Shown here: positions 1 through 64,000 of the stretch, one piece after another | Layout of the letters: each line of letters begins with the position of its first letter | Position numbering within the stretch: the first letter of the stretch is position 1 | Source: Owenia fusiformis | Lineage: Eukaryota; Annelida; Polychaeta; Sabellida; Oweniidae | Reading direction: 5' to 3' | DNA: 64,000 nucleotides | Assembly (NCBI GenBank): GCA_903813345.2 | Contig: CAIIXF020000008.1 | Location: forward strand, 22,490,822-22,554,821 | The notes under the pieces: model-generated | Seen by the model: only the letters and a program-made list of their open reading frames with translations | The model's database searches: none | Told to the model about the DNA's origin: nothing | Program-made: the position numbers and the translations under genes

Positions 1-1197
1 AGAATATATCAGGAAAAAAATATTTCTCAAAATCCAGGAGAGGGCGATAATAGAGTACTTACCCTAAAACTGCTGTAAACACGACGCGTTTTGTAATTCT
101 ATGCATCCTCTCGATACATATCTATCGATGGGTGCTTCCCACACCATACCATGCTAATATTGTCTCCAAATAGTCCATAATGAATGAAGGAATTGTTCTT
201 TATCGGCATTCAGAAATTTCAAAAGCTACTGCGCAGATGTTCTGCGCATGTCAAGGTCGTGAACTTTCTGGTTTCTTTTTAATGTTTCTCGACTTTTACA
301 CGACTTTTGCACGAATAATGATGATCTCTCATCAAATTAGAAATAATGTATAACTTTAGATCGATATCCAGCAGTCTCTAGTGGAAATATTGAAGGTAAT
401 CGGCGATAATGACAAAGTGGGCGTGCCGGAAATAAATTAGACATAGACGGGTCTTCAACCACTGTCAATATTGTCTAAGCGATCTTTACCGTATTCTCTC
501 CAATAACAGCACTTGTCATATTATTATAAAAATATGTTGAAGAAAATGCATTCTTGTCAAGAAAAATTGCCATACATGAAATTCCTCGGGATTTCTGATT
601 TCTTTCATACATGGGCGCTTATTAGAATGGTCTAAATAATGTATTTTCAATTTTCTAAACGCCCTGGGCGCTAATTACAGAGAATACGGTAATATGTTTT
701 TTTTTTATTCAATATGTCATCCATTTGGGAATTCGTTGCATTATTCCATTGAATGATACATGAAATATTAATCACCTCAAGGATTAAGAATCTTCAGTAA
801 TGACCTGTCATCTTCATCCTGCCATTTTGTACGACTAAAAACGACTAAAATTCTGTTTAAATTGTTGTATTGGGAAATATTTTTCGAAAGCTCACCATTT
901 CTGGGTCAACAGGAAGTCACGTAAGGCACTGAATAAATCGTGCAATCTAATTGGATCATAAGAATGGTGCGAAAAAGTAAAGTTTTTAAAAGTTTAAACT
1001 CGGGTAGATATATCCCATGGGCGGATACACTCGCCGGAAGCATGCTAAAGGCTAACATTACATACAGTTATCACATAACACAACAAACATAGCATACATA
1101 TTGAAACAATAACTCACTGGCAAGAACAACAACCTTACTCGCACCTATATTGTTTGATGCATTCAATTTGATTATTATTGTGTGTCTGCTTTTTCAG
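1..1197. other. Intron of the TRERF1-like gene, no exon seen
   Basis: No exon is visible before the acceptor at 1196-1197. The ELM2 core that must precede the first visible exon is absent, so it lies off the left edge. The stretch holds one short inverted-repeat element (487-691) and otherwise unremarkable AT-rich sequence. Confidence 0.6.
487..691. mobile_element. Short MITE with TACCGTATTCTCT ends
   Basis: The 13-bp end TACCGTATTCTCT is mirrored by AGAGAATACGGTA about 200 bp later. The TA at each end could be a mariner-like target duplication. No coding capacity. Family assignment is a guess. Confidence 0.5.
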
Positions 1198-4100
1198 TGC
1201 AATATTTCCAAGATTTTGCCTGTTGTGCAGCAGTCCCTGGGAATGGTGTGAACAAGGAGTATGCTCTTCATCTTCTCCATATGTACAAGGGAGATGTCAA
1301 GGTATGAGATATGCGCAACTGTAGTTAGGGAGGGTGTCCTAATGACGACAGTTGTGATAATATAACCCTGTTTGAAATACTTCCAACAAAAGTTGCTTTT
1401 CACCCAACAAAACTCCCATACGCCTATGAAATTAATTTCATTTTATTTACAACTGTTGACAATTAGGTTTAATAAATCATGAGCTCATTTAGACATTGTA
1501 AAACATATTACACCAGGGATAAATTCATAAAGTATTGGGTGACATAAAAAGTAAACTGAAAAACATCAGTTTAACACTTAAGATTTTCAAACAGTGGGAA
1601 TGAATAGAGGGGTCACTAGTCTTGGGTTCTAAACAATATATTTCTGGCTGTGATGTCAGCAAAATTTACTAAATTGGCAATGTTTTGTAGTAAATTAAAA
1701 AGTCAATACACTGTATTCTGAATTTTTTGGTAAAAATTCAAATTAGTCTTGAGATATAAAGGGAAATAGAATTGAATTAATGTATAGTTGATTGCATCTG
1801 AATTACATACAGAATGACATCTACTGTAATTGAGTCATTGCTTACTAAAGTGCATGAAGCATTAAATCTGTAAAAGTACATTGAGTAACAACAACAATGA
1901 CCGCAAACAAGTGGAATTCAATGATGCATATAGCCGCAGTATCTTAAATAAATCTCCCATAAATCTTCTCTTAAGTCTTTATAACTACAATTTACTCCAA
2001 TTCTGACCTTGAAATCTGAAAGTTAATCCATACAAAAGGTCATACAATAGGCAAACTAAAATTTATCGTTATATTAAAATAGAAATGTTATCTCAACAAA
2101 ATGAAGCTCAGAATTTTATTTTGGTCTTAAATTATGCCATTTGTAAAGTATTAATACTTATTGACTTAAAGTCCATTTCACTGCTTCAGTTCGTCAGTAG
2201 AACGGCAAAAATAAGAAATTGGGAGAACATTGTGCAATAATATATGGGAAAGTATATTCATAATGTACATGAATGACATTTGTATATCTTGGATTGCTTC
2301 TAGTTTGGCTTATAAAGTGTGTGGCCTCTTATATTTGGATGTTTCTCTGCCATGTTATTTTCAATAAGATTAACATGGCTGAAATTCTTCAAATTACAAG
2401 ACGGCACAGGCTTATTGCACAAAAAACTAAAAAATCTGAAATATACAAATGTCATTCATGTACATTATGAATATACTTTTCCATATATTATTGCACAATG
2501 GTCTCCCAATTTCTTATTTTTGCCGTTCTACTGACGAACTGAATCAGTGAAATGGACTCTAATTAATCACTTGAGATTTAAAAAAACCAACCAATGCAAT
2601 GTAATAAAATTAGTTTAGTTAATAACACAACATGATTATTTGGATGGCATTTTATCATTCTTGATTGTTCAGTTGTTGTTTTTACGCCTACTATATCTAA
2701 ATGCATTCATCAGCCTCAATATTTTCTATATGAAACCATAGTTAATCATCATCAATAACTTTCTCATTTCCGCTGTTCTATGTTTAGATTATGGAGCATT
2801 TATTAGCTCATAACATATAGCCTAGTACTCATACATGCAAGTGTTAAACTAAATGCAGGTATTAGATTTTATTTGAAAGCGTACTACCTGGGAATTACTG
2901 TTGTCAGCAATTTATCGGATTATGAAAATTATCCACAGTGCTTAACACTATCCATTTATATCTAGAGCTTTCAATGAGAACCTCAATAGCATGATTTTGA
3001 TCCTTAATTGATGGAATATTTATTTTTCTAGAATACTTGATCTGCAGGATCTAATAGTGATGTTATTTTACCAGTTAAAAACAATGTATATTTTTAACAT
3101 ATGAGACCACCATTCTAATAATAATGTATTTTAAATAAGGGGCACATATTTGTACATTCACATTAAACTGAAGATATGTAATCTAATTAGAGTTTTATTT
3201 TTAAGGAATTTTTTCTTGATATAGCAAGGACATTAAGATGATTTTTTAGAAATAAATGTGATGTTGAAGTTTCTCTTTTTCACATATAAATGAATATGAT
3301 AACATATGTTAATATGGTAACATAATGAAAATAAAGTCATTGTGGTAGTCCCGCATTATTTCTGCCCCATCGTGATGTCATGTGGGCTTAGATGTTTTTT
3401 ATTATAGATATTAAAGTAACTTTGAACAAACATGTGGGGTTCAATTCTCAAGAGTAATTTGAAACTGATCATGGTGTGAATCGGTATAACGTAGAAACTG
3501 TTGAAGAACTCCTTTGAAGCTCAAAATAGTGTTTCATTTAAGTGTACCACTAGCTGAGATTCATTTTATATGAAGATAATAGATAACAGGAATTAGAAAC
3601 GTGTTCTACGTATGGAGGTGTTCCACTTAAAAGGCTGTAAATGTGTGCCTCAATGTTAACCAATAACATATCTATTTTTCAGGCTGCAATTCTAGCCCTG
3701 ATGAACAACAAGCCTACATTGCCATGCAACCATCCATTGCTTAACTACCGTTACCAGGAGACGGATACCTGGTCGCAGGAGGAGATAGAACAGTACAATC
3801 AAGCACTCACTAAATGTGACAAAGATTTCTTTAGCATATCTAAGGAGGTATGTGATCATTGGAAAATTACATTACACAAGAATGTCTCCCCTAAAAATGA
3901 TGTGCTGTTATTTTGTTATTTGTTATTAGCCTACATGTATGTAATTGTATATTCTTGTTCAGTGAGCTTTATTTTATTTGCTCACAATCCCCCACATTGC
4001 CTGTTGATTGAAGTCTAAGTTTTTTATGTAACTTGTGTGATAGATTGTGTGATTTCACATTACCTATCATATACTTCTGGCTTGCGCAAATAGTTCGCAT

Positions 4101-6174
4101 ACATGTATTTATGGACTGTTATTTATCCCATATAACTATTTATTCATGTACATGTATTTAAATCTATTCCATGTATTCATTCTCCTTTAGATTGGCACAA
4201 AGGATACCAGGGAATGTGTGCAATTCTACTATCTGTGGAAGAAGGTCTGCGCAGATGAACACAAACGTTTACGAATCATCAGACGTAAGCGCGAACAAGA
4301 TGAACTTCACAACATTCGAACACGTGCCCAAAATGCAGAGATGGTACAGGCCCAAGCTCAACAGCAAAACTCTTCATTTGAACTGCCTAATGTAAAGGGA
4401 GAACCTGAAGAAACTGTAAGCATTGGCCTTGTATTACAGTATTATTGTATAGTATTATGGTATCATTGTACAGTATTATTGTGCACTTTTATTCAAATGA
4501 TGTAGATATACTTTTATGGTTAGAACACATATCAATTTCTTTCATTTTGCTTGTTGATTACTCTAAAATGAATATTTTACCAGGTTTTCTGTTCACATGG
4601 ACCTTGCTTGGCTACAATAAGAGGTTAATTTTGTATTTCCTTTAACAATGATAACGTGTTAACCCTGTTTAGAAATACTTCCAACAAACGTTAATTACAT
4701 CAAACTATGGTGCATGTGAACAATGAGGCATCTCTTACTCTAATATGGTTTCAGGTGAAAGATAGCGACAGGTCTAGATCCACTACTCCAACATCAATCC
4801 ATACATGTGATTACCCTGGTTGTTCTTCGGTAAGTACAGTTCAGTTACTAAGTCACCATAAAAAGTGGACAAATGGCAGGTTTTGACATTTTGCATGTTA
4901 ATACTTAGAAGTGGACAAATGGCAGGTTTTGACATTTTGCATGTTAATACTTAAAAGTGGACAAATGGCAGGTTTTGACATTTTGCATGTTAATACTTAA
5001 AAGTGGACAAATGGCAGGTTTTGACATTTTGCATGTTAATACTTAGAAGTGGAAAAATGGCAGGTTTTGACATTTTGCATGTTAATACTTAGAAGTGGAC
5101 AAATGGCAGGTTTTGGCATTTTGCATGTTAATACTTAAAAGTGGACAAATGGCAGGTTTTGACATTTTGCATGTTAATACTTAGCAGTGGACAAATGGAA
5201 GGTTTTGACATTTTGCATGTTAATACTTGTTTCAGATTTACAGTTGTTGAAGATAGCTTTGAAATTATCAGTAGAGAAGAGATAAACAACTTTTGTACCA
5301 TTCTAGTATGTGATGTAATAGTAATAAACACCTTTAGGTGTATTATTTTCATTATAACTACTTGCTAATAAATACAGCTACACTGGGCAATTACATCAAT
5401 TTGCATCTATGTTAATATTTTTAGAGTTTTTACAATTTTGCAATAAAGAAAAATATAGAAATCAAACATGAAAATCAAAGTGATAGTATCCATACTTTAC
5501 ATTTATTTATTGTTTTGTATTTACAGACATTCAACTCAAAGATGGCTTTGAATGGCCACATTCGTATACATGGTGGACAGGGTAGCTCAGTAAAACGGGA
5601 AGTCAGTCCGAGTAGACCTGTTGTTGTTCCAGGCCTTCCGCCAAATCAATCTAGTCTTAATCCTGATGAGCCACTACAGGAGTTCCCTTGTAAGAAATGT
5701 GGCAAGTAAGTAAAATGTTGATATTATGGAGCGTCTCTTGTTGAATTCTGTGTCCGTTTCAGAAAAATAAATTATGGCTTGATTTGAGAAGTTGACCACA
5801 TATGAGACATCCTGCTCAACATCTATTCATTTATTTACCTTGTATTATAAAGTTATAAAATGACTTATTCGAACATGACTGAAACAGGCAGACAAACATT
5901 CCATTTAAATACATAGAAGGTCACTGGAGGAAAACATTGAATAAACATTCAACAGCCTCATCATTTAATTTCATTTGATAGTAATTGTGAACATTTCCAT
6001 TTTTACTTCAGAGTGTTTTACAAAGTGAAAAGTCGTAGCGCTCACATGAAGAGTCACAGAGTGATAGATCCTGATAAGGTACCTAAAGTGAAGACGAAAG
6101 CAGCATACAAACATGTCTACTCCCCCACCCCTTCACACAACTCATCCCTCTCACCAGCATCAGAGTATGGGTGA
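1198..6174 (+). CDS. TRERF1: TRERF1/MIDEAS/ZNF541-like ELM2-SANT zinc-finger corepressor, C-terminal half
   Basis: Six exons: 1198-1301, 3683-3847, 4191-4415, 4755-4829, 5527-5705, 6012-6174. All have GT-AG borders and consistent phases, giving about 302 residues that end in a TGA. The first exon holds the tail of an ELM2 region (ALHLLHMYKGDV). The second and third hold a SANT domain starting at TWSQEEIEQYNQAL and ending near QFYYLWKKV, followed by a basic/acidic coiled segment. The fourth and fifth exons share a C2H2 finger (C-x4-C-x12-H-x3-H), and the last two share another (C-x2-C-x12-H-x3-H, with KSRSAHMKSH). ELM2-SANT followed by C-terminal fingers marks the TRERF1/MIDEAS/ZNF541 family. 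These are scaffold subunits of the MiDAC histone deacetylase complex with HDAC1/2 and DNTTIP1, acting in the nucleus. Which vertebrate paralogue it matches best cannot be decided; one pre-duplication gene is likely. The N-terminal half lies outside the window. Confidence 0.9.
2170..2558. mobile_element. Foldback element in a TRERF1-like intron
   Basis: Two arms of about 119 bp (2170-2288 and 2440-2558) are near-perfect reverse complements. They start AGTCCATTTCACTG and enclose a loop of about 151 bp. The two + strand ORFs here are by-products of the repeat. No clear target duplication; TTAA occurs near both ends but not flush with them. Confidence 0.75.
4863..5228. repeat. 46-bp tandem repeat, 8 copies, intronic
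   Basis: The anchor GTGGAC recurs at 4865, 4911, 4957, 5003, 5049, 5095, 5141 and 5187, an exact 46-bp period. Copies differ by only a few bases, so the array is young. It lies in the intron between the fourth and fifth visible exons. The core TTTTGACATTTTGCATGTTAA resembles part of a dispersed repeat seen at 23840 and 53690. Confidence 0.95.
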
Positions 6175-9100
6175 TTGCCTGAGAGAGAAGTAATCCTGCA
6201 TAATAACAAATATGATGGCTGCAATATGTGTGCTTTACCCCTGTTTATATCATAATGACAATGGTATTGATGTGTAAAGATTTTTAGAAAAATGGGGTAC
6301 TATTGTCAAGTACATTTGGGTATAAGAACAGCTTCTGTTGCCATAGGAACAGTGCAATTAAGGTGGACCAGAAAATTAGGATGATTCCGAATGAAATATT
6401 TTTTATTTTTACATGAGAATCTTTATATGGCTTAGATGATAAACTGTATGTATGAGAATATACAGTGACATGTGTTACATAGATGTGCTGATCTCTATTA
6501 TGAATGGTAGATGGCGGTGTGTTGATGTCATTGGGACTGGTGGGTCCAGAGTGGCTGAACTATCTAGTCTCTAACTCATAGGTTATTATATAGCCCTTTG
6601 CCCAATATTAATGGATTCCATTATAGGTGACACTGGGGAGCAAATGTAATGTTTACATTGGACATTGTATTGTTTAAATCAGTTCATAACTGACAAGATT
6701 GTCAAATGCTTGTATAATTCTGCTGCTAGATAGTATAGTGTAGTATTTATGAATTGGGCTTGGGTATGGTGTAGTAGCTACCATAATGAATTCACCTCAA
6801 ATCTTCTTATTCTTTTTGTGTACTGACTGCTTTGCCCATTGTTTCCCTTATTAATATAGTTTAAATGCATGTAACCTCATATCGCGACAATCCAATATTG
6901 CCAATTATTGATTTCGTTTAAATGGAAGTAACATATTTTAATGAATGGTCGACATTTTTGTGACAATGACATTACATGGAATGTGGAATGAAATATGTAA
7001 ATTGAGCGATAACTTGATCTGCTTAATGTATTAAAGCCACAATTAAAGGACCCATTCTAATCATATAATTACTTAGAGTTTTAGGGTTAATTACTAAGAT
7101 TAATTAAATGTTGACACGTGTTGATTGAACTGTAGTTGCTCAAGACAGGTCCTGCTAAGTCTGAAATAACATTTGATTTGGCATGAATTGATTTGGGAGA
7201 GTTAACTTGGGGTCGGGCTGAATTATGATAGCCTATATTGTCGTTTCAAATATTTACGTTATTATGGCTGTACAGTATTGGAGAAAAGTACTATGTTTGA
7301 TAAAATTACCGAAATCATTGAAATATTCTTTCCTTTAACAGAAGATACACTGCCACTTATTTAGACAATATGTTATTTAACTGTACATAAAATGACCTTT
7401 ACAGTATGGGGCTTCAGTACTCCGGTTCAGCATGACTTGTGTATACATTAGAGATATCACGAAAAAAAAAAAATCAGAACAGTTCGGTTCAGAACATTTT
7501 GCTTCGGAACTGAACAATTTCGGAACGGTTTGGAACAGAGTGACTGTGTGTATTAGATTAAAATCATTTGATCATCTAGGTCTATTTGGTAGCGAAAAGC
7601 TCTTCAAAGAGAAGAAGTAAAAAGAATGAACCTCTTTTGGTACAAAATATTGAAAGAAAAATACTGTTTTGTGGAGATTCAAGAGCCAGAAGTTGTGAAA
7701 GGGTAAAATGTTCTTGTTCCGGAACCGAACCGAAATTCTTAAATTTTGTTCCGTGTTCCGTTCTGAGGGCATAATTCCGCGGATCGGAACAAAATCGGGT
7801 AACCGTGACACCTCTAGTATACATTATCTATTATTTTATTTAAATGTGACCTGTATTGAGTTCAATTAGTTCAAGACTTTGTCAAATATCTATTAATGTA
7901 CATTATCATCTGTATAGTCTATGAATGTTTATGATTTAAAATAGTGAGATGCAATATATATTTATATTTGAATTAATAGCAGCAGTATTGTTCCACTGAC
8001 TCAGCATTGAGTCATTGACAGAAAGGATATGTATTGCTTCCATGGTAACTATCAGATCTGATATTCTAGTGTTCTTTTTTGTAGCTGCTTAAGTTCACAT
8101 TGTATTGTTTACCTGTTAATGTAAACTGACAGGCTGACTGACTGACTGTAGCACCTATATTGCACAAACATATTATGGTGTTATATTCTATATTTTTTTT
8201 GTGAAGAGTTTCAAGTTAATTGTCATGTAACATCACATATTAAGGAAATTGATATTGCGTATTCTTGATACAACTGTCATTTGAATTGAATCCATCCAGG
8301 GGGCAGTTTCTCAAATCAATCTATATTTTATCAAAATTGTAATTATGAACTTTATGCATTTTAGAAACTGGCTCCTGGGTAATATAGATCAATATTTTGA
8401 TGATATACCAATTTGAGGTGAATGATAGCATTATCTATTAGTGTAATTAAAATTAAGTAAAAATGAGGTGTTCTTGTCAGATATTTATATAAAGACTGAT
8501 CATCTTCAAATTATATGCAATTCTATAACTTTCATTTAAATTTTTGTCAGTTTTAATTGATATTTTAAGTTATAATTTGAAGATGAACAGAACTTTGCAA
8601 TGCTCAATGTATTTGCAAGAAATCAACTATGGTAGAATTTGCTGGATTACAGTATTTCGAGCAGGACTTGTCAAATATGTATAGTTATAAAATGAAATAT
8701 TTTTATTAAGATGAATAATTTAGTTTATATATAGGATCCCTATATAGATGTTTGGTAAATGGAATAACCCATGGAGAATGAACTTTTAAAAAATTATTAA
8801 TGTTAACGTTGAACATTCTAAGTCATTGATGCAAATTCATAAATTGTATTTGAACTTGAGTCTGTTTTAGTTGTCACAATATGATGACATCATGGAGAAT
8901 GAATCGGTGTTGTCTTTTTAAGTTTAAGCCAAATTTTATCAGTTATGTGCTGTTGAATATTAAATAGATATTAACAAATGGCATAATTTGTCCAATGCTA
9001 CATAATATAATGCCATGCACATGCAGGTTTTATTCTGTATCGTTGGATAAGCTGTCGATCAATATGGCTCAAGTGATAAAGATTATTGAGTATTTTTGTT

Positions 9101-10275
9101 TTTGAATAGACTATGAAAATATGTTGTAGAGCATAAAACTATGAACTGTTGTCTATGGAATAAAGATTATATATTTGGTTAAATGTATTCTTTGAATTTT
9201 GTTGCTTTAGTTCACAGACCCATTACTGCCAACATTTCAATGTCTGGTTATAACATTGTTTTTGGTCATATTTTATATCCCATTGACTTTCATGTTATGA
9301 AAAGCTTTTCATGGGAATGCCTTTCAGTGTGTACCCCATTAAAGGTAGTATCAGATCTAGTAAGCAAATGTAGTAGTACAGGTACAGGTATCAGCGAGCA
9401 ACCTTTACAAAAATTGTTTTAATTTTGGAATGCTTTGGGATAATAATTTCTCATGTCTACTTTCTAAAAATCCCCAAAGCAAAAAATGTACCCTGTCTAG
9501 ATTTTTTGTTACCGTTGTCAGATATCTGAACCACTGGTATATTTTAAATGACAATATCACTAATTAGAGCTTTGCGCAAGTTACATTACTTGTGTTGCTT
9601 GTTGTGCTTGTAATTTTGTCACTCCCTATAGATCTAATTCTGCCTTTAAGTAATCCAATTAGGAAATTCAACAAATATAATTGACATGAATGAGAGTCTA
9701 AATATATCCACCATGACTTTTGTCAAGTGCTAGTGAAATGATATAACAGAAAATAATTCCCTACACTGAAAATGGATTTTTGAGTTCCCATATTTTATAC
9801 CAGTACATAATTTTTATGACGGGGGGTAGGCGATCAGCGGATGGTTGGTGGTTGGCATCTGTACCAAATTCTTACAACTTCCAATAACTTAACAAATACT
9901 GTTTATTAGACTGACTTCAATAATTTTCAAAATAATCTACAAGTTATCAGAAATTCAAATCTGACTTTAAAAAGATTTGACCTTCAATGACCTTCTCAAG
10001 GTCAAAAAGTTCTTTTCAACTTGCTAGGTGGTGACATTTTGTCTTGTTTTTCATTGAAGTCAGTTTTACACTGTAACTCAAAATTAGGCCCAACAGATAA
10101 CAGAAAAACAATCTAATGCATCCTACATATGTATATACATGGATACATGTTCATAATATTGTGATGATAGATGGATGGATACCGAGGGAGGAATGATGTG
10201 GCTCTTAGATGTGATAATCTTGTAAATTAAAGCTACCCTTGTGAATACTTGAATAAAATATAGTGTGCCATATTA
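6175..10275 (+). other. Probable long 3' UTR of the TRERF1-like gene
   Basis: No coding exon is visible after the stop codon at 6172-6174. Candidate polyadenylation signals AATAAA lie at 9159-9164 and 10252-10257. The second sits 30 bp from a minus-strand signal at 10287-10292, which makes it the natural end against DNAL1. The stretch contains a hAT-type MITE (7449-7816). A fragment near 9960-10060 belongs to the family tandemly amplified at 52.8-53.7 kb. Confidence 0.5.
7449..7816. mobile_element. Non-autonomous hAT-type element with 8-bp target duplication
   Basis: The ends TAGAGATATCACG and CGTGACACCTCTA are imperfect inverted repeats, flanked by the exact 8-bp direct repeat GTATACAT at 7441-7448 and 7817-7824. 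Inner arms carry mirrored CGGAAC-rich sequence. An 8-bp duplication with YAGAG-type ends is the hAT signature. The 368-bp element has no transposase. Short ORFs on both strands here are incidental. Confidence 0.9.
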
Positions 10276-10600
10276 AATTCATGCAATTTATTTCATATAC
10301 AATATTTCACATAGAGTGTATTACTATACATAACAACACAAATATATACATTTATATTTACAAAATTCTAAATCAAATAACAGCAAAATATTTTTAAATG
10401 TCTGAGAAACTGCATATTTGAACAAACTATTTCATTTTCTTTTTTGAATATTATTCCCAAACTTAGTATCTTCACTTTGTCCATTTTTGTTGATTTGTAT
10501 ATAACATTATGTACAATAAGTATACATTCTGTTTCACACAGTTTTCCAAGGTTGTCTAACTGTTTTTATGTTTTCTTTCTGTGTCTGTTTATTTGTGAGA

Positions 10601-10629
10601 TTAGATAACAGTCTCAGTAACAACAACAC
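10601..10629 (-). other. Possible alternative last exon of DNAL1
   Basis: A pyrimidine-rich acceptor (CTTCACTTTCAG on the minus strand) is followed in the correct phase by 8 codons (VVVTETVI) and TAA. It would join the same donor as the main last exon (14340). The main exon resembles the human DNAL1 tail much better, so this may be chance. A short distance downstream on the minus strand is a TTTATT (AATAAA) signal. Confidence 0.25.
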
Positions 10630-11195
10630 CTGAAAGTGAAGAAATATATGTTTTAAAGCTTATAATGACTATAAATACTTCTGTAATGTACACTAAATAG
10701 AAGTTGATATTTTGCAAAATGTGGTAACACATTTCTTTTTTGTGTATATACACGTATGACCATATTGAGAACTTTGATTAAAATGATGTCACAATGTTTA
10801 AATTAAAATGATGTTACACTCTCAACATAATAAAGGAATGGGCCAAAATAGCAATTTTACATGAAACTAGTTTCCCAAAACCTCATATACAGATCCTTAA
10901 TGTTTGTTAAACCTCATTTAGGCCTAAAATTTAAGTTCCATTATTAAGATGTGCGGTTCATTCAGTTGCAATAGTGATTTGAATTTCTTTATTTTACATA
11001 TTGTTAACTGTTTTTTACTATTAATTCATTCAAATACAATCAATATGGTTCAACAATTCTTAGATTGCCAAAACCATCTGAACCTTGAATACTGGCAGGA
11101 AATTCTTCCATGATTTCAAATAATGTGACATCACCAAATCAAAGGTTTTTTCATGAAGCAGTACATTAATTCTCAAAATTGCTTCAATGCAGATA

Positions 11196-11673
11196 CTGTA
11201 CTCCCAGTAATTTTCGCGCGCTGCTTTAGTTCGCACTTTTCGCGAGTTTTGGAAATTTCGCAAAATATAATAGCCGCGAAATTCCCCGTTTTAATTCGCG
11301 AAATTTCATAGTAGCGAAATTCCAAGGAAATTCCTGGGGATTTCAATGTTGACAATATTTTCGTCCAGTGCTGGGTGATAATAGGTAAAAACGTGACATT
11401 TGAGTTTTGAAAAAGAGAAATTAGAAAGAGATCTTTATTGTATTAAAACGAACATTCTAACGAAAAGGCTTAATAAGAAGCTAAAATCATTGGGTGAAGG
11501 AACAACCATGGCTGATATCAAAGTCGAAAGAGAGATCCTGTATGACAAATCCGCGGAGATTAATAGCCGCGAAATTTCAAAAAACTGAAAATTAGCAAAA
11601 TATAATAGTCGCGAAATTTCAAAATGCCAAAAAACGTGAAATATAATAACGTCAAATATTAGTGGGAGTACAG
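11196..11673. mobile_element. MITE rich in TTCGCG, CTGTACTCCC ends, GATA duplication
   Basis: CTGTACTCCCAGTAATTTTCGCG-type sequence at the left is mirrored at the right as GGGAGTACAG. GATA flanks both sides (11192-11195, 11674-11677). The interior repeats blocks around CGCGAAATTTC in both orientations. It lies in the DNAL1 3' region. No coding potential; superfamily not determined. Confidence 0.7.
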
Positions 11674-11943
11674 GATATCGTATAAGAAGCATTATTTAAT
11701 TTCACATAAAGCTAAGTATGATGAGGCAAAAGATGAACAAGCTATATCAGAAGCAAATCTTTCTCAACAGCATTGTGTTTGCATCTAAGTTATATTTCAA
11801 AAGGATAACAGTTCAAGTCTTGCATATAGAATAAGTTTGAAGCAAGTGTGTGATGATTGCATTGATATTTACAGATGTGAAAAGAATAGTTAAAAAGCTC
11901 TACATTTTCTAGAAAACTGTGCGCAAATAAGAGCTGCCATCTA

Positions 11944-14900
11944 TTAGTCTTCATCAGCATCATCTCTGACGACAGGTTCACCTGAAATGACATCATTGAA
12001 ACATCTAGTGTAAAAATCTACTTTAAAACCTCTACTTATACCAACATACAACAGGACAAGACTAGATATTGAATCCACATGCAAGGTTATATCTTCAGAT
12101 TTGTCAGATGTGTTCAGTTTTTCAAACTATGGATGTTTTTTATTCACAGAAAAAGCTGCATTTTAACACACATGTCCTGTATAAACAACACCCAACCTTT
12201 GAAAAGTACACACTGCTCTTGAACACATTTAGAAAAGAATTGAAAAAGCTATTAGCTGTAATTCTCATACTGGTCACTGGTCCCCATCTGGTAACGTGTT
12301 TACAGCAAAATGGTTGAACTTCCGTAAGAGAGAATTTGTATGTTTTTTTTTATTTTCACCAACAAAGAGGTTGATTTGTATTCAAACATTTTACAGGTAT
12401 GTTAATAGTAACACCCGGTTACTGAAAAGCCACTTAGTCACAAGCATATCCAGCAGCTCCACTAATGAGTGAGAATTCCCTTACTTCAGCAACTGAGATG
12501 TTGTCTGGTGAATTTCATAACATCTTGGTTGCGTTGTGTTAACGCTCTAGCTGCTAAAGGGAGGGGTTTCTCACTTGATCATCGTTTCAAAGCGTTTTGG
12601 TGATGCAAAAACAGATCAAAAAACAATTTTGGTTTACTCAAGATGAGATTTACAAATAGTGTCCTTCTAAATAACATTGCAACTGAGCTTCCATGTCATT
12701 TTGATAAGTTGGACCCAAATGTTAAGACATCACACTGAATATTAGAAATGGAAACACACAGGCTTAGAGAGTTAGATGTTTTATGCAGAAAAAAATGAAA
12801 CCGTACTATGTACACTCTCCTCTAAAAGTGTGATAACATCAACTTGCTATTGGGCCCATAGAGAGTTGATGTTGATCATTTTTAAAAAATCATAAAAAAA
12901 CACAAACCAGCCTTACATAATTAGACTATATCGGAAGTTAGGGCTGATAAATTTTATGAGGGGAGTGTACTTGTAATCTAATCTTGTTCAAAGATACTAA
13001 AGATATGTTTTTTCAAATTGTATGTATTGTTAATGTTGTTACAGCCCCCCCCCCCATAATTTTGGCAAATGAAATAGTGTATTAAAGCCTGCTTATGTTT
13101 AATTCTATATTACAACAAGTATAATAGGTAAGAATTTCATGACAAATATGGATTTGTTAAAATCACCAGATATCAAAAGGATTTAATCAGGATAAAAAGG
13201 GGACTTTCAAAACTTTGGAAGGGGTGTAAAAGTGATTTTGTATGTTGTGCAAAATGTGAGTTCCAGTTAGCATGCAATAAAAAACATTTTTTGGAAAATG
13301 GTACATTTAGTGTATGTATAAAATGTTATAAAAAGTTCATGCCTTATATTGCAATTCTATTGATAATTTAATTTAATATCTAAATGTAAATTTACTATTT
13401 TTCTACTCCTTCACTTTTTTGAACTGAGATCTCAACTTGCTCCAATGATTCACTGACTTAACTGTGTGTGGCCTACAGTCTGACTCAGAATCTGATAAGT
13501 CTCCAGCAGAAATGATTTGAAATCCTGGAGATTAGGATTATAAAAAAGACTAAATGTTGGTTGAATTTAATACAAAAATGTTTTGGTCATAGAGATGTGC
13601 AGTACACAGTTTCAATAAAATACACTGAGATAGTAATTTTTTTATGAAAAATTTAGAAATATCACCCAGAATAGTCTTTTGACATTAGATATAGTCTCTG
13701 TTACATAGTAAATAGTAGAATTAGAGACAATAGGGGTGGCAAAATTGGATTTACAAATTTAGATTTGAAATGCAGAAAAGTGTAAATTGTGGCTTTGCTG
13801 CCTCACAATCAGGTGGATCTAGACCACATAATAAGTTAGTTGTTAGGGAAAAACTGATAAATGATGACATACACCCACAATTTAACTGGACATAAATGTT
13901 AAAACATCTATTTGCTTGATTAGGTATGATGATTTTTGAAAAATGTGTGGCACTGAAAGATATTGAATAAGACCCACTTTGTATCTCTGATTCTACCTAA
14001 AAATGCTGAAATAAAGCTAATTTACGTGATTTATTAACATCATTAGATTAATTCACAAGGAGTTAGTTATCTCAAGCACATTAATAAACACAACCAGAGA
14101 CATACAGACAACAAGAAAGCAATACACATAATGTTATTATGGTATGATATGTAACATTTTCTGACTAAAACTTGATTCAAATACATTTCCAATCCATGAT
14201 ACGAATTTGATCAAAAAATAAACATTTTAACCAGTAGAGACATTTTCAATTCTGGAAATTATTTACATTTACATGTAGTTTTAAAAGACAAAATGTACTG
14301 GAATGAAAATAAATATATATACATCAATTTTACACATACCATCCAATTTTTTGAGTTTGGTAAGCTTTTTGATGACGAGATCCCTCCAGTCCCCATCGGC
14401 TGAATGTTTTTCTTCAAGGGGGTTTCCAGTGAACAAGAGTTCCTCTAAACATGGCAGGTCACTCTATATGTGGAAATAAAATATGCACAGTTTTGACTTA
14501 CAAGTTAATAAATGTATTTCAATGCACTATCCCAGGGTGGGATGAAATAAAAATATCAGATGTACAATCACAAAACATTAATATTAATTATAATCGACTA
14601 GTCTTAGACAAATAATTGTTTTATGGATATTAAAATATTGTTTTTTAAATAGAAAGGAAAAAAGAGTTTGAGAGTATTCATACGTTAATATTATGTACAC
14701 TGTATGATTCAATTTCACAAAGTAAAGTGTACAACAGATAAATCAAATACATTTCAATCTTGTATACAAATGCACACACATCCATAATGAGTAACAATTG
14801 CATTTAAATTACATACCAATTTTCCAAATTCACCCCAGTCCTTGACATTGTTATTGGACATGTAAAGTATCTGAAAACAGAAGTAAAGAAGAAACCATTG

Positions 14901-17900
14901 CATTAAGTCATATTTGCATGAGTGTCTCAAATGTTAACGAAGATCAAGTAAGGATACCCTCTTTTAAACAGTATGACTATTTAAAACAAGAAATATTCCA
15001 CTCAAACAAATTGGATCTTGATCAATGTTAAGACAGGAATTGTCCTTTGAGATGAATTTTTTAGCTCAAGTCATTGATTATCTATAAATGCTTTAAGTAG
15101 GAGAAAACTGATATCATTCAAACACAGTAAAACCTGTGTAAGTTAAGAAGGACACATTTTGTACCTCTAAAAAGTGTTCCATTTGGGAGGTGTTCCACTT
15201 ATAGAGGTTTATTTTACATTAAGTCAGTTGGGCTTGGGAGTTTGAGAAGTGGACCACCAACAGAGGTGTTCCACTTAACAGGTTTTACTGTACAAATTAA
15301 AATCAATGAGAATTAGCTAGCACAAACAGAGAAATACATTTATTTGACTATACAACTTACTAAGTATAAACCATATGTAATAAATAATAAACCAATAATA
15401 CAATCATGTACTTTCCAGTCTACATTGCAGAACACATAATGATACTTACTTTTAGTTTTTTAAGGACATTTATTCCTTTCAACTTTTCTATAAAATTGTA
15501 TGATATCCATAGCTCTTCTAAAGTATCACCAACTGCTTCCTAGAAGACATATATTCATATCGTACATAAATTATCTTTCAAATTGTCACTATGAAGAGGG
15601 TTCTAGGCCTGTTGGTGAAGCTTATCATTTTCATTCTACTAATTGCACGGTGTAAAGGTGTATCTTCTATTTTCTTGTTTACAACTTCAAAAATATTTCA
15701 AAAATGCAGAATGATTTCTGTTTTAAATGACATACATTTGCAATACAATTTCTAAATTGGAAGTCTCCATTAGAGTGTAACATTATCTGTAAAATTTATA
15801 CTACTGTACTAGATAAACATTTTTTTTGTATATAGATTTTGGTCCCAAAAATCAAACTAAAGTAACATACCAATCCTGTTAAACTTTTTATGTTGTTCCT
15901 TCCCAGGGATAGTCTTTTAAGATTTTCTGAAAAAGTAATTTCAGTGTGATTTACACGTACATTGTACAAAAACATATAAACATACTAAGCATTTAAAGGG
16001 TTCCGATAAGATTCCTGTATAAACACAATATGGACGGCTTCAGGCGAGTCAACTGGATGAGTCCATTTTTAAGAAATAAGGGGAGTTTTGTAAAATCCAA
16101 TTTATTGAAATTGCCTTGGAGATAAAGTTATCCGTTTATAATGATTCTGAAAACATTATTGAGAGTGATTGTTCAAAGAATGCATGTACAAAAGCCAATA
16201 TGAATCCTTGTATTAGAACTGCTTTGTTTCATTTGGAGGATATTTCATATGCCATGTTATGTACTAATACGTTATGGGGAAATTTAGATGTCAATTTTTC
16301 CTTATTATACATAAATAGAAGATCCTGAAACTTGTCCATAAATGTGAAATTGATTTGTCAAATAAATATCTCCTTTTATAAATGTGTGACAATCTACAGT
16401 ATAATATACTAATGCTATAACAGTTAGAGGTGTTGACACACCAACCTCGAGCCTGTGAAAACTTGAGTATTATTCCGGGATCGGGCCTTTTATACTTGAG
16501 CAACACCAGAAACGAGCGTTCGATATGTCACCCTTTAAGGAAATTTGTGTATTTCGTGCAATACAAAATAATTCTCAGTTTTCCTAAATGTTTTCGACTT
16601 CAATATCTTGTTGCTTCCGTAATCTTAATTGTCCAGGTGGTCTGTTGGCAGAATTGTTGCCTCAAGTACTTTTTTGGTTGTAGGCTCGCTTGTTATTACG
16701 CAGAAATAAACAAGTATCAGAGTACTATAGCCACATGATGTCAGTTTTATAAACAATGTAAAATTAATGTCTATCTACATATTCCATTTTGATACATGTG
16801 TGGCACAATTTGGTTATCTTGAGATGTAGCATTTCACAGTCCGCCAATATACAGTACAGAACATACAATGTATTGTACATATACATGTACCCAGTAAGTT
16901 GCGCATGTAAATACATACCAATATGTATCTTGGTGTACAATCATCCATGATATGTTGCTATTTTATATGTATTGGTCTGATAAAAATGCAGTATACGTTT
17001 TCAATATCTATCCAAAATATATACTCAAAACTATAAAAATACATGAAAATATATCTTACAAGTAACATCATGAATAAGTATTAGCAATATAGAATATGTT
17101 ACATAGCTAGACTTGCAAACATGGACTATTGTTTAGCATGTGTCTCAGGCCTGTCAACTTGGGAACACCTAACATGAGGTATGGAATATTTCAGGCAAAA
17201 TGCGTGACATATTCGGTGTCTGCGTGAAAAGTCCGAACGAAATGCGTTCGTTTTTGTTTTTTTTTCGGTTTTGTGGTGTATCGCCGATCATTTTTAAAAA
17301 ATTTTCAACAGGAATATTTTTGCTGGACAATAATCAGGTAAAATGCGTATTTGCTTGACATACTGCGTGACAGCAAATGTGTGACAAATACGCAAATTGC
17401 GGGACAGTTGGACGGCTTGGTGTCTCGACCGTCCTCTCACACCTTTCTGAGCAAAACTTTGGTTGAGCCTATTTATATTTATAGTACGGACACCTGAGCA
17501 CTCTATATAGTTTCGCACAAACTTTAAGGATAAGATAGACAAAGTAAAATGAATACTTACTGAGACCATTCAGATTGGCTATTTTTTCAATACAGTTTGT
17601 AGATAAAGACAACTTTCTGAAATAAAACAATGTTCTATAAGTTTTTGTTTATTACATGCGCAATACAAAAAAATCACAATTTCATCAAGATGGAGAAATG
17701 TCACAAAATGGATCTGAATGGTTTAAGTCATTATATCATTCGGGTATATCGTATACATAAATCTCCCTCAGCAAGTATTGAACTCCCTTGTTTTGGGAGA
17801 TAGATGGTGCAAAATTTATATACTGAAAATACTTATGAAATTTTACAATATTTTGTATTTGTAAAAGGCAGGAGAGAAAAACAATTCTCTTCATGCAATT

Positions 17901-20307
17901 GATGCAAATACACAAAAAATGATTCAATTGAAAAACACTTACTGGCAACATGTGAGTGTTGATAAAGATGCATCCATTTTTTCAATGGGAGAGATTTGGA
18001 AGTAAAGATCAACCTTTATTGCATCACAAGCTTTCTCGCCATTTTTTTCCTCCTGAAAGTACAAATTATCTTTAAAACATGGCAGATCCTTGTTCCTCTA
18101 CATTTCCATGGTCAATTCTTGTGAGAACATTAAATGGAAGGAACTACATGGTGATAATTCAGAGGAACTACGTTTTATTTAACGCCGTCTTTACATTAGA
18201 TGGACCCCAAAAAATAATGTTGGACGGAAAAATAAAAAACTCCAGAGTCCCTTGGACGCACTTTATTTTTACAGCAATTTCCAAAAACCTTACCTCTTAG
18301 AACACTCAACCAGTAGTACAAATGAAAGAATATAAATTGGCCTACCTTGTGAAGACAAAATCTAAGTATAATAGGCAGATAATCAGCAGTGTTTCAGAGA
18401 AACACTGAGATAATTATCTTACTGTAATTCGGCCACCATTTTGATTGACCTCTAAAACCAAAACATCATTGCTTTGAGATTAATGGGTCAGTAGCAAAAA
18501 ACATTTATCACTGTCCTGCCATCTTTCAATGGATACTATTATTAACAATTAGCCTACACATAAACTTGACAACAAACTGTTTAATTAATACAATTGATCT
18601 TTTTGGCATTATCTTACATCATAGTGAGAAAGCACAAAGGGCAACATTTGAAAACAAATAAAATATTACAAGTCAAAAATACATATCAAACTATTGAATG
18701 TTGATCTTTATATTTCATTGAGATTGATAATGTGTCAGAAAGGAATATTGAGTTTATTAATTTACATCAGAGTGAGGAGGAACAAGGGGCAACATTGAAA
18801 AACAAAGTAATTAAGAAAAAAATTAATTACAATCAATTATGTATTATAAATATTATTATTGGAAATTTTTTGCCGAGATATGCCAGAATGCACCAGAGAG
18901 GGTCTAAATTACAAAATTGTCTGAGCTAGTATGTACCTACAGTACATGTATGTGTATTATTTGAACAGATTTAGATAAAAAGAGGAAAAATTGAATTATC
19001 ATTACATCCTTCATGTATTGACAATGATGATAATGAACATTATGAAATGTTACAATAAATATGTTTATGTAGTTGTAAGTTTAGTAAATATAAAATCACT
19101 CCATAAGACTACATGGTAAAAAAGACAAAAATGCCTTACATTTGTGATACTTTAGAAAAAAAACGAGTACTTGAATTTGCTTTATCTAATTTTTTCATTT
19201 TTAATTAGTTTCAGGCCTTTTATTTTTCGGACCCACTTTTTTTGGTTTGGACTCCATTTTTTTTTACCGTGGGGTCCATTGGACCCACTTTTTGGTAACA
19301 CTAAATAAAACGCTGAGGAAGGTGAGTCTGACAACAACAAACCCCAATGTCAAGTTTTGTGGCCATATTGCTGCTTTGCCTGTTCTGTAAATATGTATCA
19401 AATGATAGCTTGATGAAAAGATGGCGTTCTATAGCATAGATTCAGGAACATGGTAATTGGTGCAAAAGTGAAATGAGAATAAATGTCTATGTCTATGTCA
19501 ATTTAATGGAAAGAAAGGGACGAGGGGCAATCTGTGTCAGGTTTTATCTCGTTCCAAGACTATCTCTACGTTCTAGTCTTGCGAACGTCTTATTCTTTTG
19601 TCTGTACGATTACAACATGGGAGAAATTTCTACGCTTCTTACACTTAAGATACCTATTTCAATAGATTCCTTGGTATTTTACCATTCTTTTCGTGTAGTT
19701 GAATCCACAATTGTGTGGGTTTATCGGCAGAACGAAGAGGTTTTCATTTTTGATAGCAATATTTGCGTGTAATATTTAACTTATTTCAACCGTCAAATTC
19801 CTCCATTCAGTTCCCGGCATGCACCAGTCATAAGGGAAATCCCTGGGGAATTCCCCTTCCGACATTTTGAAAATTGCTGATATATTTCCGATGTAAAAAC
19901 TAAAATATCTTCGTTCTGCCGATAAACCCATACAATTGGCGATCTAACAACATAAAAAGAATTCTAAAATACTAAGGAATATATCGAGGAAGGTCATTTA
20001 GGTGTGCAATGCGTAGTATTTTCTCCAACTTTGTAAAAACATTGACTGCCCAATTATATGCGCGTACGACCACAATCTAAAGGGGTTGTAGAATGCGATA
20101 ATGTCAGGTTCACTTTTTTGAATTTGAATTTTGAGTGCTACAGTACTTACCCATTTTGCTAGAGCTTCCTTGATTGTGGTACCCTTCGACTGGAATAAAA
20201 AAAACACCGACCATCAATTGAGGATGTTGAACAAGTAATAAACAATAAAACTGAGTATTTATGCAATAAAATTACGATTTGTTGAAAGTTTTTATTTTTC
20301 TCACCAT
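11944..20307 (-). CDS. DNAL1: Dynein axonemal light chain 1 (LC1), complete
   Basis: Nine coding exons: 20305-20307 (ATG only), 20151-20189, 17943-18052, 17561-17616, 15871-15926, 15450-15539, 14817-14870, 14340-14463, 11944-11981. All splice sites are GT-AG and every phase closes, giving 189 residues; the human protein has 190. The start [14 protein letters not shown] matches the family N-terminus. SDS22-type leucine-rich repeats fill roughly residues 45-165 ([72 protein letters not shown]). The acidic tail is [14 protein letters not shown]1 binds the gamma heavy chain motor domain of outer-arm dynein in motile cilia and is needed for beating. It shares a short divergent promoter region with MRPS10. 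The introns carry several small transposons. The ATG-only first exon is unusual but is forced by the donor directly after it. Confidence 0.96.
12810..12970. mobile_element. Short MITE with GTACACTC ends, DNAL1 intron
   Basis: GTACACTCTCCTCTAAAA at the left is mirrored by TTTTATGAGGGGAGTGTAC at the right, across about 161 bp. No target duplication is obvious and nothing is coded. Confidence 0.45.
15125..15290. mobile_element. Short pogo-like MITE with CAGTAAAACC ends
   Basis: CAGTAAAACCTGT at the left is mirrored by ACAGGTTTTACTG at the right. The interior contains paired GTTCCACTT blocks. Related half-elements lie near 22990-23160, 3570-3640 and 48560-48605. The ends resemble Tc1/pogo MITEs; the flanking TA is present only on the right. 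Confidence 0.45.
17146..17419. mobile_element. Non-autonomous DNA element, CAGGCCTGTCAAC ends, 6-bp duplication
   Basis: It starts CAGGCCTGTCAACTTGGGAA and ends GCGGGACAGTTGGACGGCTTG-like, flanked by GTGTCT on both sides (17140-17145, 17420-17425). It is the reverse-oriented, shorter relative of the copy at 51980-52483. It lies in a DNAL1 intron and no protein is encoded. Confidence 0.8.
19602..19945. repeat. Dispersed arm-loop-arm repeat, copy 1
   Basis: A left arm (about 19602-19736, ending TTTATCGGCAGAAC) is partly mirrored at 19915-19945 (GTTCTGCCGATAAACCCAT). The intervening loop contains CAACCGTCAAATTCCTCCAT. A second copy at 31411-31700 has the same arm, but its loop is in the opposite orientation. 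Lies in the DNAL1 first intron region. Confidence 0.7.
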
Positions 20308-20561
20308 TTTGATACTTCCGGTTTGTCGCTATAGTAAAACCTTACGGAGTGAATCAATCCACGACACGCCATGATATATTTTATCTCCATTTCTATATCT
20401 TACGTCTGTAGCAATATAATCAATAGTATATCCTAAAACTAAATAAATGATAATATAAGACCTATAAATATACACGTTGTGTGACTAGAACAATATTATA
20501 TAAACAGATAAATAAGATATATTTAGAGGCTGTAAATAAATTTTGGGTGATATAAATCAAA
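20308..20561. promoter_or_regulatory. Divergent promoter region shared by DNAL1 and MRPS10
   Basis: Only 254 bp separate the two start codons, which face away from each other, so both transcription starts must lie in or very near this stretch. ACTTCCGG at 20314-20321 is a good ETS/GABP-type core, common in promoters of mitochondrial ribosomal genes and in bidirectional promoters. The MRPS10 start sits in AAAATGGCAGCC, which fits the YY1 consensus. No TATA box is placed convincingly for either gene. Confidence 0.7.
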
Positions 20562-23500
20562 ATGGCAGCCTCCATGTCGCTTACAAAAATTTCAACATTT
20601 ATCAGAAATACGGTAATTCTTCTTTTTATTGAGACCTAATTTAGACAATTTATGATGTTTTGATAGTGAAATGAATAAAAATTTCAATAAAACACGTTAG
20701 ACCGGACTGACTGTAGCTAGCAAAATAAAAAGTATGAATCATAATATTCCACAGACACGAAGAGTTCATTCCCCTCCACTATGTATTAGGTAGAAAGACA
20801 GGCTCGTACAGTATCTCGGGAAAACTAAGACTATACTACACTTCACTGAATAGTGTCATGCATTATTTTTTGTCCCAATGCAAAATTAGGCCAGGGTGCA
20901 TGTTTGGGATTTTTCTGCATTCCTCAATAGAGTCACATGTTATTGGCTCACACAGTGAGCCTATGGGATCGACCAGGCGTCCATCCGTCCGTCAACATTG
21001 GCCGCACAAATTAAAACTGCTATTCAGATTGAGTCATAACCACATTCATTTTATGCATATCCATAATGCCTTATCATCGCCAATGTAATTGTTATATTAT
21101 TTACTAAAGACAGGTGCTTCAAATTATTTTTGCACTCTATCTATCCCTGAAAAAACACTCTGTAAAATTTCTTCTCATTCAAATATAGATGAATGAGAAA
21201 GACTTGATAAATGAAGGTCACACTCACAAACACGTGAAAATTGCTTGAAATGTCCACACACTTGTTCCTACATCCTGATTTCCATCACTTATCATTTAAT
21301 TTGAATTAATTTCAACTACAACATATAAAACTTAACATCAGCTTTCACTCTGGTTTATCAGACCCTGTTTATCTGATGTTTATGATGTTCCAAGGAATGG
21401 TACTTATGTACAGGCTATGGATAACACAGAGTTGAGTATATTTGCTTTTATCTATTTGCAGCTTCCTAAAGCTCCACAGATCTGTACTCAAGCCATACTT
21501 CCAGCTTGTTGTACAATGACCAGATTACAGTCAATGGAACATAGGTATGTGAATTTTCTGTTTGCTATTTTCCAAACGTTTCTATTGGAATAATAGATGT
21601 AACATGTACTAGTCTATTAGATTTGTTATGACATCATAGAGTACATTCATTATATTACATATTTTTATTGTATTTTAGGGTTCCACTGATACCAGGTGGA
21701 CTTCATCGTTTTTATTCAGCAGAATCTTGGCAGAGTTCAACAGCACCAACGACTACTTCCCACCAGCAAGTAAGTTCATAGACAAACTCAATTATATAGA
21801 TTAAAATTAAAAAGGGTAAGCCTGACAAAAAGGTTATCGAGGTTAAAAGAATAATTCAAGGAGACCTACATTGAAAAGAGATATTCATCCAGTAAAGAAA
21901 CCAAGAACAGACCAGGAAATTGACAAGGAAGTGGGGACCCATAAATATTATGTAACAATCTTTTTAAACTCCCTTTTAATTTCTAAATGAGGCCCACTTC
22001 TGTAAGGTTCACTAAGGCCATTTGAAGTTGAAAACATGTCAGTATTCTCCACAGGATTTTTTCTTGAGTAGGTGCAAAATTCTCATTTTCACAACTCAGA
22101 TCGAAATTGGTCAAACTATGCCTATTTTTCTCATTATCAAGTGGGTGCAAGTGAATTCTCAGGTGGGTGCAAGCCTGTTTTTAAAATCTCAGATGGGTGC
22201 TGTACCCACTACTTTTAATACTGGGGAGATCACTATGCTTAACATCCACTCCCTTCTATGATGTATGACTATTTTCAAAATACAAATAAAGTGCCCATAT
22301 ATGTTTGTATGTACTTGTTATGGTCCTGTTCAAGTTCAAAATTAAAAATTCTCCTTTATGTGACCATTGTGGAGTAAATGACACTATTGTACATCATTTT
22401 ATTAAATGTAATAAAGTTAATGATATTTGGAATAATTTCAATTTGTCAGATGAACAAATTTTAGGTCTTCAAACATGTTCTAATTATAAAGAAGTTCTAT
22501 TAGCAAGAAAAACAATCCAAATTTTTAACTGTCAAAACTATTTAGGTACATGTAATATTAAAAGCGAGTTTAACAAACAAAAGATATTAAATTTGTAAGA
22601 CTAAGGTATGTTTATTTTGTATGATGATTGATGTTAATATGTAATTGTATGTAAATTTAAAAGGAAAATAAATGTTATTTAAAAAGAAACAAAAAAAAAC
22701 AAACTTGTTATGCATTCAAATGATGATAGAAACTTTAAGATTTTCACTGTACATGTAGTGTGATCTTCAGCCAAATCTTGTGTAGTTGTTATTTGTGAAT
22801 GACTATTTCTGATTCTACAGGTTGAGCCCGAAGTGACTGATGAAGCAGATGTCTTGTACAAGTCAGTAGAGATTGAAGCTAAAGGCCATGAACTTGCAGT
22901 GTTAGATAGTTATGAGAAGTTTTGCTGCCTAGCTGCCAAGGAACTAGGCCTGAACATGGCAAATGTGTAAGCTAAACAACATAGTAGAACCAAATTATAT
23001 ATACATTAAGACCTGTATATTCAATGTCCCTCCAATCTCTCAATGGGAACACCTTTTGGTCCCATTTTTTAATTTGCCAAAGATACCAGTTATAAACCTC
23101 AAAACCTGCCAAACTGAACATTAGGCCTTAGTAGCATTTAGCATTGGACAGGTTTTAACTGTTATTACTTATTCAATACAGCTCTACTAATATGATAATT
23201 CGGTTATCTTGGACGTTATATATTGTAAATTACTTTGATTTGGCACACACTTTGATTTGACAATTAATATCAGTTCTTTCAGGTTTGCAAATTGACCTCT
23301 GATATTTTCTAGAATTGCAATTATTCAGAAAATTTTGAAAAAGTCAGGTTGAATAGTGCATTTACATTATATGATGTTTTGATTTTATATTTTCTATGAT
23401 AATATTTGTTTGATTAGGTGGACTCCCCCAAGGAACATCCTTAGAAGGACATTGCTGAAGTCTAAGCATATTTACAAGAAGCATAGGGTGCAATATGAAA

Positions 23501-24655
23501 TAAGAACATATTTTAGAGTCTTCCAAGTAAGTATTAGTGCACTGACTACAAATGATGGAGCATGTCAGTATTAAATTAGTGTCCATTGGTTGGTCAGTGT
23601 GGTTGCAAAGTCTGTTAATTAAATGTGTACATTGAAGACAGTTTATTTGCCAAAAAATCTCATTTTCTCATAAGAGCATTCATTTCTAACGTAAGCTTGA
23701 ATGCCTTGGTGAAGTCATACATATTTTACAATATAATCTTTATGTCACCACCACATGTGGTGACATATTGTTATAGTCTACAACTTTTTTGTGAATGGTG
23801 TTGGATGTTTGGTGTTCGATGTTCAGCATCTGTAACAATTGGCAGGTAGTGACATTTTGCATGGTATTGGTTTGCTGAATTTGGTTTGAAATATGTATGC
23901 ATATATTACATGCACATCAATAATTAAAAATGAAAAATCCTTAGCTGTTTCAGCATGTGTTGTGTACCATAAACAGTTTTATGAAAAACATGCCAAAAAG
24001 ATGAAAAACATGCGATAAGTCTTTTTCAAATAAATCAAATATCAACACCTCTACATTTTCTGTTATCACCTACCAAGTTTTTCTCATATTGCAGTTAAAA
24101 CATATAACAGGCTGCAGTGCTGACACCTATCTGGAGTACATACAAAGGAATCTCCCAGAAGGAATGGCCATGAAGGTGACTCGAGTAAGTTGGAGGATCT
24201 ACAAGTTGTTTAGTTTAAAAAAAGAAAACATAGGATGATTTATCTGAATTAACACAGAATCATCCTTTTGTCCAGCCAGTTATAACCAAACTATCATATT
24301 CAATAGTACATATAGGATGTTATGATGGGTACAGTCACACTCTTCCATGACAGCTCCCTAATGTTTGAGCTCTCGATTTTCAATTTGCAGGATTATTCCC
24401 ACCTTTTTTAAGAAATGACATCTATCAATTCTTTTGATTTCATTCTTTTATCTGTCTAAACTGGTGTTATCATCGATTCAATGTCAGCTGGTTTAGAGTT
24501 TCAGCTGGCAATCCACTTTCTCACCAAATTAATCAAAACCCATCTTTTTATTTCAGAATCGTTTAGAAGCAATACCAGACCATATACAACCTCCTGAAGA
24601 TTTTGCTGGGAAAAGTGATGAACTGCCATACCCTCCTTACAATAAACAAAGCTAG
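20562..24655 (+). CDS. MRPS10: Mitochondrial small-subunit ribosomal protein uS10m, complete
   Basis: Seven exons: 20562-20612, 21462-21544, 21679-21769, 22821-22966, 23418-23526, 24095-24184, 24557-24655. Splice sites and phases all agree and give 222 residues; human is 201. The N-terminus ([16 protein letters not shown]) is basic and hydroxylated, as expected for a mitochondrial presequence. The uS10 fold runs from about [20 protein letters not shown] to [16 protein letters not shown], and includes [19 protein letters not shown] and [17 protein letters not shown]. The protein is part of the head of the mitoribosomal 28S subunit. It is divergently paired with DNAL1 and converges on DCAF4. 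A truncated LINE lies in its third intron. Candidate poly(A) signal AATAAA at 25341-25346. Confidence 0.97.
22315..22700 (+). mobile_element. 3'-end fragment of a LINE in an MRPS10 intron
   Basis: About 90 codons read as the C-terminus of a non-LTR retrotransposon. The zinc-knuckle-like [17 protein letters not shown] (C-x2-C-x7-H-x4-C) is followed by the DIWNNF segment, a TAA stop, and an A-rich tail around 22665-22700. The same C-terminal motif spacing occurs in the larger LINE at 49741-51530. Heavily 5'-truncated, as is usual for this class, and co-oriented with MRPS10. Confidence 0.8.
23735..23960. repeat. Dispersed GTGGTGACAT repeat
   Basis: CCACATGTGGTGACATATTG is followed by a block with CAGCATCTGTAAC and GTGACATTTTGCATG. 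The same block order recurs in pieces at 9815-10060, 36470-36560 and 53680-53720. It probably belongs to an old non-autonomous transposon family that also seeded the tandem arrays at 4863 and 52790. Confidence 0.5.
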
Positions 24656-25956
24656 GACTAAATTACTTACTTAAACATTACGAAAGTATTATGAACAACT
24701 GAGTGATAAAAAGAAACAATTTTGATGGAAGAATCATATACATGTAGTCTATATGGAACCCACCTTTTTCAAACATCTCTGGTTCCCAAAATGGATGAAC
24801 TTCAGTGGGAGGAAATGTCCAATAATTGAATTATAAACCCCTTGCTTTAGCAAACAGCACATTAACATAACGCTACCAAGACATTACGAAATTCACTAAA
24901 TAATGTCCTGGTTGCTGAAATGAGGGAATTTTGGAACAAATCATCTTTGTAGGTGAGAATGATGAAAATAAAAAAAATCCTCCAACGGAAGGTCATCCAT
25001 TTTGATATAAAGACGTTACATATTTATAACCAGGTGGGACCAGTGAACATTACCATAATTTTAGCACCTTTATCTAGTACCTCTTTATCTTGCCCATCAG
25101 CTCCTTCAGATCAGGTCTTATTCAATCTGGGACTTGAAGATAATCATAAATTAAAGAGATTCCAGAGTTTTCATATTACAGCTAAAATTATTAATTCACA
25201 GCATGAAAACTTCATGAATCAGTCATTAACAAAATAAGTGAAAATAATACATGTGACAATGTTTTACAGTAAAAGGGGTGAGCCCTGACACAGGTACATC
25301 TATCTGCATTACCATGAATGGTAACCAAAGTGAGTGGTATAATAAACAACATAACTGAGCTGTCACTTTTGTTTCAATATTGTTTATTTATTTTTTACAA
25401 TTCATTTTTTAAAACAAAGGTTTGGTTTCTACCATAGGCTTGTTTGAAAACCAATACAAACAATTCTATAAACTTATAACAATGTCATGTATTTTGTTCT
25501 ATTCTCCATGACCCACTCTCGATATGAAACAAAAAGGTATCCAGTACTAATTACTCAGATGCGAGTAGGTAGTTACCAGTTTCGCCACCAGGTGGCTGAT
25601 TCGGGGGAATAAACATGGCAAGGTATTACAAATTTCCCTTAAACTTGAATATGCATCAGTTTTAGTGGTTCACTTTTCATATTACCCTTATGTATCTGAT
25701 AGTTATACAAATTAACATATGTCCAGTAAGAGAAAATATTATCTGCCCAACACAAGAAAAGATATTTCACTTTTTGTGGTTTTACAACATTGGGTCTATG
25801 GGGAATCTCCCCGACCTAGAAGAAATTTTTAATGACGTAAATCAAGATTATTTCTACTCGCATCTGGGATATTAGAAGGGCCGTGGAGGGAATTCTATTT
25901 CAGAGACCAGTTTGGTTGAAACTGAAAAATACAAAGGGTCTGAAATGAATTAGTTG

Positions 25957-28900
25957 CTAAAAATTATAATAGTTAATAGTGTCCTTCATGCCCATTATAA
26001 GTCCTATTGAACCTGATACTCCACCCCATTTGTTGCTATAGCCAACAGAGGGCACAGAATCTGTTGAAGCTGGCTTTGGGGGTGGGATCTCACAAAGGAG
26101 CTCTCCTGTATGGAGGTGCCAAAACCTTGTGTAGCAGTCTTGACCAGCTGAAAATAGAGAAAATTATTTCTTTTCAAAGTGATTTCTATTGTTAAATTAG
26201 TGAGAAGGGATATAGAGGAGCATCTGTTCTGTCCATTAGTGTCTTGGCTGTGACTCAAATACTGTTGGTCCAAAAACCGACTATCGTCTTATAGCCATAC
26301 TGATAGGACCTCTGTCTGAGAAGGAAATTCCAATATGGCCACAATTTGTCATAAAAAATGTATTCAGTGATAACTAATACATTGATAAAACATGCACAAA
26401 AAGGGACAATATAATCTTTGGGTTAGCAATGGCAGGATGGTTATGATTTTTATTTACTCTTAAAATTTAAAGTATGACTTTATATGGCTAGTTCCATAGC
26501 ATTGCCAATTTAATCGGACCCAGAGCTACCCTTTGCATTCGTTCGACTTCACTTCGTCTTCAGTATAACTAGACTCTGCACGCAGGGTAACCCATCGCCC
26601 AATCACTAAATGGGAAATCTTCAACTCACTACAGACCAGCTCAAACGTATGCAATCACTAAATGGGAAATCTTCAACTCATTACAGACCAGCTCAAACGT
26701 ATGCAATCACTAAATGGGAAATCTTCAACTCATTATAGACCAGCTCAAACATATGCAATCACTAAATGGGAAATCTTCAACTCATTACAGACCAGCTCAA
26801 ACATATGCAATCACTAAATGGGAAATCTTCAACTCATTACAGACCAGCTCAAACGTATGCAATCACTAAATGGGAAATCTTCAACTCATTACAGACCAGC
26901 TCAAACATATGCAATCACTAAATGGGAAATCTTCAACTCATTACAGACCAGCTCAAACATATGCAATCACTAAATGGGAAATCTTCAACTCATTACAGAC
27001 CAGCTCAAACATATGCAATCACTAAATGGGAAATCTTCAACTCATTACAGACCAGCTCAAACATATGCAATCACTAAATGGGAAATTTCAACTCTTCACA
27101 TATTCAAATATTCACATGTTTTGCTAAAATGTGGATAAAGCACCCTGCTGAGAAAAAACATTGGGAGATCACTGAATAAATTTTTGAAACCCCCTGTATC
27201 TACTGTACAAGAGTCCTAATGACATACCTGTATAGAGGAGCTCATGTTCCTCATGTATATGGAGAGGTAGTACACGATACTCATTCTGATGACCTGGATA
27301 TTCCAGCACAGGTTTTCTCATTCTGACATCCCAGCGACAAATCTACAGCAAAATAAATGTTCAAGACCATGAGTCACTTTTCGCTGAATATTGGCATGGG
27401 CTTGCATCTCTTGAAAGCCATGCATCTACTTTTAAGATAAATCCCATGTTTAAGAACCCCTATTCTTACTCTTGAAAATGGATTCTACCAATACTCTCCC
27501 ACATAAATCTACTTGTTGAGACTTGATCAACTTGAGTTCTTCTGAGAATGTAGATCCCCATGTTAAGTCAATGGCACCCTTGCTGAATTCCTGATTTTAT
27601 CAGAACTCAAATTCATCAAGTTTCAGCAAGTAGATTCATGTTGGAGACTAGTATTGGTAGAATCCATGTTTAGTAGTAAGAATATGGATTTTAAACAGGA
27701 CATTAAAGCTAAACCAAGAACTTTTTGAAAATTTTGGTGAATACTAACAGACAAATAGACACCGTAGAGAGATTAAATAGCAGGAAATATGCTTTTATTG
27801 AAGCAGTGACTAACAAATGATTATGCACACCATATAAGAGACAAGTCTCAATTTGGAGAACAGTCTACTGGGCTAATAATTTTATTTTTTATGAAAATAT
27901 AGAAATAACACCCAAATTAAACTATGGATATTTAAAAGAGAAAATTTAAATCTACAATAAAAATATCAAGATTGCCCATAGCAGGTGTGGCGTGCAGTAG
28001 ATTGATTTAATAAAAGACAAGTCTCGGTTTGGAGAACGAAGTTCATCAGTCTACTGCGCCAATAATTTTTTTATGAAAAATAAAGAAATAACACTCAAAT
28101 TAAACTATGGATATTCAAAAGAGAAAATTTAAATCTACAATATTTAAAAATATCAAAATTGTCCAAAGCAGGCGTAACATATAGAAGACTGATGAACGGA
28201 CTCCAAACTGAGACTAGTCTTTTATATATTTGTATATATTTACCTTTCCACTGAAGTCACTGGAAATGATGTAATTGTTGTCATTTGGCAGTTTAATTGA
28301 GCAAACACTTGATTTTTGTGGAAGTGTATAGGACCTTGTTTTGTTTCTTATGTCGTTTGATATAATCTGACCTCTACGTGTGCCATTATACAATATATGG
28401 GGCATCTAAAATCAAATTCCATAAAATACATATGAATTGTGTACTGCATAACCACCTGATTTTTATTCATACAGGAGTCATACATCTATACATGTACACT
28501 ACAAAGGCCCATTACATGTATTCACTACTTTATGCGTTTGATTTAAATATCAGAAGAATTGTCTTGTTTTGGTAGGATTGTTGAGGATAGGCTAGCATTT
28601 TCAATGAAACTCAACCCTAGAGAAGCTTAATCTTATTTCTCAACTCTGTTTCTGATCAAGCTGTATTTATTTAATAAAATCAAATTTGATTTTCTACTAC
28701 TGCCCATTTGGACACAACCCTTACCTGATCAGCAAAGGATTGCGATAACACATCACTATTCCCGGAATCAAGCTCCCACATTCTCCTAGTTGGTACATCT
28801 AATAATAAAGCACATTTCTCTGACCCAATCCCAATCATTTTCTTTTGTTGGTTCCAACAACATGTCCATGGAACATTTTTGCTTAAATTAAATGATGTCT

Positions 28901-30189
28901 GAAGCTGGTCGTCAAGGTGATCTAATGTTAATGTTAGACTTCCATCCTCTCTTGTTGATATACCTTGTAATATTGCCACCGAGTTATCATTTCTACCTCT
29001 ATTATCCAGAGATAGATGGCGTTGCATTGCTGTGTAGAGAACATATTCATAGTCAGTACTTCCTGAGGAATTCATCGTAGCCCAACATGCATGAGTGATT
29101 TTATGCATTGATTGAGATATTTGGACATCAAAGTCTTGTACACTTTGCTTTGGTTGATGCAATGATGTCACAGATTTATTTTTAACTCTACAAACTTGTA
29201 GTTTCTGCACAAGGCTACCTTTATAAGACCACAAACATAACAGTTTATCATATATCGCATTTGGAGCCATTAAATGTATATGCTCATATCTATCTGGGCC
29301 AAAGTCACACTGAACAGTTTTTGTCTTACATACAGAATGCAGTTTCTTGATTTTTAGTTTTAAAATATCCCTTTCATAATCCAAGGGTTTTGCATGTGCA
29401 TTCATTCTTCTGCAGGCTAAACAACTCAACACATTTAACTTTCTATTTTTACATAGACCATGCTGATTATTAATGCCAGATACAGCAGCAGTTGTTGAAG
29501 TTTTCAAGTCATTTTGTCTTTTTAATTCATTTTCCTTTGCTTTAATTGTTTCTTTAGTGATTGCACTCTTGTTCTGATTATGTCCTGGCAGAATCTTGAA
29601 GTAGCGTTTCTTTTCCTTGTCATAGTAGAACCCTGGGATTTCTACAAAATACAACTAGAGTTATAGTATACTGTAGTCAGAATGTATTTGTATGCCATTG
29701 TCATTCACATCAAATCTCAGTAGTTGATTTTCATAAAATAAGGCATTTTTGATTTTTAATTTATAATCCATGAATTTTGTTTGAATTACATGTAACATAC
29801 CGGTAAATTGAAAAGGTATCTTGGTCAGTTTGACCTACTTTTAACCTAATTTGACCTACTTTTTGTATATGTCAATCAACCTCTGAAGAGTGCTTTGAAT
29901 GATCTTTCGTGTGGTACCAGTGTTTATATTACAAGTTTCATTCTTTTCAAATTCAAGGGGAGGGGGGTGGTTAATGTTATGAGAATCACATTGACTTGTT
30001 AGGATTAACAAACTGGCCCATACCATATTCATCTGTATCTTGGCTGTTACTCGCTGAAGCTCCATTTATGGTGGCCTCAGATTCTTGATTGCTTGGGCCA
30101 TTATCATAATAAGAATATTTTCTTCTCCCTTTCCTGTTCCAATGTCTTTTCCGTTCATTGTTAGGTTTGTGATGTTTCTTTGGAGGCAT
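25957..30189 (-). CDS. DCAF4: DDB1- and CUL4-associated factor 4, complete
   Basis: Five coding exons: 30024-30189, 28725-29641, 28244-28405, 27228-27342, 25957-26147. The splice sites are GT-AG with closing phases and give 516 residues; human is about 495. The start is the ATG at 30187-30189, within an exon whose acceptor lies at 30208, so at least one 5' UTR exon is upstream. A basic N-terminus (NERKRHWNRKGRRK) precedes the hallmark EIPGFYYDKEKKRYFKILPG near residue 56. The C-terminal half is a WD40 propeller. The exon junction SDFSGK/ICRWDVR supplies a WDxR (DWD) box at about residues 419-422, the DDB1-docking motif of CRL4 substrate receptors, followed by GHQNEYRVLPLHIHEE and AGQDCYTRFWHL. 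Role: presumed substrate receptor of a CUL4-DDB1 ubiquitin ligase. Candidate poly(A) signal (TTTATT on +) at 25383-25388. Confidence 0.95.
26601..27100. repeat. 52-bp tandem repeat, 9 full copies plus a partial
   Basis: AATCACTAAATGGGAAATCT begins at 26601, 26653, 26705 and every 52 bp to 27069. Copies are nearly identical, with an ACGTATGC/ACATATGC variant. The array sits in the last DCAF4 intron. High homogeneity implies recent expansion or gene conversion. Confidence 0.95.
27836..28223. mobile_element. Compound palindromic MITE in a DCAF4 intron
   Basis: AGACAAGTCTCAATTTGGAG at the left is mirrored by CTCCAAACTGAGACTAGTCT at the right. An internal third end (AGACAAGTCTCGGTTTGGAG) lies near 28017, followed by a repeat of the interior (ATAACACYCAAATTAAACTATGG). 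It looks like two overlapping copies. It is related to the element at 39925-40264. It abuts the exon at 28244. Confidence 0.6.
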
Positions 30190-30444
30190 TTCCCGACCAG
30201 TCAAAGGCTGAAATCATTAAGTTACTTATGTGAGTGTGTGGTCAATCATACTACTACTTTTTGAGATATAATTGTCTACTAGTATATAAGATACTTCTTA
30301 TATGTTTGCTGATGACTGTTTGCTGATGATTATACAGAACATAGTCATTAGCAAATAGTCTTACAGATGCTCCATAATGCTGAAAAACTAATCAGTTCTA
30401 GATCAATTGGGCTTTTCACCTGTCCAAAAAATCAATTTTAAAAA

Positions 30445-30985
30445 TACTGTAAAACACTTTAATTTCGCGGGAGCAATTTTCGCGGATTTGTACATTTCAT
30501 TCTTTTCACGTATTCATGTTTTCGCGATTTACCACCACAATACGCGAATGATAAACTACATGTACAAAGAAATAAACTTACAAACTTTTTTGTCATGAGT
30601 TAATACCTGTTGATGGAGATGTTTGAATGGAGGAATCAGAGGAACATTTTACATTTACTTAAACGCTGTTTTTAACTAACAATTCATAATATATATGTTT
30701 TATTGTTTAAAACATAGCATGCAGCATTGAAATAAACAAATATATTCTCACATGACTTCTAAGTTTGTCTTCACGTTTGTTTTATAATTGCATACAGCAC
30801 TCGAATAAGATGAACAAACACATTTAGAAATACTGTATACTAGTATATTTTATTCTTCATTCACGTTACTCAGTAAAAAATGTTATGTCCAATTTCAAAT
30901 TTGCGGGATCCTGAATTTACGATTTTACACTCAAGCGAATATACGCAAATTCAAGATTCTCTCGAATTTAACATGTTTTACAGTA
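30445..30985. mobile_element. MITE with TACTGTAAAACA ends, TTCGCG-rich
   Basis: TACTGTAAAACACTTTAATT at the left is mirrored by TTTAACATGTTTTACAGTA at the right, about 541 bp. Subterminal CGCGGGA/TTCGCG-like blocks occur in both orientations, as in the unrelated-ended element at 11196. No protein is encoded. TA at both ends suggests a TA target. Confidence 0.6.
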
Positions 30986-31410
30986 GCTTTTTTGACCTTT
31001 TGAAGGTTACCTAAGGTCAAATATCAAATCTAAGGTCAGATTTGAACTCTTGAGAAATTGTAGATGATTTTGAAAGAATAGTTTTGTCAAATTGAAGCAA
31101 GTTGAAAAATGACCTATTTTTACCATTTTTTACCTCAAATATGGTAAAAAATTAGTGCTGACATATTATTTATTTATTTATTTATTTATTTAAGTGCCAC
31201 ACACTTATGAGGCACTATACAAATACATATAATTACAGTGTGTTATTTATATAATTTTTTGTCGTTTTTCAAGTGCTGACATTATAAATTTTGCTGTAAG
31301 TTTTACACAATTTTTATTTGAAAGAAGATGTTTCAGTAAATCTTGATTACCATGAACCATAGGGTTATCCCGTGCCAGGACTATAGTCCTGCATCGAGCA
31401 CTTCTTTTAC

Positions 31411-31700
31411 CTGTACGATTACAACTTGGGAGAATTATCAACGCCCCTTACACTTAAGATATCTACTTCAATAGATTCCTGGGTATTTTAGCATTCTTTT
31501 CGTGTAGTTGAATCCACAATTGTCTGGGTATATCGGCAGAACAGGAACATTTTTCTTTTTCATCGAGAGATATTCCATCACTTTCCAAGATGGCAGTTGG
31601 ATTTAAAAGGGGATTCCCCGTTTGACTGACCCGGAAGTGGCCAAGAAGCACCAATAATGGAGGAATTTGACGGTTGAAATAAGTTAAATGCCAATATTTG
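31411..31700. repeat. Dispersed arm-loop repeat, copy 2, loop inverted
   Basis: CTGTACGATTACAAC to TATCGGCAGAAC (31411-31545) matches the arm of the copy at 19602. The following loop (CATCGAGAGATATTCC to GACGGTTGAAATAAG) matches the reverse complement of the copy-1 loop. No second arm was recognised. Preceded at about 31165-31195 by a (TTTA)n microsatellite. Confidence 0.65.
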
Positions 31701-33715
31701 GTATCAAAATAAAGAGGAGGACTGAGGAGTTCAACTTTCATTTGAATTACGAAAATAGCGATGTAGGTCAAAAATAGTTCCGAGGTGAGCATGTTTACTA
31801 CGCGTTTGCCCATCATCTCAGAATTGAGGAAATGGTAGCAAACGCGAGTTACAATAAATGGACGCTGATATCTCAAAAAGTAACCTGACTCCCTATAATT
31901 TGATGTAGATCAATCGTACCTCTATATGAACAGGTAGACTATATCCTATTTAGTCTGAATTATATTCAGACTATAAGGCACCTATGTTAAAGTTTGGTAA
32001 TTTTAAATATTTGTTTACATAGGAAGTGCTATTCAAAATGGCCGATTGGGTAAAATTAATTTGCACATTTGTTACTTCAACTAGCTTTATTTCCACTTGA
32101 CAATATGCTGTGTTTCTTTTTATTGCATTTAATTGTACCTTACTAATTCATTGAAATTTTGTAATGCTTATTTTATTGAATAAATGGTTCCACTAATTGA
32201 TAATTTTGTGCAAAAAATTTCACTGCAATTTCCACAGGAAAGTAGTACATCATAACAGACTGACTTCTAGTCAGTCTGTTGGATACATACTATATGAACA
32301 GGTACATTTTGATATATAACACTATGGGGGGTAAGCGTTTTAAAGTTGATCACGAACGCCATATGTGCAAAGTATTGATATGAATTTCCGAATTTGGTGT
32401 TGGATTACGGTACTCATACCCATAGATCCCAGCCAGATTCTTTTGTAGTAGGATCAGTAGCTCAATACAGCAGGAGATCCAAAGGGCAAATTGTGCTTCG
32501 GTTAGCGACATTTCTATCTCCGCCGTGGCGTGATATAGTCCCGATTTCTCGGTACACGAGTTCGTAGAAAAATACGACACCTCAAATCAAGAGGCCATAA
32601 CTCAACCCATAAATTATCAATTTTGATTCTGTTTGAATTTTTAGGATGCCAGATACGAGAGTTGCGATATATAAAGCCATCGTTATGTTTCATAAGGGAT
32701 AAAATAGTGTATTTGGTGTAGGCCCGACTTGAATATTTTTGGAAGAATTTTCCAAAAAAAAAAATTTTCCGCTAAAAAGTTGGCAGAAATTTGTCTTCAG
32801 GGTTTTCAGCACTAACCTTCAGGTGTTCTCGATTATTTTGGATATTTCTGATCTTTTTGTCAGCTTAACTTTTTTAACCTACCTGTAGTTCATGGAGAAA
32901 ATGATATCGAAAGTGCACTCTCATTTTTCACCCTAAATCGTATTTTTGGCGAGTCATGACCTCATGACGTAAATTCCGGTTTAGAAGTTTGAAGTGGAAG
33001 TTTTCAAATTGCTGTCGAATATGCCCGAATATGACGACAGTAACAATAAATTGGACCCTAAGGTATTGCTGTCTGGTGTATAAAGTATATGGGAACAAAC
33101 AGATAACATTGAAGTAAGTATATAACAGGTGCTATCGATAAAAGTGAAGGAACAAGTCGTAAAAGTTCACTAAAATTATTCCAAGAAGATGGCTTCCAAT
33201 TTTGTAAGTTGAATTTTGAATGACCAGTTTTGCCATTCCAATCTGAATTATTGTGCTTTTAGGGTAGGCTATAGCCTAACTAGATGGTCGATATTACCCT
33301 GGGATATTACCCTGGGATATTACCCTTATTCTTGATCAACTTAAGACTTTTATGAATCCCGATCTAGACCAAGGGCCAAGCAGAGACCTGAAAAACTGTT
33401 TTTCATGTCTCTGGGCCAAGGCATTATTACGGTCTACAACTTGTGGACTGCGATAACTAAGGCTCACCAAGTTTTCTTTCTTTGACTTTTCATCAGGATG
33501 ATTTAGCCTAGTTGAACTAAGATTGCTGTCATGTCTGCATTTCACAGTTCAAAATCAACTTGTGTAGTAATTTGACACCGACTTCTAATTTGCCTCATTG
33601 ACTTATCGTTTCTCAAACATATTTCCAAAAATCAGGAAATAAGGGTGACGAGCGGGGAAATTTTATTGGGAATTTCATTTTGAAAAACTACCGAGTGACA
33701 GTTTAAACCACATAT

Positions 33716-33815
33716 CCAGAGCCAGATCCAGCTCCTATTGGTAGTAGGCTCAAAGGATAAAAAATATTTATTGAGCATAGACACAGAGCAGGTAATCTGG
33801 CAGAGGTCCGTGATT
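33716..33815. repeat. Dispersed repeat, uninterrupted copy
   Basis: The block from CCAGATCCAGCTCCTATTGG through TTTATTGAGCATAGACACAG to GGCAGAGGTCCGTG recurs, split by an insertion, at 44812-45597. It serves as the empty-site reference for that insertion. Confidence 0.7.
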
Positions 33816-33989
33816 TCCTTCAAGTGTAGGGTGACATGACATTTCTTTCTCTGTATTGTCTTTATTATTTTGATCAACTGAAATTGTTATTGTTTATTGG
33901 GCATATTTTTCTCATTTTGATGCAAGAAAAGCTCCTGGTAATACTGCTAATACTTATATCTGGCCAGCTTTAGAGAGAGCCAGTTTAAT

Positions 33990-34325
33990 TTAGCTACACT
34001 TAATCTTTCAAGCGAAAGCATCAGAGTATGCTTTCACATAATTTCAACGGTTGGTGTGAAACTTTTTCATGTAGTGACATTTATAAAAGCAAGTTGATCT
34101 GTGGAATTCATTTTCATATTTTGATCTAGCATCATTGATGAAATATCTCCAGATCTTCTTAAGCCTTTACTAGCAGCTTTCTCATAATTTTAACAGTTGG
34201 TGTGAAACTTTTTCGTGTTATGAACTGAGTTGAACTCTGGCCAAAAAGCCTTGCTTTTGATGATCTGTGGAATTCATTTTCAAATTTTCATATTTTGATC
34301 AAGCATCACTGTAGAAAAATCTCTT
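33990..34325. repeat. Direct duplication of about 180 bp
   Basis: TTGGTGTGAAACTTTTTC and GATCTGTGGAATTCATTTTC, with TTTGATCWAGCATCA, occur twice in the same order at about 34053-34135 and 34198-34310. Moderately diverged; non-coding. Confidence 0.7.
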
Positions 34326-37300
34326 AAAGTGTGCGCCTGATCCGGCTACGTATAGCACAGAGTTTATACTGGCGGATTAGACTAGTTCATTTTTTATATG
34401 TGTGTGAAAGCTTTCTCTTATTTGCGTTTTTTCGTTTAGTGCGGTTTTGTTATAATTGCCGAGGTCATATAACCGGGATAAAACAATGATTATCGTTGAC
34501 TGCCCACACACAAAACATACGTTGAGTGAACAGTGTTATTACAAACAACAGGCTTTAGAATACAAAGCGTAGTGTGATAATAAGCTGTACACTACCACTG
34601 CTACATGTACATATTACTAATTTACAAGGGGTCCCAAAGAGTGGATAGGGAGGTTGTGTTTGTCACTTTTAAATTTTACATTTCAAAATTGTCATTTTAC
34701 ATGTCATAATTTGTTGGTTTCATTCGTTTAGCCAATCAAAACATTGTAAAACAATAAATTGTCTGTTACGTACAATCAATTTTGTTCAGTTTTGATTAGT
34801 TGTCAGAATAAAGTTACGTTCATCTGAATCCATGTATCAAAACAAAAATCCTATTTTCACTTCAAAATACTTCAGTGAGATGAAGGCTCGGAATTGTCAC
34901 ATGCAATAACTTATTGTCGTATTCGTTATTTTATCTTCTCGATAGTAGCATTTAGTCGCACATTTGATGCCAGGTCACCTTGTCGCGTACCTCTTGGGGA
35001 ACCCCACATTTATGTGTGTACTCATGGAAGTAAATTCCCCGGTGTAGCCGAGAGCCACAAACTTTTCAACAGGTTCGAAATGACCAATTTCTCTCATATA
35101 TACTCTAAATATTTTATTATTTAGCACCTACAGAGTATTGCTAATAACCATATGTAATTTCAATAAGGAAACTTATCTGGCTACATATAAATTCAATATC
35201 AACACTAGCTGTTCTCTCAACACGTCCTGGCTTACCTTGTGGTGACAAACCCTGGATTTTCGCTATTTATAGTTTATCAACACCTGGACGCATGCGCATT
35301 TTATAGTTTATCGGGCACTTTAAGCCTTTACTATCAAAAGGTCCAAAATTAACAGACATAAGCAAAAATATAAGAAATGTTTTTCAAATATTCAAATATC
35401 CAACCATTTTTCAATAAAAGGTGAAATTTTTTAATCATCAAATAGTCCAATTCACCGTTTACAGTGCAAAACACTTTATCTTTGCACCATTGCATTTAAT
35501 GCATTGTCTTATTAATGTTAGGTATAGGCAATATTTATAGCCTTTTCAGTCAATTTCACTTTTGAGAAGGGTATTTTTTATATTCTATGGGGAAAATGAA
35601 GTGAAAATGTCATTAGCCAGAGAGCACAACTGCATTGGCCAAATAGGATGGTAAGTTAGCATTTGAATGAATCTAAATTTCAATATTAGATGCTTTTTTA
35701 CAGATGCAAAAGGACTATTTCCATGCATAACATATCCAAGAATTGACTGTATACTAAATGCTCTTCACACTTTGATTTTCAGGCAGGCAAAGAGTGGGTA
35801 CTAAAGCTCTGGGTGTTATATGAACATGAAGTGAAAGAACCCATGCAGATTGCTTGAGTAGAAATGATCTATAGTTACTCAGTTCCTCAAGAAACTCAAA
35901 GATGCAGGTTTGTTTCCTTGTTCATTTAAATTAGTTGAAGTCATGATAATATTAGCTCACGTGGGTTCAAATGATCAAAAACCTGAATGTTTGATATTGC
36001 TAAAAGCATTTTTGTTACTAAAATTAGGCTGTTGGCAGTCAGAGACTTCAAGATGTTACACTTTTGTACACACATTAATTTTATGTCACTACCTACTAAA
36101 ATGGTGAGATATTTAAGGAATAAAGACCAAGATCTATAATTTATGGCGTAATATATGACTGAAAATTTTATTCTGCTCATTGTTAAAAGACCGAAATTGC
36201 GAAGCGATTGAGGTCTTTGGCAATGGCCAGAATAAGATTTGAGGTCATATATTTGACATATATCATAAAATCGAGGTCTTTGTTACGATTCTAATATGAT
36301 AAACAGACAAGAAACACAACTATTTGCATTCATGAATTTTAGCAGTCATGCATACTCCAATATAGACCAGTTAATCAATTGTTCTAGCTATTGTGACGCC
36401 ACATATCATATTAGAATGTTATATAGCCTTCACATTTTCTGTGGACAGCATCCAGTTGTCAGCAGTTAGCATTCAGCATCTATAACAGATTAGATGTAGC
36501 ATCCAGGTGGCTACATTTTGTCATTTTAATGCTTTGTTAGAGATTGCTTCAAAAATATTTATTGTTGCCTTGATGATACTGGAGTAATAGGTATTGAAAC
36601 AACCATAAACCTTCCTGTCATCTATGTACTAATTTTCTCTAACAACTTGTTTAAACATTTCTTTAGATGCCATAAAGTACATCATCATTGTTGTATCTGG
36701 CATGGCTTTCTGATGCTGCTCCTCTCTAATACCTGACTCCCTACTTTGGCTGTGACATCATGTGAGAATACTTCAGAGATAAGCAAAACAGGTGAGAAAG
36801 TCCTATTATGTGGGTACTGTAGATACACTTAAAGGGGCAACAAGGACTGTAGAGAGAAACGAATTTTTTTATTTTTTTCTGAGCTATCAGGTCAATATTT
36901 AGCTTTATATCTTCTTTGACATATCTATTTTCTTGAAATGTATGGATAAACTATCAATTTCAGCATTAAGCAGTATAAATTCAGTTCAAAGCTTCTATAA
37001 AGGGTGTCCCAATTCATAGATTTTAAGATTCACAACGTTTCAAGAGGAATATCAGCTGAACTAATGTTCATCCAGGGGGTTTCTTAGGAGATAATAAAAA
37101 ATAATTTTAGTCTTGATGAAATATACAAACTTAAATATATTTTGACACTGGTCAATGATCATTTAATGCCCCCTATGTACTAATTGTTGCACCTTTAATT
37201 TGGCTACTGTTTAATTTGACGGATTGAAAAGGTCTGCCAAACAAAAATCCACCAATTTTCAGGTGTATTTTGGAAAATCTCCAAATCTCTGAAAGATTTC

Positions 37301-39924
37301 ATTTGTGTAAGCCTTTCTATTTGGATTTCATTGCTATACCAAGACTTACTGTATGCTATACACCTGAGTTTGAAATGCTGATTTCCAGATCAATGATAAA
37401 ACTTAAAACTCAGTTCTTAATCTCAGTTCTTAAGTGTGATAATTAACTGTATCTACAGTATGTTTCATGAATTAAGTTGAGTGTTCATTTTCAAATTATA
37501 AATATGCAGGTCAAGGTACATTCTGATATACATCAGGCCCGTAGCCAGGGGGGGTTCGCAGGTTCGGGCGAACCCCTCCCCCCCCCCCCCCCCCCTGGCC
37601 AAAAATTCTTTCAAAATCATGCAGTTTTTGACCATTTTGAGCACTTCTCTAGTGATTTTAAATCCCCGAATTAGAACTGCTGGAATTTTTGCGAAAAGCC
37701 CAAAATAAAGTAGCGTGCCAAAATTACCGGGAGTACAATATTATTATCGCACCGTAGGTGCTATATTGTGATCAATTTAATGGGCGGGTGTGTGGTTGCT
37801 CAGGGGTCCCTTAATTTGCTTGTTTGTAAAAAGTACTTCAAGGTGTTTGACTGCATCGTTGGTCCACAGCTGGTACAAAAAGCCATGACAACATGTTATG
37901 ACAACATTTAAAGCTTGTGCAAAGCTTTAAATGATATATGACACATGCAATGGAACCATTGGTATATGTCTGCTTATGGGGGGCCCATACTGCCTAGGGG
38001 GGGGGGGGGGGGGGGGGGGTGGGGGACACGCTAACCCTCATTACTGGTAAACAAAATACAAAACAAAAAAGAACATGCCCATTTTGAAACTTACATTTTC
38101 CCCATAACATGTGCTTTATTGCATCCTGATGCAAAGACTAGTTATAATCTACACTAATTTACACATTTTTTGGGTATTTCCAGAGCTCCATTCACATATC
38201 CAGATTCCTAAGATCAATGACTTCTATAGTAGATCCCTCCATCAATGTGGGTCCCTGAAGTCTGTATCATGTGTAGGATCAGATTTAAGCCATGAAATGT
38301 GTTATAAATATTTACCAGAGTTTGTCACGTTTAGGCCCATGGGCGTTTATCTGAAAAGGTGTATGAAAACGTTTTTTCCCTCTTTGTGAAACCCCATGGG
38401 CATTCATTTAAGATACTTCAAAAACTCACAGTGGGCGAAAACATTGAGAAAAGGACTAAAATTGAAGTGGCAAACAGAGCAGAGAATAGAGGTGAATTTG
38501 ACAACTCATTTGTCACACATTTCCTTGAAATTTTATGTTTATGATATATCTTTGCAGTTCCCATGGCAGTAGAGGAATAGGTAGCCATCATATTCTCTGG
38601 AGTTGAAGATAAGCTGACGAAGTTGACATCCGGCAAAATTGCAGATACAAAAGAAGGAAAGCTACAGAATGTGTTCTAAAATTCCCTCCATGGATTCAAA
38701 ACCTGAATATAGTTCATTCTATAATGAACATGAACTAAGAGAATTAGTTCCAAATGACACTGCCAGTCTTCCTGATTCATTTCAATGAAAAATTTAAATA
38801 GACAGTGGATAATATGTGCAGTAGTATGATCTTCTGGAGTAGCTCAACAAATTACAATGATTTGTGTTATGTTATGCAGTAAATCTTGGCCCATCAAGAA
38901 TTGGGAGATTGAGGTATCTCTTGGAGCTGTCTGCTATACTACACTGCTGTGATACTGTACTACATACACAACACTGTCTAATAGCATAATTGCTAGTTTG
39001 AACCTTTGAGCCATGGAATAAGCTTCTGATAAGAATGTCTAAATCATTATTTGTCATTGAGAGAACATAGAATAGAATCTTTACATTTGAGAAATATTAC
39101 CATACACATGTTTACTGAGTATTCATTCATAGATATTTCAGAATCGGGGGGGAGGGGGATTCACCTCAGAGTTCAAAGATGACTACATTTATAATGTAAA
39201 CATGTATTGAGATGACGTACAGTTGGTACACTTCTGATTGGTCCAAATCGATAAACAAAAATGGCGGATTCAAATTTTCAAATAACATCATAGCTTGGAT
39301 TTTCACATCAAGGTAAAGAAAAGCGTAATGAATATGCTTACATCCATTTAAACATCACGACGACGTGTAATATTAGAAAACTAACTCGTGAGAAGGATGT
39401 GTCCGGATATATGCACTTCTGGTCCCTCAGTCAAATGTATGTGAAATATGGTTTTTATTACTGTCCTAGTTATATTTGATAAGTATATTTACTTTTTCAC
39501 GAGTTTTGATGCAAAATTAACCCCCTGCTGAGAGTCAGAATAAGAACAAATAAAGAGGGTCATTATCATAGAAAAAACACCAATGGCAACATGTATGACA
39601 TACAAAGGAGAAATAACTTAAGACCCATGAAGAATTAAAAAGAAAATCATATTTTTGAAATGTATTTTAGGATTAAAATTTTTTTCAAATTTTTGAATTT
39701 CCCGCCAGTTTAATTTGAAGGGGGAAAAACAAGATGGCTGCCATTTGATGTAAGAAATATCAGAAAAAAAGTTGCTTCACTTTTAGTTTTGCACAATGAG
39801 CACAGTTTTCCGATTTAGGTTTTTTTGACTGATTCTGAATCTTCATCACCAGGGTCATGTATAGAGATTATAATATTGAAACCAAAATGTTGTGCTCAGC
39901 ATGAATTTGACTGAAATATGTGTA

Positions 39925-40264
39925 AAGGACGATTCTCGGTTTGGAGAACGAAGTTCATCAATCTAAATGAGCATTATCCCTGCTTCGGACAAATTTGATT
40001 TTTTTACATAATATAGATTTAAATGTCCTCTTTTGAATAGTCATAATTTAATTTGGGTAAAATTTCTAGATTTTTCGCAAAAAAATATTAGCGCAGTACA
40101 CTGATGAACTTCTTTCCCTTCAGACCAATTTGTTATTTTTACATCTTGTAGATTTAAATGTCCTCTTTTGAATATTCATAGTTTAATTTGGGTAATATTT
40201 CTATATTTTTCATTAAAAAAATTATTAGCCCAAGAGACTGTTCTCCAAACCGAGAATCGTCCTT
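39925..40264. mobile_element. Palindromic MITE, AAGGACGATTCTCGG ends
   Basis: AAGGACGATTCTCGGTTTGG at the left is mirrored by CCAAACCGAGAATCGTCCTT at the right, 20 of 20 bases. Most of the 340-bp interior is also a tandem/inverted repeat of a block with TAGATTTAAATGTCCTCTTT. Related to 27836-28223. Confidence 0.8.
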
Positions 40265-40794
40265 CACTAACACAATTGAAGTCTCAAAACTGGATGCTCA
40301 GTAACTTTGAGTGACTATGATCCCTTGATTACCCAGGCAGATAAACACCAATTCACTTATCCAGAAATACCATTCAATGTCTATACAAAGAAAGTACGCA
40401 ATATTTTGGAGGATATGTTTCAAAGTTTTTGTATAAATAATTCATTTAATATTTGCCATTGATTTGTCTTTGATGCCAATATTCTTCATCAATTGTGATA
40501 CAAATTGATATTTTTGTAATCTCAGAATAGAAGGATAAGATATTGAAGTTTAATAATATGTGTGATTGAGTTGGTTTATCAGACATTACAATTTTCAATT
40601 TTTTCTAAGTCGATACCCAGACTCATGGTAGGTGGTAAGCAGGAGACTAATACATCAGTCATCGCTAAAGCTCTGGGGGTCCACCCCTCTTTTTCAGAAT
40701 TGATCTCCACAAAAGACATATTACTGAGTATTTGTTCCATAGCCTAGCATATTATGAATGAATATTATTTGGTACTATATAACTGCACTTTATC

Positions 40795-41336
40795 TAGGGC
40801 TGCCATCATTAGTCGGAACGTCGACTTGTCAGTCAAAATGCAAGTTCGACAACGAAGTCGACAAAATTCCCGTCATGTCGACAGCAAACGATATCAATAC
40901 TTACTTGAAAATATCCAAATGGCCCCAATACATTTCAATACACATTTCAACGTGTTATGTGCGCGTATTCTGCGGAAATATTGTTCACATTCATTTCATT
41001 TTCAAAAAATAAATTCACCCGGAAGTTCCCTTCATGACTTCTCTTCTCTCTTGCGAGACGTTGTACGAGATTTCGCCCGAGCAGTCGAAATAAATCCCGG
41101 TCGAAACATTGCAGGTATTTGTCCCATTTTCGTCTATAATATTCTATTATTATTATTATTATACATTTGTATGATATTTGTGTTGAAAGATTTGGAAAAA
41201 ACGAACCAACAACACAGAAATAATTTTTCTTTTTTTCCCGATGATTTTTTCTCCCTGGAAAGTTCGATTGTCGACAATATTTTCGACAGCAGAGTTCGAC
41301 TGTCGACACTGACATTTGAGTTCGATGGCAGCCCTA
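40795..41336. mobile_element. Non-autonomous hAT element with 8-bp target duplication
   Basis: The ends TAGGGCTGCCATC and GATGGCAGCCCTA are inverted repeats flanked by the exact 8-bp repeat ACTTTATC (40787-40794, 41337-41344). GTCGACA-rich subterminal sequence is mirrored on both sides. The long + strand ORF spanning it (40754-41404) has no protein-like motif and follows the palindrome, so I do not call it a gene. Confidence 0.92.
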
Positions 41337-41670
41337 ACTTTATCTTAATTTTTAGAATTAAAACCATGTCAGCATGCTGGCATGTCAGCGTCATGATTTT
41401 ATGATTACTAGTATTGATGAAATGAAATAAATGAATAATTGCATTCAACGGTCAGCCTATATTGTTGAGAAATTATTTACTACGTATAATTTTTCCCACA
41501 ATATTTCCTAAAATAAGTTCATTTTCCGTGTGAAACTCCTGTGCACAGATCTATAGGCAGTATACCAGTATACGGGTATAGCAATGGGGGAAAAGAGTCT
41601 TGTTAGGTGGAACAGGGAAGGTTCGTGAAAACGTCAGGAAAACACGGAAGGGTAGGGGAGTTTTGTAGGG

Positions 41671-41904
41671 TAAAGGACCGTGAGTTGTTTGTAGAATGAT
41701 ACACTTTAAAGCATTTAATTGACTTTAAGATTGCACCATATAATCCCCAAAAATATCTCATTTTCAAGTATTATTTATGGATATACACCCAAGTATTGTT
41801 ACATAGTGTTTTAAAGTATATTGATGTTTTTTAGATGAAAAACACAAGTGGAATGCATGAACAAGCTCTCTAGATTCATTCTACAAACAACTCGCGGTCC
41901 TTTA
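41671..41904. mobile_element. MITE with TAAAGGACCGYGAGTTGTTT ends
   Basis: About 30 bp at each end are inverted repeats (AAAGGACCGTGAGTTGTTTG versus CAAACAACTCGCGGTCCTTT). The total is 234 bp. A TTAA-type target (piggyBac-like) is possible but is preserved only at the right. Confidence 0.7.
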
Positions 41905-42904
41905 AATACCCACGAAATAAATGTGCTTTTTCGGAAGTATGTATTGTATTCGAATATTTCGTTAACTTCACTTCCTTTCAATTATTAAATAAATAAAGTC
42001 GATGCACTATTGATTTTCCTAAGGGCAAGGAAGATTGCCTCGCAGAGTACAATATCCATATTCTGTCTCATATGGGAATGTGCTTCAAAATTCGAATTCC
42101 AACAGCCGCCATTTGTTCACTTCAACATTTGGATCGTGAATTTTGGTCTTATTTCCTATCGAAACATTCCAAAACTGAAATTCTTGGAGTCAACCCTCCT
42201 TGCACCAACTAGTTGCACGTCGACGTTGTGCAAACTGCTACAAATTATAAAAGGTGCAATATGCGGTCAGCGTCACTGATCCATACGCTAAGCGGCTGAC
42301 AGACTGAGGATGCACAATTTAAAAATTATGGCTATTAGGTGAGTGGCTCCTCGGAACATAATGCTGAAATTACCAGTACAATGTTTTTTTAAAACCAATC
42401 TGTCGAGATAGTGTTTTCGAAAATTTATATCTGCATAGCCTGATAGCGGTTTTATTGGATGATTTTTAATTGCGTGTTGACTTAGGGGCGTCGGCAGAAT
42501 TGTTGAATTGAAGCCGGGCATAGAAGGCATTCACAGCTCATCCGAGACTAAACAGGGGTCATTATGCTATGAATGAATATGTATACGTGAGCTGATCATT
42601 TTCGAGTAAAACATGCCTTCGAAATAATTCGACAAATCGAGAAATAGAGACGGCCGCCGACCTCACAACGTAAAATTAAAAGCCAGGTATTTTGACTTTC
42701 ATTGTTCAATGTTGGAAAAGAATTCTTACTGATGTCCAACCATGCTTCAATTAATGCGCTAAAACGAGTCACATTTACGCATTTGGCGTGAAGAACGGTA
42801 ACACGTAACCTGGTTTTATTGGCTGCATTCCATCGGATCATATGTAATAAGTCCATCAATGTGATGTGCTTGTGATACTCTTTTATGTTGTATTAGATTC
42901 ATAC

Positions 42905-43800
42905 TGAATCATTAATGCATATTGACCTAGATATGGCCATGAACAAATACATAGGCGTATCAAATCTAATCTTGGTTTAAAAATCGAGAAATACGACGTC
43001 GTCATTGGTTTGCGATAAAAACCATGATTTTTCACTCGTCGTTACAGAAAGTTGGCAGAAATTTGTCTTCAGAGGTTTCAGAAAAAAACAATCGTACCAT
43101 TGGAGAGAGCTCATTGTGGGCTAAATTTAGAGTGAAAAACATTTTTAACTCGACGAGATTTAATAGCCCAATTAACGCGCGAATGTGATACACATTTGTG
43201 CATTTTCAGTGAATTTCTGTGAAAAAATGTTTTACACGTTTGTGCCCGTAGCTGGGTGGTATTTAATCGGGTCGAAATAACTTATCCATATGCGCATTGC
43301 CCTTGTAATAAGCTTTCATTAACTATAAAAATGATCATTCAATGACGAATATTGACCGAGATATGACCGTGAACAAATATCATACGCGTATCAAATCTAA
43401 TCTTGGTATAAAAATCGAGAAATACGACGTCATTGGTTTGCGGGAAAAACCATGATTTTTCACTCGTCGTTACAGAAAGTTGGCAGAAATTTGTCTTCAG
43501 GGGTTTCAGAAAAAAACAATTATACCATTGGAAAGAGCTCGATGTGGGCTAAATGATGAGTGAAAAACATTTTTTAACCCGACTTGTTTTAATAGCCTAT
43601 TTAACCCGCGAAAATGATACACATTTCTGCATTTTTAATGAAAAATATGTCAAAACTTTAGCACCCGTAACTGGTTGGTATTTTATCTGACCAAAATAAT
43701 AAATTCACATACGTAATGCCCTGGTTATAAGCTTTCATTAATTATCAAATTTATAATATAATGATAAATATTGACTGAGATATGATCGATTAGAAATGCA
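42905..43800. repeat. Tandem duplication of a ~428-bp non-coding unit
   Basis: The unit runs from TTGACCKAGATATGRCC through AAATCGAGAAATACGACGTC, GTTGGCAGAAATTTGTCTTC and CATTGGARAGAGCTC. It occurs from about 42925 and again from about 43353. A third start appears at about 43775 (TTGACTGAGATATGATCG). Part of the unit also appears at 32780-32820. No reading frame is conserved between copies. Confidence 0.8.
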
Positions 43801-44811
43801 TGTATACACCATGACGTTCAAAAGCGTGAAATTTAAATGGACTGATCACCGTAGATTACTACGCGATTTTGCCGAAAGAACAATGGAAATGACGTCTTGG
43901 ATCTCCTGCTGAATAATATTTCCTCAAGATGAGACACCTCAGAAAATTTCAAATTTTAAAATGACGATTCTGGAGCCATTTCTGAAAAATATGAGACAAA
44001 TCATACCTCATTCGAAGGGTCTTGTTATTCTTTACCTTTTTATCACCAATGGCCGTTATTCAAGCAATACTGCGTTGATAAGAGGCCAAAACAGTGATAT
44101 TTTATCACCGGACTCTTGTCTGTCCAAATCTGAATGTTGCTCCCGTGGTTCCAGAAATGTGACGTCATCATTACAATGATATTTGGACACACAAGAGTCC
44201 GGATATCGTGAAAAATATTCGTCGATTGAAAGTCAAATAACTGCATCCATAGGTTATTTACTCGAACCAAACAAGTAGAAATAGAAAGATGAAGATCTCA
44301 GCTACAAAATAAGTGCAAAATCTGTCACGGGGAAACAGGTACCATTTTGTATAAGGAACGTTTTGAAAGGTGGTCACTTTTTTTTCGAAATTTTCCAATT
44401 TAGTGTCGTATCTTCTGTATTATTCTTTGAGCCTATGATCCTACTACAAAACGATCTGGCCAATATCTGTGCTCATACCTTAAAAAATTCTCCATCTAAA
44501 ATGTCACTCGACTTTTTGGCAATTAAGAGTCCCTGCCTGCATTTAGTAGTCATATATTGTCATGTGCATAATTTTGAAACCATATCCTAATTATTTCACA
44601 AACCCTTTGTTGATTCTGCCATAGTTTCCAATTTGTAAACAGCATTTAGCCTTTTTAATTGGGACTTTTTTGAAATTTCCAAAATGGCTGCCATGTGATT
44701 CCAGAATTAACATGAGTGTGACGTGACATCACAGTTGCTCGTTCCTAGGTAACAACAAGATCACAATTGCTCGTTTCTAGATAGCAACAAGATTTTTGAT
44801 AAAATCACAGA

Positions 44812-45597
44812 TCCGGAGCCAGATCCAGCCCCTGTTGGTAGTAGGCTCAAAGGATAAATGGGAAGATGAGACACGAGCCAAAAATGGCACATCAAAAAAA
44901 TGACCACCCAAAAATATGACCCTCGTACTGACCTTTATTTTTTCCATCTGTCAGACATTGATTGATCAATATTTACCCTGTAATCTCTTCTTTATGTATT
45001 AGTTTGAATGGTTGCATGATATCCATTATTGACGCTGTAATTCGACTTTTCCCGGGACATTTATTTCAAATTTTCAGAGCGTAAAGATAATGGAGCACTT
45101 CGGTAATTTCCGGCAGTGTCCGATGTTGTTCGTCTCTCAAATTACGTCACATCGCAACAAACAGCCAATGAAAGTAAAGAATCGTGTAGCCTAATAAACC
45201 GTCGTTATTGTTTCTACGGGAGTTTAAAGAAACGTCACGGGACTTCTCGGTAATCTCTGATGTGACGTCATCTGGAGTGGCGTCACATTCTCAGAAAAGG
45301 CATTTGACTTCGGGAATAATCATTTGAACAACGGAGATAGCCGAAGTGCTCCATTAAATATACGCTCGCCTATTTTATGCTTTTATCAACAGACGCTTTC
45401 TTGGATGTTTGGCTTTAGTGATTGGAGTTGAAGCTAACAACAGTACGCATCGTTTGAGGTATGACATGTGATATTTATTGAAAAACTGACTCCAAAATCA
45501 AGGGAAAATAAATTTTCCGAAGATCTCGTGTCTTATCCTTGAGTATATTTATTGAGCCTAGACACAGAGGAGCTTTTCTGGCAGAGGTCCGTGGATA
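44812..45597. mobile_element. Dispersed repeat split by a nested MITE pair
   Basis: The two halves of the 33716-type repeat lie at 44812-44860 and 45541-45597. Between them, about 44863-45537, is an element with GATRAGACACGAG inverted ends. Inside that, 45089-45355 is another MITE with AATGGAGCACTTCGG ends mirrored as CCGAAGTGCTCCATT. The three layers give a relative age order. Confidence 0.7.
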
Positions 45598-46537
45598 AAA
45601 TGGCACAGAATTACCCTGATTAACACCCTTAAAATCCGATTTTCAAAGAATATATTTGGAGAAACAATAAAAGGTAAGTGGAATAAATTAGAAGATGGTT
45701 TCAAGTTACCACAGAAGTCAATTTGAAACTCAAGAATGCTTTCTTTGCCTCATAATCACAAAAAAGTCGAGTGACATTTTAGATGGAGAATTTCTTAATG
45801 TGTTATTTTGATGGGCGATAATAGAGTTAGTACAATCAATCACTTTAATCCAAAGTAAAACTTCAATACATTTAAAATTGATACATAGATATCCACTTAC
45901 CAATTAGGTGCTTTCTTATTATGACTTTCTACTATGAAAATGTCGAATATATGGATAAATCCAGTATCTTTGAGCATGTTTGCTCCAAAAACAATTTCAT
46001 GACTGTGTTCTACCTATGTAAGTGCTACAATAAATCATCATGTTTCTGTCAATAATTTGTACCCTTACATATACAAGAAAGCCATTTTATATATCAGTAG
46101 TCAAATTAATGATATTAAACAAATGAGTTTAAACAGATAGAACTGTATGATACATCTTAGGGAATGTTAAGCATCTTGTCATGACCTACTTCAGAAGAAC
46201 AACAAATGCGATTATCTTTACGTTTTACAATATATTTATAGTATACTGTCATATAAGAACTCCGTCGAGGAGAAATTAAAAGTATATAAAACGGTGAGTT
46301 ACCTCTTATAAAAGTCAATGACTGTCGACGAATAGTGGTACACTGATTGTATTTACTTTAAATTATTTTCAAAATTTCCGACTCACTCATCTAGTCTTTC
46401 GGTCCAAAGCCTTCTCTATATTCCGGCTTTGAGGAGGAAGATTGAGCTGCCTTAGTATTATAAATATTGTAAATCATTGTGTCACACGCACAGTAAATAT
46501 GGCATAATAATATGAAATATACCTTTATGTTATAGAT

Positions 46538-46947
46538 TTAGGTACAGCTGGAAAGTAACATTTTGGTAAAAATTGCTATACCTGCACATGTTATTTTCTG
46601 GTACAAAATAAAGTATGAAGGCATGTATCAATTTCCTTGCTTTTTTCAGGAAAGTATCATTACATTGTCTTCTTTTAGAATATCTGGTAAGCGTTCAAAG
46701 GGAACTCCAGGGAATTCTGATATTTCACACTTCCTGTTTTTCCAAATTTTCTTTCAAAGTTTCCAGACAACACAGGAGCTACCATTGACCAGTTTCCAGG
46801 TTTACTAAAAGTAGACAGTGTAATGATACTTTCCTGAAAAAAGCAAGGAAATACACACATGCCTTCATACTTAATTCTGTACCAGAAAATAACATGTGCA
46901 GGTATAGCAATTTTTTACCAAAATGTTACTTTCCAGCTGAACCTTAA
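46538..46947. mobile_element. Foldback element, arms ~150 bp
   Basis: CAGCTGGAAAGTAACATTTT to TTTCAGGAAAGTATCATTAC on the left (46538-46690) is mirrored on the right (about 46795-46947) with few differences, around a loop of about 100 bp. No coding sequence; the ORFs are palindrome by-products. Confidence 0.8.
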
Positions 46948-49196
46948 CAGCTCACATCCCCGTCTGAATCTATTGTTATATTTGATTTCTTTAAAGCGAG
47001 AATAATTTCAAATGTTATTCACGTCCAGAACCGGAAGCCATTTTTAGCTATAGCGAGAAAATTTCACCATGTGTCAAACTCCGAAATATGACGAACCGGT
47101 CCGTCTTCTCGCGGCAAGCAGATTGCCCCGAACCGGTCCGTCTTCTCGCTGCAAGCAGGATGAAATTCTTTGTCACAAAGTTTGGCATTTTTTATAAAAT
47201 CAAACGCGCGTCATTGAAACTCACAAGATGTAAATAGCATGTCATTTACATCATACCTTGATGGGGAAAAATAGATCTTATATGTTAGAAGTACTAAATA
47301 AAAGCATGGGCTTTCAATTAGAAGGGTATGCAACTCTGTGTAATAAACATGAGACCTTCAAAATGAGCAATGCCATGCTTCGCTTTTATGGTAATATTTC
47401 AAAAAGTATTAGATATTTTTTGTATATGTCTTAGTATTATTTTGAATATTTAATCAATTTCCAATATGATTAAACCATAAAATATATTGAATCTCATGTA
47501 AAAGTAAACAAAAAAGACCAATAAGAATAAGAGGTATCAAGATGTTCTCTTTGAGTATTGCATTGTGGGTAATTATTCAAGAACACATTCCAATAAAAAC
47601 ATAATTTGTGGGAGAATGTTCATTTTCTGTGTTGTCATAATTATGATGAATTCCATTTTTTATTAAATTATCAACATGTATGTAGATGATCATGTTTTTA
47701 TTTTTGAGTTATTGCTTTAAATCATCCATAAAAAGAACAAAATAAGATTTTCTTGGAATGTGTACACTCTCCTATTTTGAAAACCCAAAGGCAATGCTTA
47801 TGTATGAAATATGGGAAGTTGCCTACCCTTCTAGTTGAAAGCCCATTATAAAAGTTATCGTGAAAATGAGACAGTCGTTCTCGAGAGAAAAGAGCATAAA
47901 TGCGCATTTAGAGAGTTTTGGTCCGTTTAAAAATCTGTAAAAAATTGGGGTACTTAAAAGCATCGGGAGGCATCATATATTTCAAATTAGACACGAGTAA
48001 GTCAATATTGAGCAAGTTATGGCTGTTTTAAATTCAAATAAAACCGTTAAGACCGTACCAGTCCAGCTTTTGACCCGTACCGGTCAATTTTCGTTAGCTG
48101 CGTATACCAAGGGTGTTATCTGTTATCTCCATAAAACGATTGTGTCAATTCCTAGATTATCACAACTGATTTGATGTAATTATGTTTGTTGAAAGGAAGA
48201 ATTAGTGTCATGATAATGAGTAACAAACAGATTAGTATTAGTTTTAAAATATATCAGGGTAATTAACAGTGGGTGGGATGCTTCATCCTGTAAACAATTG
48301 GCTTATCTTAATCTCAATCATATTAATCCAAGCTTTTTAGAATCAGATATTGGCTTAAGACTTTCACACCTCTGAAAAATAATGGAATATACAGTGTCAC
48401 CAATATTCCATATTCCTTGTTCGCAGGTGAATTTTCATAATTTGCACCAAAATAGTGTTCCTTGTTCCCTGTTCACAGGTTTTCCCTACAGAGAGGGTCC
48501 GTTAACATGTAAGTCACTGGAAAAATATTTGGTTCTTTTGAAAAGCATTCCTTGTTCATAGGTTTTCCCTACAGAGAGGTATTCCATCGGACAGGTTTTA
48601 CTGTAATAATCAATTCATTGAATAAAAATCTTATTGACTGTAGAGAAATCATATTTGATAATATTGACTGGGAAATATACTTTCTGGTATTGGGTCCCAA
48701 TAAGTTTGACATTTATCTGCAAATATAATAATCTGTTCTATGGATTTATTTACTAAACATTGACATTTTCATTGGTTCCATTATAGCATTTTAGATAAAT
48801 TATTTATACAATAAATATATTTGGGAGACATATTAGCTATTTACTGGGAGGGATCAAACATGGGATTTATCCTAGGCTATGATAGCAGGATATTGACCTT
48901 GGGTCATATCAAATTGAATCATTGATACTCAGTTGCTTAACTCCCTGAAATATACTATTGATGCTTTTAACTCCAGAAAGTTTGGTCATCATATTACCCT
49001 TTGGTCAATATCTAAATCCATATTGAAACTCTCATGATAACCTGCCTCCCAAATAATAATAGCTATTAGATCTACAATTATGATGCTGTTTGAATTTCTG
49101 ATAAGGGTTTACCCGAGATGAACCCCTAAAAATGTCAAGTCTGTACTAGAAACTGGCTTATGAAGGTTACATAATTAGGGGGTTGGGGATGGGTAT

Positions 49197-49382
49197 TAAA
49201 TAATTTGAAATGGGTAAGCGTTTTTAAATGTTTTGGACTGGTAAGTTTTTGAACTATTTAGGTACAGGTAAGTTTATTTAAACTATTTTGAAGTGGCTAA
49301 GTGTTTTTTAATCTTTTGAATTGGGTAAGTTCTTAAACAATTTTGGACAAGGGCAAGTTTTTTTGACTATTTTGAACTGGAC
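49197..49382. repeat. Degenerate minisatellite, GGTAAGTTTTT units
   Basis: Five or so imperfect units of roughly 38 bp carry variants of ACTGGTAAGTTTTTGAACTATTTT. Old and diverged; non-coding. Confidence 0.55.
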
Positions 49383-49740
49383 GCCATTTTTCCCCCAGGG
49401 ACATGCAAGTAGATTTCATTAATCATATTTCCTACATAGTGCTGCTCTACCCATTGAATATGGAATATAAATGTTTAATGAAGTTACATCCATGTACTTT
49501 TATTATGACCTCAATTGCCTTGTCATCAACAATAAACATAAACAAAGTTCAGTTGAAGTTCACCAGGAAGAAACATTATTATTGATACCATAAGATATGA
49601 TAATGGCATACTTTTGTTATCTTGACCAGGTCAAACAATGAAATACCAAGCAGATTTTTACAGCATTATAATAGTTTGTCTTATTGCCCTTAGCACAAAG
49701 ATCTATAAGGCTTTGTACAAAAGTGTTTATCATTTGAGTT

Positions 49741-51530
49741 CTTTTATTTTTATTTATTTATTTTTTTTTTTTTTTTTTTTTTATTGAATCAAACATAAAA
49801 TAATACATTAAACAAGGCAATGATAAAATATTAAACCACTTTCACACCACCTCCATTCATTCAGACATTCGCAACAGTCATACCCAGAAGTTCTGGTATA
49901 TACATAAACATGGTATTTTCAAATTGAGTCACGTCCAAGTTGGGATTTACCTCATTAAATTGTTTTGCATATATATAATATTTGATTGCTAGTTGCTAGT
50001 GATAGCCTGTTTAGCAAAGTGTTTTCATTATTTACAGATCTTCCGAACACCATATCATGGGCATTAAAATTAAGATTTACATTGAATAATTTCCCCAAAT
50101 TCTCTTTAATAGCTTTCAAAAAAATCTGAACCCGCCTACATTCCCAAAACTTGTGCTTTAAAGTGTCTCTTAATGGACAGTAACTACATCTAGCATCCTG
50201 TTTAATTCCTATCTGCGTTAAGTAAGCATTTGTGGTACAAATACCATGTAGAATCTTAAATTGAAGTTGTCGAATTTTATTTTGTTTCGTGCAGCTATAA
50301 GCCATTTTAAAATAATCTATTCTTCCTAACTCACGATCATGTTCATTTTTATATAGTGGTTCCAAATATTTGTTTCTATTTAATATTTTTTGAATTGACT
50401 TCACTGTTAAACCATTCAATGACACTGGTTTTTCGCCAAGTGTTAAATGCACAAGATCCGTTTGTAGGCTCGGTTCAAAAACTGAAGTTAAGTCTCGCTT
50501 CAATAAACGTTTCCACTCCTTCGGTACAGCTGATATTATAGCATAATAATCAATAAAATTAATTTGTACGTTGTATTTTGCCTTAAAATCATAATACTGT
50601 AAAAAATGTCCCTGGTCATTTAGGAGGTCATTTACGTAAACGACCCCATTATCCATAAGATGCTTATTTATGACCTCTTTGTTATTAATTAGGACAAATC
50701 TATTATTCCAGAGTATTTCACTTTTAACTTCAGAACTAGTTCTTGGAGCTTGCATATTCCTTATATCAGAGTAAATTTGTAAAATATTTGAGTAAAATTC
50801 TGGCACGTCGTGGGCTATTGTTTTAATATCAAAATTACATTGTATAAAGAACTTCATTCCCCCAAGCGGTTTAAAGTACAATTCTGGGATATATTTCCAA
50901 TGACTTTGTCGAGGTTCGATTAATCTTTTTAGCCATATCAGTTTAAGTGCTTTTTCCATTGAAAACATGTCAATCATTCTTAGACCACCCTCGTCGTAAT
51001 CACCAATTAAAGTTCGTCTCTTAACCTTTTCCGTTTTTCCACCCCATAGGAATGAATAAATTATCTGTTGTGCCTTTGTTAATATATCATTTGGGGTATT
51101 TGTCATTGACATGGAATACACCAGTTTAGAAATACCAAGCGTTTTGATTATCAGAACTCGACCATATAAAGTTAAATTTCTTCTTGACCACATTTTCAAT
51201 ACTTTTTGAAGCGAGTCTAATTTCTTCTCAAAGTTAACAAAATCATTTGATTTCTTATTATATGAGACACAAATTCCCAGAAATTTACTTGGATCTTTAA
51301 CCCATTTTAAACCGTATAACTTATCCTCAGTTTTAGATCTTTCTGAACCAATATACATACATTCTGTCTTTTCTTTGTTAATACATAATCCAGAAATATC
51401 TTTAAATTCATCAAAAATGTTTAAAGCCAGTTTAAGAGATTCTTTGCTATCTACTGTCAGTGTTGTATCGTCAGCAAATAACTCGATCTTTTGCTCATTA
51501 TTTCCCAAGCGGATCCCTTTAATATGGAAA
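49741..51530 (-). mobile_element. 5'-truncated LINE, L1/Tx1-like, reverse transcriptase C-terminal part
   Basis: An open frame at 49955-51508 encodes about 517 residues. It begins just before the catalytic FADDTT motif of reverse transcriptase and runs through thumb and connection regions (KFLGICVSYN, YSFLWGG, GGLRMIDM). It ends with a zinc-knuckle CSYCPLRDTLKHKFWEC (C-x2-C-x7-H-x4-C). The rest of ORF2 is missing on the 5' side: similarity starts at about 51530 (HIKGIRLGNNE), so most of the element was never copied. Near 49975 a TA-rich run appears to shift the frame: the next frame continues plausibly (YAKQFNEVNPNLD) for about 40 codons. A T-run at 49761-49782 is the poly(A) tail. It lies about 200 bp upstream of KLHDC3 coding exon 1, in antisense. 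Confidence 0.9.
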
Positions 51531-51743
51531 AGACCCAGGCTTACATTTTGGAAATATTTCTTGCACTAATTTCTATATGCAAATGATTTTGTTTGGTATT
51601 TTTAGCACCATTTTTATTATATTTTTATGTAGCAATGAGCATTATGTTCTACATGCAGAAATTAGTAAAATTATTTTGAGTCGACCCCTAAGATGATAAT
51701 ACTTAGGTCTTTTCACTACAGTTTCAGATGTTTACCTGACACA

Positions 51744-54700
51744 ATGCATTGGACTGTGGCTTTGGAGGGTGGGCCTAGGCGTGTCAATCATGCTGCGGTT
51801 GCTATAGAAACACATGTATATACATTTGGTGGTTACTGCACTGGGGAAGACTATGAAACTGCCAGACCAATGGATGTACATATGCTTAATACAGGTAAGT
51901 TGTTACCTTTTGGTCCAAAGACTTATATCACCCTCTGTGTAATATTGTAATAACCATCTGAATAAATTAATCAATTATACAGGCCTGTCAACTGTCCCGC
52001 AATTTGCGTATTTGTCACGCATTTGCTGAAGAATTTGAAGTCACGCCAGTTATTTTTGCGTGACAGAAAATGTCACGCAAATACGCATTTTACCTGGTAA
52101 TTGTGAAGCAAAAATATTTCTGTAGAAAATTTTCTAAAAAAGATCGTCTACACAGGAAAAATACGAACGACGGGAAAAAAACATACGCATTTCGTTCGGA
52201 CTTTTCACGCGAATTACGGATATGTCACGCATTCCGTTCGAAATTTTTCGTACCTACCCCCCCCCCCCCCCCCCCCCCGTTGATGGATGATTAAAACGCG
52301 AGCGTAGCGAGCGCGAAAAATTTGAGGTGTTCAAAATTTGACAAGATGTAATAAAATTTAAACCAAGGTGTTCAAAATTTGGATCAAGGTGTTCAGATTT
52401 GGACCAAGGTGTCCACATTTTGAGGGGAGGTGTTCAACATTTCCAAGTCACTCATGTTAGGTGTTCCCAAGTTGACAGGCCTGATTATATAGCTTGGCTG
52501 CTGGTAAGGTCTTCATAAGCATGAATCCCAAAGTATGTGTAACTATAAAGACATTTCATGGGAATGTCAAATACTTGTGAAGGTGCATTATTCATGTGAA
52601 TGTGAAGTACTTATGAAGGTGTCGTTCCACCCTGTACTCTGAAACCTAATATTCTGATTTTCAAAACCCAAAACTCTGAAACCTATTTCTCCTAAATTCA
52701 ATACAACAAAAAATTAAGCCATATGATACCTTTGTCTCTTTATACCAGAATTGAATCAAACTTTCAGGAAGTGAGAAATCAAATGTAACGACTTCAATTT
52801 TTTTCAAAATCATCTACAAGTTTTCAGAAGTTCAAATCTGACTCTAGAATTAGACCTTTCAAGGTCAAAAAAGGTTAGAAAAGGTCTTTTTTCAACTTGC
52901 TTCAATTTTCTTTTCAAAATCCTCTTCAAGTTTTCAAAATTTCAAATCTGAGTTTAGAATTCAGATTTGACCTTCGATGACTCTTTTTTCAACTTGCTTC
53001 AAATTGACCAATTTTTTTCAAAATCATCTTCAAGTTATCAAAAGTCAAAATCTGAATATAGATTTGACCTTAAATAGCATTTTCAAGGTCAAAAAAGATT
53101 TGACCTTTAATGACCTTCTCAAGGTCTTAAAGGTCTTTTTTCAACTTGCTTCAAATTGACCAATTTTTTTTCAAAATCATCTTCAAGTTCTCAAAAGTTA
53201 AAATCTGAATATAGATTTGACATTCAATGACATTCTCAAGGTCAAAAAAGATTTGACCTTCAATTACCTTCTCAAGGTCAAAAAGGAATTTTTACATTTT
53301 GCTTCAAATTGACCAATTTTTTTTTCAAAATCGTCTACAAGTTATCAGAAGTTCAAATCTGACTTTAGATTTGAGAGTTGACCTTCAATGACCTTCTCAA
53401 GGTCAAAAAAGGTCAAAAGGTCTTTTTTCAACTTGCTTCAAATTGACCAATTTTTGTTTTCAAAATCATCTTCAGGTTCTAGGAAGTGCACACATGGCTA
53501 TAGATTTTGCCTTCAATGACATTTGATCTTCAATGACATTCGCAAGGTCAAAAAAGATTTGGCCGTCTCAAGGTCAAAAAGGTATTTTTTCAACTTGCTT
53601 CAAATTGACCAATTTATTTTTTCAAAATCATCAACAAGTTCACAGAAAAATTCAAATCTGACTTAAGATTGAACTCATAATATTGTGGTGACATTTTGTC
53701 ATGTTAATGCTTTGTTACAGCCAAAATAAGTTGATTTACCCCAAAAAGTTTCAATGGCTGATGATGATTAAGAAAAAGCTTGATGGTTTCATGGATTGGT
53801 TTGCCATGAATAAAGCTAAGGCAAATAACATTCTCCACAATGAGTACATTATACATATGCATGACCTCAGAACTGCTTATTGACCCTATGCACGAGTGAC
53901 GTCACAAATACACATTTTTCCAGCTCAGTTCAGCTGGCCGTCTAGAAAAGCCCGGGAAAATCAAAACATCAAATATGGCGGAAAGCAAAACAACAACTGT
54001 TTCTTCTACGAGGAAATCGTCTCAAATATCTAAGTTAGATCATGAAAGTCTGAATCGATATATAACAAAAATTGAACCTTTGGACGGGGTTGACCCGTAT
54101 AGCATTGATCGCAATAAATTAATTGGATTAATGTCACTTTCAAAAAAGAATCTCCCGGATTTTAGTTTTGGAGATATTTACCAGTACCTGATCAATACGC
54201 CTAGCAAGTTGTTCAACGGACAGACCTTGAAGGCCTACAAATCGCTTGAGGGATATCAGTACCTTGTTGCTGGTTATGTAAGAAATGTACTTACATATAG
54301 ATGTACATCGGGATCTCTTGTTATTCTAGCTAAGGTAAGGTTTGTACGCCAAGATGTTATCTCACTTTTCTAAGTTTACTTCGGTCCAAAGCCTCCTCTA
54401 CGATTTTTGTTGAATGATTTTAATTGTTGATAAATGTAACCAACGTCCTCTCTCCACTCCTCACGGTCACTACCGTTTGAAAATCGAGTCAGTGTGGGCT
54501 GCACTGCATATGTCAGTTTGTCTTTCAACAGGTCAAAGTTGCTACATAGTAAACAACTAAGTCGGACAGTGGTCGGTGTATACTGACCTGATTTATTGTA
54601 CACATGTTTTTGTACATCTAGTTGTAAACAAATAACCAACTTTCGATTGCGATCCAGTGTATCAATTGCCTTACACGTTAGCTAGATTTAAATTAAATTG

Positions 54701-57700
54701 TATCCATATTTAGGCCTACGAGGTCATGTCGTGAAGAATTGGTATCATCGAATAATAATTATATGATTACAGGTATACCATTCTCAGGCACTAAATAAAA
54801 CACCACTGGAACCGTGGATAGCTGTGCATCCTAGTGGGGAGGTGATATGTGCTCATTGTACCTGCATGGCAGGTCTAGGGGAGGCATGCTCACACATTGC
54901 AGCAACTCTATTTGCGTTGGAGACAAGAGTCATAAATGTAGCTCGTCAGTCCTGTACCTCAGTTCCATGTGAGTGGAGCAGCGTATCTGACAAACCTGTT
55001 TCATACAGACCAGGGAGTGACATAGAGTTTTCAAGCCCATCCCACAAAAGAACAGCAATGTGTGCTCCATCAACAGCACCAACACGCAAGACTCGCAAAA
55101 GTGATAAAATACCAGGACCCACAGAAGAAGAGACTAATAAATTCTACAGTGATTTGAACAGTAGTGGAACTAAGTGTGCCATACTCAGCCTGATACCAGA
55201 ATACTCCAAGTCATTTGTCCCACGTCCTGTATTGGTAAACTTGCCTAAAACGATACCTGACTTATTATTTGACCCGGATTTGCAGCCATTGACATTTCCC
55301 GACCTGTTGGTTAAGTGTGAGGATCTATTGCAGAAAATAACTTATGATCCCATCCAGGTATGTAATGTTTAATTTCAGATTCAAACGATCAGATTTTTTC
55401 TCACAAAACTACAAGTATATATGTCTGACCATACAAATAATGTACCGGTATTCGATTTCGTTCACACCTAATCCGTCTGCGGCGACCTTATCAATAATGT
55501 ATCTAATCCTCCTAAATATATAAATGAAATGAATGTATGGGTATTGATATTTCATGCAGACATACAAAGACTGTGCACTTTTGATTATTTAAATTTAGGC
55601 TGCAGCTTTAGAAGAGACCACAAGATGCCAATCAAACAGTACATGGTACAGTCATCGAGCGGGAAGGGTGACAGCATCAATATTTAAACGGGCTGCCCGT
55701 ACCAACCCAGACTGCCCTGCAATGTCATTAATCAAGCAGGTGTGCTACCCTGAGAAGATGAAGTTTAATTCTAAGGCCACGAGGTGAGACCATTTGAAAT
55801 ATTACATGAATGATAATAGAATTAACGTGTTTCTAAGGATTGATGAATTGTATCCCATATATTCCACAAGTTCTTGTTTAATACACAATGTATTAGAGAC
55901 ATTTAGCAGCTCCATGTTTTAACAGACAAATACATGTAATATTTAACCTTAAATCATGCACCTGTGTAGAGAATCATGTCTAAATCAATAAAATCAAGTT
56001 AGCTAAAATATCAGATAGGATATATGTATTGATTCATGCAGATAAAACTTCGCCAATATTTGTCATTTGAGAATCGTAAGAAAAATTCAATGAAACATCA
56101 CCAAATTAAGTTAAATTAAAATGCTATCTTCATCTCTTCCAGGTGGGGGTGTGAGCACGAGGAAACAGCAAGGCAACAGTTCATCAATCATGCTAAGCCC
56201 TTACACAAGGACTTCAGCGTGTTACAATCTGGATTTGTGATCAATCATGAGTTCCCATATATGGGTGCCTCACCTGACGGTGTCATTAGCTGCAATTGCT
56301 GTGGGAAGGGAGTGTTGGAGATCAAATGTCCATATTGTTCTCGCCATGGTACTTTGTCAGATGAAGCTGACAGGGACTCTAGCTGCTTAGTTCGAAATGC
56401 AAATGGTGAGATTATTGGATTAAAAACAGATCACCAGTACTACTTCCAGTTGCAACTCCAGATATTTTCATGTAAAGCTAGCTATGGAGACATAGTTGTG
56501 TGGACTGAAAAAGAATTTTATTATCAGAGATTGCTTCCAGACCTTAAATTTTATGAGGAAAACACTATCAAAGTCAAGCATGTGTACCTCACTTCGATAA
56601 TGCCTGAATTATGCTGCAAATGGTTCACCAGAGACACCACTCAACAGTATTTATCAAATGATCAAAGCTTAACCCTTGATGCCATTTGCAGGTGCAGGCA
56701 AGAAACTGGAAATGGCGAGATAATTATTTGCAAGAATAAAAATTGTGCGATATCAAAATTTCACTTAAAGTGCATGAAACTCACAACATCAAGGAAGTCG
56801 TGGGTTTGTCCAGAATGTAGAAAAGCAAAGAAAATCAACATATAATTTGAACAGAAAAGTGATTGCTAAATTGGAATTTTATTGTATTGGTTACAAGCGA
56901 ATGTCAACTAATACTCATGTAAATACAGGGTGGGTCAAAAAGTCCACATTTTATATTACAGTAGCATCAAACTGCATACTTTTTTTGTAATTGTAGATAT
57001 GAATATGAGAATTGATTTTCTGAATGTATTACTCCATGTTACAAAATTACAGTTCGTGCTGAAGAAAATACATCCTTAAGTACCACGTAAACACATAAAA
57101 TGTTAATAAGTGTTTTATCATTAGAGGTATGTGAAAAATGTCAGCAGTAAAGTCTGAAAGTGGTGATGCAAATTAGGCATTGTAGATGCCCTCCACTAAA
57201 TTGTAAATACATGTACCTCCAGCCATATTTAGCACAAATCAAACCTTTGACAAGTTACTGTTACTGTATATATTGTACATATTAGAGTCTATGAACATTA
57301 TATTCCCGTCTTGTAATAATTTATTGGAACCATGAAACGTTTGAAAAAATGATGAGGTTTTCATTGATTGATAAGAGGAATAATTAAGACCAGTGTACAT
57401 GGTGTAGAAACTGTCAATTTAAGGATTCTAAAATAAATCTCTCGACTTCATAGATCCAATGTTAGGAAGGACGTGAATTTATTTTCCAGGTTTGAATTAG
57501 TAAATATTCTGTATGAAGTGACACTGTGTAACCTCATCAGTTTATACTAGACACTGATTTTATACTAGACTGCAATGTATATTACGAATTGTGTAATTCA
57601 ATCCAAAATATAACATATTTTATTAAAATGGTACAACTGATTCACATGTATTTGACAGGGCACTGGAAACAAAAACCACCTTGTCTAGAGTAGTAAGCCC

Positions 57701-60700
57701 AGTTGTTTCATCTGTTTGAAGGAGTGATATTGGTATTTTTGCACTAAGCATTGTGTACTTGCTCCTGACTAAACCAATAACTCTCTCAACGTGTATTCGA
57801 ACAGAGGCTAATCCTCTGGTAGATTCCACCTCGTACAAACTTAATTGCGATTTTCCTCTTGTGAAAGCTGGGATTTCTACTTTTGCACCATGAAGTCCAA
57901 CAAGATCTTGTATGTCAAAACCACGGTCTGCAAGTATTAAGTCTCCTGGCTGAAGCTTCTCTAGAAGACCACAATTATCAGTTAAATGTTTGTCACTAAC
58001 ACGTCCTCCCCAACCTTTGGAAACAAAAGTCACAACGCCTTGGGGTGCAATTGCGATAAGATATTTGATTGTATTGTTCGATTTATAGTGACTATATCAC
58101 TGGGGGGTATCGTGATGCAACAACACCGTGTTGTTGCATCAAGATGGCCAGACTTCCGGTGATAGATTTTCGTACGATATTTTGTTTTCCCAATTTAAAC
58201 CCATTTCTAGGACGAGTTGCTCAATAATCATACACGTGCAGTTAGCTCATGATCTATATTTTAAAAAACTCTCATTAGTATGCATGTAGCATTATCAAGA
58301 AGCGAGAAATTCGCGGTTTTAATTCCTCACTATTGATGCAACAACACCACTCTGTTTATTATCGATGATGCAACAACACCAATGTGCTGATGCAAAAACG
58401 CCAATATAATTGTATCATTGAATATCAAGAGAAACTGTTTTATGTTCTGTTTATAGGTGTTGGTCGGGACACGAATAAAACGCGTTCATGCGTGGTTCAT
58501 GAATGAAACGTATTTTGTTTGGTTCCTTAATATATTTGTCTTTGTCAAAGTTAAAAGGATATACAAGGTAAACTAAATACATAGGCTAAGTATTGAATCC
58601 CCGGGAGCCAACCTCATTGATATTGTATCTGAAAAATAAAGATTATTCATTTTCTAAATTAAATCCCCTTGATTTACCGTATAATATGGAACTTGTTTAC
58701 AAAGAACTAATATAACTAGACTTTGGAAATTGAACAAGTTCAATTTCAGACTCCAGATCTAGACTTTTTTAAGCCGAGTCATCCAGAAAAAGATGGATGG
58801 ATGAAATAGGAAGGAGGGATAGGACAGAATAGAATGGAACGATAGGAGAGAATAGAGAAGAAAGATAGGATAGAATAGCAGTGAAGGATAAGATAGGAAG
58901 GATAGGAAGGAAAGGATATGAAGGATAGATAGGAAGGAACGGATAGGGATAAAAGGGATGGGATAGGAAGGATAGGATAGAATAAGAAGGAACGATAGGA
59001 TAGAATAGTAGGATAGGATAGGAAGGATGGATGGATTTTTCAACATTTTCTTCGCTACTCTTGACTTTCTATCAGGATACCATCAGATCGATTTTTATTG
59101 AAATTTCAAAACGCCATAACTTCCGAACCGGAAGTCGGATCGAAATTTGGTTTGCAGATTCTGATTCCTGAGAAAATTATATTCTTCATTCATAACTCAA
59201 ACCTTAAATTTGGAGATTTTTTTTATTTTGACCTACTTTTTGGACACCATATCTCAAAAGTGGGTTAAAATACTTTCTGACGGCAAAAGGCTAACACTAT
59301 TAGTACACTCTTGGCTACATGTATACACAATATCGAAGAATATAATTGAAGTGTAGTGTCAGAATCACAAAAATAAGGAAAACTTTGAATTTGACCTAGA
59401 TTTTGACCTAGACATTTTTGTGTCCAAATTTTGAAGCTAGATTGCTTTTGAGGTACCCTTCATTTAAAGGCTTTCATTAAATTAAGCTGTACTCGGTCGT
59501 ATATATGTCGTATTTTACACTTCAAAAAAAATTTCCCATTGACTTAACATGGGGCACCAAATTTAGCGATTTTGAGTTTTCAAAACGCCATAACTTCCGA
59601 TGAGTGTTGGTTTAATGATAATTGCAGTTATACAATGCTATTATATAGAGGTTTTATTCCGGGAGACATTATGATATTTCCCGAGGGCCCAGGGGGAATC
59701 TGGGATTACTGTACCCCTATCAATTTACCTTTTCGGGACCTAAATCCCATTACCTACCTTTATACTCCATCGGGGAGACCGAATCCAAAGAGAACAAATG
59801 CTTCTACATGTGCGCCCTGCAAGATTTCCAATAGCTCGTCGTGTTTACCGAGAACGAAAGATGTTTGTCCACCATTTCAGAATGATACTAACTGGAGTCA
59901 GGGTCATCAAGCTATGGAACAGGGGTTTATGAAAATAGATTGGGTTACTATAGCTTGCAATGTTAAAGGCGATTGAACTATGTTATAAAACAACTTCCAG
60001 TACATTATGATATTTTAAAGTATAAATTTTTGAAAATACATATATAGAATCTTCGCCCACAGGACGTGTATTTTGAATGCCTGAGAAGAACGCAAATGGG
60101 TACTGGCCCGGTGTTGCAATAGTAGCATTTGAAAATCTGTTCCTCCTGAGATTTATGGTCTTCTGAAATAATACTATTAATTGGTGTTGTTGCATCATTG
60201 CTCAAATCTAGAGGAGTGTTGTTGCATCTTCGGTTTGGTGTTGTTGCATCAATAGTGAGGAACTAAAACCGTGAACTTCTTGCTTCTTGTTGATGCTACA
60301 TGTATACTAATGACAGTTTCTTTAAATATAGACCGTGGGCTAACTTCACGTGTATGGTTATTGAGAAACTCGTCCTAGAAATGGGTTAAATTGGGGAAAC
60401 AACATATCGTACGAAAATCTATCACCGGAAGTCTGGCCATCTTGATGCAACAACACGGTGTTGTTGCATCACGATACTCCCCAGTGTATATGTTGTTGCT
60501 CGAGCATCAAGGTCCTTTGGCTTTTCAATGAAAATTTCAAAACAGTCTATGATACCAACACACTTACTAAATGCCCCTAAAAACGACCGTGGTAGTGTAG
60601 CCCGAAGATTCAATAAGTCATTCGGCCATTTAACAAGTACAGGTACAAGTCTTGCGTTGCAAACATCGATTACGTGAGAGAATATTCGTGAAACTGTAGA

Positions 60701-62375
60701 TTGATCGATGTTAAAGCGGTATGCTAAATCGTGAGTGCCAAGATTTAGACGAAGTCTCATCAAGGTTAATATGAATTGGGAAGATTTACTCATGGTTGCT
60801 CTGGGGACCAGGTGTCCAATTATCATGTTAAGATGAGCCAAAAAGACTGCAAATGTTGGCAACCCGGTATAATATTTCAGTTTGTTTTCGTTATTTTTTA
60901 AACGTTTCCTCGTTAATTTCTAGGTTTCGAATCTCTTGCTGTAAGTGGTTGTTCTCGGATTTGAGTGTCTCAAGTTCATTTCTTAATGTAGTACAGAGTC
61001 TGCTCTTTTCCTTTAATTCCGTGTTTTCACGTTTTAGGTCCATCACTTCTCGCATAATATTATCCAACTCGGAACAAGAAAGGTCGGTCTGTGTACCAAC
61101 ACTCGTACCAGTGAACGTGTCGAATGTTTCACACTTAACAATATTCGTGACTCTGCATCTCTTTGAGGCATGACGTTCATATGCATGTAAGCTCTTTCGC
61201 TTCCTCTCGATCTCCTCGCTAGATTTGTACGAAAAGACAGAGGGAATGAAGTCGGGATGATCTTCAATATTTGACTTTTGTCCTGAAAATATGTGTTTGA
61301 TAAATAAGTGGATTTGTATATACCCATGTCATGTACGCCATGGTCTCAATCATTTTTTTCTGTGTGAAATATCAATGTTAGAAAGGGATCTCAATTTTAA
61401 AAATTAAAACGGGGTGGAAACACTATGATTGATATTCGAGTGAAGCGCACATCAATATCCAAACAAATATTACAAAGGTTTATTTTAAGTTCTTAGTTTT
61501 CTCCATAAAAAGTACATGCAGAAATACCCGTGAAAATCAACGTGGCTCACCGACAGTCACATAATATTACTTACATAGGCCTACTTCCCTCGTGTTTAAT
61601 GATAGCGGTATTAACACAATGCGTGGTATTTAAATGTGCATTATTTACTGATAACTTTATAATTAATAAAATTTTATTTTACTTATTATTTAGAAAACCA
61701 GGTCTGTTTCGATTACTACACTGTACCTGACAAGAAATGAGCGCTGCAAAGTCGATCGTGTTCTTTTGGTTCCCAGTTTTGCCTTTTTACAGCATTTATC
61801 CATAGCTTTCTTTTTACAGGTGACTTCTTGTCACTCGGAAAGCGATAAAACGTAATGCCGACTTGTTCTCTATTCGAACATTCAACAGCAACGCAGCATT
61901 TAGGCATACTCTTTTAATTTTTTCTCATCACTTCGTCGCCATTTTGAGCACTGGTTGCTTATGACGTTTTCTAGACGGCCAGCAATATTTTCTGGCCGGA
62001 CAAAGGCATGACGTCACACTGATGCATAGGGTCAATAGCAATAAAGGTGAGGTCACAAAATGAAATTAATGTAAAGATTTTGGTTCTTTTTGTGTTTCTT
62101 CCCTTTTTAACCTGATGACAAAAAAGGAATTTAAGTCTACTGGTTTAATACTCCTGCTCTCATGTCACTAAAAATGATGAAGACATTTCTATTGCTTTAA
62201 GTGACCTACAAATGGATGGCTATACCAGTTCCAAAGTGCAGTGACCCTCAATACCGTATTGCTCCCTATATGAGGTATGGACACACTGCAGTGGCGCACA
62301 ACAGGCTGGCATACTTATGGGGTGGTCGCAATGATACATCTGGAGCATGCAATATCTTGTATGTATTTGACACAG
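51744..62375 (+). CDS. KLHDC3: Kelch-domain protein 3, first two coding exons
   Basis: Exons: 51744-51894 (within an exon whose acceptor ends at 51727) and 62202-62375. They give 108 residues; the remaining ~270 lie beyond the right edge. The start [18 protein letters not shown] and the next segments [32 protein letters not shown] and [13 protein letters not shown] match the N-terminal kelch blades of KLHDC3 (Peas) closely. The split codon after NT closes as V. Family role: substrate receptor of a CUL2 ubiquitin ligase that reads C-terminal glycine degrons. The 10.3-kb intron between the two exons holds a CAGGCCTG element, a satellite and the ISL2EU transposon, all of which must be spliced out. 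Untranslated exon(s) upstream are expected but not identified. Confidence 0.93.
51980..52483. mobile_element. Non-autonomous DNA element, CAGGCCTGTCAAC ends, longer copy
   Basis: It starts CAGGCCTGTCAACTGTCCCG and ends CCCAAGTTGACAGGCCTG, flanked by ATTATA on both sides (51974-51979, 52484-52489). It has internal GTCACGC repeats, a C-run near 52256-52278 and a small AAGGTGTTCAAAATTTGG array. Same family as 17146-17419. The ends are hAT-like but the duplication is 6 bp. Confidence 0.85.
52790..53690. repeat. ~150-bp satellite-like array, five to six copies
   Basis: CAACTTGCTTCAAATTGACC recurs at intervals of roughly 137-161 bp (about 52990, 53142, 53431, 53592, with variants at 52897 and 53294). 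The intervening blocks carry AAATCATCTTCAAGTT and GACCTTCAATGACCTTCTCA. Single fragments occur at 9960-10060 and, inverted, at 30985-31140. Ends against GTGGTGACATTTTGTCATG. Confidence 0.85.
53975..56845 (+). CDS. Transposon accessory protein with SWIM, YqaJ-nuclease and PHD domains
   Basis: Four exons: 53975-54334, 54773-55357, 55599-55783, 56143-56845, with GT-AG sites and closing phases, give 610 residues without a break. Order of domains: an N-terminal region of unknown fold; a SWIM zinc finger ([14 protein letters not shown], residues ~148-161, C-x-C-x7-C-x-H); a YqaJ/lambda-exonuclease-like nuclease with GRVTAS near 345, GASPDG at 418-423, LEIKCPY at 435-441 and YYFQLQLQI; and a C-terminal PHD finger (C559, C561, C573, C578, H584, C587, C599, C602). 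The acid-EIK pair is the metal-binding core of this nuclease family. It starts 94 bp inside the left terminus. It is expected to help excision, integration or end processing, with PHD perhaps guiding the complex to chromatin; that role is inference. The frame looks intact although the partner transposase is broken. Confidence 0.88.
58785..59036. repeat. GGATA/GGAAGGATA microsatellite
   Basis: Imperfect AGGATAGGAAGGATA units run across about 250 bp inside the nested element. The minus-strand frame over it is low-complexity Ser/Leu/Pro and not a gene. Confidence 0.9.
59634..59976 (+). other. Unassigned cysteine-rich open segment in the nested element
   Basis: A frame from ATG 59634 (open from about 59572, but the upstream part is repeat-derived) encodes [20 protein letters not shown] and continues through [12 protein letters not shown] and [14 protein letters not shown] to a TGA at 59974-59976, about 113 codons. 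It has seven or so cysteines and sequons NAS, NSS, NDT and NWS, suggesting origin in a secreted or membrane protein. A good acceptor (GATAATTGCAG) lies just upstream at about 59618-59628, so it may be a captured host exon. I do not recognise the protein. Confidence 0.4.
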
Positions 62376-64000
62376 GTAAGTCAAGCTTACTTGGACTTCT
62401 GTTATGCTGCAGCCAGTCCAGGATATCTGTAGGAAGGAACCTTTTACGACATGGAAAAGTTGAGTTAAAGTAGAAAAACTTTTTAATAGAAAAAAGTTCC
62501 ACAAACTACATGTATTTGAAATAGGAAAAGTTTCAATATAGCAATTTATACCTTTCAGTAGAAATAATTTAGAGACTTGACATTTGGGTGGTTGCAAGAT
62601 GTAAATGTGTGTAAACAGTTTAAATAGGAAAAATAATCCAATGCCCTTTTGAGAGAAAGGGTGCTAAGACAACTTGAGACTGTAAATAGCAAAAAAAGGA
62701 TATGACCTACTACATATCATACCAAGTAATGAAGTTCAAACAACCAGCAAATCATGTAATTGTATACAAAATATATTTCCTGCAAGTGTTATGTATGGTA
62801 GTGTCAGTAATATCATATTGGTTGAAATACATTGATGAAATATTGGGCCAGGTTTAGCAATGATTAAAGCAATGTTTTTTCTTTTCAAATTGACTCAGTA
62901 TAGCAAATATGGTATTTTAGTATATTGTCAGGAGAAGAGAGCTTGACCAACTTCCATACCCGTATGAACATTTGGCTATTTTCATATCACAAGGAAAAGT
63001 AAGTCTGCTTCTACATGAGGTACTTATTCCCTATTTCCAATTGTATCCATGTAAATAACAATTGTTTCTTTAATAAGTATGATTTGATATTATGTCTGAC
63101 TTGGGCTTGTTTCAGCGTTATATAATTTCTCTCCAAAATCTCAGCAGATTGTGTGCCATGTGTTATCTATTTTGAGAAACCTCCTACCACAGTAGGAAAG
63201 TACCTCTATAGTGGAATTTGGCAGTTAACAGTGAGGCAAAGTGTTTTGAGTAGAATATAGTTCGGAGTAGGGATACTAGTGGTTACCGTTGGTTATTTGG
63301 TTTCCTGTATAAAAATACCTTCTCTCCTTTTCCGGCCCGTCGCAGCGCCATCTAGTGTTTGATAAATGAATCAATGTTTATTCTCGATAGGGTAGGTACT
63401 AATCTATCAGGAAATATTTACAAGTTTGGTTAGAAACAGAATTTTTAGAGATGGTGGAGTGATTTTCGAGACTATGTAGAGCAGAATAATTTTCTGAAAC
63501 AGGTAGCTTTACCATGGTTGCTCTCTCCAGATTCAGTTATCTCAAAAACGGTGTGGTCACCGTATCATTATTTTGTAACAGCAAGCTAGACAAGACTCCA
63601 ATGAACACTAGGCACTGTTTCACTGAGCTAGATCTGTGCCCATGAATATATTATGACATGAAACGTTATAATGGTCCTCAATTGGATTTTTAACTGCAAT
63701 CTTGACCCGTAGCAGAATCTATTACTGTAGAACAAGAGCGTTGTTTGAAAGTCTAATCAATGCAGTAGACTAAATGTCTGGGTATAAAAGTGTGTGAAAG
63801 TGAGACAAGTGTGGACTTTCAGAAAGATAAGACCAGGCCTAAAAAGACAGAGGGTTAAATAGAAAAGTAAGATTGGTTTTGGAAAGTGGAAGAACATTTA
63901 AGATCTGAAGAAATGGTATTGACGTAGAACTTTGTAACGAAAATTAGAAAATAAAGTGAAGAAGAAATTGATATGAAGTCTCAGCTTGTTTAGGAACTTT
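62376..64000 (+). other. Start of KLHDC3 intron 2, no further exon seen
   Basis: The donor GTAAGT follows the exon ending at 62375. I see no continuation of the kelch blades (the expected W-x-P and GARDGHS-type segment) to the right edge on the + strand. No distinct repeat was recognised apart from a short CAGCGCCATCTAGTG block near 63340. Confidence 0.6.

What the first reader, a model, noticed from the sequence alone, without database searches (positions are those of the whole stretch)
1198..62375. Five linked genes look like the unduplicated ancestor of the human 6p21/14q24 paralogon
The order is TRERF1/MIDEAS-type, DNAL1, MRPS10, DCAF4, KLHDC3. From memory of the human map, TRERF1, MRPS10 and KLHDC3 are close together on 6p21, with TRERF1 and MRPS10 adjacent. 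MIDEAS, DNAL1 and DCAF4 lie together on 14q24. One invertebrate locus carrying both sets, with a single TRERF1/MIDEAS gene, is what whole-genome duplication followed by reciprocal loss predicts. It is also strong microsynteny across functionally unrelated genes.
Basis: partly seen in the sequence, partly recalled or inferred. Interest (0 to 1): 0.7.

Follow-up and report, generated by a model that had tools for sequence, protein, structure and literature searches.

The report
Ancient gene neighbourhood later split in vertebrates
An invertebrate chromosome still carries side by side a set of genes that in humans is divided between chromosomes 6 and 14, as expected if vertebrate ancestors doubled the region and each copy then lost different genes; a clear new example of a well-known pattern.

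Summary
The five genes are real: a TRERF1/MIDEAS-type ELM2-SANT zinc-finger gene (+), DNAL1 (-), MRPS10 (+), DCAF4 (-) and KLHDC3 (+). The first and last run beyond the window. Each was found at one locus in the 498 Mb genome. The host has, by eye, one Hox cluster with a Lox5 KLTGP motif, so it is a lophotrochozoan-type animal. The window lies on contig C8 (39.3 Mb, 7.9% of the assembly). Of 21 further human 6p21.1/14q23-24 genes sought, 20 were located and 16 lie on C8; of 15 control genes, 1 does. So C8 is a single counterpart of both human regions, as whole-genome duplication with reciprocal loss predicts. The strict local claim fits three genes: TRERF1/MIDEAS, then DNAL1 and MRPS10, oriented as in human MIDEAS-DNAL1 and TRERF1-MRPS10 (human map recalled). 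DCAF4 and KLHDC3 fit only at megabase scale. 'Ancestor' should read 'cousin keeping the ancestral arrangement', and the paralogon is probably wider than two regions. No second animal genome and no gene tree was tested. Real, but a new case of a known pattern.

The parts
1198..6174 (+). 3' part of a TRERF1/MIDEAS-type gene: ELM2 end (1198-1301), SANT (3683-3847, 4191-4415), zinc-finger exons (5527-5705, 6012-6174 with stop). The gene starts upstream of the window.
   Evidence: MIDEAS 6z2j E 1.9e-23; recalled human TRERF1 C-terminal finger matches 6010-6069, N-terminal finger matches 6.5 kb upstream of the window
14338..20307 (-). DNAL1 (axonemal dynein light chain 1); conserved coding blocks 20189 to 14338; a first exon ending right after its ATG at 20307-20305 is proposed by eye
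   Evidence: seven blocks; 8j07 E 2.4e-83; sequence of the 5' end
20562..20612 (+). candidate first exon of MRPS10 (targeting-like peptide, then a GT donor), about 255 bases from the proposed DNAL1 start; not proven
   Evidence: reading by eye
22821..24655 (+). MRPS10 (mitochondrial ribosomal protein uS10m), conserved exons
   Evidence: 3j9m E 7.9e-43; PF00338 E 3.2e-19
25960..29654 (-). DCAF4 (WD-repeat protein); a possible further 5' exon at 29986-30189
   Evidence: PF23761 E 3.2e-53
51744..62375 (+). KLHDC3: first two conserved coding exons (about 51744-51902 and 62201-62375), separated by a 10-kb intron; the gene continues beyond the window to about 79.3 kb
49955..51565 (-). reverse-transcriptase remnant just before KLHDC3
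   Evidence: RVT_1 E 9.4e-8, zf-RVT E 8.2e-5 (the latter below its curated cut-off)
56120..60919 (.). mobile-element pieces in the first KLHDC3 intron: YqaJ domain (56120-56845 +), DDE_Tnp_4 (57623-58096 -), HTH_Tnp_4 (60422-60919 -)

Best explanation
The window is a piece of one ancestral animal chromosome that this lophotrochozoan-type host still keeps as a single chromosome (C8). In the vertebrate line that chromosome was multiplied by the early whole-genome duplications. In the copy that became human 6p21.1, DNAL1 and DCAF4 were lost and TRERF1, MRPS10 and KLHDC3 kept; in the copy that became 14q24, MRPS10 and KLHDC3 were lost and MIDEAS, DNAL1 and DCAF4 kept. The TRERF1/MIDEAS gene, kept in both, is the duplicate pair. 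Shown here: the five genes, their single loci, a single Hox cluster by eye, and the chromosome-wide correspondence. Inferred: the duplication and loss history. Recalled: the human positions and strands.
For: Gene identities. Single locus for each. Hox genes in one cluster on C1 with Lox5 KLTGP. 14q23-24 genes: 10 sought, 10 located, 9 on C8 (ERH, SNW1, FCF1, PSEN1, MAX, SIX1, ATP6V1D, NUMB and, more weakly at 41% identity, GSTZ1); EIF2S1 on C1. 6p21.1 genes: 11 sought, 10 located, 7 on C8 (GNMT, PPP2R5D, SRF, POLR1C, KLC4, HSP90AB1, TMEM63B); CDC5L and RUNX2 on C11, NFYA on C6, TFEB not found. Controls: 15 sought, 15 located, 1 on C8 (TBP). Fisher 16/20 against 1/15: p = 2e-5; sets only, 13/16 against 1/15: p = 4e-5, and against the 8 controls alone: p = 0.002. 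If gene order on C8 were random, the chance of both DNAL1 and MRPS10 within two places of the anchor gene is about 1e-6 to 5e-6 for 3500-1500 genes (gene numbers assumed, pair singled out after the fact). Gene order inside ancient linkage groups is 'largely scrambled' (PMC7269912 section 6), so retained local order is notable.
Against: EIF2S1 (14q23) and NFYA, CDC5L and RUNX2 (6p21.1 flanks) are not on C8; NFYA also has a weaker second match on C5. TBP, a control recalled on 6q27, is on C8, only 0.4 Mb from the window. PSEN1 and NUMB lie between DCAF4 and DNAL1 in human (recalled) but are 15 and 2.6 Mb from the window on C8, so little order beyond the core survives. The vertebrate ancestor is reported to have inherited 70 microsynteny blocks, fewer than the 110-124 found in shuffled genomes (PMC8851819, passages), so one local block shared with human is weak evidence alone. 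No tree and no second invertebrate was available. Some test genes (PPP2R5, KLC, HSP90, TMEM63) belong to families with human members in several of these regions (recalled), so giving each one band is a choice. KLC4, HSP90AB1, RUNX2 and TMEM63 were queried after searches had been seen.
Confidence: 0.85

Rival explanations
1. Only chromosome-level conservation is real; the local closeness of these five genes arose in this lineage by reshuffling inside an old chromosome.
For: Gene order in such chromosomes is largely scrambled; vertebrates kept fewer old microsyntenies than shuffled genomes show; PSEN1, NUMB and SRF are megabases away on C8; DCAF4 and KLHDC3 are not immediate neighbours of the others in human (recalled).
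Against: The anchor gene next to both DNAL1 and MRPS10, with human-like relative orientations (human side recalled), has a chance of order 1e-6 under random order. It remains open for DCAF4 and KLHDC3.
Confidence: 0.12
2. The linkage is kept by function: shared regulation, e.g. a two-way promoter for DNAL1 and MRPS10, or enhancers of the TRERF1-type gene lying in its neighbours.
For: DNAL1 and MRPS10 are head to head, with proposed starts about 255 bases apart (by eye). Gene-dense old microsyntenies show higher co-expression (PMC8851819, passages).
Against: By the recalled human map, vertebrates separated DNAL1 from MRPS10 and both persist, so the link is dispensable at least there. No expression or chromatin data were available. 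This can be true together with the best explanation.
Confidence: 0.25
3. TRERF1 and MIDEAS arose by a local or segmental duplication in vertebrates, not by whole-genome duplication.
For: The gene tree and its date were not tested here.
Against: Other families found once or twice on C8 have human members on both 6p21.1 and 14q (TMEM63, KLC, PPP2R5, HSP90, human positions recalled); a third paralogue ZNF541 exists.
Confidence: 0.05

Closest known systems
Chordate/bilaterian ancestral linkage groups (Simakov et al. 2020, PMC7269912; section 6 read, passages elsewhere)
   Same: Whole chromosomes of slow-evolving invertebrates match sets of vertebrate paralogous segments; the groups are stated to be intact in scallop
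   Different: That section is about chromosome-level linkage with scrambled order; here local order of three genes may also survive. The letter of the linkage group was not established here.
Paralogons used to date vertebrate duplications (hagfish genome paper, PMC10972751; passages read)
   Same: Paralogous segments descend from one linkage group, and invertebrate linked genes serve as outgroup
   Different: No statement on this five-gene set in the 12 passages seen
Bilaterian microsynteny blocks (PMC8851819; passages read)
   Same: Blocks of neighbouring genes kept since the bilaterian ancestor, with high retention in lophotrochozoans
   Different: Whether this block is in their list is unknown; supplements were not read. 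Few such blocks are reported to survive in vertebrates.
MIDEAS/TRERF1/ZNF541 family; C. elegans SAEG-1 (PMC3088716, PMC4344507, PMC7319964, PMC7192582; passages read)
   Same: ELM2-SANT co-repressor; nematode SAEG-1, with a C2H2 finger, is described as orthologous to TRERF1 and ZNF541
   Different: The window gene is another single invertebrate copy; its function is untested. PMC4344507 states that the three human proteins share little outside ELM2-SANT and an 80-residue stretch before it.

Membership tests
Unduplicated counterpart of the human 6p21.1/14q24 paralogon | host genome did not undergo the vertebrate duplications | tested here: met
   Hox-type matches in one cluster on C1 (11 of 27 matches; the other 16 look like other homeobox genes), Lox5 KLTGP motif (by eye); five genes at one locus each
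Unduplicated counterpart of the human 6p21.1/14q24 paralogon | other genes of both human segments lie on the same chromosome more than expected | tested here: met
   16 of 20 located (21 sought) on C8 against 1 of 15 controls, p = 2e-5; sets fixed beforehand 13 of 16, p = 4e-5
Unduplicated counterpart of the human 6p21.1/14q24 paralogon | the single TRERF1/MIDEAS gene branches outside the vertebrate TRERF1, MIDEAS and ZNF541 genes | not tested
   no vertebrate set beyond MIDEAS structures and recalled TRERF1 pieces was at hand
Unduplicated counterpart of the human 6p21.1/14q24 paralogon | same linkage in other slow-evolving invertebrates | not testable with these tools
   by their descriptions the searchable collections hold no other animal genomes
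Unduplicated counterpart of the human 6p21.1/14q24 paralogon | human genes at the stated positions | not testable with these tools
   positions are recalled; no human map was consulted
Bilaterian microsynteny block (local order) | TRERF1/MIDEAS, DNAL1 and MRPS10 adjacent with conserved relative orientation | tested here: inconclusive
   order and strands in the window are shown; the human side is recalled
MIDEAS/TRERF1/ZNF541 family | ELM2-SANT region closest to this family | tested here: met
   E 1.9e-23 against MIDEAS, next other protein RERE at 6.7e-7
MIDEAS/TRERF1/ZNF541 family | TRERF1-type C2H2 fingers before and after ELM2-SANT | tested here: met

The most novel reading that the evidence does not exclude
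TRERF1/MIDEAS, DNAL1 and MRPS10 form a three-gene block older than the protostome-deuterostome split, with DNAL1 and MRPS10 sharing a two-way promoter, and the vertebrate duplications resolved it so that each human copy of the anchor gene kept a different one of the two partners in the original orientation: a compact test case for how duplication dissolves a promoter-sharing pair.
Probability: 0.45. Interest if true: 0.45.

Novelty: new member of a known kind. Interest (0 to 1): 0.33.

Why it matters
It gives a small, legible example in which unrelated neighbours on one invertebrate chromosome predict which human chromosomes are duplicates of each other, and it suggests that TRERF1 and MIDEAS, and probably ZNF541, come by genome duplication from one zinc-finger ELM2-SANT gene. 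It changes no general view; chromosome-scale conservation and the use of paralogons are established.

Tried and rejected
Pfam ELM2 alone gave no match in the window, probably because introns split the domain; its only match was elsewhere, on C1. Pfam on single exons or reading frames named neither the TRERF1-type gene nor DCAF4; with joined exons it named DCAF4, while the TRERF1-type peptide got only a Myb/SANT match just under its cut-off. The PDB search with the DCAF4 peptide listed 9 sequences, all WD-repeat or dynein-tail entries and none named DCAF4. A proposed second MRPS10 exon at 21462-21544 was dropped: its reading phase does not fit the next exon (by eye); without it the candidate first exon leaves the protein some 45 residues shorter than recalled human MRPS10, so an exon is probably missing. 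In the 200 kb upstream the exon finder showed, by eye, NPHP1 at about -195 kb (Pfam saw only weak SH3 matches) and a zinc-finger array; in the 40 kb downstream the rest of KLHDC3 and one repetitive exon; no further 6p21/14q24 gene was recognised, so the block does not visibly extend. Paper searches: TRERF1 with MRPS10, ELMSAN1 with TRERF1 and paralog, microsynteny with MRPS10 (none), paralogon with both bands (the one paper's passages, say nothing of this paralogon), any two of DNAL1, MRPS10, DCAF4 and KLHDC3, paralogon with VEGFA and PGF (none) and the wider 1q/11q/14q/19q paralogon (10 of 50 papers listed). No report of this block was seen in these listings; that covers only the open-licence library, and no supplements. 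BANF1 and FAU (11q13) and TFEB (6p21.1) gave no reported match; only 37 of 283 candidates were scored because repeat proteins crowded the list, and searches scored 25 of 115 and 33 of 49, so missing matches and extra copies are weakly tested.
Full report
Host and place. The window is G000:C8:22490822-22554821 of a 498,259,871-base assembly in 525 contigs; C8 is 39,264,044 bases, i.e. 7.9% of the assembly. A Lox5-type homeodomain query gave 27 matches at E 1e-10 or better, 11 of them in one stretch of contig C1, 17.97-18.47 Mb. Of the 12 loci returned, 11 could be read (L035 was not). The best match continues as WKKDNNIEKLTGPP, the Lox5 signature of lophotrochozoans (recalled as such); beyond it lie, by eye, Scr-, Dfd-, Hox3- and labial-like genes in that order. 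Two matches on C2 look by eye like the ParaHox genes Xlox and Gsx. So the host appears to be a lophotrochozoan-type invertebrate with one Hox cluster. Size and contig lengths recall an annelid such as Owenia, but this was not tested.

Genes. The TRERF1-type gene has the TRERF1-like finger [23 protein letters not shown] upstream of the window and the finger RVFYKVKSRSAHMKSHR after the SANT domain. C. elegans SAEG-1 is likewise a C2H2 protein with ELM2 and SANT, described as orthologous to TRERF1 and ZNF541 (PMC3088716, passages), so the finger-bearing form is probably ancestral, and MIDEAS, which I recall as lacking such fingers, derived. Against leaning on the fingers, PMC4344507 states that the three human proteins show very little homology outside ELM2-SANT and about 80 residues before it (passages). 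The gap between DCAF4 and KLHDC3 and the first KLHDC3 intron hold mobile-element remains; no further gene was recognised.

Copy number. A joined query of all five proteins against the whole genome gave 21 matches at E 0.01 or better: 17 in the window, covering all five genes, and 4 elsewhere, all in the DNAL1 part with 33-40% identity, as expected of other leucine-rich-repeat proteins (53 of 74 candidates scored).

Chromosome test. I chose genes whose human sequences I could recall. The sets were written before any result; the first control set was written after but before one search was answered; KLC4, HSP90AB1, RUNX2, TMEM63 by its Pfam family and the second control set were picked later. 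14q23-24: 10 sought, 10 located, 9 on C8; EIF2S1 is on C1; GSTZ1 is the weakest (41% identity, E 2e-8). 6p21.1: 11 sought (CDC5L, NFYA, SRF, TFEB, PPP2R5D, GNMT, POLR1C; KLC4, HSP90AB1, RUNX2; TMEM63), 10 located, 7 on C8; PPP2R5 has two loci there. The three that fail, NFYA (C6, with a weaker match on C5), CDC5L and RUNX2 (C11), flank the others in human (recalled), so the C8 part of 6p21.1 is about 42.2-44.3 Mb; this narrowing was made after seeing the results. Controls: PCNA, CSNK2B, RPS3, ATP5F1B, RPS6, RPS18, RPL10A and EEF2, RPL3, RPL5, CTNNB1, GAPDH, RPLP0, RPSA are elsewhere; TBP is on C8, 0.4 Mb from the window: 1 of 15. All located genes, 16 of 20 against 1 of 15: Fisher p = 2.0e-5; counting the unlocated TFEB as a miss, 16 of 21: p = 3.9e-5; only, 13 of 16: p = 3.9e-5, or p = 0.0023 against the 8 controls alone; without GSTZ1, 12 of 15: p = 1.2e-4. 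For 6p21.1 alone, 7 of 10: p = 0.0017; 4 of 6: p = 0.011. Gene assignment in the long queries is by position in the string; for and most the limits were computed, for read off.

Local order. In the window the anchor gene is followed by DNAL1 on the opposite strand, tail to tail, and then MRPS10 on its own strand. By recall, human MIDEAS and DNAL1 are tail to tail on 14q24 (apart from PNMA1) and TRERF1 and MRPS10 are neighbours on one strand on 6p21.1. Each human copy thus keeps the anchor with one partner in the original relation. DNAL1 and MRPS10 are head to head; a first exon of DNAL1 ending right after its ATG (ATG then GTGAGA) and a candidate targeting-peptide exon of MRPS10 put the starts about 255 bases apart (by eye).

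What this is. Chromosome-scale linkage kept across bilaterians, with scrambled order inside, is established (PMC7269912, section 6), and paralogons are standard evidence for the vertebrate duplications (PMC10972751, passages). Old microsyntenies are kept well in lophotrochozoans but poorly in vertebrates, whose ancestor inherited 70 blocks against 110-124 in shuffled genomes (PMC8851819, passages); that makes a surviving block unusual, and also makes chance a real rival for any single one. The window is a clean new instance at chromosome scale, with good local order for three genes. The likely wider paralogon (ZNF541 on 19q13, plus 1q41-42 and 11q13) rests on recall apart from MEN1 on C8 (BANF1 and FAU of the same band gave no reported match).

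Limits. No second animal genome, no human map and no gene tree were available; human bands and strands are recalled. The six-frame search is blind to introns and scores only the best candidates, so a missing match is weak evidence.

Noticed in passing
upstream of the window, about -155 to -91 kb in window coordinates (within L002-L021): A long tandem array of C2H2 zinc-finger exons, several ending in the same DIFNYFKL or similar tail, with BTB-like exons nearby (by eye): looks like a lineage-specific expansion.
   Followed up: no
G000 C11:28.25 Mb and C11:28.54 Mb: CDC5L and RUNX lie 0.3 Mb apart, as CDC5L and RUNX2 are near each other on human 6p21.1 (recalled): perhaps a second old block of different chromosome ancestry.
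   Followed up: no
G000 C1, C2, C3, C4, C5, C7, C8, C10, C12: Many long open frames (up to 1803 aa) of repeats 27-42% identical to kinesin light chain repeats: a large repeat-protein family.
   Followed up: no
window 26600-27094 and 4863-5228: Near-perfect minisatellites between coding exons: 9.5 copies of 52 bases (98%) in DCAF4 and 8 copies of 46 bases (96%) in the TRERF1-type gene.
   Followed up: no
window 20308-20561: Short stretch between the proposed DNAL1 start and the candidate MRPS10 start, a possible two-way promoter.
   Followed up: partly
about -195.8 to -191.3 kb upstream of the window: Exons that read like NPHP1 (acidic stretch, SH3, then TSATDVLQAMGAVPPGFRQTTL) by eye; Pfam gives only weak SH3 matches.
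   Followed up: partly
window coordinates 90971-91533, downstream (L022-L025): An exon with a repeated IPSGILQQGR-like unit; its only Pfam match is below the family's cut-off and looks like a chance match to the repeat.
   Followed up: no
G000 C10:7.21 Mb and 7.24 Mb: Two neighbouring EEF2-like genes about 26 kb apart.
   Followed up: no
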